A stretch of DNA of 64,000 nt, from assembly GCF_023208015.1 (NCBI RefSeq), contig NZ_CP051627.1, forward strand, positions 744,001 through 808,000, in the 5' to 3' direction. This document shows, in pieces, positions 1 to 64,000 of the stretch (position 1 is its first letter; each line of letters opens with the position of its first letter). The DNA is from Thermobifida alba (lineage in GTDB: Bacteria; Actinomycetota; Actinomycetes; Streptosporangiales; Streptosporangiaceae). Under the pieces are notes generated by a model that did not search any database, was not told the origin of the DNA, and was given only the letters and a program-made list of their open reading frames with translations. The position numbers and the translations under genes were made by a program.

Positions 1-775
1 GGGCACCGACACCACCAACCTCTCCACCTTCGCCCGCAAGGTCGACGGCGGCTGGCTGGTCTCCGGCAAGAAGGTCTGGATCACCAAGGCCCAGGAGGCC
101 GAGCGGCTGATCCTGCTGGCCCGCACCACCCCGCGCGACCAGGTGGCCAAGAAGACCGACGGGCTGACCCTGTTCTTCGCGCCCATGGACCGCGAGCGCG
201 TCACCGTGCGCCCCATCCCCAAGATGGGCCGCAACGCCATCGACACCAACGAGCTGTTCATCGACGACCTCTTCGTCGCCGACGAAGACGTCATCGGCGA
301 GGTCGGCAAGGGCTTCCGGACCATCCTGGCCGGCCTCAACGCCGAGCGGGTCATCTCCGCCAACGCCGCCATCGGCATCGGCCGCGCCGCGCTGCGCCGC
401 GCCACCAACTACGCCAAGGAGCGCACCGTCTTCGGCCGCCCGATCGGCCAGAACCAGGGCATCGCCTTCCCGCTGGCCGAGGCCCTCATCAAGCTGGACG
501 CCGCCGACGTGATGTGCCAGCGCGCCGCCTGGCTCATCGACAACGGCCACCCCAGCGGCCGGGAGGCCAACGCGGCCAAGTACCTCGCGGCCGAGGCCGG
601 GTTCTTCGCCGCGGACGCGGCGCTGAGCGCGCACGGCGGCTACGGCTACAGCAAGGAGTACCACATCGAGCGGTACTTCCGTGAGGCGCGGCTGATGCGC
701 ATCGCGCCGATCAGCCAGGAGATGGTCCTCAACTACGTGGCCGAGCACGTCCTGGGACTGCCGAGGAGCTACTGA
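1..775 (+). CDS. Acyl-CoA dehydrogenase, C-terminal part (5' end outside window)
   Basis: FAD-dependent acyl-CoA dehydrogenase that would introduce an alpha-beta double bond into an acyl-CoA. The frame is open from base 2, so the N-terminus is missing. The visible part holds the beta-domain (VSGKKVWITKA) and the C-terminal helical domain with FGRPIGQNQGIAFPLAE and AHGGYGYSKEY. The MCAD-type catalytic Glu (YEGTSQ) is replaced by IAPISQ, but NAERVIS places a Glu where isovaleryl-CoA/long-chain dehydrogenases carry their base, so an IVD-like active site is likely (inference). Its TGA overlaps the ATG of the next gene (ATGA), so it belongs to the operon running to 4922. Exact substrate unknown. 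Confidence 0.93.
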   Translation, partial: GTDTTNLSTFARKVDGGWLVSGKKVWITKAQEAERLILLARTTPRDQVAKKTDGLTLFFAPMDRERVTVRPIPKMGRNAIDTNELFIDDLFVADEDVIGEVGKGFRTILAGLNAERVISANAAIGIGRAALRRATNYAKERTVFGRPIGQNQGIAFPLAEALIKLDAADVMCQRAAWLIDNGHPSGREANAAKYLAAEAGFFAADAALSAHGGYGYSKEYHIERYFREARLMRIAPISQEMVLNYVAEHVLGLPRSY

Positions 776-1683
776 TGCAGCCGTACCGTTCCGTCCTCTT
801 CGTCCCCGGCCACCGCCCCGCGTGGGTGGCCAAGGCGCTGGCCTCCGGAGCCGACGCGATCGTGCTGGACCTGGAGGACTCGGTGCCCCAGGCGGAGAAG
901 GCCGCCGCCCGGGCCACGGTCGCCGAGTCCATCCGGCGGGTGCGCGCCGACAACCCCGACGTGGGCCTGTTCGTCCGGGTCAACCCGCTCAATACCAAGA
1001 TGACCGGGGCGGACCTGGAGGAGGTCGTGGTCCCCGGGCTGACCGGCATCTTCGCGCCCAAGGTGGAGCAGGCCACCGACGTGCTGCGCTACGACGCGCT
1101 GCTGGACCACTTCGAGGCCCGCAACGGCGTCAGCGGACTGGAGTACATCATCCCGGTGGAGACGGTGCGGGCCATCCACTCCTGCCTGGAGGTGGCCACC
1201 GCCTCCCCCCGGGTGGGCGCCATGATCGGCCCGACCGCCGAGCACGCCGACATCGCCCGGGCCGTCGGGTACGAGTGGACGCTGGAGGGCACCGAGACGC
1301 TCTACCACCGCAGCCGCATCCTGCTCGCCTGCCGCGAGGCCGGCATCCACGCCCTCACCGGGCTCTGGGAGGACCTGGAGAACCTCGACGGCCTGCGCGA
1401 GTTCGCGCGGCGGGGCCGCCAGCTCGGCTTCCGGGGCATGATCGCGATCCATCCCAGCCACGTCGCGGTCATCAACGACGTGTTCACCCCCTCCGACGCC
1501 GACGTCGCCTTCTACCGGGGCCTGGTCGAGGCCTACGAGAAGGCCGCCGCGGAGGGGATCGGAGCGCTGCGCTACCGGGGCGTGCACATCGACAAGGCCC
1601 ACTACGACAAGGCACTGGAGTGGCTGGAGCGTGCCGAGCGCCTGCGGGCACGCGACGCGACGAACGGGGAGGAAGCGAAATGA
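775..1683 (+). CDS. HpcH/HpaI-CitE-like acyl-CoA lyase
   Basis: 302-aa TIM-barrel lyase of the citrate lyase beta-subunit/malyl-CoA lyase family, expected to cleave a 3-hydroxyacyl-CoA to acetyl- or propionyl-CoA plus a keto acid. Visible motifs are VLDLEDSVP near residue 35, RVNPLNT, APKVE, IPVETVRAIH (metal-binding Glu) and GPTAEHADIA (second acidic ligand); the C-terminus carries IAIHPSHV. The usual GxEDLxxDLG motif is altered to GPTAEHADIARAVG, unlike the second copy at 38062. It overlaps its neighbours on both sides (ATGA), so it is translationally coupled to the acyl-CoA dehydrogenase and MaoC genes. The M. tuberculosis Rv2498c-Rv2500c region (CitE, MaoC, FadE19; itaconate/leucine breakdown) has the same trio, which supports a citramalyl- or methylmalyl-CoA-type substrate (inference). 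Confidence 0.9.
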   Translation: MQPYRSVLFVPGHRPAWVAKALASGADAIVLDLEDSVPQAEKAAARATVAESIRRVRADNPDVGLFVRVNPLNTKMTGADLEEVVVPGLTGIFAPKVEQATDVLRYDALLDHFEARNGVSGLEYIIPVETVRAIHSCLEVATASPRVGAMIGPTAEHADIARAVGYEWTLEGTETLYHRSRILLACREAGIHALTGLWEDLENLDGLREFARRGRQLGFRGMIAIHPSHVAVINDVFTPSDADVAFYRGLVEAYEKAAAEGIGALRYRGVHIDKAHYDKALEWLERAERLRARDATNGEEAK

Positions 1684-2165
1684 CGATGCGAGGGCTGTAC
1701 TTCGAGGAGTTCGAGGTGGGCAAGGTGTACAAGCACCCGTTCACCCGGACCGTCACCGAGATGGACAACATCATGTTCACCTCGCTGACGATGAACCTGC
1801 AGCCGCTGCACCTGGACGAGGAGTTCGCCAAGACCACCATCCACGGCCGCCGCGTCTTCAACAGCCTGTTCACCCTGGCGCTCATCGGCGCGTTCCACGT
1901 CCCCGAGCTGACCATGGGCACCACCCTGGGCAACCTCGGCTACGACGAGGTCAAGTTCCCCCACCCGGTCTTCCACGGCGACACCCTGCGCGCCGAGACC
2001 ACCATCCTCGACAAACGCGAGTCCAAGAGCCGCACCGACTCCGGGATCGTCTGGTTCGAGCACCGCGGCTACAACCAGGACGACGTCCTGGTCTGCCTGT
2101 GCCGCCGGGTGGGACTCATGCTCAAGAAGCCTGCCGACGCCGACAGCAACGAGAAGGAGTCCTGA
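1680..2165 (+). CDS. MaoC-family (hotdog) acyl-CoA hydratase
   Basis: 161-aa single-hotdog protein of the MaoC/(R)-hydratase group, expected to hydrate an enoyl-CoA such as mesaconyl- or itaconyl-CoA ahead of the CitE-like lyase. The hydratase motif region reads TMNLQPLHLDEEFA, so the Asp of the classical D-x4-H dyad is Asn while the His is kept; the same change is present in the paralogue at 37556, which suggests a subfamily trait rather than damage. The C-terminal half has GYDEVKFPHPVFHGDTL, typical of the family. ATG at 1680 overlaps the previous stop (an alternative ATG is at 1686); the stop overlaps the next start. Confidence 0.9.
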   Translation: MTMRGLYFEEFEVGKVYKHPFTRTVTEMDNIMFTSLTMNLQPLHLDEEFAKTTIHGRRVFNSLFTLALIGAFHVPELTMGTTLGNLGYDEVKFPHPVFHGDTLRAETTILDKRESKSRTDSGIVWFEHRGYNQDDVLVCLCRRVGLMLKKPADADSNEKES

Positions 2166-3643
2166 TGAGCCTCAGCGCCGAACGGATCGCGGCCCTGCGC
2201 GACTACGTCCCCCGGGAGCGGAACCTGACCATCGGCGGCCGGGCCGTCGAGCCCGCCGGTGAGCGGTGGGACGTCTACAACCCCGCCACCGAGGAGGTCC
2301 TCGCCACGGTCGGCGGAGCCACCACCGAGCAGGTCGACGAGGCCATCCGGGCGGCCCGCGCCGCCTTCGGCACCTGGTCGGCGATGTCGGGCGAGGAGCG
2401 GTGCGCCGCCATGAACAGCCTCGCCGACCTGCTGGAGGAACGCTGGGAGGAGCTGCTGGCCTCCATCGTCAACGAGGTGGGCACCCCCGTCTCCCTCGCC
2501 GAGTTCCTCCAGGTGAAGATGGGCATCGGCCACCTGCGCTGGTTCGCCGAGGCGGCCAAGAAGGACCGCACCGTCCACCTGGGCCCCTACGACGTCCCGG
2601 TGCCCACGAAGAGCGACGTCGACCACTACCCGGTGGGCGTGGTCGCCGCGATCACCGGCTACAACTACCCGCTCAACCTGGCGGGCTTCAAGTACGGCGC
2701 GGCGCTGGCCGCGGGCTGCACCGTGGTGCTGCTGCCCTCGCCCCGCACCCCGCTGACCACCCTGCTGCTGGGCGAGCTGGTCCGCGAGTCGAACCTGCCC
2801 GACGGCGTGATCAACGTCGTCACCGGCGGCGCCGACATCGGCCAGTACCTCTCCTCCCACCCCGGCGTGGACAAGGTGTCCTTCACCGGCTCCGACGCGG
2901 TGGGCGCCAAGATCATGGCGCAGGCGGCGACCAACCTCAACGACGTCGTCCTGGAGCTGGGCGGCAAGTCCGCCAACATCGTGCTGCCCGGCTGCGACGT
3001 CGAGTCCTTCTCGGTCGACATGCACCTGCGCTGGTCCCGCAACGCCGGCCAGGGCTGCGCGGCGCTGGCCCGGCTGCTCGTCCACGAGGACCTCTACGAC
3101 CGCTTCCTGGAGTCGGGGGCCGAGGCCTTCAACCAGATGAAGGTGGGCGACCCGTGGGACCCGGCCACCAACATCGGTCCGCTGATCCGCCCCGACCACC
3201 GCGACCGCGTCAACGGGTTCATCACCGAGGCGCTGGAGCAGGGCGGCAAGGCGCTGCTCCAGGTGGACACCCCGCTGCCGGAGAAGGGCTGGTACGTCAA
3301 CCCCGTGCTGCTGGGCAACCTGCCGCACAGCGCCCGCGCGGTGCAGGAGGAGATCTTCGGCCCGGTCGCGGTCGTCCTGCCCTTCAAGGACACCGACGAG
3401 GCGATCCGCCTGGCCAACGATACCGCCTACGGGCTGGCCGCCAACGTGTGGGCGCCCGACCTGGCGGAGGGCCGCCGCGTCGCCGAGCAGCTGCGCGCCG
3501 GCACGGTGTGGATCAACGGCGGCGGCGCGATGCGCCCCGACGCTCCCTTCGGCGGCTCGGGTCGCTCCGGTGTCGGCAGGGAGCTGGGCGAGTGGGGGAT
3601 CCGGGAGTTCCTGGAGCCCCGCCACATCCAGTGGGCCGTCTGA
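2165..3643 (+). CDS. NAD(P)-dependent aldehyde dehydrogenase
   Basis: 492-aa ALDH-superfamily enzyme oxidising an aldehyde to the acid (or CoA ester). Catalytic residues are present: Asn167 in TGYNYP, Glu264 in LELGGKSAN, Cys298 in GQGCAA, plus SFTGS at 239-243 and EEIFGPV near residue 399. The cofactor-binding KPSxxTP motif reads LPSPRTP, so the Lys that normally contacts the adenosine ribose is Leu; cofactor use may differ. The ATG overlaps the MaoC stop, so it is the fourth gene of the operon. It could oxidise a semialdehyde formed before or after the lyase step (inference). Confidence 0.93.
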   Translation: MSLSAERIAALRDYVPRERNLTIGGRAVEPAGERWDVYNPATEEVLATVGGATTEQVDEAIRAARAAFGTWSAMSGEERCAAMNSLADLLEERWEELLASIVNEVGTPVSLAEFLQVKMGIGHLRWFAEAAKKDRTVHLGPYDVPVPTKSDVDHYPVGVVAAITGYNYPLNLAGFKYGAALAAGCTVVLLPSPRTPLTTLLLGELVRESNLPDGVINVVTGGADIGQYLSSHPGVDKVSFTGSDAVGAKIMAQAATNLNDVVLELGGKSANIVLPGCDVESFSVDMHLRWSRNAGQGCAALARLLVHEDLYDRFLESGAEAFNQMKVGDPWDPATNIGPLIRPDHRDRVNGFITEALEQGGKALLQVDTPLPEKGWYVNPVLLGNLPHSARAVQEEIFGPVAVVLPFKDTDEAIRLANDTAYGLAANVWAPDLAEGRRVAEQLRAGTVWINGGGAMRPDAPFGGSGRSGVGRELGEWGIREFLEPRHIQWAV

Positions 3644-3692
3644 CGCCCGCGTCCATCCCCTCGTCGGCACGGTTTTGGGAAAGTAGGCGAAC

Positions 3693-4922
3693 ATGACGGA
3701 CAACAGGGCCGGAGCGGGCGGTCCTCTCGCGGGGGTGCGGGTCCTCGAACTCGGCTCGATGTACGCCGCCCCCACCGCGGGACGGATGCTGCGGGACTTC
3801 GGCGCCCAGGTCATCAAGGTGGAGGACCCGGTCGCCGGGGACTACGCCCGGCAGTGGGTTCCGCAGAAGGACGGACTGTCGCTGGGCTTCTCCCGGCTCA
3901 ACTCCGGCAAGCGCTCGGTCGGCGTCGACCTGCGCAAGCCGGAGGGCCAGCAGCTCGTCCGGCGGCTGGCCGCCGAGGTGGACGTCGTGGTCGAGTCCTT
4001 CCGGCCGGGACGGCTGGAGGAGTGGGGACTGGGCTACGACGCGCTCAGCGAGCACAACCCCGGTCTGGTGCTGACCCGGGTCTCCGGGTTCGGACAGACC
4101 GGCCCCTACCGCGAGCGGCCCGGGTTCGGCACCGTGGCCGAGACGGCCTGCGGGTTCGCCCACATCAACGGGTGGCCGGACACCCCGCCGACCGCGCCGC
4201 CGTTCGGTTTCGCGGACTCCATCGCCGGGATCTCGGCGGCCCTGGGCACGGCCATGGCGCTGTTCCGCCGGGAGCGCACCGGCCAGGGAGACGTGGTCGA
4301 CGTGGCGCTGTACGAGCCGCTGATGTTCATCATCGGCGACCTGGTCCTGCGCTACACCGGGCTGGGCGAGATCCAGAGCCGCATCGGCAACGACACCGGA
4401 GCGGCCTCGCCCCGCGGCATCTACCAGGCGGCCGACGGCAAGTACCTGGCCATCGCCGCCTCCAGCCAGACGATCGCGGCGCGGCTGTTCGCGGCCATGG
4501 GGCAGCCCGACCTCATCAAGGACCCGCGGTTCGCGACCAACGCGGCCCGGCTCGCCAACAACGAGCTGGTGCAGAAGCAGGTCGCCGACTGGGTCGGCTC
4601 CCTCCCGCGCGACCAGGTGCTGGCCGTGCTGGAGGAGCACGAGGTGGTCAGCTCCCCGGTCAACGACGCCAGCGACATCGTGGCCGATCCGCACTTCCTG
4701 GAGCGCACCCTGGTGCCGATCACCGGCAACGAGACGCTCAAGTCGGTGCTGATGCCCGGTCCGGTGCTGCACATGGCCAGCTACTCGGGACCGGAGTACC
4801 GCGGGGTGCCCTCGGTCGGCGAGCACACCCACGCGGTGCTGGCCGAGGAGTTCCGGTTCTCCGAGACGGAGTTGACACAACTGGCCGACAGCGGCGTCAT
4901 CAGCGCTCCCGCGGACCGGTGA
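3693..4922 (+). CDS. CaiB/BaiF family III CoA-transferase
   Basis: 409-aa family III CoA-transferase that moves CoA between carboxylates through an aspartyl-CoA thioester. It starts with PLAGVRVLELG and has VFxxFRPG-like VVESFRPGRLEEWGLG at 99-114 and SGFGQTGPYRERPGFG at 131-146; the likely catalytic Asp is D175 in GFADSIAG. Length is normal for the family. It follows the aldehyde dehydrogenase by 49 bp with a weak ribosome site (GGGAAAGTAGGCGAAC), so it is probably the last gene of the left operon. It would activate the starting acid, for example a succinyl-CoA:dicarboxylate transferase (inference). Confidence 0.92.
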   Translation: MTDNRAGAGGPLAGVRVLELGSMYAAPTAGRMLRDFGAQVIKVEDPVAGDYARQWVPQKDGLSLGFSRLNSGKRSVGVDLRKPEGQQLVRRLAAEVDVVVESFRPGRLEEWGLGYDALSEHNPGLVLTRVSGFGQTGPYRERPGFGTVAETACGFAHINGWPDTPPTAPPFGFADSIAGISAALGTAMALFRRERTGQGDVVDVALYEPLMFIIGDLVLRYTGLGEIQSRIGNDTGAASPRGIYQAADGKYLAIAASSQTIAARLFAAMGQPDLIKDPRFATNAARLANNELVQKQVADWVGSLPRDQVLAVLEEHEVVSSPVNDASDIVADPHFLERTLVPITGNETLKSVLMPGPVLHMASYSGPEYRGVPSVGEHTHAVLAEEFRFSETELTQLADSGVISAPADR

Positions 4923-5013
4923 GCTGAGGAACCGTGAAGCCACTCCTCCGCCGTGCTCGCGGAACGGTCGTCACCGGGATTTGGGCCCTGTGCTTTTCCC
5001 GGGATAAACCGTC

Positions 5014-5805
5014 GTGAAATCGGCGGGGGAGTGGAATAGCGGTATGCTGCCGAACATTATGAGTGGATTTGGGTCATCCGGCGTCACGTGGGAACGGCGC
5101 AGTGAGAAGGTCTCCGAGATCGTCGCCCGCGAGATCGTGCGCGATATCGCCAAGAGACGTCCCGCTCCGAATTCCGTCCTGGAATCCGAGAGCGCCATGA
5201 TCAAGCGCTACCAGGTGGCGCGCGGTTCACTCCGCGAGGCCCTGCGCATCCTGGAGGTGCACGGGCTGATCCGGATGAAACCGGGGCCGGGCGGCGGCCC
5301 CGTGCTGTCGGAGGTGAACAGCCGCGACTTCGGCCGGATGGCCACTCTGTTCTTCCAGGTGCTCGACATTCGGTTCAGCGAACTCGTCGAGGCCCGGCTC
5401 ATGCTGGAGCCGTTCGTCGCCCGGCTCGCGGCCGAACGGCACGACCCGGACGACAACGAGGAACTGCGGGAGATCGTGCGGCAGGGGTACGAGGCCAAGA
5501 GTAACGACGCCTGGCTGCGCGCCACCGACGCGTTCCACACCAAAGTGCTGTCGATGTCCGGAAACGGCATGCTCACGCTCATCGCCTGCGCGTTGAAGGA
5601 CATTTTCACCGAGCGCGCCTCGACCGTCTATGTGGCCAATGAGGGTGACCACGTCAGGGAGGCGCATTCCCAGATTGCCGAGGCGGTCATCGGCGGTGAC
5701 GCCGAGACCGCGGAGCGTCTGATGCGCGACCACCTCCAGGAGTACGTGGAGGTGGTCGCCGAACGCGAACCGAATCTGATGAACGAGGTCGTCGACTGGC
5801 GGTAG
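5014..5805 (+). CDS. GntR-family transcriptional regulator with FCD domain
   Basis: Up to 263 aa. The N-terminal winged helix (about residues 28-95) contains ESESAMIKRYQVARGSLREALRILEVHGLI, and the C-terminal helical FCD domain has FHTKVLSMSGN, REAHSQIAEAV and MRDHLQEY with His residues that usually bind metal and effector. Regulators of this class repress catabolic operons and respond to organic acids or acyl-CoAs. The start is uncertain: GTG 5014, ATG 5044 or ATG 5059 are in frame and none has a strong ribosome site. It lies right after the acyl-CoA operon and before the Liv transporter, so it is the local candidate for control of the cluster (inference). Confidence 0.88.
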   Translation: MKSAGEWNSGMLPNIMSGFGSSGVTWERRSEKVSEIVAREIVRDIAKRRPAPNSVLESESAMIKRYQVARGSLREALRILEVHGLIRMKPGPGGGPVLSEVNSRDFGRMATLFFQVLDIRFSELVEARLMLEPFVARLAAERHDPDDNEELREIVRQGYEAKSNDAWLRATDAFHTKVLSMSGNGMLTLIACALKDIFTERASTVYVANEGDHVREAHSQIAEAVIGGDAETAERLMRDHLQEYVEVVAEREPNLMNEVVDWR

Positions 5806-5886
5806 CGGCGCGGCCCGATCCGGCGGTCGCACCACCACCAGGAGAACAGTCGACCGGGAACCGTTCGCCGGACCGGTCCTGCTTCC

Positions 5887-5947
5887 ACGGCGCCCCGGTC
5901 GCCTCCGACTCCCTGCCTTGCGGAGTCGAAGGCGACCGGGGCGCCGT
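5887..5947 (+). terminator. Long hairpin terminator after the GntR gene
   Basis: Inverted repeat with 26-bp arms (5887-5912 and 5922-5947), one mismatch, and a 9-nt loop CTGCCTTGC. It has no T-run, which is common in actinobacterial terminators. It separates the left operon and regulator from the Liv transporter unit. Confidence 0.8.
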
Positions 5948-6261
5948 CGTCAGCGGCCCCGTCGGCCACGCCGCGGTGGGCGGGGGACCGCGGCCGGGGA
6001 GGAGAGCCTCCCCGGCCTCTTCCCCTCTAATGATAGTAATAGTTATAATCTCGTGAACCTTTGAGGTTCTCTGTGTTCGCCCCCTCGCTTGTCGTCATCA
6101 CTGCAGGTGGGAGGGGTGGAATGGAGGGTTTCCGGGGGCGGGTGGGCTGTTCTGTGCCGGTGGGCGCGTTGCGCGGGGCTGGACAGGTGTGACCAGGGCC
6201 TCTAACGTGATAACCATCACGATAATCATCATGGTTACGTGGTCAGTTGATTGGATGGCCC
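5948..6261 (+). promoter_or_regulatory. Leader/promoter region of the Liv transporter operon
   Basis: 314 bp without a gene. It holds two AT-rich islands that stand out from the GC-rich surroundings and match the operator family described for 15030-15047: TAATGAT-AGTA-ATAGTTA at 6028-6045 and TAACCAT-CACG-ATAATCA at 6211-6228. A GATAAT at 6221-6226 within the second site could be a -10 element, placing the operator over the promoter. TAACCAT (6211-6217) and ATGGTTA (6231-6237) also form an inverted repeat. Confidence 0.6.
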
Positions 6262-7440
6262 ATGAACATGCGCAAGAGCTGGTCCCGTTCCGTTCTGGCC
6301 GCCACCGGAGCCGCGGTCCTGCTCGCGGGAGCCGCCGGATGCGGCGGCGACCCGGCGGAGAGCACGGCCGGCGAGGGACTGCCGGACACGATCAAGGTCA
6401 TGTCCATCAAGGAGATGACCGGTGCGGTCTCCTTCGCGGGGGAGAACAGCACCAAGGGCGTCGACCTGGCGGTCGAGCAGATCAACGAGCAGGGGTTCCT
6501 CGGCGACACCAAGCTGGAGGTCGTCCTGGAGGACGGATCCGACAGCACCCAGGAGGCCGCCAGCCTCGCCACGCAGGCGATCTCCGACTCCTCCTACTCC
6601 GCGATCCTCGGCCCCGGCCTCAGTAGCCAGGCCTCCGCCATCTCGCCGATCGCGGAGAAGAACCAGATGCCGGTCATCTACTACCAGGCGGGCAGCAAGG
6701 GCGTCCTCACCGGCGACTACACCTACCGGGTCACCGCGCCCGCGGAGAGCTACTACCACATCATCGGCGACTACCTGGCCGAGAAGAAGATCGAGACCGC
6801 CGCGCTCCTCTACAACAGCGCCAACCCGACGCTCACCGAACTCGGCGAGAACGTGGTCCCCGGAGTGATCGAGGACAACGGCGTCTCCATCGAGCGCTCC
6901 GACACGGTCACCAACGAGACCCAGGACTTCACCGCGGTCAGCTCCCAGATCGTCAAGGCCGACACGGACGCGGTCTTCCTCCTGCTCCTCGGCCCCCAGA
7001 ACCCCCGCGCCGTCAGCCAGCTCCGGCAGAAGGGCTACGAGGGCGAGATCATCGGCATGACCACGATGGGCGCCGGCAACCTGGAGACCGCGGGCGAGGA
7101 CGCCGCCGGCGTCGTGTGGCCCAGCAACTTCAGCGCGCGCAGCGAGGCCCCCTCCACCCAGGAGTTCGTCGAGGCGTACAAGGCCAAGTACGACGGCGAG
7201 ATCCCCAACAACTACGCCGCCGAGGGCTACGACGCGACGTGGCTGCTGGCCCGCGGTATCAAGGAGGCCAACAGCGCCGACCGCGTCGCCATCCAGGAGG
7301 GCATCGCCAAGGTCGCCCAGGAGGGCTTCGACGGCGCCCAGGGGCCGCTGACCTTCGAGGGCAACGACGTGCGCGTCGAGGGAGTGCTGGCCAGCTGGGA
7401 CGGCTCCGAGGAGATCGTCATCACGCTGGACGGTTCCTGA
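6262..7440 (+). CDS. ABC transporter substrate-binding lipoprotein, Liv (branched-chain amino acid) type
   Basis: 392-aa periplasmic-binding-protein-like lipoprotein of the LivJ/Peripla_BP_6 family. It begins with a positively charged signal peptide and the lipobox AAGC about 25 residues in, followed by a GGDPAESTA linker. The body has KVMSIKEMTGAVSFAGEN and GPGLSSQASAISPIAEKNQMP, typical of family members that bind amides, aromatic acids or other organic acids rather than only leucine. ATG 6262 is preferred (GGATGG upstream; ATG 6268 possible). It is the first gene of a five-gene importer unit, and two AT-rich operator-like sites lie upstream. Confidence 0.92.
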   Translation: MNMRKSWSRSVLAATGAAVLLAGAAGCGGDPAESTAGEGLPDTIKVMSIKEMTGAVSFAGENSTKGVDLAVEQINEQGFLGDTKLEVVLEDGSDSTQEAASLATQAISDSSYSAILGPGLSSQASAISPIAEKNQMPVIYYQAGSKGVLTGDYTYRVTAPAESYYHIIGDYLAEKKIETAALLYNSANPTLTELGENVVPGVIEDNGVSIERSDTVTNETQDFTAVSSQIVKADTDAVFLLLLGPQNPRAVSQLRQKGYEGEIIGMTTMGAGNLETAGEDAAGVVWPSNFSARSEAPSTQEFVEAYKAKYDGEIPNNYAAEGYDATWLLARGIKEANSADRVAIQEGIAKVAQEGFDGAQGPLTFEGNDVRVEGVLASWDGSEEIVITLDGS

Positions 7441-7543
7441 CGATGGACCGCCCGACCACCAGAGACGTCGGAAGAAGACAGGCAGCGGTGAGCACTCGCT
7501 CCACACCCACACGGCACACCACGGTTGAGAGGAGGTCCCCCCA

Positions 7544-8434
7544 GTGGTGGAGACCCTGATCAACGCGGTCACCCTCGGGTCGATCTACCTGCTGTTCGCG
7601 CTCGGCATGAGCGTGGCGTGGGGGACCATCGGCATCCTCAACTTCGCCCACGGCAGCACGTTCATGATCTCCGCGATGGTGGCCTACTACCTCGTGCAGC
7701 AGGTCTCGCTGCCCATGCCGGTCATGATCCTGATCGGGGGCGCGGTGGGCATGCTGGTCTCCGTGCTGACCCAGGCGCTGGTCTTCAACCCGATCCAGCG
7801 CCGCAATCCCGACCTCCTCAAGGCCGAGATGCAGATCGTGGTGGGCGGCATCGGGGTGGCCAGCGTCCTGCTGGCCATCGCCCAGAACCTCACCAAGAGC
7901 GTGCCGTTCGGCTTCTCGGCCAGCACGTTCACGATCAGGGCCTACTGGGTCGGCCCGGTGCAGATCTCCAACGTGCAACTGGTCATTCTGGTGGCGGCCG
8001 CCGTCCTGGCCGGGCTGACCGCGTGGTGGCTGCGGTCGGCCCGGGCCGGGCTGGCCCTGCGCGCCATCGGCGTCAACCCCGAGGTCGCCAGCCTCATGGG
8101 CGTCGACCGGGGACGGATGGCGCTCGGCACGATGGCGGCGGCCGGGGCCCTGGCCGGGATCGCCGGGATCCTGCTGACCTACTACCTGGGGTCGATCGCC
8201 GCGGAGACCGGAGACAGCCTCCTCATCAGCGCGTTCGCGGCGATCATTCTCGGCGGCGTCGGATCGGTCGCCGGCGTGGTCACCGGAACGATGATCCTGG
8301 CCTTCGCCGAGACGCTCGTGGTGACCCACCTGTCGGGCACCTGGGCCAACGCGGTGGCTTTCGGGCTCATCTTCCTGGTGCTGCTCTTCCTGCCCCGCGG
8401 CATCTTCGGCCGTAAGGAGGTACGGCGGACGTGA
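7544..8434 (+). CDS. ABC transporter permease, LivH type
   Basis: 296-aa integral membrane permease of the branched-chain amino acid class with about eight hydrophobic helices; GSIYLLFALGMSVAWGTIGILNFAHG near the N-terminus is diagnostic of LivH, and AAIILGGVGSVAGVVTGT near the C-terminus is the coupling region. GTG start at 7544 follows GAGAGGAGGT. It overlaps the next gene by four bases (GTGA). With the LivM-like partner it forms the membrane pore of the importer. The 103-bp gap after the binding-protein gene is consistent with higher expression of the binding protein. Confidence 0.92.
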   Translation: MVETLINAVTLGSIYLLFALGMSVAWGTIGILNFAHGSTFMISAMVAYYLVQQVSLPMPVMILIGGAVGMLVSVLTQALVFNPIQRRNPDLLKAEMQIVVGGIGVASVLLAIAQNLTKSVPFGFSASTFTIRAYWVGPVQISNVQLVILVAAAVLAGLTAWWLRSARAGLALRAIGVNPEVASLMGVDRGRMALGTMAAAGALAGIAGILLTYYLGSIAAETGDSLLISAFAAIILGGVGSVAGVVTGTMILAFAETLVVTHLSGTWANAVAFGLIFLVLLFLPRGIFGRKEVRRT

Positions 8435-9363
8435 TCTGGTACGAGGCGAACCTGGTCCTGATCGAGGCCACGTTCATCAACTTCCTCCTGGCGCTGAGCA
8501 TCCAGATCCCGCTGCGGGTCGGAGTCTTCTCCTTCGCCGGCGTCGGAAGCTACGGGATCGGCGCCTACGCCGCGGCGATCCTGACCATCCGCTACGACGT
8601 CCCCGCCTTCGCCGCGATCGGCGCCGCCGTCGTCCTCGCGGCGGTCGTCGGCTACCTCTTCTCCCTGGTGGTGGCCCGGCTCAGCGGCCTGTACCTGGCG
8701 ATGGCCACGGTCGCGTTCGTGCTGATCATCTCGGTGCTCGCGGTCAACGGCGGCGAGCTGACCGGGGGCGCGCACGGCCTGTACGGGGCGCTCAGCGACC
8801 TGACCACCGGCGGCGTGATCGCGGTGTGCGTCGTGGTGGCGGCGCTGCTCACGCTCACCGAACGGGGACCGCTGCGCAGGCGGATCGAGGCGGTCCGGGA
8901 GGACCCGGAGCTGTCCCTGTCCATGGGCATCGGGGTCGTTCCGATGCGGCAGCTGGCCTTCACCGTCAGCGGCGCGCTCGGCGCGTGCGCCGGCGCGATG
9001 AACACGCTGCTGCGCACCACCGTCTCTCCCGAGGAGCTCAACTTCCACCTGATCGTCCTCGCCCTGACGATGGTCGTCATCGGCGGTTCCCGGTCGTGGG
9101 TCGGCGCCTTCATCGGCGCCGTGATCTTCACCTGGCTGCCGAGCCTGCTGTCGGTCGTGGGCGAGTGGCAGGGCGTCGTCTACGGCGTGGTCGTCGTCCT
9201 CGCCGCGATCTTCATGCCGACCGGCCTGGTGGGCGCGGTCAAGGACCTCCACCGGCGGATCCGCGGCCGCAACAGGACGGTCCCGACCGCTTCGGACGAC
9301 GTCAAGGAGGAGCGCGAGGTGTTCGAGACGCTCAGCGACGACTCCACGGAGGGGGTGCGATGA
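8431..9363 (+). CDS. ABC transporter permease, LivM type
   Basis: 310-aa second permease of the Liv importer, with multiple hydrophobic segments and the family motif RVGVFSFAGVGSYGIGAYAA near the N-terminus and LTMVVIGGSRSWVGAFIGA in the second half. GTG start at 8431 overlaps the LivH stop and follows AAGGAGGT. The C-terminal tail (RRIRGRNRTVPTASDDVKEE) is hydrophilic and presumably cytoplasmic. The stop overlaps the ATP-binding gene start. Confidence 0.91.
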   Translation: MIWYEANLVLIEATFINFLLALSIQIPLRVGVFSFAGVGSYGIGAYAAAILTIRYDVPAFAAIGAAVVLAAVVGYLFSLVVARLSGLYLAMATVAFVLIISVLAVNGGELTGGAHGLYGALSDLTTGGVIAVCVVVAALLTLTERGPLRRRIEAVREDPELSLSMGIGVVPMRQLAFTVSGALGACAGAMNTLLRTTVSPEELNFHLIVLALTMVVIGGSRSWVGAFIGAVIFTWLPSLLSVVGEWQGVVYGVVVVLAAIFMPTGLVGAVKDLHRRIRGRNRTVPTASDDVKEEREVFETLSDDSTEGVR

Positions 9364-10133
9364 CGACGGCCCAGACCGCGCCTCCCGTGCTGGAGGCCGA
9401 GGACGTGGCGGTGCACTACGGCGGCATCAAGGCCGTGGACGGCTTCGGGCTCCGGCTTCCGGCGGGGAAGATCTACGGAATCCTCGGCCCGAACGGCTCC
9501 GGCAAGAGCACCTTCCTGGCGGCCGTGACCCGGCTGGTGCCGCTCACCCGGGGACGTCTGCTCATCGACGGCAGGGAGTACCACACGGAGTCGCCGACCA
9601 CGCTGGCCCGCAAGGGCCTGGCCCGGACCTTCCAGACCGTGCGGCTGCTGCCGGAGCTGACCGTCCTGGAGAACGTCCAGCTCGGCGCGGACACGAACGC
9701 CTCCGGAGGACGGCTGAGGTCCTGGCTGGGCCGGGACAAGCCGTCCGAGGCGGTCGAGGAGGCGATCGAGCGGACCGGGCTGGGCGACGTCCGTTCCGCC
9801 TGGCCGGGGGAGCTGTCCTACGGAATGGCGCGCCGGGTGGAGATCGCCCGGGCCCTGGCGGCGCGGCCGCGGCTGCTCCTGCTCGACGAGCCGACCGCGG
9901 GCATGAACCACTCCGAGCGGCAGGAGGTCTCGGAGCTGATGCGCAAACTGCGGGACGAGGGGCTGGCCCAGCTGATCGTCGAGCACGACGTCCAGATGAT
10001 GGTGGACACCTGCGACCACCTCGTGGCGATGAACTCCGGCACGCTCGTGGCCGAGGGCTCGCCCTCGGAGGTCGTCTCCCATCCCGCGGTGCAGGAGGCC
10101 TATCTGGGGAAGCGGTGGCGGTCCCATGCTTGA
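9360..10133 (+). CDS. ABC transporter ATP-binding protein, LivG type
   Basis: 257-aa ATPase that powers the Liv importer. Walker A is GPNGSGKST near residue 42, Walker B is LLLLDEP, and the H-loop is EHD (IVEHDVQMM). The signature motif is LSYGMARRVEIARAL; the usual LSYGQQRR Gln is Met here, an uncommon but plausible change. ATG 9360 overlaps the LivM stop, and its 3' end overlaps livF by 8 bp. The C-terminal VVSHPAVQEAYLG matches LivG proteins. Confidence 0.92.
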   Translation: MTTAQTAPPVLEAEDVAVHYGGIKAVDGFGLRLPAGKIYGILGPNGSGKSTFLAAVTRLVPLTRGRLLIDGREYHTESPTTLARKGLARTFQTVRLLPELTVLENVQLGADTNASGGRLRSWLGRDKPSEAVEEAIERTGLGDVRSAWPGELSYGMARRVEIARALAARPRLLLLDEPTAGMNHSERQEVSELMRKLRDEGLAQLIVEHDVQMMVDTCDHLVAMNSGTLVAEGSPSEVVSHPAVQEAYLGKRWRSHA

Positions 10134-10842
10134 GATCCGTGATCTGCACGTCAGCTACGGAAAGATCGAGGCCGTCCGCGGGGTGAGCGCCTCGGCGGCC
10201 CCCGGCCGGATCACCCTGGTGCTCGGGGCCAACGGCGCGGGCAAGACCACGACGCTGCGGGCGGCCATGGGCCTGCTGCCGGTCCGCTCGGGCGAGGTGG
10301 TGCTGGACGGCACGCCGGTCACCGGCCGGCCGACCCACCGCATCGTGCGCGAGGGCCTGGCCCTGGTGCCGGAGGGGCGGCAGGTCTTCGCCCCGCTGAC
10401 CGTGGAGGAGAACCTGACCCTCGGCGGCTACACCGTGAGCCGGGAGAAGGCGTCGGGAACCCTGGAGCGCGCCTACGAGATGTTCCCCATCCTCAAGGAG
10501 CGGCGCAACGGTCCGGCCGGCCTGCTCAGCGGCGGGGAGCAGCAGATGCTCGCCTTCGGACGGGCGCTGATGTCCTCGCCGCGGGCGATGATGCTGGACG
10601 AGCCCTCCATGGGGCTGGCCCCCACGATGGTCGAGTCCGTGTTCGGCGCGGTCCGCACCATCGCCGACTCCGGCATCGCGCTGCTCATGGTGGAGCAGAA
10701 CGCCGACATGGGGCTGGAGATCGCCGACGACGTCGTGGTCGTGGCGCGCGGTGAGGTGGTGTTCAGCGGCCCGGCGGAGCAGGCCCGCCGCAACACCTCG
10801 GTGGTCCGCGCCTTCCTGGGGGAGGCGGCGCTCGGTTCCTGA
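10126..10842 (+). CDS. ABC transporter ATP-binding protein, LivF type
   Basis: 238-aa second ATPase of the importer. Walker A is GANGAGKTT near residue 37, signature LLSGGEQQMLAFGRAL, Walker B AMMLDEPSMGLAP, and ALVPEGRQVFAPLTVEENL is typical of LivF. The start lies inside the end of the LivG gene, so translation is coupled. It is the last gene of the transporter unit; a hairpin terminator follows at 10854-10882. Confidence 0.93.
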   Translation: MLEIRDLHVSYGKIEAVRGVSASAAPGRITLVLGANGAGKTTTLRAAMGLLPVRSGEVVLDGTPVTGRPTHRIVREGLALVPEGRQVFAPLTVEENLTLGGYTVSREKASGTLERAYEMFPILKERRNGPAGLLSGGEQQMLAFGRALMSSPRAMMLDEPSMGLAPTMVESVFGAVRTIADSGIALLMVEQNADMGLEIADDVVVVARGEVVFSGPAEQARRNTSVVRAFLGEAALGS

Positions 10843-10853
10843 CCCCGACCAAC

Positions 10854-10882
10854 GGCGGGGCCGTGCCCGGCACGGCCCCGCC
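10854..10882 (+). terminator. GC-rich hairpin terminator
   Basis: Perfect 14-bp inverted repeat (GGCGGGGCCGTGCC at 10854-10867 and its complement at 10869-10882) between the Liv importer and the MFS gene. No T-tract follows. Confidence 0.65.
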
Positions 10883-10935
10883 GCCGTGCGTTCGTGACGC
10901 ACGGCCTTTCCGCGACAGTACGAAGGCGGTGAAGC

Positions 10936-12459
10936 GTGTCGCGAACCCCGACCGAAACCTCCGAGGTCTCCCCGAGCCGGGTCATCGTCCCGCTGGTCCT
11001 CGGCGGACTGACCTACGCCATGTCGCAGAACGCGATCGTCCCGGTCCTCGCGGAGATCCAGCGCGCCACCGGCTCCACCGTCAGCGAGGCGGCCTGGGTG
11101 GTCACCGGCTTCTTCATCTCCTCGGCGGTGCTGGCCGTGATCGCCGGGCGCCTGGGGGACCTGCTCGGCCGCAAGCCGGTGCTGCTCGCCGTGCTGGCCC
11201 TGTTCGCGCTCGGCGGCGTGATCGCCGCGGCGGGCGGATCGCTGGGCGCGGTGGTCGCCGGACGGGTGGTCATGGGGGCGGCGGGCGGCGTCTTCCCGCT
11301 GGCCTTCGCCATTCTCGGCCGGCTGCTGCCCCGGGACCGGGCGGCGGTCGGCATGGGCATGGTCAGCTCCATGCTCGGCCTGGGCGGCGCGCTCGGGCTG
11401 CCCCTGGGCGGCCTGGTCGCCGACCACTTCGGCTACCAGGGGCTCTTCTGGGGCTCGGCGGGCATGGCGGCGGTGTCCCTGGCCGCGATCGCGGTCCTGG
11501 TGCCGGGGGTGCCCGGACACGGCGAGGGCCGGATCGACTGGACCGGCGCGGTCCTGCTCACCTTCGCGCTGAGCACCGTGCTGCTCGCGGTCAGCCAGGG
11601 GGCGACGTGGGGATGGCGCTCCGCCCCGGTCGTCGCCCTGGTCGGCGCGGGGAGCGCGGCCCTGGTCGCGCTGCTGGTGGTGGAGCGCCGGGTCCGCGAC
11701 CCGCTGATCAACCTGGGCCTGATGCGGGTGCGCAACGTCTGGCTGGCGCACGTCATCGGATTCCTGGTGAACTGCGGGCAGATCACGGCCTTCCTGCTGG
11801 TGCCGCAGATGGTCCAGATGCCGGCCGGGGGCGGGGTCGGCCTGGGGGCGGGGGCGACCCAGGCCGGGATGTACCTGCTGCCCTTCTCGCTGACCACCCT
11901 GGTGGCGGGGGCGCTGACCGGCCGGGCCGTCGCACGCTTCGGGACCCGGCCCCCGCTGGCGGTGGGCGCGGCCTCGGCCGTGGCCGGACTGGCGATCCTG
12001 GCCTTCTGCCCGACCAGCCCGGCCACGGTCCTGCTCGGGGCGGGGATCACCGGGATCGGCGGCGGAACGGTCTACAGCGTGCTCCCGGTCCTCATCTCCG
12101 AGTCGGTGCCGGAGCACGAGGTGGGCGCGACCAACGGGATCAACACCATCATCCGCACCATCTCCATGGCGCTCCTGTCGCAGGTGACCACGGTGGTGCT
12201 GGTCCTGTGGACCCCCGAGGGGGCGCAGTACCCGCTGCGGGCGGGGTTCACGATCGACTACAGCCTGGCCGCGCTGCTCAACCTGCTGGCCCTGTTCCTG
12301 GTGCCGCTGGTGGTCTCCACCGTGGCGGGCGGCGCCCGGCGGAGCGGGCGGGGACGGCGCGCGGGGCGCGCCGCGGCGCGGGACCCGGAGTCGGAGCGGA
12401 CAGCGGCCGGGGACCACCCGCGGAGCGAGACATCCGATGACAGGAGGACAACGGGATGA
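10936..12459 (+). CDS. MFS transporter, DHA2 (EmrB/QacA) type
   Basis: 507-aa major facilitator with about 14 predicted membrane helices, a length and pattern typical of proton-driven DHA2 exporters. Motif A reads GRLGDLLGRKPVLL near residues 71-84, and GLGGALGLPLGG corresponds to motif C of antiporters. GTG start at 10936; the C-terminus is a basic cytoplasmic tail. The stop overlaps the ATG of the SnoaL-like gene, so both form a two-gene unit inserted between the importer and the catabolic genes. It may export a product or a toxic intermediate of the pathway (inference). Confidence 0.9.
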   Translation: MSRTPTETSEVSPSRVIVPLVLGGLTYAMSQNAIVPVLAEIQRATGSTVSEAAWVVTGFFISSAVLAVIAGRLGDLLGRKPVLLAVLALFALGGVIAAAGGSLGAVVAGRVVMGAAGGVFPLAFAILGRLLPRDRAAVGMGMVSSMLGLGGALGLPLGGLVADHFGYQGLFWGSAGMAAVSLAAIAVLVPGVPGHGEGRIDWTGAVLLTFALSTVLLAVSQGATWGWRSAPVVALVGAGSAALVALLVVERRVRDPLINLGLMRVRNVWLAHVIGFLVNCGQITAFLLVPQMVQMPAGGGVGLGAGATQAGMYLLPFSLTTLVAGALTGRAVARFGTRPPLAVGAASAVAGLAILAFCPTSPATVLLGAGITGIGGGTVYSVLPVLISESVPEHEVGATNGINTIIRTISMALLSQVTTVVLVLWTPEGAQYPLRAGFTIDYSLAALLNLLALFLVPLVVSTVAGGARRSGRGRRAGRAAARDPESERTAAGDHPRSETSDDRRTTG

Positions 12460-12953
12460 CCGAGGACGTCGAGCGGCGGCTGCGCCGCCTGGAGGACCGG
12501 GCGGAGATCCACGACCTGGTCGCACGCTACGCCCTGGCGGTGGACGACCGCGACTACGCCGCGCTGGCCGGGATGTACGCCGCCGACGCGGTGTTCGACC
12601 ACGCGGGGGCCGTCCTGCGCGGCCGTGAGGCGATCGTGGAGTTCCTGCGGGAGCGGGCGAAGCTGAACGGCAGGACCGTGCACTCGCCGCACACCATCGC
12701 GATCGAGTGGGTGGACGACGACACGGCGCGGGGCACCGTCGCCGGGCACGCCGAAATCGAACGCGACGGGGAGTTCCTCCTCGCCGCGTTCCGCTACCAC
12801 GACTCCTACGTCCGGCAGGACGGCGCCTGGCGGTTCCGGGAGCGCAGGTCGAAGTTCCTCTACGTCACCCCGGTGCAGCACCTCGCGGAGATCTTCCGCA
12901 CCCCGCTCACCCTGCGCTGGCCGGGGACCGAACCCGCGCCGAGCGAACTGTGA
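12456..12953 (+). CDS. SnoaL-like / NTF2-fold protein
   Basis: 165-aa cone-fold protein of the SnoaL_4/NTF2-like group, seen in LEDRAEIHDLVARYALAVDDRDYAALAGMYAADAVF and the C-terminal YVRQDGAWRFRERRSKFLYV. Members include small hydratases, cyclases and the beta subunits of ring-hydroxylating dioxygenases; no dioxygenase alpha subunit is present here, so a stand-alone isomerase/dehydratase or binding protein is likely. The start overlaps the MFS stop. Precise reaction unknown. Confidence 0.85.
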   Translation: MTEDVERRLRRLEDRAEIHDLVARYALAVDDRDYAALAGMYAADAVFDHAGAVLRGREAIVEFLRERAKLNGRTVHSPHTIAIEWVDDDTARGTVAGHAEIERDGEFLLAAFRYHDSYVRQDGAWRFRERRSKFLYVTPVQHLAEIFRTPLTLRWPGTEPAPSEL

Positions 12954-12957
12954 CACC

Positions 12958-13002
12958 AAGAGGCGTCGGGGCGGCCCGGACCGGGCTGCCCCGACGCCTC
13001 TT
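12958..13002. terminator. Strong bidirectional hairpin terminator
   Basis: 22-bp inverted repeat (12958-12979 and 12981-13002, one G:T-compatible mismatch) between the convergent SnoaL and amidohydrolase genes, followed on the + strand by a T/C-rich tract (CTCTTCTCC). It is well placed to end transcription from both sides. Confidence 0.85.
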
Positions 13003-13213
13003 CTCTTCTCCGCTCCCGTTCCCCCGTTCCCGGGAGGTTCGGGGACCGGCGCCGGGTCCCTCCCCCGACACCGGCGCCGGTCCGGGCCCGCTCCGTGCCT
13101 CCGCACCAGGGGACAGCAGGGGTACGGAGCGGGGGTTGGCGGACGTGGTTGGTCGCGGTGCGGCGCCGTGTCCCCGCTGCCGCACCGCGACGGTCTGTGG
13201 AGCCTCTGCGGGC

Positions 13214-14002
13214 TCAGCTCTCCAGGCCGAGGATCCGGGCGAGGTTGCCGCCCAGGATCGCGGCCTCGTCGTCGGGGTGCAGTTCCAGCCGCCGGATGGC
13301 CTCGATCTCGGCGGCCGGGTCCACCATCGGCCAGTCGGAGCCGAAGATCATCCGGTCGGGGCCGTGCCGGTGCACCAGGGCGCGCAGCCGCTCGGTGGGG
13401 ATCTCGGCCAGGCTCGGCGGCCACGAGGTCTCCAGCACCAGGGGCAGCCCCACCACGTACTTCTCCGCGTCGTCCAGCCGCCGGAAGCCGCCGAAGTGGC
13501 AGGCCATCAGCCGCAGCTTCGGGAAGTTGCGCACCACGTCGGCGAGCATCTGCGGGGTGGAGTTGTCGTTGGCCGAGCCCTCCCCGCCGAAGCCCACGTG
13601 GGTGATGACCGCGATGTCGGAGCCGAAGGCGTCGAACAGGTCCCACAGCCGCCGGTCGTCCAGGGAGAACCGCTGGTACAGCGGGTGCAGCTTCACGCCC
13701 TTGATGCCGTGGCGCTGCAGGATCTCCATGTTCTCCTCGACCGACAGGTCGAGGTGGACGGTGCCGAACGGGGTGAGCCAGTCGCTGCGCTGGGAGGAGA
13801 TGAACTCGTTGGCGCGGTCGACGTGGCGGGCGTGGTCGGCGATGCCGAAGGCGACGCAGTGGTCGATCCCGGCGGCCGCCATGGAGCGCTTCAGCCCGGG
13901 GACGGTGCCGTCGTACAGCGCCTCCATGCCGGGAACGCGTCCGGCCAGGGCCTTGGCCGCGATCTTCTCCGGCCAGACATGGGTGTGTGCGTCGATGATC
14001 AT
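13214..14002 (-). CDS. Amidohydrolase family 2 (ACMSD-like) metal-dependent hydrolase/decarboxylase
   Basis: 262-aa TIM-barrel enzyme of the amidohydrolase_2 family, which contains decarboxylases such as ACMSD and hydrolases. The metal ligands are visible: HxH in DAHTHVW at residues 4-10, Lys/His in GVKLHPLY, His in ITHVGFGG and ACHFGG, and Asp in FGSDWPM near residue 222. It ends 7 bp before the SDR stop region, downstream of the SDR in the same minus-strand unit. A role in decarboxylation or hydrolysis of a ring-derived acid is an inference. Confidence 0.87.
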   Translation of the reverse strand: MIIDAHTHVWPEKIAAKALAGRVPGMEALYDGTVPGLKRSMAAAGIDHCVAFGIADHARHVDRANEFISSQRSDWLTPFGTVHLDLSVEENMEILQRHGIKGVKLHPLYQRFSLDDRRLWDLFDAFGSDIAVITHVGFGGEGSANDNSTPQMLADVVRNFPKLRLMACHFGGFRRLDDAEKYVVGLPLVLETSWPPSLAEIPTERLRALVHRHGPDRMIFGSDWPMVDPAAEIEAIRRLELHPDDEAAILGGNLARILGLES

Positions 14003-14009
14003 GGTTGCC

Positions 14010-14759
14010 TCACAGTTTCCCGGACTCGCCGCCGTCGATGACGAAGACCGATCCGGTGATGAAGTCGGAGCCGGGTGCGGCCAGCAGGCAGGCCAGCGGC
14101 ACCAGTTCGGAGACGTCCCCCATGCGCTTGGCGGGGATGCGGCGCACCCTGCGGTGCAGCAGGTCGGGCGACTCCAGCACCGCGCTCTGCGCGTCGGTGG
14201 CGAACGCGCCGGGGGCGATGCAGTTGACCTGGATGTTGTGGCGGGCCCACTCCGCGGCCAGCGACTCGGTGAACCGCACCACCGCGCCCTTGGAGGTGGC
14301 GTAGCCGACCAGGCCGGGCTTGCCGCGCACGCCGGTGGTCGAGGCGATGTTGATGATCTTGCCGCCGCCCTGGGTGATGAAGTGGCGTCCGGCGGCCTGG
14401 GCCAGCGTCATCGGGGCGATGACGTTGACCTCCAGGGTGCTGCGCCACTGTGCGACGGGTTCGGTGGCGAAGTCGGCGGCCGGGGCCACGCCGGCGTTGT
14501 TGACCAGGATGTCGATCCGGCCGTGCCGCTCGACGACGAGGTCGACCAGGCCGTTCAGCGACTCCTCGTCGCGCAGGTCGACGGTGGCGGTGGAGATGCG
14601 CTCCGGGTCCTTGGCCTCCAGTTCGCGCAGCTGGTCGGTGGAGCGGGCCGCGCCGACCACCAGCGCGCCGCGTTCGGCGTAGCCGCGGGCGATCGCGGCC
14701 CCGATGCCGCGGCTGGCACCGGTGACGAGCGCGACCTTGCCTTCGAGTTCTCCCGCCAT
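14010..14759 (-). CDS. Short-chain dehydrogenase/reductase (SDR)
   Basis: 249-aa classical SDR. The Rossmann motif TGASRGIG is at about residues 13-20, NNAG near 91, and the C-terminal GSVFVIDGGES matches the family. The expected catalytic Tyr-x3-Lys is present as VGYATSKGAVV, and the Ser motif is IINIASTTG. The start at 14759 is the first Met before the Rossmann fold. It is divergent from the BadI/MenB-like hydratase gene across two operator-like palindromes. In benzoate/cyclohexanecarboxylate degraders an SDR (BadH) acts directly before BadI, so the pairing is suggestive. Confidence 0.92.
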   Translation of the reverse strand: MAGELEGKVALVTGASRGIGAAIARGYAERGALVVGAARSTDQLRELEAKDPERISTATVDLRDEESLNGLVDLVVERHGRIDILVNNAGVAPAADFATEPVAQWRSTLEVNVIAPMTLAQAAGRHFITQGGGKIINIASTTGVRGKPGLVGYATSKGAVVRFTESLAAEWARHNIQVNCIAPGAFATDAQSAVLESPDLLHRRVRRIPAKRMGDVSELVPLACLLAAPGSDFITGSVFVIDGGESGKL

Positions 14760-15069
14760 CAGGCCCACCCCCCCGCGGGGCGCGGAGTCGGGGGTGTGGG
14801 GTAGGGGTGGATCAGGGGTCGGTCCAACACCGGTGACTCTCCTACTCGTGGTTGACTGCTGCGGTACCTCTGCCGTCGGCTGGGTGGGCGCCTCACCGCA
14901 GTACGCCCGGCGGGAGCCGCACCGGCCCGCTGCCTCCGGAAGCCACACTTAATTATTATAATGATTATGACGCCGTGGCGCCAGAGGGGGCGGGGCGGTC
15001 GGCGGGATTGAATGTGACCGCTCGAACATTAATCATGAATATGATTATATGGTAAGCGTGGGAGGTGTC
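14760..15069. promoter_or_regulatory. Divergent promoter region with two operator-like palindromes
   Basis: 310-bp region between the SDR (minus) and hydratase (plus) genes. It carries TAATTAT-TATA-ATGATTA at 14950-14967 (arms with one mismatch) and the perfect palindrome TAATCAT-GAAT-ATGATTA at 15030-15047, 80 bp apart centre to centre. Such AT-rich blocks are exceptional in this GC-rich sequence. The second site overlaps the presumed -10 region (GATTATAT) of the hydratase gene. The two sites could bind a regulator controlling both directions, possibly with looping. Confidence 0.7.
15030..15047. promoter_or_regulatory. Perfect 18-bp operator palindrome (type site of the family)
   Basis: TAATCAT-N4-ATGATTA with a GAAT spacer, the best example of the sites found before most units from 6 to 31.7 kb. 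It ends 22 bp before the hydratase start. The binding protein is not known; the GntR/FCD regulator at 5014-5805 is the nearest candidate, and a Fur-like or MarR/TetR regulator cannot be excluded from sequence alone. Confidence 0.65.
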
Positions 15070-15858
15070 ATGGCAGAGGAAGACGTGCTCGTCGAACGGC
15101 GAGGACAGGTCGCCTGGATTCGACTGAACCGTCCGGAACGGTTCAACGCCTTTGACGGACCGATGGCACGGTCCGTGGTCGCAGCGATCGAGGACTGCGT
15201 CGACAGCGGTGTGATCGTGATCACGGGTGAGGGGAGGGGATTCTGCGCGGGCGGCTACCTGGCCACCATGGACGACCCCGACCCGCGTGAGGTGCGCGCC
15301 ATGTACGAGGGCTCGCTCGCCCTCCTCGACGCGATCCGCACCTCTCCGCGCCCGGTCATCGCCGCCGTCAACGGCGCGGCGGCCGGCGGCGGCAACGAAC
15401 TGGTCATCGCCTGCGACCTGGCCGTCGCCTCGTCGAAGGCCACCTTCGGCCAGACCGGCCCCCGGGTCGGCAGCGCCCCCGTCCTCGGCGGCACCAACAT
15501 CATGCCGATCCAGATCGGGGAGAAGCGCGCCAAGGAGCTGTCCTTCCTCTGCCGCCGCTACACCGCGGCCCAGGCCCTGGAGATGGGACTGGTCAACGCG
15601 GTCGTGGAACCCGAGGAGCTGGAGTCCACCGTCGAGGAGTGGGCGGCCGAACTCCTCGCGCTCAGCCCCCGCTACCTGGAGATCGCCAAGATCAGCTCCA
15701 ACCTGTGGTGGAACAGCGCCCGCGACTCCTTCCGCTCCGGGATCGGCATGCTCGCCCAGGCCATCGCCAGCCACGACATGCTCGAAGGCGCCCGGGCCTT
15801 CGCCGAGAAGCGGCCCCCCCGTTTCGCCCCCCTCTTCACCAGCCCCGAGGAGAACTGA
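15070..15858 (+). CDS. Enoyl-CoA hydratase/isomerase family, BadI/MenB-like
   Basis: 262-aa crotonase-fold enzyme. The oxyanion-hole segments are FCAGGY (58-63) and NGAAAGGGNEL (101-111). The segments FGQTGPRVGS (127-136) and GEKRAKELSFLCRRYTAAQALEMGLVN resemble DHNA-CoA synthase (MenB) and 2-ketocyclohexanecarboxyl-CoA hydrolase (BadI) more than ordinary beta-oxidation hydratases, so a ring-opening or C-C bond hydrolysis is plausible (inference). ATG 15070 is chosen because GGGAGG lies just upstream; ATG 15049 is in frame but has no ribosome site. The stop overlaps the ligase start. Confidence 0.88.
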   Translation: MAEEDVLVERRGQVAWIRLNRPERFNAFDGPMARSVVAAIEDCVDSGVIVITGEGRGFCAGGYLATMDDPDPREVRAMYEGSLALLDAIRTSPRPVIAAVNGAAAGGGNELVIACDLAVASSKATFGQTGPRVGSAPVLGGTNIMPIQIGEKRAKELSFLCRRYTAAQALEMGLVNAVVEPEELESTVEEWAAELLALSPRYLEIAKISSNLWWNSARDSFRSGIGMLAQAIASHDMLEGARAFAEKRPPRFAPLFTSPEEN

Positions 15859-17495
15859 TGCGCACCTACAAGGATCTCCGCCCCGCCTTCCCCGACCGCG
15901 AGGACTGGGCCCTGCCCACGGTGCTGCGCCGCCGTGTCGAGCTGGCCCCCGACGCGATCTACCTGGACGCCCCGGAGGAGGGCCGGCGCTGGACCTACGC
16001 CGAGACGCTGGCCACCGCCGAGAACGTCGGCCGCTCGCTGCTCGCCGAGGGCTCTCCCGGCGACCGGGTGCTCATCATGGCCCGCAACTCCTCGGCGTTC
16101 ATCTTCACCTGGCTGGGCAGTGCCATGGCGGGCATGGTCGAGGTCCCCATCAACACCGCCTACAAGGGCGACTTCCTCACCCACCAGGTGCGCGTCTCGC
16201 GGCCCCGCTGGGCGGTCATCGACGCCGAGCTCGCCGAGCGCTTCACCGAGGTGGCCTCCGAGTGCGCCGACATCGAGCGCTTCTGGGTCATCGACAACGG
16301 CGACGTCGACGCGGCGATCACCGCGCTGCGCGAGGCCGGGTGGCGGGCCGACCGCTGGGAGGAGCTGACCACCGAGCGCGAGGGCGAACTGCCCGAGGTC
16401 TCGCCGCGCTCCCTGGCCTCCATCTTCTTCACCTCCGGCACCACCGGCCCGTCCAAGGGCGTGGCGATGCCGCACGCGCAGATGTTCTTCTTCTCCGCGG
16501 AGACCGCCTGCCTGACCCGGCTCACCGACCGCGACGCGGCCATGGCGGTCACCCCGCTGTTCCACGGCAACGCCCAGTTCATGTCGGCCTACCCGGCGCT
16601 GCTCAGCGGCGCCCGGTTCGTGCTGCGCAGCCGGTTCAGCGCCAGCCGGTGGATCGACCAGATCCGCGAGTCGCAGGTCACGGTCACCAACTTCATCGGC
16701 GTCATGATGGACTTCGTCTACAAGCAGCCGCGCCGCCCCGACGACGCCGACAACCCGCTGCGCTGCATCTTCGCCGCCCCCACCGCCTCCTCCATCCTGG
16801 AGGACTTCAAGAAGCGCTTCGGCATCGAGGCCTTCGTCGAGGTCTTCGGCCTCACCGAGACCTCCGCGCCGATCCTGTCGCCCTACGGCGAGGACCGCCC
16901 CGCGGGCGCGGCCGGACTCGCCGCCGACGACTGGTTCGACGTGCGCCTGGTCGACCCCGAGACCGACGAGGAGGTCCCCGTCGGCGAGGTCGGCGAGCTG
17001 GTCGTGCGCCCCAAGGTCCCGTGGATCACCAGCATGGGCTACTACGGGATGCCGGAGAAGACCGCCGAGGCCTGGCGCAACCTGTGGTTCCACACCGGCG
17101 ACGCGCTGCGCCGCGACGCCGACGGCTGGTACTACTTCGTCGACCGCTACAAGGACGCGCTGCGCCGCCGCGGCGAGAACATCAGCTCCTACGAGGTCGA
17201 GCAGGCCATCCTCGGCTACGACGCGGTGGTGGAGTGCGCGGTCATCGCGGTGCCCGCCGAGGTCGACGCGGGCGAGGACGAGGTCATGGCGTGCGTGGTC
17301 GTGCGCGAGCCGATCTCCCCCGAGGACCTGTGGAAGTGGTGCGACTCCCGACTCCCGGCCTTCGCCGTCCCGCGCTTCCTGCGCTTCGTGGAGACGCTGC
17401 CCAAGACCCCCTCGGAGAAGGTGCAGAAGGCCGTGCTGCGGGAGGAGGGCATCACCGCCGACACCCACGACCGGCTGGCCGGTCAGCAGCGCTGA
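15858..17495 (+). CDS. AMP-forming acyl-CoA ligase
   Basis: 545-aa member of the ANL superfamily that activates a carboxylic acid as acyl-adenylate and then acyl-CoA. The P-loop FTSGTTGPSKGVA is at 191-203; VFGLTETSAP, WFHTGDALRRDADGWYYFVDRYKD and the C-terminal PKTPSEKVQK with the catalytic Lys are all present. It overlaps the hydratase stop by one base in ATGA fashion, so the two are co-expressed. It resembles CaiC/FadD-type and AliA-like ligases; the substrate cannot be assigned. Two hairpin terminators follow. Confidence 0.92.
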   Translation: MRTYKDLRPAFPDREDWALPTVLRRRVELAPDAIYLDAPEEGRRWTYAETLATAENVGRSLLAEGSPGDRVLIMARNSSAFIFTWLGSAMAGMVEVPINTAYKGDFLTHQVRVSRPRWAVIDAELAERFTEVASECADIERFWVIDNGDVDAAITALREAGWRADRWEELTTEREGELPEVSPRSLASIFFTSGTTGPSKGVAMPHAQMFFFSAETACLTRLTDRDAAMAVTPLFHGNAQFMSAYPALLSGARFVLRSRFSASRWIDQIRESQVTVTNFIGVMMDFVYKQPRRPDDADNPLRCIFAAPTASSILEDFKKRFGIEAFVEVFGLTETSAPILSPYGEDRPAGAAGLAADDWFDVRLVDPETDEEVPVGEVGELVVRPKVPWITSMGYYGMPEKTAEAWRNLWFHTGDALRRDADGWYYFVDRYKDALRRRGENISSYEVEQAILGYDAVVECAVIAVPAEVDAGEDEVMACVVVREPISPEDLWKWCDSRLPAFAVPRFLRFVETLPKTPSEKVQKAVLREEGITADTHDRLAGQQR

Positions 17496-17537
17496 GCCGG
17501 CGGGGCCGGCCGCCGCAGAGCCGGCCGGCCCCGCGCC

Positions 17538-17574
17538 GGGGCGGCGTCCGGAGCCGCTGAGCGGACGCCGCCCC
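17538..17574 (+). terminator. Hairpin after the acyl-CoA ligase
   Basis: 13-bp perfect inverted repeat (GGGGCGGCGTCCG at 17538-17550 and complement at 17562-17574) with an 11-nt loop, 43 bp after the ligase stop. Confidence 0.6.
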
Positions 17575-17672
17575 GCACCCTGTTCGGGGCCGCCCGGAAC
17601 CGGGCGGCCCCGACGCGTGAGGCGGGCGGGGAGTGTTCCGGGGCACCGGGACGCACCCCGCCGGAGCAGACG

Positions 17673-17718
17673 AAGGCCGCGGCCCGGACCCTGGCACCAG
17701 GGTCCGGGCCGCGGCCTT
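17673..17718. terminator. Bidirectional hairpin terminator between convergent genes
   Basis: Perfect 22-bp inverted repeat (17673-17694 and 17697-17718) with a 2-nt loop, 11 bp from the stop of the minus-strand LLM gene; the minus-strand side would terminate that gene. Confidence 0.85.
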
Positions 17719-17729
17719 GCGCGGGACGG

Positions 17730-18740
17730 TCAGCGGAACGCGGGCAGCACCTCGTTCTTGAACAGTTCCAGCGTGGACAGGACCTGCTCCTGCGGGGTGT
17801 CGTACCACTGCGCCCGCAGCACGATGTAGGTCAGCCCCTGGCTCTCCAGGTCCTTGAGCGCGCGGATGGCGCCCTCGGGGTCGGTGAACAGGTAGGAGGA
17901 GTCGGCGACCTCCACCGCGGCCTGCTCCGTGCTCAGGTGGCGGTAGTTCTCGCCCTTCTCCGGCGCGTTGAACTCCGCGTACTTGCGGGTGAGCGCGCCG
18001 CGGTAGCGCAGCCCCAGTTCCCGGGCGCGCTCGGCGTCGCGGTCGAGCAGCAGCTCCCGGCGCACCACCAGTTCGGAGGGGCCGCGGCCCAGGCGTTCGC
18101 GTTCGGCCTGGTAGTGGCCCAGGACGACCTTCAGCTTCTCCGGGCTGACGTGCGGCGGGACGATCCAGGCGTCGCCGAGCCGCGCGGCGCGCTGGGCGCC
18201 CTTCTTGTGCGGGCCCGCGCCGATCCAGATCTGCGGGCCGCCCGGCTGGACCGGCTTGAGGCTGATGTGCTGGTCGCGGACGGAGTAGTGGGTCCCCTCG
18301 AAGGTGATCCGCTCGCCCGACCACAGTTGGCGGATCAGCGAGACGCTCTCCTCGAAGCGGGTCACACGCTGGTCCATCGGGACGCCGAAGGAGTCGAACT
18401 CGTTCTCCCGGTAGCCCATGCCGAACCCGGCGATGGCGCGGCCGCCGGTGATGTGGTCGAGGGTCGCGAAGTCCTCGGCGACCTGGACCGGGTGGTGCAG
18501 GGGCAGGATGAACATGTTGGTGCCCAGGGTCATGTCGCCCGCCTCCTGGGCCAGCGCGGACAGGATCGGCACCGGCTGGAGGGTCGGCATGTTGCCGAGG
18601 TAGTGCTGCAGCACCCAGATGGACGAGATGCCCGAGTCGCGGGCGATCCGGACCTGCTCCCGCATGGCGGCGATGCGGTCGGCGGGGACCACGTCCGGGG
18701 GGAAGTCGTTCATGATGGCGAGACCGAACTTCAGCGCCAT
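17730..18740 (-). CDS. LLM-class flavin-dependent oxidoreductase
   Basis: 336-aa luciferase-like TIM-barrel oxidoreductase (bacterial luciferase/F420- or FMN-dependent group). ALKFGLAIMNDFPP opens the barrel; GGRAIAGFGMGYRENEFDSFG and GPQIWIGAGPHKKGAQRAARLGDAW are typical of the family. ATG at 18740 is preferred, with GTGGGGTG just upstream; an in-frame GTG is at 18749. It is a monocistronic minus-strand gene, divergent from the ADP-forming acyl-CoA synthetase, with AT-rich operator-like sequence in between. A Baeyer-Villiger-type or F420-linked oxidation of a pathway intermediate is possible (inference). Confidence 0.88.
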   Translation of the reverse strand: MALKFGLAIMNDFPPDVVPADRIAAMREQVRIARDSGISSIWVLQHYLGNMPTLQPVPILSALAQEAGDMTLGTNMFILPLHHPVQVAEDFATLDHITGGRAIAGFGMGYRENEFDSFGVPMDQRVTRFEESVSLIRQLWSGERITFEGTHYSVRDQHISLKPVQPGGPQIWIGAGPHKKGAQRAARLGDAWIVPPHVSPEKLKVVLGHYQAERERLGRGPSELVVRRELLLDRDAERARELGLRYRGALTRKYAEFNAPEKGENYRHLSTEQAAVEVADSSYLFTDPEGAIRALKDLESQGLTYIVLRAQWYDTPQEQVLSTLELFKNEVLPAFR

Positions 18741-18900
18741 GAAGCACACCCCACTCTTTCGATGTTATTGATGATAATGAAATTAGCCTACTCGTCCCCG
18801 GGGGGCAAGGGGGTGCCTGGGGTTGAGGGGCGGTCCTTAACTATGTTAATGATTGTCTTGATAGATGCGATACGGTTCACGACTTCCAGGACGGCACGGC
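18741..18900. promoter_or_regulatory. Divergent promoter with two operator-like sites
   Basis: Short divergent region carrying a degenerate copy of the cluster palindrome at 18760-18777 (read on the minus strand TTATCAT-CAAT-AACATCG) next to the LLM gene and TAACTAT-GTTA-ATGATTG at 18838-18855 before the acyl-CoA synthetase gene. The first site is the weakest member of the family. Confidence 0.5.
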
Positions 18901-20982
18901 ATGGCTCTCGACCTCAAACCGCTGATCAACCCGGATTCGGTGGCCATCATCGGCGCCTCGCCCAACGAGGCCGGGCACGCCGGACGCTGCCTGGCCAACC
19001 TGGAGCGGACCGGCTACCCCGGCCGCATCTACCCGGTCAACCCCAAGTACGACAGCATCGGCGCGCACACCTGCTACCCCTCCGCCCGTGACCTGCCCGA
19101 GCAGGTGGACGCGGCCTACCTGCTCGTCCCCGCCCGGGCCGTGGAGAGCGCGCTGGAGGACTGCCTGGAGCGCGGCATCCGCACGGTCACCATCTGCTCG
19201 GCGGGCTACGCCGAACTCGGCGAGGAGGGCGCGCAGCGCCAGCGGCGCCTGGTGGAGCGCGCCCGGGAGCGCGGGGTCCGCCTGCTCGGCCCCAACTGCA
19301 TCGGCGTGCTCAACCCGGTCGACACCTACGTCGGCTGCCCCACCTTCAACATCACCTACTCCTACACGCCCGGCTCCATCGCCCTGCTCAGCCAGAGCGG
19401 CGGCATGGCCGCCGCGCTGTTCAACCGGGCGCAGGGCCGCTCCATCGGCATCCGGGCGATGGTCAGCCTCGGCAACGAGGCCGACATCCAGATGGGGGAG
19501 CTGCTCGACGCCTTCGTCGCCGACCCGCAGACCGAGGTGATCGCGGTCTACGTGGAGCAGCTGCGCGACGCCGAGCGGTTCGCCGCCGCCGCCGAACGCG
19601 CCCGCGCGGCCGGCAAGCCGATCGTGCTGCTCAAGGTCGGCGGATCGGAGGCCGGACGGCGCACCGTCCTGGGCCACACCGGGGCCATGGCCGGGGAGCA
19701 GGCGGTCTTCTCCAGCATGATGCACCACCTGGGCGTGGTGGAGGTCGCCACGGTCGACGAACTGCTCAACACCGCCTACGCGCTGAGCCGCCTGCCGCTG
19801 CCCGCCGGCCCCCGCCTCGGCGCGCTGAGCCCCTCCGGCGGCGAGTGCGGCTACATCGCCGACCGCGCCAGCGCCCACGGCCTGGACATGCCCCTGCCCA
19901 CCCGGCAGACCCTCGACGAGCTGAGCGAGCGGCTGAAGCTGGCGCTGCCCGGCAACCCGCTGGACACCACCGGGCAGGTCATCGGCGACGGCGACCTGCT
20001 CAGCGAGGTCATGCGGATCTTCACCGCCGACCCGAACCTGGACATGGTCAACCTGGGCATCCCCACCTGGGGGCCCTACGACTCCGACGCGCTGCTGCCG
20101 CGCATCATCGAGGCGGTCAAGGCCTGCGACAAGCCCGCGGTGATCTCCGCCTGGACCGCCCGCGACCTCACCGAGCGGGCCGAGGAGCTGCTGCGCGAGT
20201 CCGGGGTGTGCTGGTTCGCCAGCTCCGACGACGCCATGGCCGCGCTGGCCAACGTGTGGCGCTACGCCGAACTCGTCCGCCGCACGCCCTCCGCCGAGAC
20301 CCCCGCGCCCGTCGCCCTGCCCCGGCCCGACGTCGACGAACTCAACGAGCACGCCGCCAAACGGCTGCTCGCCGAGGGCGGTGTGCCCGTCGTCGCCGAG
20401 ACCCTCGCCGCCGACACCGACGCCGCGCTGCGCGCCGCCCGCGAGATCGACGGTCCGCTCGTGGTCAAACTGGTCGCCTCCGGCATCACCCACAAGTCCG
20501 AACTGGGCCTGGTGCGGCTGCTCGACAGCGCGGAGGAGGCCGAGGCCGTGCTCGCCGACCTGGCCCGCACCGCGGAGAAGGAGAACCTCTCCGTCGAGGG
20601 CTACCTGGTCGCCGAACGGCTGTCGGGCACCGAGATCATCCTCGGCGCGGTCCGCGACGACACCTTCGGCCCGGTGCTCATGGTGGGGGCGGGCGGCATC
20701 CTCGCCGAGCACTTCGCCGACCGGGTCTTCCTGCCCTGCCCCGCCGCCCCCGAGCAGGTGCGCGCCGCGATCGAGCGGCTGGCCGTCCACCCCGTGCTCG
20801 CGGGCGCCCGCGGCCGCCACCACGACGTGGACGCGCTGGTGGACGCCGCGGTCGCGCTTTCCCGGGTCTTCGCCGGAAGCCCGTGGATGACCGAGGTCGA
20901 CCTCAACCCGGTCATCGTCGGCCTCCGCGGACAGGGCGCGGCGGCGGTGGACGCCGTCATCGGCCTGGCCCCCCGCGCCTGA
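18901..20982 (+). CDS. ADP-forming (NDP-forming) acyl-CoA synthetase, fused alpha-beta
   Basis: 693-aa acetate-CoA ligase (ADP-forming)-type protein. Domain order is CoA-binding Rossmann (VAIIGASPNEAGHAGR, 14-29), succinyl-CoA-synthetase-like domains, and a C-terminal ATP-grasp domain (VVKLVASGITHKSELGLVRL onward). The phosphorylated His is H259 in LGHTGAMAG, and ALLSQSGGMA at 161-170 is the partner loop. Unlike the Pat protein at 34666 there is no GNAT domain, so it is likely catalytic. It may make a CoA ester, or in reverse release energy as ATP from an acyl-CoA product. ATG 18901 is just before the first domain. Confidence 0.9.
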   Translation: MALDLKPLINPDSVAIIGASPNEAGHAGRCLANLERTGYPGRIYPVNPKYDSIGAHTCYPSARDLPEQVDAAYLLVPARAVESALEDCLERGIRTVTICSAGYAELGEEGAQRQRRLVERARERGVRLLGPNCIGVLNPVDTYVGCPTFNITYSYTPGSIALLSQSGGMAAALFNRAQGRSIGIRAMVSLGNEADIQMGELLDAFVADPQTEVIAVYVEQLRDAERFAAAAERARAAGKPIVLLKVGGSEAGRRTVLGHTGAMAGEQAVFSSMMHHLGVVEVATVDELLNTAYALSRLPLPAGPRLGALSPSGGECGYIADRASAHGLDMPLPTRQTLDELSERLKLALPGNPLDTTGQVIGDGDLLSEVMRIFTADPNLDMVNLGIPTWGPYDSDALLPRIIEAVKACDKPAVISAWTARDLTERAEELLRESGVCWFASSDDAMAALANVWRYAELVRRTPSAETPAPVALPRPDVDELNEHAAKRLLAEGGVPVVAETLAADTDAALRAAREIDGPLVVKLVASGITHKSELGLVRLLDSAEEAEAVLADLARTAEKENLSVEGYLVAERLSGTEIILGAVRDDTFGPVLMVGAGGILAEHFADRVFLPCPAAPEQVRAAIERLAVHPVLAGARGRHHDVDALVDAAVALSRVFAGSPWMTEVDLNPVIVGLRGQGAAAVDAVIGLAPRA

Positions 20983-21036
20983 CCTCCCCGAACCCGCCGA
21001 GGAAGTCGACCGCACCACAGGACTGCCGAGGCACGC

Positions 21037-21064
21037 CGCCCCCGCTCTACACGGAGCGGGGGCG
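21037..21064 (+). terminator. Hairpin between acyl-CoA synthetase and flavoprotein genes
   Basis: 11-bp inverted repeat (CGCCCCCGCTC / GAGCGGGGGCG) with a 6-nt loop TACACG. It could be a terminator or an attenuating stem inside one operon; 41 bp separate it from the next start. Confidence 0.45.
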
Positions 21065-21105
21065 TCCGCGCAGAGCACACCCGCAACCACGAACGAGGAA
21101 GCACG

Positions 21106-23118
21106 ATGCGGAGTACGCAGAACCAGCAGGAGCAGAGCGTGCCGGCCACGGACGGCGCGGCGTTCCCCCACCTGTTCAGCCCCGTCCAGATCGGGCCGAT
21201 GCGGCTGCGCAACCGCGTGATGGCCCCGCCGCACTCCTCCGCGATCGGCAACCTGTGGGGCACCGAGGAGGAGGCCGAGCGCACCTTCGCCTACTGGCAC
21301 TCACGGGTCAGCGACGGCGGCCCCGCCTGGGTCGGAGGTGTGACCGGGCGGGTCCGCAACAAGCTGATCCCCGGGTTCGAGCCGCACGGCTACGGCGCGG
21401 AGACCGTCGGCTACTTCCGCCTGCCCTTCTACGTGGAGCGCATCGGGCGCTTCGTCGAGGAGATGCACTCCGCCGGAGCGGTGGTCACCACCCAGCTGAC
21501 CCTGCTCGGCGGCGTGCCGCACGCCCCCTCGACCCGGCGCAGCTCCACGCTGTACAACCACCGTCCGCACGTGCTGCACGTCGACGAGATCGCCGAGTTC
21601 GTGGAGGAGTACCGGTTCTCCGCCCGCCAGGCCCGCAAGGCCGGGCTCGACGGCATCGAGCTGCACCTCAACCACGACGACATGCTGGAGTGGTTCCTGT
21701 CGCCGCTGACCAACCAGCGCGACGACGCCTACGGCGGCTCCCTGGAGAACCGGGCGCGCTTCGCGGTCGAGGTGCTCACCGCCGTCCGCGAGGAGATCGG
21801 CTCCGACATGGCACTGGGCGTCCGCTTCAACCTGCGGGAGGAGGAGCCCGGCGGCTACACCGCCGCCGACGGCATCGAGATCGCCCAGTACCTGGAGTCC
21901 ACCGGCCTGCTGGACTTCCTGCACGCCGTCATCGGCAGCCCGTGGGGCGACCCCAGCTACATCCAGCCCTACTTCTACGAACCCGCGCAGTGGGCCGACC
22001 TCGCCGGGGAGCTGCGGCGGGCGGTGTCGCTGCCGGTCGTCCACACGGGCCGGATCAACGACGTCCGGGTCGCCGAGCGGGTGCTCGCCGAGGGCAACGC
22101 CGACGTGGTGGGCATGGCCCGGGCGTTCATCGCCGACGGCGACCTGCTGAGCAAGGCGCGCGAGGGCCGCGTCGACGACATCCGGCCGTGCGTCGGCGGC
22201 AACGAGTGCATCACCCGCCGCTACGTGGACCGGCTGCCGTTCGGCTGCGCGGTCAACCCGCACACCAGCCACGAGATCGAGGGGCCGTGGCGGCGTGCGG
22301 CCAACCCCCGCCGGGTGCTGGTGGTGGGCGGCGGTCCCGCCGGCATGGAGCTGGCGGCCCTCACCGCCGAGAGCGGCCACACCGTGGAGCTGTGGGAGGC
22401 CGCCGACCGGCTGGGCGGGCAGTTGCGCGCGGTGGTCAACGCGCCGTTCCAGCAGCAGATGGCCCGCTACCTGGAGTGGCAGGAGCGCCGCCTGGCGACG
22501 GCGGGGGTGCGGGTCCGCCTCGGCGAGCGCGCCACCGCCGACAGCGTGCTCGCCGCCGGCTTCGACGTGGTCGCGGTCGCCACGGGCGCCACCCCCCGGC
22601 GTCCCGCCGAGATCGAGGGGGTCGACCAGGACCACTTCGTCTACGACATCCGCGACGTGCTGCTCGGGAACGTGGCGGTCGGCCAGGAGGTCCTGGTGGT
22701 CGCCCAGGACGACCACCTGCCGCCGCTGATGGTCGCCGACCACCTCAGCGAACGCGGACACGACGTGACGATCGTCTACCCCACGGCCGGTCCCGCCCCG
22801 ATGCTCGGCCGCTACATCCTGGGCGGCATGCTGGCGCGGCTGTCCGCCCGGGGCGTGGTGTTCCGCTTCATGGAGGACGTCATCGGCATCGAGGAGGAGC
22901 GCATCCGGCTGCGCCACACCTACTCCCACCAGGAGAGCGAGCTGGGCGCCTTCGACTCGGTGGTGCTGGCCTGCGGCGGCGACTCCGACTCGGCGCTCCA
23001 CGACGAGCTGCGCGGGCGCGTGCCGGACCTGCACATCCTCGGCGACGCCTTCGCCCCCACCCGCCTGGTGGCGGTCACCCGCCAGGCCTACGCGCTGGCC
23101 AAGGAGCTGCAGAAGTAG
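21106..23118 (+). CDS. OYE-type NADH:flavin oxidoreductase / 2,4-dienoyl-CoA reductase-like flavoprotein
   Basis: 670-aa fusion of an FMN TIM barrel (residues about 20-360) and an FAD/NAD(P)-binding module (GGGPAGMELA at 408-417), the FadH/trimethylamine dehydrogenase layout. Barrel motifs include ELHLNHDDMLEWFLSPLTNQ and DAYGGSLENRARF. The 4Fe-4S binding segment has Cys362, Cys368 and Cys381 but the second expected Cys is Gly365 (RPCVGGNEC), so cluster binding may be altered or absent. It would reduce a conjugated double bond or oxidatively N-demethylate a substrate. GAGGAAG before ATG 21106 supports the start. Confidence 0.9.
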   Translation: MRSTQNQQEQSVPATDGAAFPHLFSPVQIGPMRLRNRVMAPPHSSAIGNLWGTEEEAERTFAYWHSRVSDGGPAWVGGVTGRVRNKLIPGFEPHGYGAETVGYFRLPFYVERIGRFVEEMHSAGAVVTTQLTLLGGVPHAPSTRRSSTLYNHRPHVLHVDEIAEFVEEYRFSARQARKAGLDGIELHLNHDDMLEWFLSPLTNQRDDAYGGSLENRARFAVEVLTAVREEIGSDMALGVRFNLREEEPGGYTAADGIEIAQYLESTGLLDFLHAVIGSPWGDPSYIQPYFYEPAQWADLAGELRRAVSLPVVHTGRINDVRVAERVLAEGNADVVGMARAFIADGDLLSKAREGRVDDIRPCVGGNECITRRYVDRLPFGCAVNPHTSHEIEGPWRRAANPRRVLVVGGGPAGMELAALTAESGHTVELWEAADRLGGQLRAVVNAPFQQQMARYLEWQERRLATAGVRVRLGERATADSVLAAGFDVVAVATGATPRRPAEIEGVDQDHFVYDIRDVLLGNVAVGQEVLVVAQDDHLPPLMVADHLSERGHDVTIVYPTAGPAPMLGRYILGGMLARLSARGVVFRFMEDVIGIEEERIRLRHTYSHQESELGAFDSVVLACGGDSDSALHDELRGRVPDLHILGDAFAPTRLVAVTRQAYALAKELQK

Positions 23119-23138
23119 CGTCCGGCCCCGAATCGACC

Positions 23139-23180
23139 GGCGGACCCAGCGGACCGGAACACCACCGGCGCGGGTCCGCC
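23139..23180 (+). terminator. Possible hairpin terminator after the flavoprotein gene
   Basis: GGCGGACCC (23139-23147) pairs with GGGTCCGCC (23172-23180) around a 24-nt loop that itself contains CCGG repeats. It lies 21 bp after the stop. Confidence 0.45.
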
Positions 23181-23198
23181 GTCTCGTTGCGGAAAATT

Positions 23199-23252
23199 AG
23201 TGACGCAAGTCACTTGATTGGTTGACATTGCTGATAATTATCTGAATCATGA
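23199..23252 (+). promoter_or_regulatory. Promoter of the SsuABC-type importer with two operator-like elements
   Basis: TTGACA at 23222-23227 with a 17-bp spacer to AATCAT (23245-23250) forms a sigma-70-type promoter. The cluster palindrome TAATTAT-CTGA-ATCATGA (23235-23252) covers the -10 region, so repression is expected. Just upstream is a separate perfect palindrome AGTGACGCAAGTCACT (23199-23214) whose GTGA-N6-TCAC core matches CRP/FNR-family boxes and sits at about -50 to -60, an activator position. Confidence 0.6.
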
Positions 23253-23385
23253 GCGGAGGTTGGTGTGGGCCGGCTCACCTCCCCCCGCACGGTCGGGAGG
23301 CCGAGCCCCGGCCCGTGCCACCGGTGAACGCCACCGTCCCGCCGCACCGCGGCGGTGGACTCCCCCCGACCAGAAGGACGAAACG

Positions 23386-24447
23386 ATGGGTATCGCCCGC
23401 AGTGGCGGAGCTGTCCGCGCCCTCGCCCTGACCGCCACCCTGGCCCTCGCGCTCAGCGCCTGCGGCCGGTCCGCGTCCGACACCCCCGAGCAGAACGCGG
23501 ACGGCCTCACCACGGTGAAAGTGGGCCTGGCCGCCCCCACGTTCAACACGGCCCTGATCAACCTGGTGATCGACGAGGACCTGGACGCCGAGCACGGCCT
23601 CGACATGCAGCCCACCAGGAGCGGCGCGGGCAGCACCAACCAGATCGCGGCGCTGCGCGCCGGCGAGTACGACTTCGCCGGGGTCGGCACCGCCACCGCG
23701 GCCGACGCCGTCGCCGAGGGCGCGGGACTGGTCGTCGTCGCCGGAACCGGAGGACTCATCAACAACGTGGTCCTCAACTCCGAGGTCGCCGAGGGACTCG
23801 ACGTCTCTGCCGACGCCCCGGTGGAGGAGCGGATCAAGGCCCTGCGCGGCCTGACGATCGCCACCAGCCCGCCCGGCTCCTCCAGCAACCTCACCCTGCG
23901 CCACCTGGTCAGGGAGCAGGGACTCGACCCCGACAAGGACCTCAACATCGTCCCGGTCAACGACACCTCCGCCCTGGTCTCCGGCATCCGCCAGGGCCAG
24001 TTCGACGGCAGCTTCTTCGGCGTCGGCATCGCCGACGCCAACATCGCCGACGGGTCCGGAACACTGTGGATCTCGCTGCCGCGCGGCGACATCGAGGAGT
24101 TCGACGACCTGATCGGCGTCTGCATCGTCAGCACCCGGGAGTTCGTGGACAACAACCCCGAGGTGATCGAGGCCTTCCACGCCGCACTCGCCGACGCCCA
24201 GGAGTTCGTCGCCTCCGACCCCGAGGCGGCCGGGGAGGCCCTGCACGCCAACTCCTTCGCCGACCTGGACGCCGACGTCTTCGCCACCTCCTGGGAGCAG
24301 GCGCGGACCGGATACCCCGAGGGCGCGCTGTTCACCCGCGAGAACTGGGACACCTACGTGGAGCTCTTCGGAGAGGCCACGGACAAGGACCTGACGAGCA
24401 TCGACTACGAGGACTTCGTCGCCGAGCCCGCCCGCGGCGAGTCCTGA
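23386..24447 (+). CDS. ABC transporter substrate-binding lipoprotein, SsuA/TauA/NMT1 type
   Basis: 353-aa secreted lipoprotein: positively charged N-terminus, hydrophobic stretch and lipobox LSAC at about residues 24-27. The mature part has VKVGLAAPTFNTALINLVIDEDLDAEHGL and AGSTNQIAALRAGEYDFAGVGTATAADAV, typical of the NMT1/SsuA fold that binds sulfonates, taurine, nitrate, pyrimidine precursors or aromatic acids. ATG 23386 has AGAAGGACG upstream. It leads a three-gene importer operon and is preceded by a strong promoter with overlapping operator. Confidence 0.9.
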   Translation: MGIARSGGAVRALALTATLALALSACGRSASDTPEQNADGLTTVKVGLAAPTFNTALINLVIDEDLDAEHGLDMQPTRSGAGSTNQIAALRAGEYDFAGVGTATAADAVAEGAGLVVVAGTGGLINNVVLNSEVAEGLDVSADAPVEERIKALRGLTIATSPPGSSSNLTLRHLVREQGLDPDKDLNIVPVNDTSALVSGIRQGQFDGSFFGVGIADANIADGSGTLWISLPRGDIEEFDDLIGVCIVSTREFVDNNPEVIEAFHAALADAQEFVASDPEAAGEALHANSFADLDADVFATSWEQARTGYPEGALFTRENWDTYVELFGEATDKDLTSIDYEDFVAEPARGES

Positions 24448-24484
24448 GGCCCGGACCGTGCGAAGCTCCATCGAGGAAGCCCCC

Positions 24485-25297
24485 ATGCACCACCAGGACA
24501 CCGGCCGCGCCCCAGGGCGGACCATCTTCGAGACCCGGGGCATGGCCGTGGGATTCGGCGACCGGCCCGACGTCCTCGCCGGCGTGGACCTGCGCGTCGG
24601 CGCGGGAGAGTTCGTGGCCCTGCTCGGCCCCAGCGGCTGCGGCAAGTCCACCATCCTCAACACGGCAGCGGGCCTGCTGCGCCCGCGCCGCGGCGAGGTG
24701 CTCTTCGACGGACGCCCCGTCACCGGGGTGAACACCTCCGTCGGGTACATGACGCAGGACGACACCCTGCTGCCGTGGCGGACGGTCGCCGCCAACGTCG
24801 CGCTGCCGCTGCGGATGCGCCGGTTCCCCAAGCAGCGCATCCAGGAAGAGGTCGCACGCTACCTCGCCTTCCTGGACCTGGAGCACGCGGCCGGACTGTA
24901 CCCCGCCCAGCTCAGCGGCGGCATGCGGCGCCGGGCGCTGCTCGCGCGCAGCATGATCTACGATCCGGCGCTGCTGCTCATGGACGAGCCGTTCGCCGCG
25001 CTGGACGCGCAGATGCGCCAGCAACTCCACGCCGACCTGCGCCGGGCCGTCCGCAGCACGGAGCAGACGGTCCTGTTCGTCACCCACGACCTCACCGAGG
25101 CCGCGGTGCTGGCCGACCGGGTCCTCGTCATCGGCGGCGGACCGCCCGGGGGAGTGGTGGCCGAGTTCACCATGCCCTTCGGCGCGGAACGGGACCCCGC
25201 GACGCTGCCCTACGAGGACGGCTTCGCCCAGGTCCAGCAGGAGTTGCAGGAGGCGCTGACCAAGGCGCGGGTACCGGCGGCGAAGGAAGAGGGGTGA
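24485..25297 (+). CDS. ABC transporter ATP-binding protein, SsuB/TauB type
   Basis: 270-aa ATPase. Walker A is GPSGCGKST, Q-loop GYMTQDDTLLPWRTV, signature LSGGMRRRALLARSM, Walker B LLLMDEPFAALD and H-loop THD. The Q-loop context MTQDDTLLPW is characteristic of the nitrate/sulfonate/taurine group. ATG 24485 is chosen because GAGGAAG precedes it; an in-frame GTG is at 24458. The stop overlaps the permease start. Confidence 0.92.
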   Translation: MHHQDTGRAPGRTIFETRGMAVGFGDRPDVLAGVDLRVGAGEFVALLGPSGCGKSTILNTAAGLLRPRRGEVLFDGRPVTGVNTSVGYMTQDDTLLPWRTVAANVALPLRMRRFPKQRIQEEVARYLAFLDLEHAAGLYPAQLSGGMRRRALLARSMIYDPALLLMDEPFAALDAQMRQQLHADLRRAVRSTEQTVLFVTHDLTEAAVLADRVLVIGGGPPGGVVAEFTMPFGAERDPATLPYEDGFAQVQQELQEALTKARVPAAKEEG

Positions 25298-26145
25298 GGT
25301 CGGTGAGCACCGTGGTCACCGAACGGGAGGCGACCGCCGAGCAGGCCCCCGAGGCGGCCAAGCCGGGCCGCGGCCGCACCCGGATCCGGTGGAGGATCCA
25401 CCTGGTGCAGGTGGGACTCATCGCCGCGATCCTGGCGGCCTGGGAGCTGAGCGCCGGACGGCTGGTCGACGACCTGCTCACCAGCCGCCCCTCCGAGATC
25501 TTCCCGACCTTCTGGTCCTGGATCGTCTCCGGCGAGCTGCTCTACCACGCCTCCAGCACCTTCAAGGACGCCTTCCTCGGGCTCCTCAGCGGAGGGGCGG
25601 CCGGGCTGGTCGTGGGCTGCGTGCTCGGCCAGTCGAAACGGCTGGCGCAGGTGTTCGAACCGTTCATCACCGCGTTCTACACCATGCCCAAGCACGCGCT
25701 GATCCCCCTGTTCATCATGTGGGTCGGGATCGGCTCGGAGCTGCGGGTGCTCACCGCCGCGGCGATCGTGTTCTTCCTGGTCTTCTACAACACCTTCTTC
25801 GGCATCCGCGACGTCAGCCAGAACCTGGTCGACTCGGTCCGGGTGATGGGCGGAACCCCGCTCGACGTGCTCTTCCGGGTGATGCTGCCGTCCGCGCTGA
25901 TCTGGGTGTTCGCCGCGTTGAAGCTGGCCGTCCCGCAGGCGATCGTCGGCGTGGTGGTCGCCGAGATGCTGGCGGGAGACCGCGGCCTGGGCTTCCTGGT
26001 GTCGATGAACGCGGGCACGTTCAACAGCGACGGCACGTTCGCCGCGATCCTGGCGCTGCTCATCGTCGGCTTCCTCGTGGACCGGCTGATGAACCTGGTC
26101 ACCCGCCGGGCGCTGCTGTGGAAGAACAGCGACAGGGCGGTCTGA
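25294..26145 (+). CDS. ABC transporter permease, SsuC/TauC type
   Basis: 283-aa permease with about six membrane helices after a hydrophilic N-terminal tail of about 35 residues. The cytoplasmic coupling motif is NLVDSVRVMGGTPLDVLFRVMLPSALIW (EAA-loop type), and VVVAEMLAGDRGLGFLV is typical of the SsuC family. Start is GTG 25294 (overlapping the ATPase stop) or GTG 25303. It completes the importer; the gene is followed by a hairpin at 26303-26332. Confidence 0.9.
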   Translation: MRSVSTVVTEREATAEQAPEAAKPGRGRTRIRWRIHLVQVGLIAAILAAWELSAGRLVDDLLTSRPSEIFPTFWSWIVSGELLYHASSTFKDAFLGLLSGGAAGLVVGCVLGQSKRLAQVFEPFITAFYTMPKHALIPLFIMWVGIGSELRVLTAAAIVFFLVFYNTFFGIRDVSQNLVDSVRVMGGTPLDVLFRVMLPSALIWVFAALKLAVPQAIVGVVVAEMLAGDRGLGFLVSMNAGTFNSDGTFAAILALLIVGFLVDRLMNLVTRRALLWKNSDRAV

Positions 26146-26302
26146 GACCCGGCGGCGCAGCGGCGGACCGTCCCCGCCCGCGCCTGCCGGGCGTCCCGCG
26201 CCACGGGCGTTCGCGCCCGCGGCGCGGGACGTTCGCTTCCGCGGCCCTCCGACGGGAAGGACGGGCCCCGGGGCGGATGCGTCGCACAAAGCGCTCCGAG
26301 AC

Positions 26303-26332
26303 GTTCGGAACGGAGAAAGAAGCGTTCCGAAC
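26303..26332. terminator. Perfect inverted repeat downstream of the importer
   Basis: GTTCGGAACG (26303-26312) and CGTTCCGAAC (26323-26332) around the loop GAGAAAGAAG. It lies 157 bp after the permease stop and 79 bp before the next gene, so it may be a terminator or an operator of the nuclease-like gene. Confidence 0.45.
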
Positions 26333-26410
26333 CGTCCGGATCAGTGGGCGGAGCGGGGAAATTCCGCGATTCCGTCACACGCCCCGGCCGCGGTCGGTAG
26401 CGTCGGCCGC

Positions 26411-27274
26411 ATGCCGACCCAAGAGCACGAGATGCTCATCGAACTGTTCCGCAACCGGCCCGACCTGGCCGCGGCGCTGCTCGACGACGTGTTCGACGTC
26501 GAGGTGCCCGCGGACGCCCGGGCGCGACTGGAGTCGGGGGACCTCACCGAGTGCGCGCCCACCGAGTACCGCGCCGACGCGGTGGTGACGCTCCGCGGTG
26601 AGCGGGAACGCATGGCGGTGGTGGTGGAGGTCCAGCGCGACGGCGCGCACGTCCGGCGGTCCAAGCAGTGGAGCTGGCCCGCCTACCTGGCCACGCTCCG
26701 TTCCCGGATGCGCTGCCCCACGGTGCTGCTGGTGGTCTGCCCCGACGACGCCACCGCCCGCTGGTGCGCCGAGCCCATCGACACCGGCCACCCCGGCTGG
26801 GTGCTGCGGCCCCTGGTGGTGGGGCCGGGCGTGCTGCCCGCCGTGACCGAGGTGGCGGAGGCCGCCCGCCTGCCCGAGCTGGCCGTGCTGTCGGCCCTGG
26901 CCCACGGCGAGTCCCAGCCCCGGGTCCTGGACGCGCTGTACGGGGCCCTGGCGAGTGCCGAGGACGTGGAGCAGGCCCAGTTGTACGCTGATTTCGTACT
27001 CGCGGCGCTTCCCGAGGCCGCTCGTAAGCACCTGGAGGAACTGATGGCGACCGGAACCTACGAGTACAGGAGCGACTTCGCCAGGCGCTACGTGGAGAAG
27101 GGGCGCGCGGAGGGTGAGGCCCGTGCCGTGCTGCGGGTACTGGCCGCGCGGGGGGTGGAGGTGACCGAGGAGGCGCGTCGGCGGGTGCTGGAGTGCGCCG
27201 ATCCGGACGTCCTGGACCGGTGGCTGGAGCGGGCCCTGACCGCACGCACCGCCCACGACCTGTTCACCGACTGA
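26411..27274 (+). CDS. Rpn/YhgA-like PD-(D/E)XK nuclease-family protein
   Basis: 287-aa protein of an actinobacterial family with a restriction-endonuclease-like N-terminal half. The candidate catalytic core is Asp in YRADAVVTL (about residue 56) and ExQ in VVVEVQRD (about 74-80), as in Rpn recombination-promoting nucleases. The C-terminal third has a basic/acidic RAEGEAR helix and a compact domain ending in DLFTD. TAGCGT 8 bp before the ATG suggests a leaderless transcript. Inside the gene, GGAGG at 27034-27038 precedes an in-frame ATG at 27044 by 5 nt, so the C-terminal 76 residues could be made separately. Function in this organism untested; Rpn homologues can act in antiphage defence. Confidence 0.75.
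   Translation: MPTQEHEMLIELFRNRPDLAAALLDDVFDVEVPADARARLESGDLTECAPTEYRADAVVTLRGERERMAVVVEVQRDGAHVRRSKQWSWPAYLATLRSRMRCPTVLLVVCPDDATARWCAEPIDTGHPGWVLRPLVVGPGVLPAVTEVAEAARLPELAVLSALAHGESQPRVLDALYGALASAEDVEQAQLYADFVLAALPEAARKHLEELMATGTYEYRSDFARRYVEKGRAEGEARAVLRVLAARGVEVTEEARRRVLECADPDVLDRWLERALTARTAHDLFTD
27044..27274 (+). CDS. Putative internally initiated C-terminal protein of the Rpn-like gene
   Basis: In-frame ATG at 27044 with a near-perfect ribosome site (GGAGGAACTG-ATG) inside the nuclease-like gene, giving a 76-aa product (MATGTYEYRSDFARRY...DLFTD). In enterobacterial rpn genes the small C-terminal protein made from an internal start blocks the toxic full-length protein. The same ribosome site and ATG are preserved in the downstream duplicate at 27354. 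That this product is made here is inference. Confidence 0.45.
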   Translation: MATGTYEYRSDFARRYVEKGRAEGEARAVLRVLAARGVEVTEEARRRVLECADPDVLDRWLERALTARTAHDLFTD

Positions 27275-27353
27275 GGCTTGGGGAAGAGCGGAGCCCAGCG
27301 CGACGGAGCCTCACGCGTCCGGACGAGCCGCCCGTGAGCACCTGGAGGAGCTG

Positions 27354-27608
27354 ATGGCGACCGGAACCTACGAGTACAGGAGCGACTTCGCCAGGCGCTA
27401 CGTGGAGAAGGGGCGCGCAGAGGGGCGCGCGGAGGGGCGCGCGGAGGGTGAGGCCCGTGCCGTGCTGCGGGTGCTGGCCGCGCGGGGGGTGGAGGTGACC
27501 GAGGAGGCGCGTCGGCGGGTGCTGGAGTGCGCCGATCCGGACGTCCTGGACCGGTGGCTGGAGCGGGCCCTGACCGCACGCACCGCCCACGACCTGTTCA
27601 CCGACTGA
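27354..27608 (+). CDS. Stand-alone C-terminal module of the Rpn-like protein
   Basis: 84-aa ORF beginning MATGTYEYRSDFARRYVEKG, then a tripled RAEG repeat, then the same C-terminal domain as the upstream gene. GGAGG at 27344-27348 with a 5-nt spacer precedes the ATG, so it is translatable. It lacks the nuclease half. It may be a remnant of a tandem duplication, or a free inhibitor/oligomerisation partner of the full-length protein (inference). The longer RAEG stretch would extend the linker helix. Confidence 0.6.
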   Translation: MATGTYEYRSDFARRYVEKGRAEGRAEGRAEGEARAVLRVLAARGVEVTEEARRRVLECADPDVLDRWLERALTARTAHDLFTD

Positions 27609-27641
27609 CATCCGTGCCGTCTGCGGCCGTGAGACACGACG

Positions 27642-27676
27642 ACGGCCCTCCCGCGACCGGGTCGCGGGAGGGCCGT
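27642..27676. terminator. Bidirectional hairpin terminator
   Basis: Perfect 16-bp inverted repeat (27642-27657 and 27661-27676, loop CGG) between the convergent Rpn-module and FbpB-type genes. Confidence 0.8.
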
Positions 27677-27695
27677 GGCGCGGGGGCGCGGTCCG

Positions 27696-29435
27696 CTACG
27701 GGGCGCTGCCGCTGTTGGGGCGGCCGCCCAGGGCCAGCACCGTCAGCACCACCGCCGTGGAGACCACGGTGATGACCACCGACAGCGAGGCCAGCAGCGG
27801 GAACGTGCCCGCGGTCCACAGGTCCAGGATGGCCTGGCCCACGACCGGGGAGCCCGGTCCGGCGAGCATCGCCGAGGCGTTGATCTCGCCCGCCGACAGG
27901 ATGAACAGCAGCGACCAGCCCGCCACCAGGCTCGGCGCCATCAGCGGCAGGATCACCCGGAGGAAGACCCGCCAGTCGCGGGCGCCGGAGACCTCCGCGG
28001 CCTCCCGCATCTCCGGACCGATCTGCTGGATCGCGGAGTTGGCGTAGAACGACGCCTGCGGCAGGAAGATCACCACGTAGGTGCTGACCAGCAGCAGCAG
28101 GGTCCCGTTCCAGCGGAAGGGCGGACCGGCGAACGCCACCAGGAAGGCGATGCCCACCACGATGTGCGAGATCGCCGCCGGAACCTTGATGACGCCGTCG
28201 ACGAGACGCCCCAGGAACGAGCGGCGCCGGTAGGACAGGTAGGCCAGCAGCGCCGCCAGCAGGGTGGTGATGGTCGCGGTCAGCAGCGCCAGCAGCAGGC
28301 TGTTGGTGATGCCCCGGCGCACCGCCAGGCGTCCCCACAGGTCGACGTAGTTGTCGACGCTCAGGGTGCCGAAGTCGACCTGCGGCGTCCAGAAGCCCTG
28401 GAAGGAGACCAGCAGCAGGGCCAGGAACGGCAGCACCGAGGTGGCCCCCAGGTAGCCGAGCACCAGCAGCCGCGCCGGAAGCTTCCAGCGGCCCAGCGAG
28501 ACCAGCGCCGCGCGGGCCCCGCGCCCGCCGATGCGGGCGAACCGCCCCTTGGCCATGATGCGGCGCTCCACCGACCAGGCGACGACCACGATGGTGATCA
28601 GGATCAGGCTCATGCTCAGCGCCGTGATCAGGTCCGGCGGGTACTTGCGGGTCACCGCCTGCACGATGGACACCGGAAGCACCTGGATCTGGGCGGAGGT
28701 GCCGATGACCACGGGGACCGAGAACAGCGCGAAGCCGATGGTGATCAGCTGCAGCACCGCCGCGCCCATGGCGGGCTTGAGGTTGGGCAGGGTCACCCGG
28801 AACAGGGTCTTGACCGGCCCGCACCCGGAGACCCGGGCCGCCTCCTCCAGCGCCGGGTCCAGCGACTGCAACCCGCTGGAGATCGCCAGGTAGGCGTAGG
28901 GGGTCAGGTAGAGGGCGTAGACGAAGACCAGCCCGGGCCAGGTGAAGATGTCCAGCGGCCCGGTCTCCAGGTGGACGCCGACCAGCCCCAGCAGCTTCCG
29001 CAGCCAGTGGTTGAGGAAGCCCGCCTCGGGCGTGGCCAGGAAGACCCAGCCGATCGAACCCGCGATGGCGGGCACGAACAGCGGCATCAGCGGCAGCGCC
29101 TCGGCGGCCCACCCCATCCGGGCGTCGGTGCGCACGTTGATCCACGCCAGCACGGCGCCGATGAGGAAGGCCAGCCCGCCGCCCAGGGCCACGGCCACGA
29201 CCGCGTTGCGGAGCACCTCCAGGGTCCTGGCGCTGGTGAGCACGTCGAGCACGGCGGGCAGTTCCATGCCCAGCTCGCCGATGAAGGCGCGGCCCACCGG
29301 GTAGACGATGAAGGCGACCACGACGGCCGCGGCCACCCAGCTCACCAGCTGGAAGGAGGAGAACCTGCGGCCGGACCGGGCCGGCCGCGCGGCGGCTGCG
29401 GGAACGGTTTCAGGCCGTTGCAACGTACTAGTCAT
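27696..29435 (-). CDS. ABC transporter permease, FbpB/two-domain iron(III)-putrescine type
   Basis: 579-aa fused permease with two homologous halves of about six helices each, as in FbpB/SfuB-type importers. Each half has its own coupling loop: SLDPALEEAARVSGCGPVKTLFRVTLP in the first, GPEMREAAEVSGARDWRVFLRVILP in the second. ATG at 29435 overlaps the ATPase stop by 8 bp. With the flanking ATPase and binding protein it forms an importer for ferric iron, phosphonate, thiamine or a similar small anion/cation; the ligand is not decidable from sequence. Confidence 0.9.
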   Translation of the reverse strand: MTSTLQRPETVPAAAARPARSGRRFSSFQLVSWVAAAVVVAFIVYPVGRAFIGELGMELPAVLDVLTSARTLEVLRNAVVAVALGGGLAFLIGAVLAWINVRTDARMGWAAEALPLMPLFVPAIAGSIGWVFLATPEAGFLNHWLRKLLGLVGVHLETGPLDIFTWPGLVFVYALYLTPYAYLAISSGLQSLDPALEEAARVSGCGPVKTLFRVTLPNLKPAMGAAVLQLITIGFALFSVPVVIGTSAQIQVLPVSIVQAVTRKYPPDLITALSMSLILITIVVVAWSVERRIMAKGRFARIGGRGARAALVSLGRWKLPARLLVLGYLGATSVLPFLALLLVSFQGFWTPQVDFGTLSVDNYVDLWGRLAVRRGITNSLLLALLTATITTLLAALLAYLSYRRRSFLGRLVDGVIKVPAAISHIVVGIAFLVAFAGPPFRWNGTLLLLVSTYVVIFLPQASFYANSAIQQIGPEMREAAEVSGARDWRVFLRVILPLMAPSLVAGWSLLFILSAGEINASAMLAGPGSPVVGQAILDLWTAGTFPLLASLSVVITVVSTAVVLTVLALGGRPNSGSAP

Positions 29436-30582
29436 GATCGAGCACCACAACGCACGCGGCGGGGTCCACACCGACCCACACCTTCCGACCTGGGACCAGT
29501 TCCGGATCGTCGTCCGCCCACACCCGGACGCTGGTCTCGCCGACCCGGACCACGTACTCGGTGTAGGAGCCGGCGAAGACGGCGTTGGTGATCTCCCCGG
29601 ACCAGACGTTCTCACCGGAACGCTCGACGGTGTCGATCCACCAGCGGTGGGCGCGGCTGGCCACGAACCGGGAGCCGTCCGCGGACGCCCCGGGGCCGGG
29701 GTCGGCGATCCGCATCGGCCCGATGGCGGTCGCCACCTGGTGGGAGTCACCGCCGGCCGAGGTCACCGGGATCAGGTTGGCGGTGCCGATGAACTCGGCG
29801 ACGTAGCGGTTGCGGGGCCGCTCGTAGATGTCGCGGGCCGACCCGTTCTGCATGACCTTTCCGGAGCGCATCACGGTGATCTGGTCGGCCAGCTCCATCG
29901 CCTCGGCCTGGTCGTGGGTGACGTAGACCGCGGTGAAGCCCAGGTCCTGCTGCATGGCGCGCAGTTCCCGGCGCAGGATCTCGCGGACCTTGGCGTCGAT
30001 GTTGGACAGCGGCTCGTCGAACAGCACCACGTCGGTGCCCGCGACGATGGCGCGGGCCAGCGCCACACGCTGCTGCTGGCCGCCGCTGAGCTGCCCGATC
30101 GCGCGGGTGCCGTGCGAGGACAGGCCCATGATCTTGAGGACCTCGTCCACCCGGGCGCGGATCTGCTCCTTGGGCATCCGGTCCTTGCGGGGGCCGGTGG
30201 TGAGCGGGAAGGCCACGTTGTCGGCCACGGTCATGTTGGGCCACAGCGCGTAGCTCTGGAACACCATGCCCACCGGACGGTCCTGGGGTTCGACGGTGCG
30301 CAGTCCGGGCCCGAAGACCGGCTGGCCGTCGATGGTGATGCGGCCTTCGTCGGGGTGCTCCAGACCGGCCAGGCAGCGCAGCAGCGTGGTCTTGCCGCAG
30401 CCGCTGGGGCCGAGCAGGACGCAGAAGTCGCCCTTGGGCATGTGCAGGGTGACGTCATCGACGGCCGCCACGATCGTTCCGTCGGGCGCGCGGAAGCGTT
30501 TGCGCAGACCGACGATGTCCACCCCGTTGCGCGGCTCCTCCGTGACGGCGGACGCCGGGGTGTCGTGCGTGGTCATGGTCAT
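29428..30582 (-). CDS. ABC transporter ATP-binding protein, FbpC/PotA type
   Basis: 384-aa ATPase. Walker A is GPSGCGKTT near residue 59, signature LSGGQQQRVALARAI, Walker B VVLFDEPLSNIDAK, H-loop THD. The C-terminal third (from about 260) is an OB-fold TOBE-like regulatory domain. The FbpC-type Q-loop MVFQSYALWPNMTV is visible. AGGAGAA precedes the ATG at 30582. It is the middle gene of the minus-strand importer operon, 24 bp after the binding-protein gene. Confidence 0.92.
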   Translation of the reverse strand: MTMTTHDTPASAVTEEPRNGVDIVGLRKRFRAPDGTIVAAVDDVTLHMPKGDFCVLLGPSGCGKTTLLRCLAGLEHPDEGRITIDGQPVFGPGLRTVEPQDRPVGMVFQSYALWPNMTVADNVAFPLTTGPRKDRMPKEQIRARVDEVLKIMGLSSHGTRAIGQLSGGQQQRVALARAIVAGTDVVLFDEPLSNIDAKVREILRRELRAMQQDLGFTAVYVTHDQAEAMELADQITVMRSGKVMQNGSARDIYERPRNRYVAEFIGTANLIPVTSAGGDSHQVATAIGPMRIADPGPGASADGSRFVASRAHRWWIDTVERSGENVWSGEITNAVFAGSYTEYVVRVGETSVRVWADDDPELVPGRKVWVGVDPAACVVVLDHD

Positions 30583-30606
30583 CGGGAGTTCTCCTAGAAG
30601 GGTGGA

Positions 30607-31623
30607 TCAGAAGCCGAGCAGCTCGTTGAGGTGGTCCTGCTCCTCCAGTGCGAGGCTCAGGTCCGGGGTGACGTAGCCCTCGGGCTCGGGCAGGGTGCCC
30701 TCCAGCTCACCGAGCGGCGAGATGCCGAAGCCCTCGTTGAGGGCGATCTGGCCCTTCTCCGACATCAGGAAGTTGGCGAACAGCAGCGCGGCGTTGGGGT
30801 GCGGGGAGCCCTCCGCCACGGCCGTGTACTGCTCGACGCCGGTGGTGGGGGCGAGGTAGGCCAGCTCCACGGGGGCGCCGGACTCCTGCAGCGGGTTGAC
30901 CACCGAGGGCAGGCTGGGGAAGGTGGTCAGGGACTCGCCGGCGGCCACCTGCTGGGTTCCGGGGATGGCGCTGTCGACCTTCTTGATGTCGTTGTCGGCC
31001 AGGCCCTCCAGGAACTCCTCGCCGTACTCCTCCTTGAGGATGCGCAGCAGTTCGGTCCAGGACAGGAACGACTGGGGGTCGGCGGTGTCGATCTCGCCCT
31101 TCAGCTTGGGGTCGAGCAGGTCCTCCCAGCTCTCCACGTCGGAGGCGGAGAGCTTGTCGGTGTTGTAGGCGACGCCGATGGGCTGGGAGTTGACCAGGAA
31201 GTAGGCGTCCTTGTGCAGGGCCTCCTCCGGCCAGTCGGCCATGTTCTCGACCTGGTCGGCGGGGAGTTCGCGGATCCAGCCCTTCTCCAGGTACTCGTCG
31301 AGCACGTGGGCCTCGGGGATGGTGACCAGGTCGCCCACGGACTGTCCGGAGTCGCGCTCGGTGGAGTAGCGCTGGGCCAGGACGGGGGAGCCCATCCGGA
31401 CCACCTCGACGGGGATGCCGTACTCCTCCTCGAAGGCGGCGGCCGCGGCCTGGACAGGTTCGTCGGGGATGGAGACGTACCAGGTGACGATGCCCTCGTT
31501 CTGGGCCGCCTCGACCAGGTCGCCGCCCTCGGAGCCGGCGGATCCTCCGCCGCCGCAGGCGGTCGCGAACAGGGTGAGGGCCAGGGCGACCGAGCCGATC
31601 GGCAGCCAGCGGCGTGTACTCAT
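30607..31623 (-). CDS. Extracellular solute-binding lipoprotein, FbpA/SBP_bac_6-like
   Basis: 338-aa lipoprotein: signal peptide MSTRRWLPIGSVALALTLF then lipobox ATAC and a GGGG linker. The mature part (NEGIVTWYVSIPDEPVQAAAAAFEEEYGIPVEVVR, then VAYNTDKL and a C-terminal LMSEKGQIALNEGFGISPLG) matches the ferric-iron/thiamine/phosphonate binding-protein cluster D fold. The paired Tyr residues of classical FbpA iron sites are not evident, so iron is not certain. Start ATG 31623 with GGAGGAGCG. It is the first gene of the minus-strand importer. Confidence 0.9.
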   Translation of the reverse strand: MSTRRWLPIGSVALALTLFATACGGGGSAGSEGGDLVEAAQNEGIVTWYVSIPDEPVQAAAAAFEEEYGIPVEVVRMGSPVLAQRYSTERDSGQSVGDLVTIPEAHVLDEYLEKGWIRELPADQVENMADWPEEALHKDAYFLVNSQPIGVAYNTDKLSASDVESWEDLLDPKLKGEIDTADPQSFLSWTELLRILKEEYGEEFLEGLADNDIKKVDSAIPGTQQVAAGESLTTFPSLPSVVNPLQESGAPVELAYLAPTTGVEQYTAVAEGSPHPNAALLFANFLMSEKGQIALNEGFGISPLGELEGTLPEPEGYVTPDLSLALEEQDHLNELLGF

Positions 31624-31931
31624 CGCTCCTCCAATGACGGGGGTGAGTGAACTCATTATGAGGTTTATTATTGTTATCATGATTTGAGTGAGCCGAACAG
31701 AGCGTACTGCCCGGTCGATCTGGTCGGACTCAGAGGGGGCGGCCTCCCAGGGATCCTGAGAAGTATGTGGTCGTATGTGGCTGTTCGTCACGAATGTTAC
31801 GTGATGTCCGTTACGGTGCAACAAGGGGTAGGTAACACCTGACCTGCGCCGAAGCCACGGCGCCTCGCTCCCGGAACTGTCACGGGCCGCGGCCACCCTT
31901 CCCGGACACGTCCCCTCCCGGAAGGACCCCC
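31624..31931. promoter_or_regulatory. Divergent intergenic region with operator-like palindrome
   Basis: 308 bp. TTATTAT-TGTT-ATCATGA at 31665-31682 matches the cluster operator family, its right arm being identical to that before the SsuA-type gene. On the minus strand CATAAT lies at about 31655 as a likely -10 for the importer, so the operator sits at the -35 region. Towards the HEAT gene a second AT-rich stretch (CACGAATGTTACGTGATGTCC, near 31790-31810) may hold its promoter. TCCCAGGGATCCTGAGAA at about 31746-31763 is unexplained. Confidence 0.55.
31665..31682. promoter_or_regulatory. Operator-like palindrome before the FbpA-type gene
   Basis: TTATTAT-TGTT-ATCATGA, a member of the TAAYNAT-N4-ATNATNA family found before the Liv, SDR/hydratase, acyl-CoA synthetase and SsuA units. 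Confidence 0.5.
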
Positions 31932-33939
31932 ATGCCGCCTGCCCTCCTGACCGGACTCGACGCCGTCGACTGGGCCGCACTGCACCACGTTTACGGTGCC
32001 CTTCCTGGCCCGGCTCGCCATCGAGCCCACCGCCCCGCACCGACGGACGTGGACCCTCCTGCTCACCGCCGTCGCCGCCGCCGACGACGCCCCCGACGAG
32101 GTCCTCACGCACACCGGCGCGGCCCTGGTCGCCGAGGCGGACCGGCTGCTGCCGCTGCTGGACGACCCCGACGACGAGATCCGGCACGCCGCCACCTGCC
32201 TGCTCGGCCACCTGCCCGCCGACTGCGCGTCCGCCGTCCTGGCCGCACTACGGGAACGCAGCCGGGTCGAGACCTCGCCCCCGGCGCTCGCAGGCGTCAC
32301 CGCGGCCATCGGACGGCTCGCCCCGGAGGGCGGCCGCGCCTGGCTGACCCGCGAACTCGCCGCCGACCGCCCCGCCGCGGCCCGCGCCGGAGCGGCGTGG
32401 GCCATCGCCCGGTACGGCCTGCCCTGGACGGAGGAGGCCGGCAGCGCGGTCGTCGACTGCTGGCGGGACGGGGAACCCGTCAAAGGACCCTGGCACTGGT
32501 CGGACAGCGGCATGCTCGGCGACATCGCCCTCGGCGTCGCCGACGTGCGGGCCGTGGCGGCGATGCTCGACGCCCTGCTGCGGCACGGCACCGCCGGAGT
32601 CGCCGCCCGCGCCGTCGCCCACGACCGCTGCACCGCCCAGCGGTCCGCGCGTCCCGCCCTGGCCCCGCTCCTGGCCTGCGCGGTCGACCACCCCGCTCCC
32701 GCGGTCCGCTCCGCAGCGGCCTTCGCGGTCGACGACGTCCTCGCGGCCGCCCGCCTCGCCGCCGACTCCCTCGCCGCCCGCACCGCCGCACAGACGGACG
32801 CGCTCGCCGACGAGGAGTCGACCGGGGCCGTGTTCGTCCGCCACGCCCTGGACGCCCTGATCCGTATCGACGACCCCCGGTGCCGAATCTGCTCGCCGCC
32901 GCGCTCGCCCACGGCCGCATCCCCCTGCTCGACCTGCTCGACGAACGCGGCCTGGCCTACCACCCCGCCCTGCTCGCCGCCGTCCGCCGCCGTCCTGGAG
33001 GCCGGCCCCGACCCGTCGGACCCCTGGTCGCACCAGGAGCACCACAACGAGCTCGTCGAACTGTCCCTGCTGCTGCGGCACTGGGGTGAGGCGGCGGCCG
33101 ACGCGGTCGACGACCTCCTCCCCCTGGTCGAGGACGGACAGCACTGGGCCGTCCCCGCGCTCGCCGCGATGGGGGAGCGCGCCCGCGCCGCCGTTCCCGC
33201 CCTGCGGCGGGCCTTCGAGGCCCCCGCCTCACCCGACCACGTCCGTGCGGACTGCGCCGCGGCGCTCGCCACCCTCACCGGCGACACCACACCCCTGGAA
33301 CAGTGCCTCGCCCGGCTGGTCGCCGACGGTTCCGCGGACGCCGCGGCACGGCTCGTCCACCAGCACGACCTGGACGTCGAACCGCTGCTGCCCGCGCTGC
33401 GCGCCCTCGCCGGGGGCCGTGCCGCGGACACGGACCGCGTCGCCGCCCGACTGCTGCACGAGACCACCGGCGAGACCGCGGTCCCGCTGCGCGCCGCCGC
33501 GCACACGCTGGAACGGGGCCGGATCGCGCGAGCCGTGGCGGAGGCCGCAGACCTCGCCGGGCGGCTCGGCGAGGCCGTCCGCGGCCTGGTCCCGCGGCTT
33601 CGCGCGCTGCTCGGCGACCCCCACGCCGGACACCCCGCGGCCCTGGCGCTGCGCCGGATCACCGGCGAGGCCGGGCCGCTCCTCGACGAGTGCCGTGCCC
33701 GCCTGCAACAGGAGCGGAAGGGCACCCGGGAGTGGCTGGCCGAACCGGAGTGGCTGGCCGAGACGCTGCGCGAACTCGGCGCGGACGCGGCCGGGCTGCC
33801 GTCCGCGCTGCGCGCCCTCGCCGAAGGCGATCACGCGCTCGCCCTCGGCGGCACCTGGGGCGCGCAGGTCCGCGACGACGAGCGGAAACGGGACCGGTTG
33901 CGCCGCCTCCTCGCCGCGCACGCCGCGTCCGCCCGCTGA
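31932..33939 (+). pseudogene. HEAT-repeat protein gene with frame disruptions
   Basis: HEAT/PBS-lyase-like repeat protein of about 650 residues with repeated helical pairs (for example LLPLLDDPDDEIRHAATCLLGHLP). The natural start is ATG 31932 (GGAAGG upstream; LTGLDAVDWAALHHVYG), but the rest is in another frame from about 31996, and the stretch expected between (ending VYxxTxxAVPFL) is missing: an out-of-frame internal deletion. A second disturbance lies at 32880-32990, where the sensible reading (VPNLLAAALAHGRIPLLDLL) is in the first frame and then returns. A GTG at 31996 could still give a shortened protein. Compensating indels or sequencing errors are possible. Confidence 0.7.
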
Positions 33940-33954
33940 ACCGGCCGGGCACGC

Positions 33955-34596
33955 TCACCGCACCCGGTGCAGCGGAGCCAGGTCGTCGGCGGCGTAGGAG
34001 AGCCTGTCGTGCACCCGCACCACGCCCTCCACCCGGCGCACCGAGCGGACCAGGCGGGGGATGACCGAGCGCACCGGTACCCGCCCGTCCAGGGTGACCA
34101 CGCCGTTGTCCACCGACACGGCCACGCCCGACAGGTCGAACTCGCCGCGCAGCACCTCCCGCTCCACCGTGTCCCGCAGTTCACCGTCGGAGACGAAGTA
34201 GACGCGCAGCAGGTCGGAGCGGCTGACGATGCCCAGCAGCCGCCCGTCGTCGGTGACCACCGGCAGCCGTTTGATCCGGTGGCGGCGCATCCGCTCGGCG
34301 GCCTCCCGCGGCGTCGCGTCCGCGGTGATGGTGACCGCGGGCGCGCTCATCAGGTCCCGCGCCACCGGCCCGCCCGACTCCTCCCTGTGGAAGACCGCCT
34401 CCTCCAGGTCCGGGGCGGCGAGCTTGAGCAGCAGATCGCTCTCCGAGACGATGCCGACCACGCGGTGGTCGGCGTCCAGGACGGGAAGCGCGCTGACGCC
34501 GTTCATCCGCAGCGACATCGCGAGCCTCTTGAATCCGGCCTCCTCGAACGCGGCCACGACGTGGGTGGTCATGAGGTCGCCGACAGTGCTGGACAT
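33955..34596 (-). CDS. CBS-pair protein with C-terminal BON domain
   Basis: 213-aa soluble protein. Two CBS motifs span about residues 1-140 (NGVSALPVLDADHRVVGIVSESDLL and HRIKRLPVVTDDGRLLGIVSRSDLLR), followed by a BON domain (VAVSVDNGVVTLDGRVPVRS, about 155-205). CBS pairs bind adenosine nucleotides and act as energy sensors; BON domains bind membranes or lipids. It lies downstream of the Pat-type acetyltransferase gene on the same strand, and such pairs are common near stress and acetylation genes in actinobacteria. ATG 34596 with AGGAGCAACCC upstream. Confidence 0.9.
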   Translation of the reverse strand: MSSTVGDLMTTHVVAAFEEAGFKRLAMSLRMNGVSALPVLDADHRVVGIVSESDLLLKLAAPDLEEAVFHREESGGPVARDLMSAPAVTITADATPREAAERMRRHRIKRLPVVTDDGRLLGIVSRSDLLRVYFVSDGELRDTVEREVLRGEFDLSGVAVSVDNGVVTLDGRVPVRSVIPRLVRSVRRVEGVVRVHDRLSYAADDLAPLHRVR

Positions 34597-34665
34597 GGGT
34601 TGCTCCTTCAGGGTCCGCCCGTCTTCGGGCCCCGGGACGGGGAACGCGGGGCCCGGCCCGCCGGG

Positions 34666-37332
34666 TCACAGCGGCCGCAGCGCCCGCAGGTAGGGGTCGC
34701 CCGCCGGCGGCACCGCCAGGCGGATGCGCGCGTCCACGCACACCGCCCCCGACGGGGTCGCCATCACCGGGTTCAGGTCCAACTCCGACACCTGCGTCAG
34801 GTCCACCGCCAACTGCGACAGCCGCAGCGCCATCTCGCGCAGCGCCGTCAGGTCCACCGCGGTGTCGCCCTCCTGCTCGCCCAGGGTGCGCAGCGCGGGG
34901 ACCGAGCGGACCAGTTCGTCGGCGTCGACGTCGGTGAGCGGGGCCAGCCGTGCCGCCCGGGTGCGCAGCGCCTCGGTGTAGGTGCCGCCCAGCCCGCACA
35001 CCACGAGCGGCCCGAACACCGGCTGCTGCACCAGCCCCAGCAGCACCTCGAACCCGCGCGGCGCCATCGCCTGCACCAGCACCCCGCGCAGCCGCGGACC
35101 GAACCGGTCGGCCAGCTCCGCGTGCGCCCGGCGCACGTGCCCGGCGTCGGTCAGGTCCAGGCGCAGCGCGCCCGCCCGCTTCTTGTGCACCACCCCGGCC
35201 ACGTCCGCCTTCAACGCCACCGGGCCGTTCAGCTCCTGCCGGGCCCGCGCCGACTCCTCCGGGCCGTGGGTCCACCGCCACGGCGCGACCGTGATCCCGT
35301 AGCAGCCCAGCAGGTCCATCACCTGGTCCAGCGGCAGCCAGCCGCCCTCCGGGTGGCGTCTCAGGAAGTCCTGCACGATGGTGCGGGCGCGGTCGGCGGC
35401 CACCGCGGTGAGGGTCGGCGGGGCGCCCACAGGGCGGGCCAGCCACCGGGCGCGCGCCCACGCGTGCCCCAGCGCGGCGGCGGCCGCCTCGGGGCCGCTG
35501 TAGGAGGGCACCACGCCGTGCTCGCCCGCGGGAAGGCTGGTCACCGTCTCCGCCTGGCCCGGGGCGACGGCGACCACCGGCTTGCCGTGGCCCGCGGTCG
35601 CCACCACCGGCAGCGGGTCGGCCAGCGCGGTCCGCACCATGATCGCGATGACCGCGTCGACCTCCGGGGCGGCGACGAGCCGTTCCAGACAGGCCCGCAA
35701 CTGGTCGCTGCGCGCGGCGGGCGTGGTGTCGACCGGATTGGCGCAGGCCGCCCCGGCCGGCAGCAGCGCCTCGATGTCGCGGCGGGTCCGCTCGCCGAGT
35801 TCGTGCACCTCCAGCCCGGCGTCGGCGCACGCGTCGGCCGCCAGCACCCCGGTGCCTCCGGCGTTGGTGACGATCGCGATCCGCGGACCCGACGGAAGCG
35901 GCTGGTGGGCGAGGAACGCGGCGGTGCCGACCAGTTCCCCGAGGCTGCGCGCCGCCAGCACGCCCGCCTGCGCGAACAGCGTCTCCGTGGTCAGCGCGGG
36001 CGTCAGGGAGGCCCCGGTGTGCGAGGCCGCGGCCCGCTGCCCGGCGGCGGAGCGCCCCGCCAGCACCGTGAGCACCGGCATCCGGCGTCCCAGGCGGCGG
36101 GCCACCCGGGAGAACTTGCGCGGGTTGCCGAAGGACTCCACGTGCATGATCGCCATCGTGGTGGCCGGGTCGGCCTCCCACCACCGCAGCAGGTCGTTGC
36201 TGCTGACGTCGAGCTTGTTGCCGGTGGACACGAACGAGGAGACGCCGATGCCCAACCGGGACAGGTGCTCCAGCAGCGTGATGCCGATGCCGCCGGACTG
36301 CACGACCAGGCCCGCCCGCCCGGGCAGCGGCGGGTTCGCGGCGAACGTCGCCTGCAGACGCACGTCCTCGGTCAGGGACGCCACCCCGAAGCAGTTCGGG
36401 CCGACCAGCCGCATCCCGTGGCGGCGGCACACCGCAAGCAGTTCCCGGCCGGCGTCCGCGTCCAGGTCGGCGGTGATGACCACGAGCGCGCCCACGCCCC
36501 GCTCGCCGCAGTCGCGGGCCACGTCGACCACCGCGCCCGGCGGCACCGACACCACCGCCAGATCCGGAGCCTCCGGCAGATCGGCCACCGACGCGGAGGC
36601 GGCGACGCCGGCCACGGTCGCGGCCTGCGGGTGCACCGCGTACAGGCGGCCGGTGAACCCGCCGTCGCGGATGTTGCGCAGGATCGCGTTGCCGACGGAC
36701 ACCGGGCGCCGGGTGCCGCCGAGGACCACCACCGACGCCGGACGCAGCAGCGGCTGCAGGCTCTCCCGGCCCGCGAGGCTCTCCCGTTCACCGACGGCGT
36801 CCAGGTAGCGGTCGTCGGGGGCGAGCGGAATGGTCAGCTCCACCACGCCGCGGTCGAAGCGCTGCCGCGGACGCAGCCCGATGTCGGCGAAGACCCGCAG
36901 CATCCCGTGGTTGTCGGGCAGCACGTCGGCCCGGAACGCGGTGATCCCGTTGCGGCGGGCCCGGGAGGCCAGGTGCTCCAGCAGCAGGGTGCCCACCCCC
37001 CTGCCGTGGAACCGGTCGGCGACGGCCAGCGCCACCTCGGCGACGTCGGGCCGGTCGGTGGCGTCGTAGCTGGCGGCGCCGATCACCTCGCCGTCGAGGA
37101 CCGCGAGCAGCGCCTGGTGGTCCCGGCCGGGCTCCGCGCAGATGCGGTGGGAGAGCTCGTCGACCGCGACGGAGCCGGAGACGAAGAAACGCATCCGCCG
37201 GTTCTCCGGGGACATCGCCTCGTGCATCGCGCGCACCCGCTCCTCGTCCTCCGCGCGGGCGGGACGCACCAGCACGATCGTGCCGTCGGTGAGCAGGGCG
37301 TGGGCCGCGTCGGCTCCGAGGTCGATGGTCAT
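34666..37332 (-). CDS. GNAT-ADP-forming acyl-CoA synthetase fusion (Pat-type protein lysine acetyltransferase)
   Basis: 888 aa. An N-terminal GNAT domain (about 18-165; acetyl-CoA loop [11 protein letters not shown] at 107-117) is fused to CoA-binding, succinyl-CoA-synthetase-like and ATP-grasp domains of the NDP-forming synthetase family (CoA part from about 205; [10 protein letters not shown] at the end). In PatZ/Pat proteins the synthetase part is regulatory and the GNAT domain acetylates AMP-forming acyl-CoA synthetases at the catalytic Lys. Here the GNAT domain comes first. ASHTGAS keeps the His of active synthetases. The Sir2-type deacetylase at 55332 could reverse its action. ATG 37332 with GAGGGGGAGC upstream. 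Confidence 0.88.
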
Positions 37333-37555
37333 GCGCTCCCCCTCTGCGAGGCGTGGGGCGGTGCGCCCCGGCCCCCCGGGACGCGTCCTCTCCGGTCCTG
37401 CCCGGCGCACTACCCCCGATTCCCGCTCCGAAGCACCCCGCCGGGGCCGTGGTTCCCGGCCGCGTCCGCCGGAGCGGCGCCGTTTCCCCGCAGCGGCGGT
37501 GTCGGTAGGGTGGGGCCGTTTCACGGACGGGGACCGCTGGGACGAGGAGGAGCTG

Positions 37556-38065
37556 ATGACGGCGGACGGCGCAGCGCCGGAAGAGGAAGAGGTCCGCGTC
37601 GAGCAGCGGGGACTGTACTACGAGGAGCTGCAAACCGGTGCGGTCTACGTCCACCGCCCCGGGCGCACCGTCACCGACGCCGACAACGTCCTGTTCAGCA
37701 CGCTCACCATGAACCCGCAGAGCCTGCACCTGGACGCCCACTTCAGCGCGGCCACCGAGTTCGGCCGCCCCCTGGTCAACAGCCTGTTCACGCTGTCGAC
37801 CCTGGTGGGGCTGAGCGTCAACCAGCTCACCCAGGCCACCACGGTCGCCAACCTCGGGTTCGGGGAAGTCTCCTTCCCGCACCCGGTGTTCGCCGGGGAC
37901 ACCCTGTACGCCGAGACCCGGGTGCTGGACAAGCGGCTGTCGCGGTCCCGCCCGGACAACGGGGTCGTCCGCTTCGAGCACCGCGCCCGCAACCAGGACG
38001 GGGTGCTGGTGGCCCGGGTGGAGCGCTCCGCGCTGATGCTGCGCCTGCCCGAGGAGCGGCGGTGA
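37556..38065 (+). CDS. MaoC-family acyl-CoA hydratase, second copy
   Basis: 169-aa hotdog protein closely related to the one at 1680, sharing the GLYYEEL/GLYFEEF opening, FPHPVFxGDTL and the TMNxQxLHLD variant of the hydratase motif (Asn in place of Asp). It has an extra acidic N-terminal tail ([17 protein letters not shown]). ATG 37556 follows GAGGAGGAG. It overlaps the CitE-like gene by four bases, reproducing the MaoC-CitE pairing of the left operon in the opposite gene order. It is divergent from the Pat gene. Confidence 0.9.
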
Positions 38066-38889
38066 ACCGCGCCGAGGTCGACCTGCCCGGACCGGCCCTG
38101 CTGTTCTGCCCGGCGGACCGGCCCGACCGCTACGCCAAGGCCGCCGAGCGCGCCGACGCGGTCGTCCTGGACCTGGAGGACGGCGTCGCCGCCGAACACA
38201 AGGACCGCGCCCGCGCCCTCCTCGTCGCCGGCCTCGCCGACCTCGACCCCGACCGGGTGGTCGTGCGGGTCAACGCGCCGGGCAGCCCGTGGTGGGACGC
38301 CGACGTGGCGGCGGTGCGGGAGGCCGGCGTGCGGCTGGTGATGCTGCCGAAGGCGGAACGCCCCGAGGACGTCGAGGCGCTCGCCCCCGCCCGCGTGATC
38401 GCCCTGTGCGAGACGGCGGCCGGGGTGCTCGCCGCCCCCCGCCTCGCGGCCTCCCCCTCGTGCGCGGCGCTCAGCTGGGGCGCCGAGGACCTGATGGCGG
38501 ACCTGGGCGGGGCCGCCAGCCGCCGCGCCGACGGCTCCTACCACGACGTGGCCCGGCACGCCCGCTCCCAGGTGCTGCTGGCCGCCGCGGCGGCCGGGCG
38601 GCCCGCCGTGGAAACGGTCCACCTGGACCTCGACGACCTCGCCGGGCTCGCCGCGTCCTCCGCCGAGGCCGCCCAGGTGGGGTTCAGCGCGCGCCTGTGC
38701 GTCCACCCCTCCCACGTGGCCCCCATCCGCGCGGCGTTCGCCCCCGACCCCGCCGCCGTGGAGTGGGCGCGCGGCGTGCTGGAGGAGGCCGAAAGGACGC
38801 CCTCGGGCGTGTTCCGCTTCCGCGGCAGGATGATCGACGAGCCGCTGCTGCGCCAGGCCCGCGCGATCCTGCGCCGCTCCCGCGGCTGA
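38062..38889 (+). CDS. CitE-like acyl-CoA lyase, second copy
   Basis: 275-aa HpcH/HpaI-CitE barrel. Motifs are [13 protein letters not shown] near residue 31, [25 protein letters not shown] (metal Glu) and [14 protein letters not shown], the canonical CitE motif; HPSHVAPI is near the C-terminus. It is more canonical than the copy at 775. GTG 38062 overlaps the MaoC stop (GTGA). The pair would hydrate and cleave a hydroxyacyl-CoA such as citramalyl-CoA (inference). A hairpin terminator follows. Confidence 0.9.
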
Positions 38890-38944
38890 CCGGAGCCCCG
38901 CCGGAAGGCGGCCGGGAGGGGCCGGATACCCTCCCGGACGAGCC

Positions 38945-38984
38945 CGCGCTTCCCGGGCCTCCCGGTACCGGCCCGGGAAGCGCG
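38945..38984 (+). terminator. Hairpin terminator after the second CitE gene
   Basis: Perfect 15-bp inverted repeat CGCGCTTCCCGGGCC (38945-38959) with its complement at 38970-38984, 10-nt loop. Confidence 0.75.
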
Positions 38985-39007
38985 GCGGGAGGTCCGGGGA
39001 GGGGACC

Positions 39008-39704
39008 GTGCGCAGTCGCCGTGCGCTGATCACCGGATGCCCCGGGGGGAGTGGGGCGCGCCCGCCGCCCGCCTGGCGCGACGCGGCCACGAGGGGGTCG
39101 CCGCCGCGCGTTCCGCGGCCGCCCGCGACGACCTGCCCGTCGCCGGACGGGGCGGACTCGACGGCACCGACCCGGAGTCGGTGCGGCGCGCCGCCCACCG
39201 CGTCGGGGCGGTGGACGTGCTGGTCGACAACGCGGGCCGGGGCATGCGCCCCCCGTCGAGCCGGCCGTCGACGAGGACCTGCGCACCCCGTGGGAGACCA
39301 CCGTCCCGGGCCCGCTCCGCCTGATCCGCGCGTTCCCGCCCGCGATGCGGGAGCGCGGCAGCGGACGCATCGTCAACGTCTCCTCCGTCGCCGGACGCCG
39401 CGTGATGCCGCTGGCCGGCCACGACGCCGCGACCAAGCACGCTCTGGAGGCGATGGGCGAGGCCCTGCGCCACGAGGTGCGGCCCTTCGGGGTGGACGTG
39501 GTGCCGGTCGAACCCGGACCGGTCCGCACCGGCTCGCCCGCACCCTGCCGGCCGACGGCACCGCCGGGGACGGACGACCTCTCCGGGGCGGCCGGGGCGA
39601 TCGCCGAACGCACCGGCCGCGGCGACGCCGGGTACGAGGAGCGGCGGTACGCGCCCGTGCCGCCGCCCGGTCCGCACCGCGCCGCCGACGCCGCGCCCCG
39701 GTGA
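39008..39704 (+). pseudogene. Decayed short-chain dehydrogenase (SDR) gene
   Basis: An SDR can be read only across three frames: RRALITG from GTG 39008, then ARLARRGHEGVAAARSAAARDDL through VDVLVDNAGRGMRP, then DEDLRTPWETTVPGPLRLIRAF through GRIVNVSSVAGRRVMPLAG to the stop at 39704. Frameshifts fall near 39040 and 39255. The active-site Tyr-x3-Lys is changed to HDAATKHALEAM, with Asp in place of Tyr, so decay rather than only sequencing error is likely. It stands between the second CitE gene and folP2. Confidence 0.8.
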
Positions 39705-39999
39705 GGCCGCGGCCACGGCGCCCGCGCCGCGGGCGGATGGGTAGCATGGCGGCCGTTCCCCGTCCCGGACGCGCCGGACACGGGGACACGGCAGGGGGGA
39801 GGAGCGGGGTGCGGTGGGGGCGCGGGAGTCGCGACGCGACGCACCCGGTCGCGCCGCGGCGGAGTGCGGAGCACGCCCCTCGGCCGCGGACCCCCGCGGG
39901 ACACCCGCACCCCCGGGCGACACCCCCGGCCGTTGGGTATGCCGTCCGGACGGAACGACCACCGGCACCGGGGCCGGAGGCTGAGAGAGGGGCAGCCCG

Positions 40000-40860
40000 A
40001 TGCTGAGACTGGGCAGTCGCACGTTCACCGACGACCAGACGCTCGTCATGGCGATCGTCAACCGCACCCCCGACTCCTTCTACGACCGGGGCGCCACCTG
40101 GCAGGAGGAGCGCGCCCTGGACCGTGTGCACCAGGTCGTCGCGGAGGGGGCCGACATCGTCGACATCGGCGGGGTCAAGGCCGCGCCCGGCGAGGAGATC
40201 CCCGTCGCCGAGGAGATCGACCGCGTCGCCGGGTTCGTCGCGAAGGTCCGCGACGCCTACCCCGACCTCGTCATCAGCGTCGACACCTGGCGCGCCGAGG
40301 TGGGACGCGAGGTGTGCCGGGCCGGAGCCGACCTCCTCAACGACGCGTGGGGCGGCTACGACCCGCGCCTCGCCGAGGTGGCCGCCGAGTTCGACGTGGG
40401 CCTCGTGTGCACCCACACCGGCGGGGTCCGGCCGCGCACCCGGCCGCACCGCGTCCACTACGACGACGTGGTGCGCTCCGCGATCGACGACACCGTCGCC
40501 CTCGCCGAACGCGCCGTGTCGCTGGGGGTGGACCGCTCCCGCGTCCTCATCGACCCCGCGCACGACTTCGGCAAGACCACCCGGCACTCCCTGGAGGTCA
40601 CCCGCCGGCTCGACGAGATGACCGCGACCGGGTGGCCGGTGCTGGTGTCGCTGTCCAACAAGGACTTCGTCGGCGAGACCCTGGACCTGCCGGTCGAGGA
40701 GCGCCTCGTGGGCACCCTCGCCGCCACCGCGGTGTGCGCCTGGCACGGCGCCCGCGTCTACCGGGTCCACCAGGTGGTCGAGACCCGTCAGGTCCTCGAC
40801 ATGGTCAGCAGTATCAAGGGACTCCGCGCCCCCGCCCGGGCCGTGCGCGGACTGGCCTAG
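40000..40860 (+). CDS. folP2: Dihydropteroate synthase homologue, FolP2 type
   Basis: 286-aa pterin-binding TIM barrel. MAIVNRTPDSFYDRGATW, ADIVDIGGVKAAPGEEI, SVDTWRAEV, LLNDAWGG and DPAHDFGKTTRHSLE are visible. The VNRTPDSFYDRG and DFGKxTxHS forms are those of mycobacterial FolP2-like proteins, which are thought not to make dihydropteroate themselves. ATG 40000 follows GAGAGAGGGGC. It leads a three-gene unit with the LigB-like and RibD-like genes. Confidence 0.88.
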   Translation: MLRLGSRTFTDDQTLVMAIVNRTPDSFYDRGATWQEERALDRVHQVVAEGADIVDIGGVKAAPGEEIPVAEEIDRVAGFVAKVRDAYPDLVISVDTWRAEVGREVCRAGADLLNDAWGGYDPRLAEVAAEFDVGLVCTHTGGVRPRTRPHRVHYDDVVRSAIDDTVALAERAVSLGVDRSRVLIDPAHDFGKTTRHSLEVTRRLDEMTATGWPVLVSLSNKDFVGETLDLPVEERLVGTLAATAVCAWHGARVYRVHQVVETRQVLDMVSSIKGLRAPARAVRGLA

Positions 40861-40872
40861 GAAGACGATCAC

Positions 40873-41514
40873 GTGATCACCATCGCAGCGGTCTGCCCGC
40901 ACCCCCCGATGCTCCTGCCCGACCTCACCGGCCGGCAGGACGGGGCCGCCGAGGTGCGCGACGCGTGCCGCACCGTCCTGGCCCGCGTCCTGCGCGACGC
41001 CGACCACGTCGCCGTCGTGGGCGGGGCGCCCGCCGTCCCCGGCACGGCCCACCCCGACCTGGCGCGCGGCCTGCCGCTGAGCCTGCGCGTGGGCGTGCAC
41101 CTGCTGGAGGAGGCCGGCTGGGCCCACTCGGTGGAACTGCACCCGGTGGCCGACGACACCCCGACCGACGAGTGCCTGCGCCGGGGGCGCGCACTGGCGG
41201 CGGCCCCGCGGCCCACGGCCCTGCTGGTGATGGGGGACGGCAGCGCGCGGCGCGGCCCCAGGGCCCCCGGCCACTTCGACGAACGGGCCCACGGTTTCGA
41301 CGCCGACCTGGTGGACGCCCTGCGGGAGGGCGACCCGGCGCGGCTGGCCGGACTCGACGCCGGCCTGGCCCGCGACCTCATGGCCCAGGGCCGCGCCGCC
41401 CTCCAGGTCCTCGCGGGCGCGGCCGCCGCACAGGACGCGCCGCCCCGGGCCGACCTGGTCTACGCTGACGACCCCTACGGGGTGATGTACGCGGTCGCCG
41501 AGTGGCGCTGGTGA
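40873..41514 (+). CDS. Class III extradiol dioxygenase (LigB)-like protein
   Basis: 213-aa protein with the LigB-like fold, recognised by the opening CPHPPMLLPDLTG and the ending VYADDPYGVMYAVAEWRW. Homologues in actinobacteria are conserved, usually near folate, tRNA-modification or cell-wall genes, and their reaction is not known. GTG 40873 is 12 bp after the folP2 stop, so it is in the same operon. The metal-binding His pair of true LigB enzymes is only partly evident, so dioxygenase activity is doubtful. Confidence 0.75.
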   Translation: MITIAAVCPHPPMLLPDLTGRQDGAAEVRDACRTVLARVLRDADHVAVVGGAPAVPGTAHPDLARGLPLSLRVGVHLLEEAGWAHSVELHPVADDTPTDECLRRGRALAAAPRPTALLVMGDGSARRGPRAPGHFDERAHGFDADLVDALREGDPARLAGLDAGLARDLMAQGRAALQVLAGAAAAQDAPPRADLVYADDPYGVMYAVAEWRW

Positions 41515-41542
41515 CCGGAGAGACGGAAAGAGGCGAGTCTGC

Positions 41543-42325
41543 GTGCGAGTCCTGCTCAACGAGGTGGCCCCCGCCACCGCCGGGCCGGGCCGGGAGGTCG
41601 ACGGGCCGGAACTGGCGGAGCTGTACGCCTACCCGGAGGAGGCCGCGCGGCGGCCGTGGGTGCGCGCGAACTTCGTGACGACCCTGGACGGCGCGGTCAC
41701 CGGCGACGACGGCAGGTCCGGGTCGATCAACACCGGCGCCGACCGCGCGGTCTTCTCGCTGCTGCGGGCCCTGTCCGACGTCATCGTCGCGGGCGCGGGA
41801 ACCGTGCGGACCGAGGAGTACCGGCGGGCCAGGACCGCGCCGCGGTGGCGCTGGGTGCGCCGCGCCGACCAGGCGCCGCACCCCGTGGTCGCGGTGGTCA
41901 GCCGCTCCGCGCGGCTGCCGTCCTCGCTCCTGGAGCCCTGCGCCGACGCGGGCGGGGTCCTGCTGCTCACCTGCCGCGCCGCCGACTCCGAGGCGCTGGA
42001 GCAGGCCCGGGCCGGGCTGGGCGAGGAGCAGGTCGTCGTGGTCGACGGGGACGGGGTCGCCCCCGCCGACGTGCTGCGGGTGCTCGCCGACCGGGGACTG
42101 CGCCGCGTCCTGTGCGAGGGCGGCCCGCACCTGCTGCACGACCTGGCCGCGGCCGACCTCCTGGACGAGCTGTGCCTGACCCTCGCCCCCCGCCTCGTCG
42201 CGGGCGACCGGCTGCGGCTGCTGGCCGGTCGCCCGATAGAACAGACGTTTGTTCCCCGGCTGCTGGTGGAGGCGGACGGCACCCTGGCCGGACGCTGGCT
42301 GCGGGGGGCGTTCCGGGCGGGGTAG
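41543..42325 (+). CDS. RibD C-terminal/DHFR-fold pyrimidine reductase family protein
   Basis: 260-aa reductase-fold protein. ANFVTTLDGAVTGDDGRSGSINTGADRAVF (44-73) and LLRALSDVIVAGAGTVRTEEY (74-94) are typical of the RibD reductase family, and LCEGGPHLLHDLAAADLLDELCLTL is the conserved C-terminal segment. Family members reduce aminopyrimidines with NADPH in riboflavin or folate/F420-like routes. There is no deaminase domain. GTG 41543 follows AGACGGAAAGAGGCGAG. It ends the folP2 unit. Confidence 0.85.
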   Translation: MRVLLNEVAPATAGPGREVDGPELAELYAYPEEAARRPWVRANFVTTLDGAVTGDDGRSGSINTGADRAVFSLLRALSDVIVAGAGTVRTEEYRRARTAPRWRWVRRADQAPHPVVAVVSRSARLPSSLLEPCADAGGVLLLTCRAADSEALEQARAGLGEEQVVVVDGDGVAPADVLRVLADRGLRRVLCEGGPHLLHDLAAADLLDELCLTLAPRLVAGDRLRLLAGRPIEQTFVPRLLVEADGTLAGRWLRGAFRAG

Positions 42326-42575
42326 CCCGCGGGGGCCGAAGGGCACAGTCCGACCAGCGGAGAGGAGCCCCGGGAGCGGGGCCCGCTTCCCGCGGCCACG
42401 GACGACGCGCCGCCGCCCTGTCCGCGGTGGAGCATGCGAAGCATCCGGGACGACGGCTTCCCGGGGCGGGGGCGACGGGCCCGACGGCACGCCGTCCCCG
42501 CCTTTCACGCGCCACCGTTTCCCGTGGGCCAGAATCGAAGCGGGGACGTTTCCGCAGTTCCGGGAGGGGAGGACC

Positions 42576-43619
42576 GTGGCCACGCCGGCCCGCAGCCACG
42601 ACGACCGGGTTCGGGACGCGCTGCCGCCCGCGCTCCTGCCGCGGCTGGCCGGGGCCGTCCCGCTGCCCAGCGGCTTCTCCCTCGCCGACCGGCCGGTCTC
42701 CGTCGAGGAGCAGGCCACCCTGGACGTGCTGTGCGACCGGCTGCGCGACCGGCCGGAGACCACCCGCCGCGCCTACGTCTCCGACTGGCGGCGCTGGTGG
42801 GCCTGGTGTGTGCGCAACAACCGGCCGCCGCTGCCCGCCGACCCCGCCGACCTCGCCGTCTACCTCGCCACCTCCCACCTGACCGACCCCGCCACCGGAC
42901 GCCCGGCGGCATCGGCCGCCACCGTCGACCGGTGGAGCGCGGTCATCGCGGTCGTGCACACCGCGCACGGTCTGCCCAACCCCGTCGCAGACCCCGCGCT
43001 CACCGAACTGCTGCGCCTGGTCCGCAGCGCCCGCCCCGGACGCAAGCTCATCTCCAGGACGCTGACCGGCACCGAGTACCGCCGCCTGCTCACGGCCCTG
43101 CCCCCCGACACCTGGCCCGAAGCCGTCACCCGGCGCCGCGACCGCCTCGTCCTCACCCTCGCCCGGGGCACCGGCCTGGGACCCGACCCGCTGCTCGCCC
43201 TGCCCCTGTCGGCCGTCCGCCGGGAGGACGCCCCCGCGCTGCGGGTCGACACGGACCGCGACGCCCTGCTGCTCGCCCCCGCCGACGACCCCCTGGAGTG
43301 CGCGGTGTGCGCGTTCGTCCACTGGCGCGAGATCCTCGACATCGCCGACCACGGCGGCTACGCGCAGCTGGAGAAGGAGTTCGCGGCCCTGCCCACCCGC
43401 GGCATCGGCGACGCGGCCCACGCCTGCACGGTGCTGACCGCGCCCGAACGCGACTCCGCCGCACCGCTGGTGCGCCGCCTGCGACGGGGCGGGAGCATCG
43501 CGCAGACCCGGCCCCGCCCGCGTGCCGTCAACACCCTGGTGCACACCTACGCCGAACGCGCCGGGGTGCCCGTCCGCGGCCTGTCGGCGTTCTCCCTGCG
43601 CACCGACACCGCGCACTGA
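42576..43619 (+). CDS. Truncated/degenerate tyrosine-recombinase-like protein
   Basis: 347 aa. The N-terminal part has a SAM-like core-binding domain (RPETTRRAYVSDWRRWWAWCVRNN, then PADPADLAVYLATSHLTD) as in phage-type integrases. In the catalytic half the first Arg position is lost (RGTGLGPDPLLALPLSAV instead of ALRxSELxxL), and the protein stops just where the HSLRAGF box would stand (LSAFSLRTDTAH), so the second Arg context is cut short and the nucleophilic Tyr is missing. GTG 42576 follows GGGAGGGGAGG, so it is translated well. It is probably inactive as a recombinase; it may be a DNA-binding remnant. Confidence 0.65.
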   Translation: MATPARSHDDRVRDALPPALLPRLAGAVPLPSGFSLADRPVSVEEQATLDVLCDRLRDRPETTRRAYVSDWRRWWAWCVRNNRPPLPADPADLAVYLATSHLTDPATGRPAASAATVDRWSAVIAVVHTAHGLPNPVADPALTELLRLVRSARPGRKLISRTLTGTEYRRLLTALPPDTWPEAVTRRRDRLVLTLARGTGLGPDPLLALPLSAVRREDAPALRVDTDRDALLLAPADDPLECAVCAFVHWREILDIADHGGYAQLEKEFAALPTRGIGDAAHACTVLTAPERDSAAPLVRRLRRGGSIAQTRPRPRAVNTLVHTYAERAGVPVRGLSAFSLRTDTAH

Positions 43620-43929
43620 GCGCCGCCGTCCGCACCGTCCTCCCCGGTGCGCGAGGGGAGAGCCGCCGGAAGCGGCCGAACCGGAGAAGACGGCGCCTGG
43701 AGGGCCGGGCGGCGACGCCGCGCGAGGCGGCCCCGGGGAGAGACGGCATCACCGGAGCCGACGGTCCGCCGCGTCGTCCCGGTGCCGTCGACCGGCGGGG
43801 TGCGCCCGCGACCCGTCCGAACACCAGCGGGACGGGCCCGTGCCGACCGGGCCCGGACGCGACCGCCGCGCTCGCGCCACGGCCGCACCGAGGCCCGCAC
43901 CGGGGCGGTGCCCCGGTGCGGGCCGGAAC
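43620..43929. other. Intergenic stretch between integrase-like gene and rsgA
   Basis: 310 bp in which no coding sense is seen on either strand and no missing integrase C-terminus can be found in another frame. It contains the hairpin at 43892-43924 just beyond the rsgA stop. Confidence 0.6.
43892..43924. terminator. Hairpin terminator next to rsgA 3' end
   Basis: Perfect 15-bp inverted repeat GGCCCGCACCGGGGC (43892-43906) / complement (43910-43924), loop GGT, 5 bp beyond the rsgA stop. Confidence 0.75.
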
Positions 43930-45059
43930 CTACTCCTTCCTGCCGCGCAGCCGGTAGAACTGGCGCAGCGACCGGGAGCCCTCCCGGTGCCGGCGGCGGA
44001 TCTCGGCGCGCAGGCGGGCGTCGCTGCGCGCGGCCGTCCACTCGTTCTCCCGCAGCAGTGTGCGGTAGCTGTCCAGGCGGCGCTGCGGCAGGATGCCGCC
44101 GTCGACGGCGGCCAGCACCGCGCAGCCCGGTTCGCTCGTGTGGGAGCAGTCGTGGAAGCGGCACTCCTCGGCGAGTTCCCCGATCTCGGGGAAGGCGCGG
44201 TGCAGCCCCTCGGCGGCGTCCCACAGCCCCACCCCGCGCAGCCCGGGGGTGTCATGAGCACGCGGCCGTCGCCCAGCGGCAGCAGGTCCCGGCGGACCGT
44301 GGTGTGGCGGCCCTTGCCGTCACGGTCCCGCACCTCGCCGGTGGCCAGCACATCGGCACCGAGCAGGGTGTTGACCAGGGTGGACTTGCCCGCTCCGGAG
44401 GGGCCCAGCAGCACCACCGTCCCCCGCAGCAGGGCGGTGAGCGCGTCGAGGCCGTCACCGGTGACGGCGCTGACCGCGACCACGTCCGCGCCCGGCGCGA
44501 CCGCGGCCGTCTCGGCGGCTGCACGGCCGGGGGCGGGATGCCGGTCGGCCTTGGTGAGCACGACCACCGGCGCGGCGCCGCTCTCCCAGGCCAGCGCGAG
44601 CAGCCGTTCGACGCGGGCGGGGGACACGCGGCCGGTCAACGGCTCCACCACGGCGGCGGTGTCGACGTTGGCGGCCAGCACTTGCCCCTCGGAACGGGCC
44701 GAGGCGGTGGACCGCACGATCGCGCTGCGCCGGGGCAGCAGCGCGGTCAGCAGCGGCGGCTCCCCGGTCCGGGGACGCAGCGCCCCCCAGTCCCCGACGC
44801 ACACGGTACGCACCGGGTCGGGGGAGAGGACCGGGGTGCTCACGGCCCGTACCGGGCCGTGGTCGGTGACCACGTCGCAGCGGCCGCGGTCCACCCCGGT
44901 GACCCGGCAGGGCAGGAGTCCGGCGGCGCGGTGGTCGGCGAAGGCGGCGTCCAACGAGGCGTTCCAGCCGTAGGCGGCGAGCAGCCCGGAGTCGGACGGT
45001 GCAGAGGTGAACTCAGAGGACAACGGTGGGAAACCCTTCGTGTGAAGGGACCCCGGCAC
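43930..45059 (-). pseudogene. rsgA: Ribosome small-subunit GTPase RsgA, frameshifted in the G3 motif
   Basis: RsgA (YjeQ) is a circularly permuted GTPase that helps mature the 30S subunit. The OB domain (LLPCRVTGVDRGRCDVVT), G4-type VLTKADRHP, G5 SAVTGDGL and G1 GPSGAGKST read in one frame from about 45059. At about 44252-44255 the G3 motif reads ATGACACCC where ATGGACACCC (MDTPG) is expected: one G is missing, and the rest (VGLWDAAEGLHRAF, then the zinc finger CRFHDCSHTSEPGC) is in another frame to 43930. Without correction the protein loses G3 and the zinc domain. Either a real mutation or a base-call error. The start codon is uncertain: GTG 45059 or TTG about 45023. Confidence 0.85.
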
Positions 45060-45124
45060 GCCGGAGGCACCCGGACGACCCGCGAAAGCGGGCGGGGCTC
45101 GGGCGGGAAAGCAGAAGAGAGAGG

Positions 45125-45196
45125 TCAGCCGAGGTCCCGGGAGATGAGGACGGACCGAACGTTGCGCACAACGGCGGCAGCCACCGCGACGGCCAT
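45125..45196 (-). CDS. 23-aa mini-ORF upstream of rsgA
   Basis: Short ORF with a very strong ribosome site (GAGGAGGTGAGCTG-ATG). The peptide starts MAVAVAAAVVRNVRS and ends ISRDLG. It lies 65 bp upstream of the rsgA frame and directly after a promoter-like TATAGT. It may be a leader peptide controlling rsgA or a small membrane-associated peptide; I know no family for it. Confidence 0.5.
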   Translation of the reverse strand: MAVAVAAAVVRNVRSVLISRDLG

Positions 45197-45226
45197 CAGC
45201 TCACCTCCTCCTCGGGTTCCGCATTC

Positions 45227-45255
45227 ACTATACAAAGACGCTCAACCACCGTGAA
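45227..45255 (-). promoter_or_regulatory. Promoter-like element for the mini-ORF/rsgA unit
   Basis: On the minus strand TATAGT (45232-45227) is a good -10 with a weak TTCACG about 18 bp upstream. Transcription from here would begin about 25 bp before the mini-ORF start. Confidence 0.4.
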
Positions 45256-45303
45256 CCGGTCGTCCACGGCACCGCATCCGACCGGGACCGGCCCGGGCGG
45301 GAG

Positions 45304-46008
45304 TCACGTCTCGTCGCGCGCAGGCCGGCCGGGGCGGCCGGGGCCGGGGTGCGCCGCCCGGTCGTAGGACCAGCGGAAGGAGCGGATCCGGCGGCGCTGC
45401 CGCGGCAGCCGGAGCAGCGCGGCCAGGAGCAGCAGCGCGAACAGTGCCAGGAGCGAACCGAAGAGCAGCGTCTCGGGGACGAAGTCGAGACGCACCGCCC
45501 GGAGCAGGAGGACGTGGAACAGCGCGGCGAAGAAGCCGAACAGCACGGCGCCTCCCACGGCCAGGTCCAGCAGAGCCGTCGCGGGATCGACCAGGGCGCG
45601 GGCGAGCCGGTTGGTTTCGGGGTCGGGGCCGAGGACGCCGGAGCGCAGCCGCTCCAGGGCGGCGCGGACCGGCGCGGGGGCGGCGCGCCCGCGCAGCAGG
45701 TGTCCCCCGTGGTCGGAACGGAGCAGCACGGCGCACGGGCAACCGGTCTGAAGCCCGGTGATGCCCCCGGCCACCAGGAAGGCCAGGGTAGCCACCACCG
45801 GCCGCAACGGCAGGTGGGCCGCTTCGAGGGGAACGGAGGCTCCGAAACGGTTGAAACCGGTCAGCGCACCGACGAACCCCAGCGGAATCCCGCAGAACGC
45901 TCCGGCGCACACCGCGGCCACCACGGCGCAGGCCCGGGGGAAGCGCCGGGCGGACGACCAGAACCGGGGGAGCGGGGCGTCGGGGGCGGAGGGATCGGGC
46001 GTGCGCAC
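45304..46008 (-). CDS. Hypothetical membrane protein
   Basis: 234-aa protein with about four hydrophobic segments (AVVAAVCAGAFCGIPLGFVGALTG at 28-51, RPVVATLAFLVAGGITGL at 69-86, LLDLAVGGAVLFGFFAALFHVLLL, and LLFGSLLALFALLLLAALL) and a basic C-terminal tail. A loop contains CPCAVLLRSDHGGH. No family recognised. It is on the same strand as the small membrane genes at 46094 and 46660 but separated by 85 bp, and resembles the 189-aa protein in general layout only. Confidence 0.65.
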   Translation of the reverse strand: MRTPDPSAPDAPLPRFWSSARRFPRACAVVAAVCAGAFCGIPLGFVGALTGFNRFGASVPLEAAHLPLRPVVATLAFLVAGGITGLQTGCPCAVLLRSDHGGHLLRGRAAPAPVRAALERLRSGVLGPDPETNRLARALVDPATALLDLAVGGAVLFGFFAALFHVLLLRAVRLDFVPETLLFGSLLALFALLLLAALLRLPRQRRRIRSFRWSYDRAAHPGPGRPGRPARDET

Positions 46009-46093
46009 ACCGTGAACCTGTCCGCAGCGCCCGCGGTGCGGGAACCCCGTCGGCCCGCACGGTGCCGGCCGGGAGCGGGGGCCGGGGAAGCGC

Positions 46094-46663
46094 TCACGGC
46101 GTGCCCCCGTGCGGGGACCGGGCCCGGCGGCGGCGCTCGGCCAGGGGGGACAGGAGGAGGAAGAACAGGGTCACGGAGACGAACGGGCTGATCGCGACGA
46201 GGAACACCGCGCGGGTCGGCCACGTGTCCAGGAGCTGCCACACCTGTCCGCCGAAGACCAGGGGGAAGACCACCGCGAACATGCGCCGCACGTGGTGGGC
46301 CGGTTCCGGGACGGACCGCCGGTCGTGGTCCGTCCTCCCGGTCGGGGGCCTCCTCCCGCGGAGCACGGTCCTCAGCAGGAGGACGGCGCAGCCGGAGTAG
46401 AACCCGGCGAGGACACCGAGCCCGAGCACCGGAGCGGGCGGCATGAGGGGGAGGTCCGGGTGGAGCCGGGGAAGGTGGACGAGGCCGAACACCATGAGGA
46501 CGGCGGAGACCATCCCGACGGCCAGCGGGAGGAGGGTGCGCCGCACGAGGGACAGGACGCGCCGGGGAAGCGGCCACAGTCGGCCGGGCAGGCGCAGCAG
46601 GGCGGAGGCCGGGGAGGAGAACAGGGAGAAGAAGGAGCGAGGGGGACCGGCGTGGGCGTTCAC
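46094..46663 (-). CDS. Hypothetical four-helix membrane protein
   Basis: 189-aa protein with four predicted membrane helices (TLLPLAVGMVSAVLMVFGLVHL, APVLGLGVLAGFYSGCAVLLL, MFAVVFPLVFGGQVWQLL, AVFLVAISPFVSVTLFFLLL) and a basic C-terminal tail ERRRRARSPHGG. GTG 46663 is chosen because it overlaps the stop of the preceding 44-aa ORF (GTGA). No family recognised. Confidence 0.6.
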   Translation of the reverse strand: MNAHAGPPRSFFSLFSSPASALLRLPGRLWPLPRRVLSLVRRTLLPLAVGMVSAVLMVFGLVHLPRLHPDLPLMPPAPVLGLGVLAGFYSGCAVLLLRTVLRGRRPPTGRTDHDRRSVPEPAHHVRRMFAVVFPLVFGGQVWQLLDTWPTRAVFLVAISPFVSVTLFFLLLSPLAERRRRARSPHGGTP

Positions 46664-46794
46664 GGCGGGACGGCCTCCGTACTCTCTGCTGCGGACGGCG
46701 GGGCGGCCGGATCCGGCCAGGCCGCGACCGGGAACGCGGCCGGCGATGCGAGCAGATTCGGTGCGGTCACGACGGCGAGCACGAACAGGACCAC
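46660..46794 (-). CDS. 44-aa single-span peptide coupled to the membrane protein
   Basis: GTG 46794 with AGAGGAGAAG upstream gives a 44-aa peptide: hydrophobic N-terminus MVLFVLAVVTAPNLLASPAA, then a Pro/Ala-rich acidic tail ending STEAVPP. Its TGA overlaps the next GTG, which suggests translational coupling and supports both starts. Function unknown. Confidence 0.45.
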   Translation of the reverse strand: MVLFVLAVVTAPNLLASPAAFPVAAWPDPAAPPSAAESTEAVPP

Positions 46795-47301
46795 GCCCGC
46801 TTCTCCTCTGCACGGATGGTCGCCCATACCGCGTACCGGACGCAAACGGCCAGCACTCCGGCGGTGCCCCCGGCCCCGGCCGGGCAGCGGCCTCCTCTCG
46901 CGGACGACCGGCCCCGGGAGATCCGTGGAGGAGCCGGAGCGGGCCCCGGCCGGGACGCCGAACCCGAGCACCGGTGGGCCCGGTGGGGGATCGAGGTCCG
47001 GAAGGAGACGGGGGACCGGCAGGGGCGTTCCCGGCGGGCCGGCCTCCGGGAGGCTCCCGGGCCGGAGGGGACGGAGCGGACAGCCAGGCGTACTCCCGGG
47101 AGCCGGCCGGTTGCTTCCACCCCCTTCGCACGGTGCCGGCCCCGACCGGTTCGCGTGGGCCGGAAACGGCGGTGGCCGTCCTCGGCCACGCTGCGGGACG
47201 ACCGGGAGGGGGCACGAGCCATCCCTGCCACCTGCGAAGATGAAAAGAACCTCATTTCCGTTTCATGGTGGTTCAAGGCGTGCGCGGCAGGGTGTGGAGA
47301 C
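46795..47301. other. Divergent intergenic region before the Asp-rich/two-component unit
   Basis: 507 bp with no convincing gene on either strand. Near its + end the base composition drops in GC, and 47251-47283 shows three 11-bp units (CTCATTTCCGT, TTCATGGTGGT, TCAAGGCGTGC) resembling the direct repeats bound by OmpR/PhoP-family regulators. Confidence 0.5.
47251..47283 (+). promoter_or_regulatory. 11-bp direct repeats, PHO-box-like
   Basis: CTCATTTCCGT-TTCATGGTGGT-TCAAGGCGTGC, with the TCA core recurring every 11 bp, 19 bp before the Asp-rich gene start. Streptomyces PhoP binds 11-nt direct repeats with a TTCA core. The last unit is weak. Confidence 0.45.
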
Positions 47302-47637
47302 ATGAGAGCGATATCCCGAGGTGTCCTGCTCGCCTGTCTCTCCTTCGTCGCCGTGTGGGCCGTGGTGGCCGCGCTGCTGTGGCTGCGGTCGACCAACGAC
47401 CCGCCGCCCGGACCGCCGGGGGAGGTCGTCGTGGGAGAGTCCTCCGAGGACTTCTCCCGCTCGCCCGATCCGTCGCCGCCCGCCGCTTCCGATCCGGCCG
47501 AGGACGACGTGGTGAACCCGCCGCCCGCCGTCACCGACGACGATGACGACTGGGACGACGGTGACGATGACGACGACGATGACGACGACTGGGAGGACGA
47601 CGACGGGGACGACGACTGGGACGACGATGACGACTGA
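47302..47637 (+). CDS. Membrane-anchored aspartate-rich small protein
   Basis: 111 aa. One N-terminal helix (GVLLACLSFVAVWAVVAALLWL, about 7-28), a short Pro/Ser linker with acidic residues, and a C-terminal tail of about 35 residues almost wholly Asp with a few Trp, Gly and Glu (VTDDDDDWDDGDDDD...). Topology would place the tail outside the cell. Such tails bind Ca2+ or other divalent cations. GTGTGGAG precedes ATG 47302. The kinase gene starts inside its last codons (11-bp overlap), so it belongs to the two-component operon and may act as a sensor accessory or cation buffer (inference). Confidence 0.75.
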   Translation: MRAISRGVLLACLSFVAVWAVVAALLWLRSTNDPPPGPPGEVVVGESSEDFSRSPDPSPPAASDPAEDDVVNPPPAVTDDDDDWDDGDDDDDDDDDWEDDDGDDDWDDDDD

Positions 47638-49114
47638 TCCCCCCGAGGAGGGCCGCCGGTTCCGGATGCCCGCCAGGGTGCGGATCATGGCGTGGGTCGT
47701 CCTGCTCATGGCCGCCGTGCTGACGCTGGTGAACCTCGTCGTGTGGCAGACCCTGGAGACCAGGGTCAGCGAACGGGTCGACCAGGCTCTCGACCAGGAG
47801 ATGGCGGAGTTCGAGGAGTTCGCCGCCGCCGGGGTGGACCCCCGCACCGGGGCGGGCTTCACCGATCTGGACAACCTGTTCCGGGTCCACCTGGGCCGCC
47901 AGTACCCCGACCGCAACGAGATCATCTTCGGCCACGTCGACGAGGTCCCCGACGCCACCGTGCCCACCGGCCGCGTCCGCCAGGGACAGGAACCGCTGTT
48001 CGACGTCTCCGCCGACCCCGCCACCCTGGGGGCGGTCCTCGCCTCGCCCAGCGGCCGGGGAACGGTCGACACCCCCGAGGGCGAACTGCGCTGGGCCAAA
48101 CTCCGGGTCGGCCCCCCGGCCGGCTCGGACGTGCCGGCCGGCTGGTTCGTCGTCGGCTACTTCGTCGACGCCGACCGCGCCGACATGCACCGCTTCCTGC
48201 GCCTGCTGCTGCTGGTCAGCGCGGCCGGACTGGTGCTGGCCGGAAGCGCCGCCTGGTGGGTGGCCGGACGCATCCTGGCCCCCGTCCGCCTGGTGCGCCA
48301 GACCGCGGCGCAGATCACCGAGGAGGACCTCACCCGCCGCATCGACGTCACCGGCAACGACGACATCGCCGCGCTCGCCGAGCAGTTCAACGCCATGCTC
48401 GACCGGTTGGAGGAGGCGTTCTCCACCCAGCGCCGCTTCGTCGACGACGCCAGCCACGAACTGCGCACCCCCATCACCATCGTGCGCGGCCACCTGGAGC
48501 TGATGGGCGACGACCCGGAGGAGCGCCGCGAGGTGGTGCGCCTGGTCACCGACGAACTGGACCGCATGGCGCGCATCGTGGAGGACCTGCTGCTGCTCGC
48601 CAAGGCGCAGCGCCCCGACTTCCTGCACTGCGACGAGGTGTCGCTGGCGGAGCTGACCAGCGACATCGACGCCAAGGTGCGGGCCCTGGGGGACCGCGAC
48701 TGGCGGCTCGACGAGGTCGGGGAGGGCACCGTGCGGCTGGACCCGCAGCGCGTCACCCAGGCCGTGGTGCAGCTGGCCAGCAACGCGGTGCGGCACAGCG
48801 GCCCGGGGGACACCATCGTCCTCGGCTCGGCCCTGACCGAGCGGGACGGCCGGCGCACCGCACTGCTGTGGGTGCGCGACTTCGGTCCCGGGATCGCCCC
48901 CGAGGACCGGGAACGGATCTTCGACCGGTTCGCCCGGGCCGGGAGCGCCCGCGGCGACCGTCCCGGCGCGGGGCTGGGACTGGCCATCGTGCGGGCCATC
49001 GCCGAAGCCCACCACGGCACCGTGCGGCTGGACTCGGCGGTGGGGCGCGGCTCGACGTTCACACTCGTGCTGCCCGTGGACGAAAGGAGTACGGGACCGT
49101 GGGACGCATCCTGA
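47627..49114 (+). CDS. Sensor histidine kinase (HAMP-HisKA-HATPase)
   Basis: 495 aa. TM1 about 20-40, extracytoplasmic sensor loop of about 145 residues, TM2 about 190-213, HAMP 213-266, HisKA with the phospho-acceptor H277 in DDASHELRTPI, and a C-terminal ATPase with N-box QLASNAVRHSG, G1 RDFGPGIA and G2 GAGLGLAIVR. It starts inside the Asp-rich gene and overlaps the regulator gene by 16 bp, so the three are tightly coupled. The sensor loop has no family I recognise. Confidence 0.95.
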   Translation: MTTDPPEEGRRFRMPARVRIMAWVVLLMAAVLTLVNLVVWQTLETRVSERVDQALDQEMAEFEEFAAAGVDPRTGAGFTDLDNLFRVHLGRQYPDRNEIIFGHVDEVPDATVPTGRVRQGQEPLFDVSADPATLGAVLASPSGRGTVDTPEGELRWAKLRVGPPAGSDVPAGWFVVGYFVDADRADMHRFLRLLLLVSAAGLVLAGSAAWWVAGRILAPVRLVRQTAAQITEEDLTRRIDVTGNDDIAALAEQFNAMLDRLEEAFSTQRRFVDDASHELRTPITIVRGHLELMGDDPEERREVVRLVTDELDRMARIVEDLLLLAKAQRPDFLHCDEVSLAELTSDIDAKVRALGDRDWRLDEVGEGTVRLDPQRVTQAVVQLASNAVRHSGPGDTIVLGSALTERDGRRTALLWVRDFGPGIAPEDRERIFDRFARAGSARGDRPGAGLGLAIVRAIAEAHHGTVRLDSAVGRGSTFTLVLPVDERSTGPWDAS

Positions 49115-49758
49115 TCGCCGAGGACGAGGAGCGCATCGCGTCGTTCGTCCGCAAGGGGCTGAGCGCCAACGGGTTCACCAGCACCGTGGTGGACAGCGCG
49201 GGCGCGGCCGTCGACTACGCCCTGACCGGCGACTTCGACCTGATGGTCCTCGACCTGGGACTGCCCGACGCCGACGGGTTCACGGTGCTGCGGCGGCTGC
49301 GGGAGGAGGGCTGCCGACTGCCGATCCTCATCCTGACCGCCCGCGACGGGGTGCACGACACCGTCACCGGCCTGGAGGCGGGCGCCGACGACTACATGAC
49401 CAAGCCGTTCCGCTTCGAGGAACTGCTGGCCCGCATCCGGCTGCGGATGCGCTCCGGGCACAGCGCGGAGTCGACGGTGCTGCGCGCCGGCGACCTCGCC
49501 CTGGACCTGCGCACCCGCCGCGCCTCCACCCCGGAGGCCACCGTCGACCTGACCGCCCGCGAGTTCGCCCTGCTGGAACTGTTCCTGCGCCACCACGGCC
49601 AGGTGCTCTCCCGCCAGCAGATCCTCTCCCACGTGTGGGGCTACGACTACGACCCCGGTTCCAACGTGGTCGACGTCTTCATCCGGGCGCTGCGCAAGAA
49701 GATCGGCGCGCACCGGATCGAGACGGTCCGGGGCATGGGGTACCGGCTGGACGGATGA
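49099..49758 (+). CDS. OmpR/PhoB-family response regulator
   Basis: 219 aa. The receiver domain has the acidic pair EDE at 8-10, phospho-acceptor D52 in VLDLGLPD, Thr80 in LILTARD and K102 in YMTKPF. The C-terminal winged helix spans about 125-218 (LTAREFALLELFLRHHGQVLSRQQIL, VDVFIRALRKKIG, ETVRGMGYRL). GTG 49099. Its probable targets are the 11-bp repeats at 47251 and 49769, giving autoregulation and control of the downstream polyphosphate genes (inference). Confidence 0.95.
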   Translation: MGRILIAEDEERIASFVRKGLSANGFTSTVVDSAGAAVDYALTGDFDLMVLDLGLPDADGFTVLRRLREEGCRLPILILTARDGVHDTVTGLEAGADDYMTKPFRFEELLARIRLRMRSGHSAESTVLRAGDLALDLRTRRASTPEATVDLTAREFALLELFLRHHGQVLSRQQILSHVWGYDYDPGSNVVDVFIRALRKKIGAHRIETVRGMGYRLDG

Positions 49759-49768
49759 TGAGGAACTC

Positions 49769-49801
49769 CTCATCATCCGCTCATGACCGGCTCACGGCCG
49801 C
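49769..49801 (+). promoter_or_regulatory. Three 11-bp direct repeats, PHO-box-like
   Basis: CTCATCATCCG, CTCATGACCGG and CTCACGGCCGC follow each other without gap between the response regulator stop and the DUF4956 gene. The 11-bp period and TCA core fit an OmpR/PhoP-type operator better than the copy at 47251. Confidence 0.55.
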
Positions 49802-49818
49802 CAGGAAGCATCGAGGGC

Positions 49819-50406
49819 ATGAACATCTGGTTTGCGCTCGCTGTCGACCTGGTGGCCGTCGCCCTTCTGGGCCACTTCCTCTACTTCCGCCGGCACGGTC
49901 GCCGTGACCTGCTGTTCGCCTACGTCGCGTTGAACGTCGGGGTGTTCGCGGCCATGGCGGTGATGGTGACGGCCGGCGTCGAGCTCGCGGTGGGCTTCGG
50001 CCTGTTCGGGGTGCTGTCGATCATCCGGCTGCGGTCGGACTCCGTCACCCAGACCGAGGTCGCCTACTACTTCACCGCGATCGCGCTGGGCCTGGTGAAC
50101 TCGGCGGCCCGGGACACGCCCGTCCTGCTGGTGGGCCTCAACGTGGTGCTGCTGGCCGTGGCGTTCGTCGCCGACCATCCCCGGCTGATGGCGCGCACCC
50201 GCCGGCAGACGGTCACCCTGGACGTGGTGCACCGCAACCCGGAGATGCTCCGCGCCGACCTGGAGACCCGGCTGGGCGGCAGGGTCAGCGCGATGACCGT
50301 GCTGGAGGTGGACTACGTCCGCGACCTCATGGTCGTCGACGTGCGGTTCCGCGAGAGCGCCGAGGCGGTGCGGACCGCGCACGGCACCGCGGGGGTGGGG
50401 CGGTGA
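49819..50406 (+). CDS. DUF4956 membrane protein
   Basis: 195 aa. About four membrane helices (FALAVDLVAVALLGHFLYF, LLFAYVALNVGVFAAMAVMV, VGFGLFGVLSIIRLRSD, VLLVGLNVVLLAVAFV) and a cytoplasmic C-terminal domain (TVTLDVVHRNPEMLRADLETRLGG). GLFGVLSIIRLRSDSVTQTEVAYYF is the diagnostic segment of DUF4956, which is usually encoded beside VTC polyphosphate polymerases. ATG 49819 is chosen over 49783 because the first helix starts there. It overlaps the VTC gene. Confidence 0.88.
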   Translation: MNIWFALAVDLVAVALLGHFLYFRRHGRRDLLFAYVALNVGVFAAMAVMVTAGVELAVGFGLFGVLSIIRLRSDSVTQTEVAYYFTAIALGLVNSAARDTPVLLVGLNVVLLAVAFVADHPRLMARTRRQTVTLDVVHRNPEMLRADLETRLGGRVSAMTVLEVDYVRDLMVVDVRFRESAEAVRTAHGTAGVGR

Positions 50407-51155
50407 CCGCGCTGGCCGAGGCGGCCGCGCTGCGGCCGCTGTCCCTGGCGGAGGTCAACGCCCTGGCGTCGCTGACCCTGCGCTCCTGCCGCAAGTACGT
50501 CGTCCCCGCCGGGCTGCTGCCGGTCCTGCTGGAGCACATGGAGCGCGACTTCGGGGTGCTGTGCGAGGGCGGGCGCACCGCGTTCCGCTACTCCTCCGCC
50601 TACCTGGACACCCCCGACCTGCTGACCTTCCGCCAGCACCGGCAGCAGCGGCGGCGCCGCTTCAAGATCCGCACCCGCAGCTACCTGGACTCGGACCTGA
50701 CCATGCTGGAGGCCAAGCTGAAGGGCGCGCGGGGGGTCACGGACAAGCGCCGCACCCCCCACGACGGGCGTCCCGGCGAGCTGACGCCCGCCGGGGCGGC
50801 GTTCCTGCGCGACGTCCTGGACGAGTACGGTGCCGCGCCGCCGCGGCCGCTGCGGGTCGCGGCGGTGACCGACTACCGGCGCACCACGCTGGTGGAACTC
50901 TCCGGGACCGAGCGGATCACCTGCGACACCGGCCTGGTGTGCCGGCACGCCGGGCAGGTGGCGACGATGCGGGAGGACCTGGTGCTGCTGGAGGTCAAGA
51001 CCCGGCACGGGATGACCGGCACGGAGCGGCTGCTGCACCGCCACGGGGTGCGTCCGGTGGGCTTCAGCAAGTACGCGGCGGCGGTGGCCGTGGTCAATCC
51101 GGGGATGGGCGCGAACCGGTGGAGCCGGGTGCTGCGCCGCTGCTTCGACGGGTGA
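50403..51155 (+). CDS. VTC-domain polyphosphate polymerase
   Basis: 250-aa triphosphate-tunnel-fold protein like the catalytic domain of yeast VTC4, which makes polyphosphate from ATP. The basic tunnel residues are visible: SCRKYVV, YSSAYLDTPDLLTFRQH, RRRRFKIRTRSYLDS, LEAKLKG and LLEVKTRHG, with conserved Lys/Arg and Glu alternation. GTG 50403 overlaps the DUF4956 stop (GTGA), so the products probably act together at the membrane. Confidence 0.88.
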   Translation: MTALAEAAALRPLSLAEVNALASLTLRSCRKYVVPAGLLPVLLEHMERDFGVLCEGGRTAFRYSSAYLDTPDLLTFRQHRQQRRRRFKIRTRSYLDSDLTMLEAKLKGARGVTDKRRTPHDGRPGELTPAGAAFLRDVLDEYGAAPPRPLRVAAVTDYRRTTLVELSGTERITCDTGLVCRHAGQVATMREDLVLLEVKTRHGMTGTERLLHRHGVRPVGFSKYAAAVAVVNPGMGANRWSRVLRRCFDG

Positions 51156-51858
51156 CCGGACCGGGGACGGGGCGCGCGGAGCCCGCGGGGCGGTCCCGGG
51201 CCGGTGCGGGAAGGCGGGGAGCACCGCGGTCCGGCCACCGGGGCGGGGCAGAGGGCTCCCGGGGACGGCGGCAGCCGTTCCCGGGGCACCGTATTTCGGT
51301 CGGTCTTCAACGGTGGTGCTTCCCAGGATTCTCAGAACAATGCCGGAGGGGTGACCGGTCCGGTGTCCCGGTTCCGCTCGGGTGGACGCGCCGAACCGTT
51401 CGTGAACGGCCGCTGCGGCAACAGAACGGGAGGACTTCCCTTTCCACCTGGACCGTCGCTTCTCGTCCGCACTCGGCCCCCCGGTTTCGCCCAGCGGTTT
51501 CCGGGAACACTCCTGTCTTTTTCGGGACGGTGCCGCGGGAGGGAGTCCGCGGCAGTTCGAGAAAAACGTGGCCTGCTTCACGAAAACCGGATTCGCCGTT
51601 CCAGATCCGGGGGTCAAGGCAGGTAAAGCGCCCGGTTTCGGTCCGCCTTCGGGGCGCGGACTCCCAGAATTCTCAGGCTTCTTCGTGTGACGTGTTTGTG
51701 ACCTGATGCGGGGGGCATGGCGAGGGCAGGTCCGATTAAGGCGGTCTTGTCCGCCCAGCCGGGCCCGCCCCGACCGGGAGGGAAACGACCGGGCCGATCA
51801 GCGGGGGAGCCCGGCCGGAGCGGTCCTGCCGGAACAAGCCTGCGACGAGGAGGTCGAC
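51156..51858 (+). other. Long leader region of the sigma factor gene
   Basis: 703 bp with lower coding sense; no gene is supported. It contains two near-identical 16-bp elements, CCCAGGATTCTCAGAA (51322-51337) and CCCAGAATTCTCAGGC (51663-51678), and a SigB-type promoter at 51694-51718. Confidence 0.55.
51694..51718 (+). promoter_or_regulatory. SigB/SigF-type promoter
   Basis: GTTT (51694-51697), 15-bp spacer, GGGCAT (51713-51718), close to the GTTT-N14/15-GGGTAT consensus of the actinobacterial stress sigma factors, about 140 bp before the sigma gene. It would allow autoregulation. Confidence 0.5.
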
Positions 51859-52692
51859 ATGACCACCAACAGCACGACGGCGCGCCGCCGCAGCCCAGCC
51901 CAGCGTCGCGGCGGGTCGGTCCGACCCCCCGCGCACCACTCGCGCAGCACCGGGCAGGCGGAGCGGCTGCTGGCCGCGCTGGCCGCCAACCAGGGGGACG
52001 GGCAAGCCTGCGCGCGGATCCGTGACGAACTGGTACGGCTGTACACGCCCCTGATCCGCCGTGAGGCGCGCCGCTACCGCAACCGGGGCGAGCCCATGGA
52101 CGACCTCTACCAGGTCGGCATGCTGGGCCTGATGAAGGCCATCAAGGGCTTCGACCCGTCGTACGGCAAACCCTTCGTCGCCTACCTGCTGCCGATGGTC
52201 ACCGGAGAGCTCAAACGGCACTTCCGGGACACCACCTGGGCGGTCCGGGTGCCGCGCGTCCACCAGGAGCGGCGCAGTGAACTCAACCGGGTGATCGCCG
52301 AGTTCACCCAGAAGCACGGACGCACGCCCACCACCCGGGAGATCGCCGAAGCGCTGGAGCTGGACCTGGAGGCCGCCATCGAACTCATCGACGCCTCCTC
52401 CGCCTACAGCGCGCTCTCCCTGGACATGCCCTTCGGCGAGGCCGACGACGAGTCCGCCCTGGGCGACACCCTGGGGTCCGCCGACGTCGACCTGGAGAAC
52501 GTGGTCGACCGCACCTCGCTCAAGGACGCCCTGGACCGCCTGCCCGAACGGGAGCGCCGGGTGATCCTGCTGCGGTTCTTCGGCAACAAGACCCAGAGCG
52601 AGATCGCGGCCGACGTGGGACTGTCCCAGATGCACGTCTCCCGTCTGCTCTCGCAGACGCTTCGCCAGCTCCGCCGCGAACTGCTCTCCTGA
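51859..52692 (+). CDS. RNA polymerase sigma factor, SigB/SigF/SigG family
   Basis: 277-aa stress/development sigma-70 factor of group 3. Region 2 has YLQVGMLGLMKAIKGFDP-like DDLYQVGMLGLMKAIKGFDPSYGKPF and VTGELKRHFRDTTWAVRVPR, region 3 is KHGRTPTTREIAEALEL, and region 4 is LPERERRVILLRFFGNKTQSEIAADVGLSQMHVSRLL. A basic, low-complexity N-terminal extension of about 35 residues precedes region 1.2. ATG 51859 follows GACGAGGAGGTCGAC. No anti-sigma or anti-anti-sigma gene is adjacent. Confidence 0.95.
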   Translation: MTTNSTTARRRSPAQRRGGSVRPPAHHSRSTGQAERLLAALAANQGDGQACARIRDELVRLYTPLIRREARRYRNRGEPMDDLYQVGMLGLMKAIKGFDPSYGKPFVAYLLPMVTGELKRHFRDTTWAVRVPRVHQERRSELNRVIAEFTQKHGRTPTTREIAEALELDLEAAIELIDASSAYSALSLDMPFGEADDESALGDTLGSADVDLENVVDRTSLKDALDRLPERERRVILLRFFGNKTQSEIAADVGLSQMHVSRLLSQTLRQLRRELLS

Positions 52693-52729
52693 CCCGGGCG
52701 GCGGACCGGGCCCCGGCACAGGACGCCCG

Positions 52730-52748
52730 GTCGCGGACGCTCCGCGAC
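52730..52748 (+). terminator. Short hairpin after the sigma gene
   Basis: GTCGCGGA-CGC-TCCGCGAC, 8-bp perfect stem 38 bp after the stop. Confidence 0.45.
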
Positions 52749-52812
52749 GCGTCCGCCGTCCGCTACGGCCGAGGGGGCGGCCGCCCGGTACGGGCCGGTG
52801 GATATCGTGTCC

Positions 52813-52829
52813 TCCGAACGTTGTTCGGA
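52813..52829. promoter_or_regulatory. Palindromic operator candidate
   Basis: Perfect palindrome TCCGAAC-GTT-GTTCGGA 66 bp before the alpha/beta hydrolase start. Its GAAC-N3-GTTC core is one base shorter than a LexA box, so a TetR/MarR-type site is more likely. Confidence 0.4.
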
Positions 52830-52894
52830 AACCCCGGGGGCGCCGGGGTTCCGGACGGCGGGACGACACGGACGGACCGTCGACAGGGGTGGCG

Positions 52895-53785
52895 ATGTCG
52901 GAGCTTCCAGGACCGGTGGCCGAAGCGATCACGCGCAGACCCGTCAGGGGGAGCACCCGGGTGGCGGACTGCGACATCGCCTGGTTGTCCTGGGGGGAGC
53001 CCGGCAGGCAGCCGCTGGTCCTCGTGCACGGCGGCGCCGCCCACGCGTGGTGGTGGAGCTTCACCGCCCCGCTGCTCGCCGACACCCACCACGTGGTCGC
53101 CCTCGACCTGTCCGGCCACGGTGACAGCGGCCGCCGCGAGAAGTACCGCTTCGCCCTGTGGGCCGCCGAGGCGCTGGCCGTGGCGCACTCCCTGCCCTCC
53201 GAGGCCAAACCGGTCCTCGTCGGGCACTCGATGGGCGGGATGGTGACGATGTTCGCCGCCCAGCAGCCCGACGCCGACCTCGCCGCGGCGATCGCGATCG
53301 ACGCGCCGCTGCACACCTCCACCAGCAGGAGCCGCCGCACCTACGGCCGGAGCCGGTGGTACCGCACCCGGGAGGAGGCGGTCGCGCGGTTCCGGCCGCT
53401 GCCGCAGCAGCCGACGGCCGAGCCGAGTCTGGTCCGGCACGTCGCCGAGCACAGCGTCACCGCCGCCCCCGAGGGGTGGACCTTCAAGTTCGACCCGCGG
53501 GTGTTCGCCGACGGGCAGCCCGACCGCCCCGCCGACCTCGGCGCGGACATGGCGCGGGTGCGCTGCCCGTTCGGGGCGGTCGTCGCCGAGCGGGGCGTCG
53601 TCCCCCCACCGGACCGGGAGCGGCTGGCGGAGTTCGCCAGGGGCGGCCCGAACCGGCCCCCCTCCTCCTACATCGAGATCCCCGGCGGCTACCACCACCT
53701 GATGTTCGACCGCCCCCTGGAACTGGTCGACGCGGTCAGGCAGCTGGTCGCGGCCGTGGTCCCCGGCACGGCCGGGGCGGGGTAG
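52895..53785 (+). CDS. Alpha/beta-hydrolase
   Basis: 296-aa serine hydrolase fold. The oxyanion region is VLVHGGAAHAWWW near residue 42, the nucleophile elbow GHSMGG (Ser about 111), and the His GGYHHLMFDRP near the C-terminus; DLSGHGDS is the family loop. ATG 52895 is preferred with AGGGGTGG upstream; GTG 52889 is in frame. Substrate unknown. It is convergent with a small membrane gene. Confidence 0.88.
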   Translation: MSELPGPVAEAITRRPVRGSTRVADCDIAWLSWGEPGRQPLVLVHGGAAHAWWWSFTAPLLADTHHVVALDLSGHGDSGRREKYRFALWAAEALAVAHSLPSEAKPVLVGHSMGGMVTMFAAQQPDADLAAAIAIDAPLHTSTSRSRRTYGRSRWYRTREEAVARFRPLPQQPTAEPSLVRHVAEHSVTAAPEGWTFKFDPRVFADGQPDRPADLGADMARVRCPFGAVVAERGVVPPPDRERLAEFARGGPNRPPSSYIEIPGGYHHLMFDRPLELVDAVRQLVAAVVPGTAGAG

Positions 53786-53788
53786 CCG

Positions 53789-53947
53789 TCAGCGGATCTC
53801 GCGGTGGCGGCGGGCGCGGGCGAAGACGGCCGGGGCGCCGTGCCGGGCGATGCGGACGGTGAAGACGATCCCCGCGACGAGGACGGCGACCGGCGCGGCC
53901 ATGATCACGGCGAGCGCGACGAGTTCCGGAATTCCGAGTGCTCCCAT
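53789..53947 (-). CDS. 52-aa small membrane protein
   Basis: MGALGIPELVALAVIMAAP opens a single hydrophobic helix (about 8-30), followed by a strongly basic tail (RIARHGAPAVFARARRHREIR). AGGATGGGCGC precedes the ATG at 53947. The layout is that of small inner-membrane peptides common in actinobacteria. It ends 3 bp from the hydrolase stop. Confidence 0.55.
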   Translation of the reverse strand: MGALGIPELVALAVIMAAPVAVLVAGIVFTVRIARHGAPAVFARARRHREIR

Positions 53948-54258
53948 GCGCCCATCCTAGAAGCGGCACCGCCCGCCCGTCACCGGCCCCCGGACTCCGA
54001 AAGCGCCGCCCGGCGGCGGGGCCGGAGAGCTCGCGGACCACCACGACCGGCACGACGACGAGCGCGGCCGCCGCCAGCAGGAACAGGACCGCGGTCTCCG
54101 CCGCCACGCCCCACGGCAGGGCGGCGGAACCGTCGGAGGAGGGGGAGGCGGCGTCAGGGGCGGAGGCCGGTGCGGGAGGCGAGCACCGGGACCGGGGAGC
54201 CCGCGCCGGTGGGGACGCCCTCCCGCCGCCCGCGCGCCGCGGCGAAGGCCGCCCCGCC
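53948..54258. other. Intergenic stretch
   Basis: 311 bp. A GTG-initiated minus-strand frame from 54107 encodes a hydrophobic stretch (TAVLFLLAAAALVVVPVVVV) but has no ribosome site and runs on through the 52-aa gene, so I do not call it a gene. Confidence 0.5.
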
Positions 54259-55137
54259 TCAGAGGTATCCGAGCCGGCCCAGCTCCGGGCGGGCCGCGTT
54301 CAGCACGTCGGCGCGCTGCTGGGAGTCCAGCCGGGTCCGCCACGACCCGGTCCCGTCGTCCCCGGTGTTCACCAGCTCCACCGCCGACACCCGCGCGTCC
54401 ACGAACTCCGACAGCCGCCGGGCGGTCTCGATCTCCTTGCCGGGGATCTCCTCGTAGCGCACCGTCATCAACCGGTCCGCGGACAGCTCGGCGCGCAGCC
54501 GCGCCGACAGTCGCACCGCGCTGCGCCAGCGCAGCGCGCACTTGCCCGCCAGCGACAGGTTCGGGTACTCCTCCCGCTCCTCCTCCGTCTCCACCCCGAA
54601 GAACGGGTGGGGGAACTCCTCGTCCAGGTTGGCCACGCCGGGCCGGAACCAGGCGAGCTGGTGCTCGTCGTCGAGCATGTCCGCCACCACGTCCCGCCCG
54701 TCCCGGATGACCTGGATGAACACGGCGTCACCGAAGGCCCGCGCGAGCGCGGTGGCGCTGTAGAGCAGGTCCGGTCCGGCGTCCCCGTAGCGGTGGGCCT
54801 CCGCCGCGTGCCGGCACGGCTCCACCGCCTCGCGCAGCGGCACCGGCACCCCGCGGCAGCGCACACAGGTGGCGGGGGTGAGCGTCCACGACTCGGCCAG
54901 GGCGTCCCGCAGCAGCACCGCCGTCCCCGACTCCCTGGTGTGCACCATTGACGGCTGCCGGGCCACGGCGTGCACCGCGTCCAGCACGCTGGGATGGCCG
55001 CCGCCCAGGTGGAACCCGGGAACGCGGCGCAGCGCGCGGGCGATGAGGCCGACCCCCGAGTGGGGGGCGCCCAGCACGAAGACGGGACGGCGGATCTTTG
55101 TCCCGTTGACCACGAGGATGTGCGGCGGTTGTCTCAT
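54259..55137 (-). CDS. Sulfotransferase-family protein
   Basis: 292-aa P-loop protein resembling PAPS-dependent sulfotransferases: the 5'-phosphosulfate loop is VFVLGAPHSGVGLIARAL near residue 19, VIRDGRDVVADML is the 3'-phosphate region, and YEEI follows. The usual PRSGTT is PHSGVG, so activity is uncertain. CxxC in TCVRCRG may bind metal. ATG 55137 has no clear ribosome site; an upstream GTG at 55200 is in frame. Confidence 0.75.
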   Translation of the reverse strand: MRQPPHILVVNGTKIRRPVFVLGAPHSGVGLIARALRRVPGFHLGGGHPSVLDAVHAVARQPSMVHTRESGTAVLLRDALAESWTLTPATCVRCRGVPVPLREAVEPCRHAAEAHRYGDAGPDLLYSATALARAFGDAVFIQVIRDGRDVVADMLDDEHQLAWFRPGVANLDEEFPHPFFGVETEEEREEYPNLSLAGKCALRWRSAVRLSARLRAELSADRLMTVRYEEIPGKEIETARRLSEFVDARVSAVELVNTGDDGTGSWRTRLDSQQRADVLNAARPELGRLGYL

Positions 55138-55331
55138 ATGTGGTCTGATTTTGTCATGTTTTGGGAGCTTGTCAGGGGGTGGGCTCCTCCAAGGCGTCAC
55201 GACACGGGAACGGACGCGTCACGGCCGCGGCTAGGGTGGAGGCGGTAACCGTGCAGCCGACCGCGGACCCGGCCCCCCGCCCGAAGCCGAGGCCGTCGGA
55301 GTGCGGTCCCCCTGAGGAGGAGAGGAAGGCC

Positions 55332-56099
55332 GTGGCCGCCACCGCGAACATCACCGACGTCGCAACCTGGCTCGCCGACGCGCGGGCGACGGTGCTCACC
55401 GGAGCGGGCGTCTCCACCGCCTCGGGCATCCCCGACTTCCGGGGACCGCAGGGCCTGTGGACGCGGAACCCGGCCGCCGCCGCCATGTTCGACATCGACA
55501 TCTACCGCTCCGACGTCAACGTGCGGCGCGAGGTGTGGCAGATGCGCCGCGACCACCCCGCGTTCACCGCCGAACCCAACGCCGCCCACCGGGCCCTGGT
55601 CGACCTGGACCGCACCGGGCGGCTGCGCGCCGTCGTCACCCAGAACATCGACGGCCTGCACCAGAAAGCCGGAATGGACCCCGACCGCGTCATCGAGGTG
55701 CACGGCACCCTCCACGAGGTGGAGTGCCTGGCCTGCGGGCGGCGCACCCCCACCCCCGAGGTGCTGGCCCGCCTGGCGGAGGAGTCCGACCCGCACTGCC
55801 TGGCCTGCGGCGGCATCCAGAAGGCCGCCACGATCTCCTTCGGCCAGCGCCTCGACGCCGCCGTCCTGGACGCCGCCGTCGCCGCGGCCGAGGACTGCGA
55901 CCTGTTCGTGGCGGTCGGCACCTCCCTGACGGTGCACCCGGTGGCGGGGCTGTGCGACGTCGCCCTGCGCAGCGGCGCGCGGCTGGTCGTCGTCAACGCC
56001 GAACCCACCCCCTACGACGAGGCCGCCGACGCCGTCCTCCGCGACCCCGTCGAGACCGTCCTGCCGGAACTGGTGAAACTGGCCGCCGGGGCGGACTGA
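55332..56099 (+). CDS. Sir2-family NAD-dependent protein deacylase
   Basis: 255-aa sirtuin. GAGVSTASGIPDFRG (24-38), TQNIDGLHQKAG (103-114), catalytic H124 in VHGTLHEVECLACG, and zinc Cys132/135 and Cys156/159 are all present; VGTSLTVHPV and VNAEPTPYD bind NAD. It is a full-length class III/CobB-type enzyme, expected to deacetylate lysines on metabolic enzymes such as acyl-CoA synthetases. GTG 55332 follows GAGGAGGAGAGGAAGG. It is followed by a perfect terminator hairpin. Confidence 0.93.
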   Translation: MAATANITDVATWLADARATVLTGAGVSTASGIPDFRGPQGLWTRNPAAAAMFDIDIYRSDVNVRREVWQMRRDHPAFTAEPNAAHRALVDLDRTGRLRAVVTQNIDGLHQKAGMDPDRVIEVHGTLHEVECLACGRRTPTPEVLARLAEESDPHCLACGGIQKAATISFGQRLDAAVLDAAVAAAEDCDLFVAVGTSLTVHPVAGLCDVALRSGARLVVVNAEPTPYDEAADAVLRDPVETVLPELVKLAAGAD

Positions 56100-56107
56100 A
56101 CCGGACC

Positions 56108-56158
56108 GGACACGGCGGCGGCCCCGACGGAGGACCCGCCGGGGCCGCCGCCGTGTCC
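56108..56158. terminator. Bidirectional hairpin terminator
   Basis: Perfect 19-bp inverted repeat (56108-56126 and 56140-56158) between the sirtuin gene and the convergent small acidic ORF. Confidence 0.85.
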
Positions 56159-56162
56159 GCGA

Positions 56163-56345
56163 TCAGAGGTCGACGTCGAAGAGGATCTCCAGGGTCTCCT
56201 CGACGATCTCCTCGGTGTCGCCCTCCACGATGGCCTCGGCCAGTTCGAACACGTCCTCGGGGTCCACGGCGCCCTCGTTTCTGAGCAGTCTGGGAAGTGC
56301 CGCCTCAAGGGATAACACCGGAAAACCGGCCGCCGCCACCCTCAA
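56163..56345 (-). CDS. Small acidic protein next to the NACHT genes
   Basis: Up to 60 aa ending in an acidic helix (DPEDVFELAEAIVEGDTEEIVEETLEILFDVDL). The N-terminal part is lower in GC and contains a rare TTA Leu codon, so the true start may be GTG about 56264 (34 aa). It follows the NACHT gene at 56395 by 49 bp on the same strand and may be co-expressed. No family recognised. Could be an effector or inhibitor partner of the NACHT protein (inference). Confidence 0.45.
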   Translation of the reverse strand: MRVAAAGFPVLSLEAALPRLLRNEGAVDPEDVFELAEAIVEGDTEEIVEETLEILFDVDL

Positions 56346-56394
56346 GAATGACTATTTCGCCCGCCCCGCAGGTGGTGCCGCTGACCGGAACCGG

Positions 56395-59331
56395 TCACCA
56401 GCGGCCCGCGAGCACGTCGCGGATCGCCGCCACGTGCCCGTTGTGCTCCTCGGCCAGCCGGCGCACCGCGGCCCGCGCGCTCCGGGCCACGCCGATCGGA
56501 CGCACGTACCGCGCGGTCAGCGGCACCAGCCGCGCCCCCAACCGGTGCGCGTGCCCCCGCAGCTGCCGCAGCAGGAACACGGTGAACCGCAGCCGCTCGT
56601 CCGAACCCAGCACGTCGGCCAGCGCGAAGGCCCGCTCGTAGCAGGCCACCAGGTCCTCGTCGGCCAGCTCCGCGGAGCCGAAGGCCAACGCCAGCACGGC
56701 GTACGCGTCGGAGACACCGCCGTCGACGCGGGCCGTCACGTCCCCGCCGAACAACCGGATCAGCGGGGACAGTGAGTGCAGCAGCCGCTGCGTACCGCAG
56801 TCGGCCAGCAGCGCCGCGTCCCGCGCGACCTCGCCCAGGTCGGTCTGCGCCCCCGGATCGTCGTCGGGAGGACCCCCGTCGCACGGGTGCACCACCAGGC
56901 CGCCGCGGCCGTCGTCGCGGACCCGCAGCGTGTCCGTCAGGCTCGTCCACTGCTCCGGGGGCAGCTGGGAGCGCCACAGGTGCGCCAGCGACCGCCACCG
57001 CACCGCCGCGTCCGCGCCGAACAGCTCGCGCAGCGGCACCGCGCCGCCGTGCACCGCCACCAGCACCAGCATCAGGTTCGCGGTGTAGACGGCGTCGCGG
57101 GGCGCCGCCCCCAGGTCCACCGGCCGGTAGCCGCCGTAGTGCGCCTCCCGGCGGTGCCGTCCCGCCTCCCGCAGCAGGTCGGCCAGGGCCAGCCGCAGCT
57201 CGTCGCGCACGTGCGGGGCCAGCAGCCGCAGCCGCTCGGCGAGGAACCGCGGCACCTCCCCGGAGACCGACAGCGGGGTGAACGACAGCAGCGCGTACAG
57301 GAACGAGTCGTCCAGCGGCGCCGGGCGGATCGACCGCAGCTCCCGGATCCGCGCCTCGGCGAGCTCCGCGAGCTCCTCGGCGATGAGCCGCGCCACCAGG
57401 TAGTCGCCGAGCACCGGGTCGGTGAACGCTAGACCGGACGGCGCGCCCTCCAACGCGTCGGTGCGGTGCACGCACGGCAGCCGCAGCGGGTCCAGCGGGC
57501 GGGCGTAGTGCGACGGCCAGCGCACCAGCTCGTCGCGGTCGGCCGCCACCGTCGCGGGGTCCACCGCCGCGCCGCCGCGGTGGAACAGCGACAGTGCCAG
57601 CAGGGACGCGGTCAGCAGCGCCTGCTCGATCCGCCCCGACCGGACCGCGGGATCGCTCTCGGCCTCGGGGGGCCGTCCCGTACTCGCCGGGTCGGCCCGG
57701 TCGGCGGCGTCGGTGAGCATCCGCAGCCACCGCTCGTACAGCGCGGTCTCCCGCAGCGGCGCCTGCAGCCGGCGCAGCGCGTTGCCCACGCCGTCGTAGA
57801 CCGCCAGCATCAGCAGCGGCAGGGGGCGCCGCGCCAGCGGGAAGTGCGCCTCCAGCGTCTCCCAGTCCAGCGAGGCCACCCCGTGGTGGTGGAAGTAGCT
57901 GGAGTTGACCCGGTTCCAGATGGACAGCCACGTCGCGAGCTGGGGTTTGGTGAAGTCCTCCAGGCGCACCGCCACGCTGTCGAGGGGGAAGCGCAACCGG
58001 GCCGCCGTGGAGTCCCGGCAGGTCAGCACGATCGCCACCGGGTCGGGGCCCGCAGCGCGCTCCTGCTGGAAGCGGGCCAGGGCGGCCAGCAGCTCGCTGC
58101 GCGAGGTCGGCGAACGGGTGGTCAGCTCCTCGACCCCGTCCAGGATCAGCACCGGCAGCGCCTCGCAGTTGCCGCCGCCGGAGGCCGCCAGCGCCTGGTC
58201 GAACCGGTCGGCCAGCGCCTGGGCGCCGGCGTCGGCGGGCAGGTTGCGGCCGCTGACCCGCACCGCCGTGAAGTCGCTCTCCGGCAGCCGCGCGGCCAGC
58301 ACCGACGCCAGCGCCGACTTGCCCGACCCGGCGGGCCCCAGCACCACCAGGGGGTGGGTCAGCGCGCGCGGCGAGGTGATGTGGCCGAGCAGGAACTCGG
58401 CCAGGTCGTCGCGGACCTCGGTGTGCTCACGCCACCACTCGACGTCGTGCGGCCGCGTCTGCGCGGTGATCTCGGTGACCCGGAAGCACGGGTTGACGTA
58501 GGAGATGGACAGCGGCGGGACGTGCGTGCCGCCGGTCTGCGCGGTGGACGGCAGCGCCAGCCGCTCCCGGTGGGCGCGGGCCAGCGCGCCGCGCACCGCG
58601 CTGGGCACCCGGCCCGTGCTGATCGACTGCAGCCGGTGCTGCAACCGGGACAGCCCCATCGGGACGTCCGTCGCCGACGGCCGGAACCGCGCCGTCGACA
58701 GCGCCGCCCACGCCCCGAACTCGGGGAAGCCCGCGGCGAGCTTGTCGCGCAGCTCCTCGTAGCGGCGCACGCAGCGGTCGGCGAGCGAGGCGCCGAGCCG
58801 GTCGGTGATCGCCTCGCGCTGCGACCGGTCCAGCTCCTCCCACAGCGGCATGCCGCGCAGCACCGACGGCAGCTGCTTGCAGCGGCGCAGGTAGAAGCGG
58901 CGGACCCGGGTGCGCCCGTCGGCGGCGGAGCGCTGCGGGCGGGGCAGCGGCGGCGCGGACGCCACCAGCAGCGCCACGAACTCGCCGAGCCGTTTGCGGT
59001 CGGCCACCCCCGCCGCCGCGTCGTCCAGCCCGTTGTCCAGCCGGAACGGCAGTTCGGTGTCGTCCAGCGACTCGAAGAACGCGGTGACGACGACGACGCT
59101 GTGCGCGGCGGCGATGAACCGGGTGCGCTCCACCCGGCTGAGCAGGTGGGACTCCCGGTCCAGCCGGTTGAGGGCCTGGTGGGCGAACCCCACCAGGTCG
59201 GTGCGGGCGGCGAGCAGGTCGGTGGCCTCGTCCGCGACCAACCGGTCGATCAGGTCGACCACGTCCGGGTCGTCGGCGCCGAGGAGCCGGATCGCGTCGC
59301 AGTACCGGACGGGTTCGCGCAATGCCACCAC
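56395..59331 (-). CDS. NACHT-domain NTPase (second of tandem pair)
   Basis: 978 aa. The N-terminal helical region (1-310) begins REPVRYCDAIRLLGADDPDV, as in the NNH (NACHT N-terminal helical) families. Walker A is GPAGSGKSA at 332-340, Walker B VLILDGVEEL (D398), sensor VLTCRDS, then a helical C-terminal part of about 450 residues, likely the sensor. No nuclease or other effector motif is seen. Bacterial NACHT proteins (bNACHT/Avs-like STAND NTPases) can defend against phage by sensing and oligomerising. It is paralogous to the gene at 59482, with low identity but the Walker A at the same residue. GTG 59331. Confidence 0.85.
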   Translation of the reverse strand: MVALREPVRYCDAIRLLGADDPDVVDLIDRLVADEATDLLAARTDLVGFAHQALNRLDRESHLLSRVERTRFIAAAHSVVVVTAFFESLDDTELPFRLDNGLDDAAAGVADRKRLGEFVALLVASAPPLPRPQRSAADGRTRVRRFYLRRCKQLPSVLRGMPLWEELDRSQREAITDRLGASLADRCVRRYEELRDKLAAGFPEFGAWAALSTARFRPSATDVPMGLSRLQHRLQSISTGRVPSAVRGALARAHRERLALPSTAQTGGTHVPPLSISYVNPCFRVTEITAQTRPHDVEWWREHTEVRDDLAEFLLGHITSPRALTHPLVVLGPAGSGKSALASVLAARLPESDFTAVRVSGRNLPADAGAQALADRFDQALAASGGGNCEALPVLILDGVEELTTRSPTSRSELLAALARFQQERAAGPDPVAIVLTCRDSTAARLRFPLDSVAVRLEDFTKPQLATWLSIWNRVNSSYFHHHGVASLDWETLEAHFPLARRPLPLLMLAVYDGVGNALRRLQAPLRETALYERWLRMLTDAADRADPASTGRPPEAESDPAVRSGRIEQALLTASLLALSLFHRGGAAVDPATVAADRDELVRWPSHYARPLDPLRLPCVHRTDALEGAPSGLAFTDPVLGDYLVARLIAEELAELAEARIRELRSIRPAPLDDSFLYALLSFTPLSVSGEVPRFLAERLRLLAPHVRDELRLALADLLREAGRHRREAHYGGYRPVDLGAAPRDAVYTANLMLVLVAVHGGAVPLRELFGADAAVRWRSLAHLWRSQLPPEQWTSLTDTLRVRDDGRGGLVVHPCDGGPPDDDPGAQTDLGEVARDAALLADCGTQRLLHSLSPLIRLFGGDVTARVDGGVSDAYAVLALAFGSAELADEDLVACYERAFALADVLGSDERLRFTVFLLRQLRGHAHRLGARLVPLTARYVRPIGVARSARAAVRRLAEEHNGHVAAIRDVLAGRW

Positions 59332-59481
59332 CGAAGTTCGCCAAGGGCCGACGCCGCAGGGAACGGCCGTCGGCAGCAGGCTACCGAGTCTCAGCGCCCA
59401 TCATGACGTGCCCGGACGACGAGCAGTGGTCTTTTGGGATTTTTCGTGATAACGGAACGGGTACGAGACGGTGAAGAGCCG

Positions 59482-62400
59482 TCACCCGCTGTGGCCCGAG
59501 GCCCCGCCCCGCCCGTCTTCGGGCAGGTGGACAGGGGTGTCGGCGGGGCCGTCGGGGGAGTCGAGGGCGTCGTTGGCGGCGGCGAGGGCCAGGATTCGGT
59601 CGCAGTTTCGGTCGAAGGTTTCGGAGAGCTCGGAACCCTCGAAATGGGGCCGCAGCGCGTCCAGGACCGGCCGGACGAACCGGGAGGCCAGCCGGGGACC
59701 GGTGACCACGGAGTCGATCCTTTCGAGGTAACTCAGGATCACCGAGCGAAGCGCGGTGTGTGCGCCGACCGCAGCGGGGGCCGAAGTCTGGGTCCGTCGA
59801 GCGGAGAGCTCTTCGGCGGCCTGGCGCAGCACGGCCAACTCCAGACGGCCCAACTGGCGGCCTCGCAGGAGTCTGGCATACCGGTTGCCCCGGTTGCGTT
59901 GGTTTTCCTCGTCGCCGGGCGGTCCCAGCCGCAGCTCCAGGACGTCGCTGATCTCCGACCAGGAGAGAACCGGCAGCGGCTCTCCGGCGCGCCGTGTGGA
60001 CAGAGCCGAGGCAAGGTCGGGCTCGGAGATCCACGTTCCCAGGTCCGCGCTGGCGTACTTCAGGTACGGACCGAGCATGAGCACCAGCCGCGCCGTCCAC
60101 CCCTGCATCCGCAGGCCCAGGGAGCGCAGCAGCCGCGAGGTGGTGCCGTCGTAGTCCACGGTGACGGTGTACGGGTCGGTGATGTCCAGCCGTCCCGCGG
60201 CGTTGACGCGCAGCTCGAAGCCCACGCACTCGCCGACGTTGACCGGCTCGCGGCGCTCCCGGACCAGCAGCGCGCGCGGTGTGCCGTCCTCCTCCCAGTG
60301 CCCCAGGTGGCGCAGCCGCACCGTGTCCATGAAGCCGAACCACTCGTCGCCGGACAGCGCCCGCCACGTCCCGGCCACCTCGCGCCACGGCAGCCACGGC
60401 TGCCCGGAGTCCGGGAACAGCTCGTCCAGGCCGACCTCGTCGGCCACCAGCACCAGCAGGGTCACCAGGTTGGCGGTGTGCGCGGCCAGGCGGCGCGTGA
60501 CGGTCGCCTCGTAGGGCCGGTAGTCCACCGTCGCCCCGGCGCGCGGGTACAGCGCGGCCCGGAACATCTCCACCAGCAGCGACCGGTACTCCGCGCGGTC
60601 GCGCGCGTCCCGGGTGCGTGCGGCGAGCAGTTCGGCGGCGAACTCCACCGCAGCGGCACGCCCCGCGAGCGCGGCGAACGAGGTCAGCGCGTGGAACCGG
60701 CCGGTGTCCACGGGGACGGGGGTGCGCCTGCGCGCGGCGTGCGCGCGGTCGGCGACCAGGTCGGCGAGCTCGCCCACGACCGTGCGCGCCACCAGGTACT
60801 CCCCGAAGGTGGCGTGCAGGAACTCGTAGACGCTGCGGGTCTGCCCCTGCTGCACGGCGCGGGCCTCGTGCACGAAGAAGAACCGGCCCAGCACCTGGTG
60901 GGCGGCGCTGATCCGGCCGCCCAGCCCGGCCTCGCCCGCGTCCACCGCGGCGTCGGGGAACAGCACCGCCAGGTCGGCCTCCAGCTGCTCGGCGCCCACC
61001 CACTGCTGGTGGCGGACGAACATGGCCACGGCCACCACCTCCAGGCGGCGCAGCTCCTCCTCCACAGCCCGCGCCAGCTCCGCCCCGCCCAGCCGGGGGC
61101 GGTGCTTGCGCACCTCCCGTTCGGCGAACGCGGTCAGCAGCCGCTCGTACAGCTCGGCGCGGCCCAGCGCGGCGGCGTCCCGCTGCAGCCGGTTGCCGTC
61201 GGCGTCGAACACCAGCAGCATGAGCAGCAGCAGCGGCTGCTCGGCCAGCTCCCGGTAGCGCAGCAGCGTCTCCTCCGGCAGCGGGCGCAGCCCCCGCGCG
61301 GCCAGCGCTGCGGCGTTGGCCCTGTTCCAGACCGCCAGCATGCGGGTGACCCGGGCGTCGGTGAACGGCTCCAACCGGATCACCGGCGTGCCCGGCGGGA
61401 AGCGGACGCGGTCGGCGACCACGGTGCGGCTGGTGACGACCACCGCCACCGGGCGGCCCAGGGCGGCCTGGTGCTCCTGGAACCGCTGCACCTGCTCCAG
61501 GTAGTCGGACCGGTGCACCCCGGTGGCCTGGAGCAGTTCGTCGAAGCCGTCGAGGATCACCACGGGCAGCGCGCCCTCGGCCGCGTCGGCCAGGTCCCGC
61601 CAGGACACGCGGGTGTGCAGAGTCGCGGAGAGCCCCTCGTCGAGCTGCGCGTGGATCGGCGCGTCGGCCGGCACCGACCGCAGCTCCACGCGCAGCGGCA
61701 GGAAGTCGCCGAACGGCAGCCGCGCCGCCAGCATCCGGGTGAGCTGCGACTTGCCCGCACCGGGGTGGCCGAGCAGCACGATCGGCCGGAAGTGGCACTC
61801 GCGCTGGGTGAGCAGCGACACCAGCAGCGGCTGCAGGTCGTCGTGGCGGGCGGCGCCGTCCCACCACGGGTCCGCGGAGGGGGCGGCGTCGGCGTCGGTG
61901 AACCGCAGCCGGCCGCCCAGGTCCACGTAGGCGTCGCGCACCAAGGGCAGCACCACCCCGTCGGGGGCCTCGCCGGTGGCGAGCAGCGGCTCCTCCAGCA
62001 CCGACTGGTAGAGCCGTTCCAGTTCGGTGAGCCTGCGCCGCGCGCCCGGGGCGGTCAGCTGCCCCAGCAGGTCGGCGATCTCGGTCAGGCCGACGCGGAC
62101 CTCCGCGACCCGTGCGCGGGTGTCCTCGTGCGCGGCCAGGTTCGCCCACACCCCGAATTCCGGAACGTCGGCGGCGAGTTTTCGGTACGACTCGACGTGG
62201 CGGCGGCGGGCCAGTGCGGGCACCTCGTCCAGGGCCGCGGCGACCCGGGCCCGACCGGCCTCGTCGAGCCCCTCCCACGCCTCCAGGCCCTGCAGGAACC
62301 GGAGCAGGGCGGCGGTCGCGGCCCGGTAGGGCGGCGCGTGCTCGCCGCCGTCCGCGGCCGGCGGCAGGGTCGGGGCGTCCTGTTCGGGGGCGCGCAGCAC

Positions 62401-62763
62401 GTCGCCGAACAGCGCGTACTGCTCCTCCCGGGTGATGCGCAGGTCGCGCAGGGCCAGCGGGCAGCCGGGCCGGTCCAGCGCCTCGTCCAGGGCCTCGAAC
62501 AGCGCGGTGATCCGCAGGACCAGGTCGGCGGCGGCGACCCGTTCGGTGCGGTCCCAGCGGCTCACCCCGGTGATCTTCTCCCGGATGCCGGTGACCGCGG
62601 CCTGCCCGTACCGCACCACCTGCGACTGCAGTCCCAGCACGTCGGGAACCCCCAACGCGCCGAGAGTGCCTGTGACCACGGCCTCACCGAACCCGAGTAG
62701 GGTCGGGTCGTCGCCGCCGAGGATCCGCAGGGCGTCGGCGTAGGAGAGGGTCTTCTTCGCCAC
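59482..62763 (-). CDS. NACHT-domain NTPase (first of tandem pair)
   Basis: 1093 aa. N-terminal helical domain starting KKTLSYADALRILGGDDP (NNH type, 1-315), Walker A GHPGAGKS at 332-339, Walker B VVILDGFDEL at 401-410, VVVTSRTVVADRVRF as sensor segment, ELAEQPLLLLMLLVFD, then a long C-terminal region of about 600 residues and an acidic tail. It lies 150 bp upstream of the second NACHT gene in the same orientation. GTG 62763 is supported by GGAAGG about 11 nt upstream and by alignment with the paralogue. Recognised ligand and effector are unknown. Confidence 0.87.
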   Translation of the reverse strand: MAKKTLSYADALRILGGDDPTLLGFGEAVVTGTLGALGVPDVLGLQSQVVRYGQAAVTGIREKITGVSRWDRTERVAAADLVLRITALFEALDEALDRPGCPLALRDLRITREEQYALFGDVLRAPEQDAPTLPPAADGGEHAPPYRAATAALLRFLQGLEAWEGLDEAGRARVAAALDEVPALARRRHVESYRKLAADVPEFGVWANLAAHEDTRARVAEVRVGLTEIADLLGQLTAPGARRRLTELERLYQSVLEEPLLATGEAPDGVVLPLVRDAYVDLGGRLRFTDADAAPSADPWWDGAARHDDLQPLLVSLLTQRECHFRPIVLLGHPGAGKSQLTRMLAARLPFGDFLPLRVELRSVPADAPIHAQLDEGLSATLHTRVSWRDLADAAEGALPVVILDGFDELLQATGVHRSDYLEQVQRFQEHQAALGRPVAVVVTSRTVVADRVRFPPGTPVIRLEPFTDARVTRMLAVWNRANAAALAARGLRPLPEETLLRYRELAEQPLLLLMLLVFDADGNRLQRDAAALGRAELYERLLTAFAEREVRKHRPRLGGAELARAVEEELRRLEVVAVAMFVRHQQWVGAEQLEADLAVLFPDAAVDAGEAGLGGRISAAHQVLGRFFFVHEARAVQQGQTRSVYEFLHATFGEYLVARTVVGELADLVADRAHAARRRTPVPVDTGRFHALTSFAALAGRAAAVEFAAELLAARTRDARDRAEYRSLLVEMFRAALYPRAGATVDYRPYEATVTRRLAAHTANLVTLLVLVADEVGLDELFPDSGQPWLPWREVAGTWRALSGDEWFGFMDTVRLRHLGHWEEDGTPRALLVRERREPVNVGECVGFELRVNAAGRLDITDPYTVTVDYDGTTSRLLRSLGLRMQGWTARLVLMLGPYLKYASADLGTWISEPDLASALSTRRAGEPLPVLSWSEISDVLELRLGPPGDEENQRNRGNRYARLLRGRQLGRLELAVLRQAAEELSARRTQTSAPAAVGAHTALRSVILSYLERIDSVVTGPRLASRFVRPVLDALRPHFEGSELSETFDRNCDRILALAAANDALDSPDGPADTPVHLPEDGRGGASGHSG

Positions 62764-62889
62764 GGGGGGCCGCCTTCCGGCTACGGAGTGGGAGGGATGT
62801 CCATTGTGACGTTCCCGTGACGGTTGCCCAAATTCCGCTGTGGGCACGAGCCCATGCGGCGGCGGCACACCCGGGAGGAAAGAAGAGGA

Positions 62890-63252
62890 ATGCGATCGAT
62901 CATCCGGGCGGTCACCTTCGACTGCGCCGACCCCTACGCCCTGGCCGAGTTCTGGGCGGGGGCCCTCGGCGCCGCCATCGCCCCCGGCAGCAGGCCCGGC
63001 GACCCCGAGGTCTCCGTCGACACCCCCGACGGCCAGCCGCGGCTGCTGTTCCAGCGGGTGCCGGAGAACAAGGTGGCCAAGAACCGGGTCCACCTGGACC
63101 TGACAGGGGCGGGCACCGACCGCGACAGGGAGGTGGAGCGGCTGGTCGGCCTGGGCGCGACCTTCGTCTCCGACCTCCGCGGGGCCGACGGGAAGGGGGG
63201 CGTGGTGCTCGCCGACCCCGAGGGCAACGAGTTCTGCGTGGTGTCCGGGTGA
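62890..63252 (+). CDS. VOC-family (glyoxalase-like) protein
   Basis: 120-aa protein with paired beta-alpha-beta-beta-beta modules: VTFDCADPYALAEFWAGALG at the start, PRLLFQRVPENK, RVHLDLTG, and LADPEGNEFCVV at the end, the usual end of glyoxalase/bleomycin-resistance/dioxygenase superfamily members. ATG 62890 with GGAGGAAAGAAGAGG. The catalytic group of the family is broad; function unknown. Confidence 0.85.
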   Translation: MRSIIRAVTFDCADPYALAEFWAGALGAAIAPGSRPGDPEVSVDTPDGQPRLLFQRVPENKVAKNRVHLDLTGAGTDRDREVERLVGLGATFVSDLRGADGKGGVVLADPEGNEFCVVSG

Positions 63253-63300
63253 TCCGGGGCCGCGGGCGCGGGCCGCACCCCCGCGGCGCCCGGGGCGGGA

Positions 63301-64000
63301 TCAGCGGCGCGGCCTCCAGTGCGGGGGCCGCTCCAGGTGGGCGGGCAGCCGGGTGGAGGTGTCGCCGACGGCCGAGGCGAGCTGGGACCGGGTGAGGAAG
63401 AGCGCGTCGCCGAGGTCGGCCCCGCACAGGTCGGCCCCGCGCAGGTCCGCGCCGGTCAGGTCGGCCAGGCGCAGGTCGGCGCCGCTCAGGTCGGCCGCGA
63501 CGAGCAGCGCCCCCCGCAGACTGGCGCCCCGCAGGTCGGCGCCGCGCAGGTCCGCGCCCGCCAGGTCGGCTCCCCGCAGGTTCTGCCGCCTGCCCGGGGC
63601 GGCGGCCCGGGCCAGCTCGCTGGCCCGCAGCAGCAGCGGGTTGACCTCGTCGCGCAGGGCCGCCACGTCCACCGCCGACAGCGTCTCGGCGTCGGCGCGG
63701 GTGAGCTGTTCGACTGCGTCTCGGCGGCGGCGCAGCGCGCCGTGGACGGGGCGGGCCCGGGGCAGGGCCGCCGCCTCGGTCAGGTACCACAGCAGTTCGT
63801 GCAGGTGCCGCATGACGGGGAAGACCGCGAACATGGGCCGGGCGAGCTCGGGGAAGCGCCGCCAGTCCCGCCCGCCGAAGGTGGTCTGGGCGACCTGCTG
63901 CCCCGCGCCGAAGCAGTCGAAGACCGCGCAGCCGGCGAACCCCTCCTCGCGCAGCCGCGCGTGGATGCCGCAGGAGAAGTCGCCGAGGAGGTGGTGGCAC
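63301..64000 (-). CDS. Pentapeptide-repeat protein (5' end outside window)
   Basis: Partial, open to the right edge. The upstream part reads CHHLLGDFSCGIHARLREEGFAGCAVFDCFGAGQ, conserved in a family of actinobacterial pentapeptide proteins; a helical linker follows, then about twelve A(D/N)LxG repeats (LRGADLAGADLRGADLRGA, then SGADLRLADLTGADLRGADL) forming a right-handed beta-helix, and LFLTRSQLASAVGDTSTRLP at the end. Biological role unknown; some such helices mimic DNA. It is convergent with the VOC gene. Confidence 0.85.
   Translation of the reverse strand, partial: CHHLLGDFSCGIHARLREEGFAGCAVFDCFGAGQQVAQTTFGGRDWRRFPELARPMFAVFPVMRHLHELLWYLTEAAALPRARPVHGALRRRRDAVEQLTRADAETLSAVDVAALRDEVNPLLLRASELARAAAPGRRQNLRGADLAGADLRGADLRGASLRGALLVAADLSGADLRLADLTGADLRGADLCGADLGDALFLTRSQLASAVGDTSTRLPAHLERPPHWRPRR

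Follow-up and report, generated by a model that had tools for sequence, protein, structure and literature searches.

AT-rich palindromes in Thermobifida alba as a predicted operator of GntR-type regulators for acyl-CoA degradation and importer genes

Several catabolic and transport units of a Thermobifida alba locus are preceded by AT-rich palindromes, which raises the question of whether one regulator governs these units and which protein it might be. The window analysed here is a stretch of 64,000 nucleotides (contig NZ_CP051627.1, positions 744,001 to 808,000). In a preliminary description, seven palindromes and a weak eighth were listed and attributed to a common regulator of three importers and a CoA-dependent pathway, with a GntR/FCD protein coded in the window (GntR2) and Fur or MarR proteins as candidates. 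It is predicted here with good confidence that the palindrome is the operator of another GntR/FCD protein, GntR1, and probably also of GntR2, which would repress acyl-CoA degradation operons and importers.

All seven palindromes were found again in the window. The pattern TAAYNAT-N4-ATNATNA, searched on both strands with up to two mismatches, gave 28 matches versus 0.18 expected from 100 dinucleotide shuffles (sd 0.48; maximum 2). Since the pattern is nearly palindromic and its registers overlap, these matches represent about eight places. The sites at 6211, 14950, 15030 and 23235 show no mismatch, that at 6028 shows none on the minus strand and one on the plus strand, and those at 18838 and 31665 show one each; a further match away from the named places, at 40043, has two. 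A matrix derived from eleven Thermobifida sites (the Thermobifida matrix), whose own scores are 24.5-38.7 bits, gives the weak place near 18760 a score of 15.7 bits, or 17.5 bits in a register 6 bp further on. As described earlier, the sites lie between called genes, in surrounding DNA of 72.9% GC, with the reservation that the start of the SDR gene (14010-14948) is uncertain because its domain begins near residue 67-71.

Genome-wide, the symmetrical pattern with up to two mismatches occurs at 34 places versus 10 for a reversed control. With at most one mismatch, 11 places were found, eight of them inside 735.9-775.7 kb, or 0.8% of the genome (binomial 3e-15, for an interval picked after the sites were seen and with two of the 11 places overlapping). 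The concentration of the sites in this interval speaks against an equal occurrence of the motif before unrelated genes. Four further sites are located just upstream of the window (genome 735965, 736860, 739869 and 742656), so the coordinates first described were bounded by the window. The site cluster starts 8 kb upstream of it, where one site directly precedes GntR1. The sites and genes are listed in Table 1.

Table 1. Predicted operators and genes of the locus (window positions unless marked genome)
Feature	Position	Strand	Basis or remark
GntR1, GntR/FCD regulator	genome 736026-736775, about 8 kb before window		Pfam
HpcH/HpaI-type lyase, MaoC/mesaconyl-CoA-hydratase-like protein, aldehyde dehydrogenase, class III CoA-transferase	775-4922	+	Pfam, NCBIfam; downstream of regulon promoters
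GntR2, GntR/FCD regulator, paralogue (34%) of GntR1	5014-5805	+	Pfam GntR and FCD
Predicted operator, distal, before Liv importer	6028-6045		Altered in 1/3 other Thermobifida
Predicted operator, proximal, before Liv importer	6211-6237		Overlapping registers 6211 and 6220; few changes, kept in 4/4 Thermobifida
LivKHMGF-type importer	6262-10842	+	Pfam
MFS transporter and SnoaL-like protein	10936-12953	+	Pfam
Amidohydrolase-2 and SDR	13214-14948	-	Pfam; true SDR start probably downstream of 14948
Predicted operator, SDR side of divergent promoter	14950-14967		Pattern search, conservation
Predicted operator (perfect), crotonase side of divergent promoter	15030-15047		Pattern search, conservation
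BadI/MenB-like crotonase and AMP-forming acyl-CoA ligase	15049-17495	+	Pfam, NCBIfam, nearest structures
Luciferase-like (F420-type) oxidoreductase (LLM)	17730-18740	-	Pfam, NCBIfam
Weak operator-like site, LLM side	18760-18783		Matrix score; block kept in 4/4 Thermobifida
Predicted operator before ADP-forming type acyl-CoA synthetase	18838-18855		Pattern, matrix, conservation
ADP-forming acyl-CoA synthetase and FadH/OYE-type reductase	18865-23118	+	Pfam, NCBIfam
Predicted operator(s) before SsuA	23223-23252		Pattern, matrix; overlap with a predicted -35/-10 pair: TTGACA at 23222 and a second hexamer up to 23250
SsuABC-like importer	23386-26145	+	Pfam
FbpABC-like importer	27696-31623	-	Profile matches
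Predicted operator(s) before FbpA	31653-31682		Two registers 12 bp apart; pattern, matrix

Most sites are kept across four Thermobifida species in flanking DNA that has diverged, in the form TAAYNAT-N4-ATNRTTA. GntR1 is preceded by a perfect site, with its centre 52 bp from the gene start, and all four species retain it. The Liv and Fbp importers likewise have a site in all four species, in the case of Fbp even in the two where the importer is unlinked to the cluster. SsuA was found in the genome of the window and in one of the three other Thermobifida (E 1e-30 or better); with the sulfonate-type importer in two of four species, the proposal of three importers under one regulator is only partly general. 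The Fbp substrate-binding protein also shows a weak resemblance to 2-aminoethylphosphonate-binding proteins.

GntR1 contains the GntR winged-helix domain PF00392 (E 8.4e-11, 41.8 bits, cutoff 27) and the FCD C-terminal domain PF07729 (E 8e-27, 94.6 bits, cutoff 24.3), and by these domains it is a member of the FadR/FCD subfamily of the GntR superfamily. Its predicted model (pLDDT 90.3, pTM 0.82) matched NanR (E 3.6e-11), S. agalactiae GntR, DhdR, C. glutamicum CGL2915 (LldR; best query TM 0.69) and FadR in Foldseek. The recognition helix RG[TS]LRE[SA]LR and a PGP-GGP wing are common to GntR1 and GntR2. The residues H159, H203 and H225, candidates for the three-His metal site of metal-dependent FCD proteins, are invariant in seven aligned GntR1/GntR2 sequences; among 48 sequences, H159 is invariant and H203 and H225 are present in at least 90%. 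The spacing of this triad in the sequence is 44/22 in GntR1 versus 48/22 in LldR and 40/22 in TM0439, by the residue numbers in PMC4746285. Among those proteins of 735.9-775.7 kb that were scanned with Pfam, the two GntR/FCD proteins gave the only matches to DNA-binding families, and none matched a Fur or MarR family.

The motif is also conserved in GntR1 loci of other genera. A de novo search by palindromic EM covered 93 upstream regions of non-Thermobifida loci that carry GntR1, which had been gathered solely by GntR1 homology from many genera. It returned the same palindrome and spacing, nAATcATgatcATgATTn, with a log-likelihood of 441 versus 55-73 for shuffles and 164-175 for other-gene controls; this wider form is AATcAT-gatc-ATgATT. 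In 78 non-Thermobifida GntR1 loci, the Thermobifida matrix found 36, 22 and 33 positions of at least 20 bits in three identity groups, versus means of 1.2-1.8 and maxima of 10-13 for 100 column-permuted matrices. Sites of at least 17 bits precede thiolase (24/36), ACAD1 (21/25) and GntR1 (13/79), counts that none of 200 permuted matrices reaches; those of ECH2 (5/18), P450 (4/14) and CaiB (4/24) are weaker, being reached by 2, 3 and 6 of the 200, respectively. Such sites are few before ACAD2 (1/26) and SDR1 (1/40) and were not found upstream of ECH1 (0/32), AmH2 (0/25) and SDR3 (0/19). Exact half-sites stand in inverted orientation at spacing 4 in seven cases; no other spacing from 0 to 12 has more than one.

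Some results count against this picture. Direct repeats of the exact half-site are also present, up to four at spacing 3. No site above 17 bits was found in 17 of the 78 loci, including all four of Herbidospora, although stretches resembling the palindrome are visible there by eye. Upstream of GntR1 orthologues of at least 72% identity, 2/24 regions reach 17 bits and 5/24 reach 12, and five of ten genomes with GntR1 of at least 58% identity have no perfect pattern match. Among 19 distant FCD paralogues used as a control, one is preceded by a 22-bit site and two reach 20 bits over the whole locus.

A common regulator, as first proposed, is well supported by the clustering of the sites and their conservation in orthologous clusters; what has changed is its identity and the number of importers. 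GntR2, the protein originally named, is coded within the cluster beside the Liv promoter, and its recognition helix and wing are shared with GntR1. Its orthologues are preceded by sites in three of four non-Thermobifida genomes (G238, G142 and G187; 20.5-25.9 bits with the Thermobifida matrix), which also have GntR1, so these sites do not separate the two proteins. That GntR2 is the main regulator, with GntR1 secondary or bound to another operator, is nevertheless unlikely: GntR2 was hit in only 5 of the 78 loci, yet 61 have a site above 17 bits; matrix scoring found no site before GntR2 in any of the four Thermobifida; and G044, the sole one of eight GntR2-bearing genomes without a closer GntR1, has no significant site in 20 kb (its best score is reached by 61 of 200 permuted matrices). 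GntR1, with the perfect site in its own promoter, is the likeliest regulator, and GntR2 probably shares the sites.

Less probable still is binding by a Fur/Zur-like, MarR or TetR regulator coded elsewhere, with GntR1 linked by neighbourhood only. The AT-rich overlapping hexamers give the palindrome a superficial likeness to Fur-type boxes, which speaks for such a regulator, as does one perfect match in each of four genomes in which GntR1 was not hit at E 1e-20. The Fur/Zur reading is not favoured, because the target genes (CoA metabolism and importers) and the emergence of the motif de novo from loci gathered by GntR1 homology point to GntR1; the scanned cluster proteins add no Fur or MarR profile hit.

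The palindromes are thus very probably a switch for a large acyl-CoA breakdown pathway and the importers belonging to it, acting through one or two related GntR-type proteins, and much the same switch very probably lies beside GntR1 relatives in many other actinobacteria. With GntR1 bound as a dimer, each of the two AATNAT half-sites would hold one winged helix. As the sites coincide with the core promoter or lie close to it, the protein without ligand most likely represses, and the targets would be the GntR1 gene itself, the operons for acyl-CoA degradation and the importers Liv, Fbp and, where present, Ssu. Release would come from an intermediate of the pathway bound by the histidine triad of the FCD domain, probably a carboxylate or an acyl-CoA. 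Five promoter-like matches were found in two scanned regions, all overlapping sites; two of them point against the direction of the gene, which counts against this scheme, and activation in place of repression may occur. This overlap would also suit mere AT-rich core-promoter elements in GC-rich DNA, an explanation that is scarcely credible given that permuted matrices of equal composition and symmetry fall short of the site counts, that the dyad and its 4-bp spacing are conserved, and that some sites precede the start codon by 100-260 bp.

Like GntR1, the FadR-subfamily regulators LldR, PdhR and FadR combine a GntR winged helix with an FCD domain, and they bind short palindromic operators at catabolic promoters, as proposed here. 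According to PMC4494728, most analysed operators of the subfamily have TKGT and ACMA boxes 2-3 nt apart. These boxes do not occur in nAATcATgatcATgATTn, the motif that GntR1 would bind, which has AT-N4-AT in that place and AATNAT arms; the PGP-GGP wing also differs from FadR-subfamily examples. Because the same paper lists exceptions within the subfamily, the domain-based assignment of GntR1 stands. BioR and NanR are GntR/FCD proteins whose operators likewise depart from the common consensus there; their motifs (TTATMKATAA and TGGTATAW direct repeats, respectively) differ from the present palindrome. Redundant control of one regulon by two GntR-type regulators is described for GntR1/GntR2 of C. 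glutamicum in PMC2230225; unlike the present cluster, that pair governs gluconate catabolism and glucose uptake. The names used here are labels of this analysis and their match with C. glutamicum is coincidental. A literature search, with subscription papers mostly outside its reach, found no paper on the cluster or motif.

The regulon is best read as a CoA-dependent catabolic one, possibly for an alicyclic or terpenoid substrate. The nearest solved structures are MenB types for the crotonase and CYP125 ancestors, P450cam, CYP142 and P450cin for the P450. The best NCBIfam model of the crotonase is BadI (187 bits versus a cutoff of 468). Among the NCBIfam matches listed, only TIGR01930 (thiolase) and NF006100 (a crotonase) are above cutoff, and since both are broad subfamilies, no substrate is claimed. 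Searches for relatives of the amidohydrolase and LivK found no specific relative. A mesaconate/itaconate-like trio (class III CoA-transferase, MaoC/mesaconyl-CoA hydratase PF19315 and HpcH lyase) was considered and rejected, the RipC and mesaconate-transferase NCBIfam models being below cutoff; PF19315 is above its Pfam cutoff.

The catabolic gene set adjoins GntR1 in Nocardioides, Pimelobacter, Prauserella, Aeromicrobium, Actinomadura and others, and partly in Rhodococcus. A more tentative reading, somewhat short of an even chance, is that GntR1 and GntR2 represent a GntR/FCD clade with a PGP-GGP wing and a new operator class, AATNAT-N4-ATNATT, shifted from TKGT-N3-ACMA, in which a paralogue pair acts through overlapping palindromes, partly in trans, on importers and an alicyclic or terpenoid acid pathway that would be widespread in actinobacteria and still uncharacterised. 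The predicted operator and regulator provide a testable pair for a catabolic gene set found beside GntR1 in several actinobacterial genera. Regulon membership, unlinked operons included, narrows the search for the substrate, and the protein-DNA pair is a clear example for studying possible changes of specificity in FCD-type winged helices.

The seven AT-rich palindromes (TAAYNAT-N4-ATNATNA) reported in the preliminary description were all recovered in place, between called genes, in DNA of 72.9% GC. A search of both strands of the window with up to two mismatches gave 28 pattern matches against 0.18 expected; these correspond to about eight places, since the pattern almost equals its reverse complement and registers overlap, shifted by 3, 6, 9 or 12 bp. 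Across the whole genome (4.90 Mb), the symmetrical pattern was found at 34 places with up to two mismatches, compared with 10 for the reversed control. The region from 735.9 to 775.7 kb holds 15 of these 34 places and 8 of the 11 with at most one mismatch. The regulon extends beyond the window, with four sites past its edge, and three more places are unlinked to the cluster (see table). Site centres lie 10-260 bp upstream of the start codons used.

Pfam and NCBIfam matches identify a P450, a zinc-type alcohol dehydrogenase (ADH), the GntR/FCD regulator GntR1, a thiolase, SDRs, a crotonase and three acyl-CoA dehydrogenases upstream of the window and into its first bases. The window itself encodes an HpcH-type lyase, a MaoC/mesaconyl-CoA-hydratase-like protein, an aldehyde dehydrogenase, a CoA-transferase III, the GntR1 paralogue GntR2, a Liv importer, MFS, SnoaL, an amidohydrolase, an SDR, a BadI/MenB-like crotonase, an acyl-CoA ligase, an LLM oxidoreductase, an ADP-forming synthetase, a FadH/OYE reductase, and SsuABC- and Fbp-type importers. 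Among the matches listed, none was to a specific NCBIfam model above cutoff. The substrate may be a ring-bearing acid, as the relatives of the P450 (P450cam, P450cin and CYP125) and the type of crotonase (BadI/MenB-like) suggest. The divergent genes for the P450 and the ADH have a weak site, GTGATAATCGTTATACTNA (L016:8384), between them, which is kept in the three Thermobifida aligned there; the contig of the fourth, which gave no alignment, ends nearby. A long inverted repeat at 5890-5950 (GGCGCCCCGGTCGCC ... GGCGACCGGGGCGCC), directly after GntR2 and ahead of the Liv promoter, is likely a terminator. Between SsuABC and FbpABC, two copies of a stretch that ends in CGCACCGCCCACGACCTGTTCACCGACTGA lie some 335 bp from each other (window 27240-27608); the second copy falls within a small open reading frame that is rich in GAGGGGCGCGC repeats and has no Pfam match, and the repeat looks like a duplicated gene end.

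Sites outside the window and promoter-like matches in the T. alba genome
Feature	Position	Sequence or strand	Remark
Site before GntR1	genome 735965		
Site before thiolase	genome 736860		
Site before acyl-CoA dehydrogenase	genome 739869		weaker companion at 740095
Site before SDR	genome 742656		
Unlinked place	genome 1071.8 kb		precedes ALDH-SDR-acyl-CoA synthetase operon
Unlinked place	genome 1089.8 kb		overlapping 2-mismatch sites preceding OYE-type reductase
Unlinked place	genome 3399.6 kb		near acyl-CoA dehydrogenase and LLM genes
Promoter-like match, SDR2		TTGACC-18-TATGAT	gene's direction
Promoter-like match, SsuA		TTGACA-17-AATCAT	gene's direction
Promoter-like match	window 15071-15044	minus strand	could serve divergent SDR

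When four Thermobifida species are aligned, the palindromes prove near-invariant within divergent flanking non-coding DNA at the promoters of GntR1, thiolase, the acyl-CoA dehydrogenase ACAD1, Liv (proximal site), SDR/crotonase and LLM/synthetase. One species (G002) has lost part of the left arm of the SDR2 site and has an altered distal Liv site. With a cutoff of E 1e-30, SsuA was found in a single one of the three other Thermobifida genomes, and its site is kept there with one mismatch. FbpA is present in all three, and the same site precedes it, with small changes, in all four species. This site is kept although FbpA lies far from the cluster in T. cellulosilytica TB100 (on another contig) and in G002 (590 kb off), and Fbp thus acts as a trans member of the regulon. 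Strong sites are present at the unlinked loci of the ALDH-SDR-acyl-CoA synthetase operon and the OYE gene (L017:5811 and L018:5811), and their orthologues in a further Thermobifida, G003 (L180 and L179; 83-88% identical), also have a site directly upstream; both look like further regulon members. Elsewhere in the genome, TTAGGATGGTTATAGTTA, a 2-mismatch match that is probably unrelated, is identical at 2282109, 2731698, 3015099 and 3790461 and occurs once in T. cellulosilytica (G001:C13); it perhaps belongs to an element present in several copies, for example the rRNA operons. Close to another 2-mismatch match at 1881825 lies an AT-rich palindromic stretch, AAAATGATTTTCATT (L020:4905; genome 1881.9 kb), which we take to resemble a Zur-type box.

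The GntR1-alignment scan gave at least 79 loci, mostly from actinobacteria; a Chloroflexi bin and an uncultured bin are also represented. Among the loci listed, tblastn with the cluster proteins revealed a recurring neighbourhood of CaiB (CoA-transferase), GntR1, AmH2 (amidohydrolase), SDR3, ACAD2, ACAD1, thiolase, SDR1 and ECH1 (crotonase). A matrix built from 11 Thermobifida sites was scored on 78 of these loci, T. cellulosilytica being left out. Three groups of 25, 26 and 27 loci contained 36, 22 and 33 positions of at least 20 bits, counts that none of 100 symmetrical column permutations reached in any group, although overlapping registers are counted repeatedly and related loci are not independent. 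With a threshold of 17 bits, sites were concentrated upstream of thiolase (24/36), ACAD1 (21/25) and GntR1 (13/79), were weakly represented at ECH2 (5/18), P450 (4/14) and CaiB (4/24), and were hardly ever found before operon-internal genes; the thiolase and ACAD1 counts are not independent, since the two genes often share one divergent promoter. The motif search of the genome and its relatives proposed in the preliminary description thus bears the motif out, which clusters at this locus and recurs in orthologous clusters.

The motif was also recovered de novo. The Thermobifida matrix played no part in a palindromic EM search of 93 non-redundant upstream regions of 200 bp each (63 GntR1, 29 thiolase, 1 ACAD1; 137 before shared and similar ones were removed), which returned nAATcATgatcATgATTn with about 76 sites and a log-likelihood of 440.9. 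The corresponding values were 55-73 for six dinucleotide shuffles and 164-175 for three control sets of 93 regions upstream of other genes, with 25 seeds versus 40 for the real set and with many control regions probably coding. At a spacing of 4, seven inverted pairs of exact half-sites (AATNAT/ATNATT) were counted, and no other spacing between 0 and 12 gave more than one. The highest count was 4 for direct repeats (spacing 3) and 2 for everted repeats (spacing 8).

A promoter scan of two stretches, with 0.4 matches expected per stretch, gave five promoter-like matches. Each of the five overlaps a site, and two are oriented against the gene downstream of them. Ligand-released repression is usual for FCD proteins. 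The overlap, together with the position of site centres relative to start codons, favours repression by occlusion, in which the regulator would cover the promoter and a pathway ligand would release it.

The earlier proposal that one regulator controls the importers and the CoA-dependent pathway is partly supported, as regards one operator for a catabolic regulon; this operator is most likely read by GntR1 (genome 736026-736775) and perhaps by GntR2 (window 5014-5805) too. Binding by GntR1 is strongly inferred rather than demonstrated, and several observations count against it. Seventeen of the 78 GntR1 loci listed have no site above 17 bits, a strong site precedes GntR1 itself in 2 of 24 close orthologues, a perfect match is absent from 5 of 10 genomes with a good GntR1, and 1 of 19 distant FCD paralogues used as a control has a strong site. 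One perfect match in each of four related genomes that lack a close GntR1 (L053, L054, L055 and L056; position 1501) also counts against it; two of these matches read TAACTAT-N4-ATAGTTA, possibly the operator of another regulator.

The recognition helix (RG[TS]LRE[SA]LR) and the wing motif (PGP[GR]GGP) are common to GntR1 and GntR2, which are 34% identical. A palindrome of type YAATGACAACCATCATTA, related to yet distinct from the site, lies directly before the GntR2 orthologue in two loci (L171:9760 and L173:10918) and near a GntR2 gene in another (L100:18427), and is possibly the version preferred by GntR2. With the Thermobifida matrix, regions upstream of GntR2 score 20.5-25.9 in three non-Thermobifida genomes, and at most 3.3 in the four Thermobifida and one further genome (G044). 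Three Thermobifida have part of this palindrome, GACAACCATCA, in their Liv promoter as well; the paralogues may therefore read overlapping variants of one site.

The predicted model of GntR1 is confident (pLDDT 90.3, pTM 0.82) and resembles NanR, the S. agalactiae GntR, DhdR and CGL2915/LldR, in agreement with the sequence search. The spacing of three histidines in GntR1 corresponds to that in the metal sites described for LldR and TM0439 (PMC4746285). The FadR-subfamily consensus consists of TKGT/ACMA boxes in which 2-3 nt separate GT from AC, and BioR and NanR are described as exceptions to it (PMC4494728). If GntR1 binds the motif, it would be a further exception to the consensus as set out there, with AT-N4-AT replacing the TKGT/ACMA boxes. 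The regulator family is already known, and what is new is a variant operator within it.
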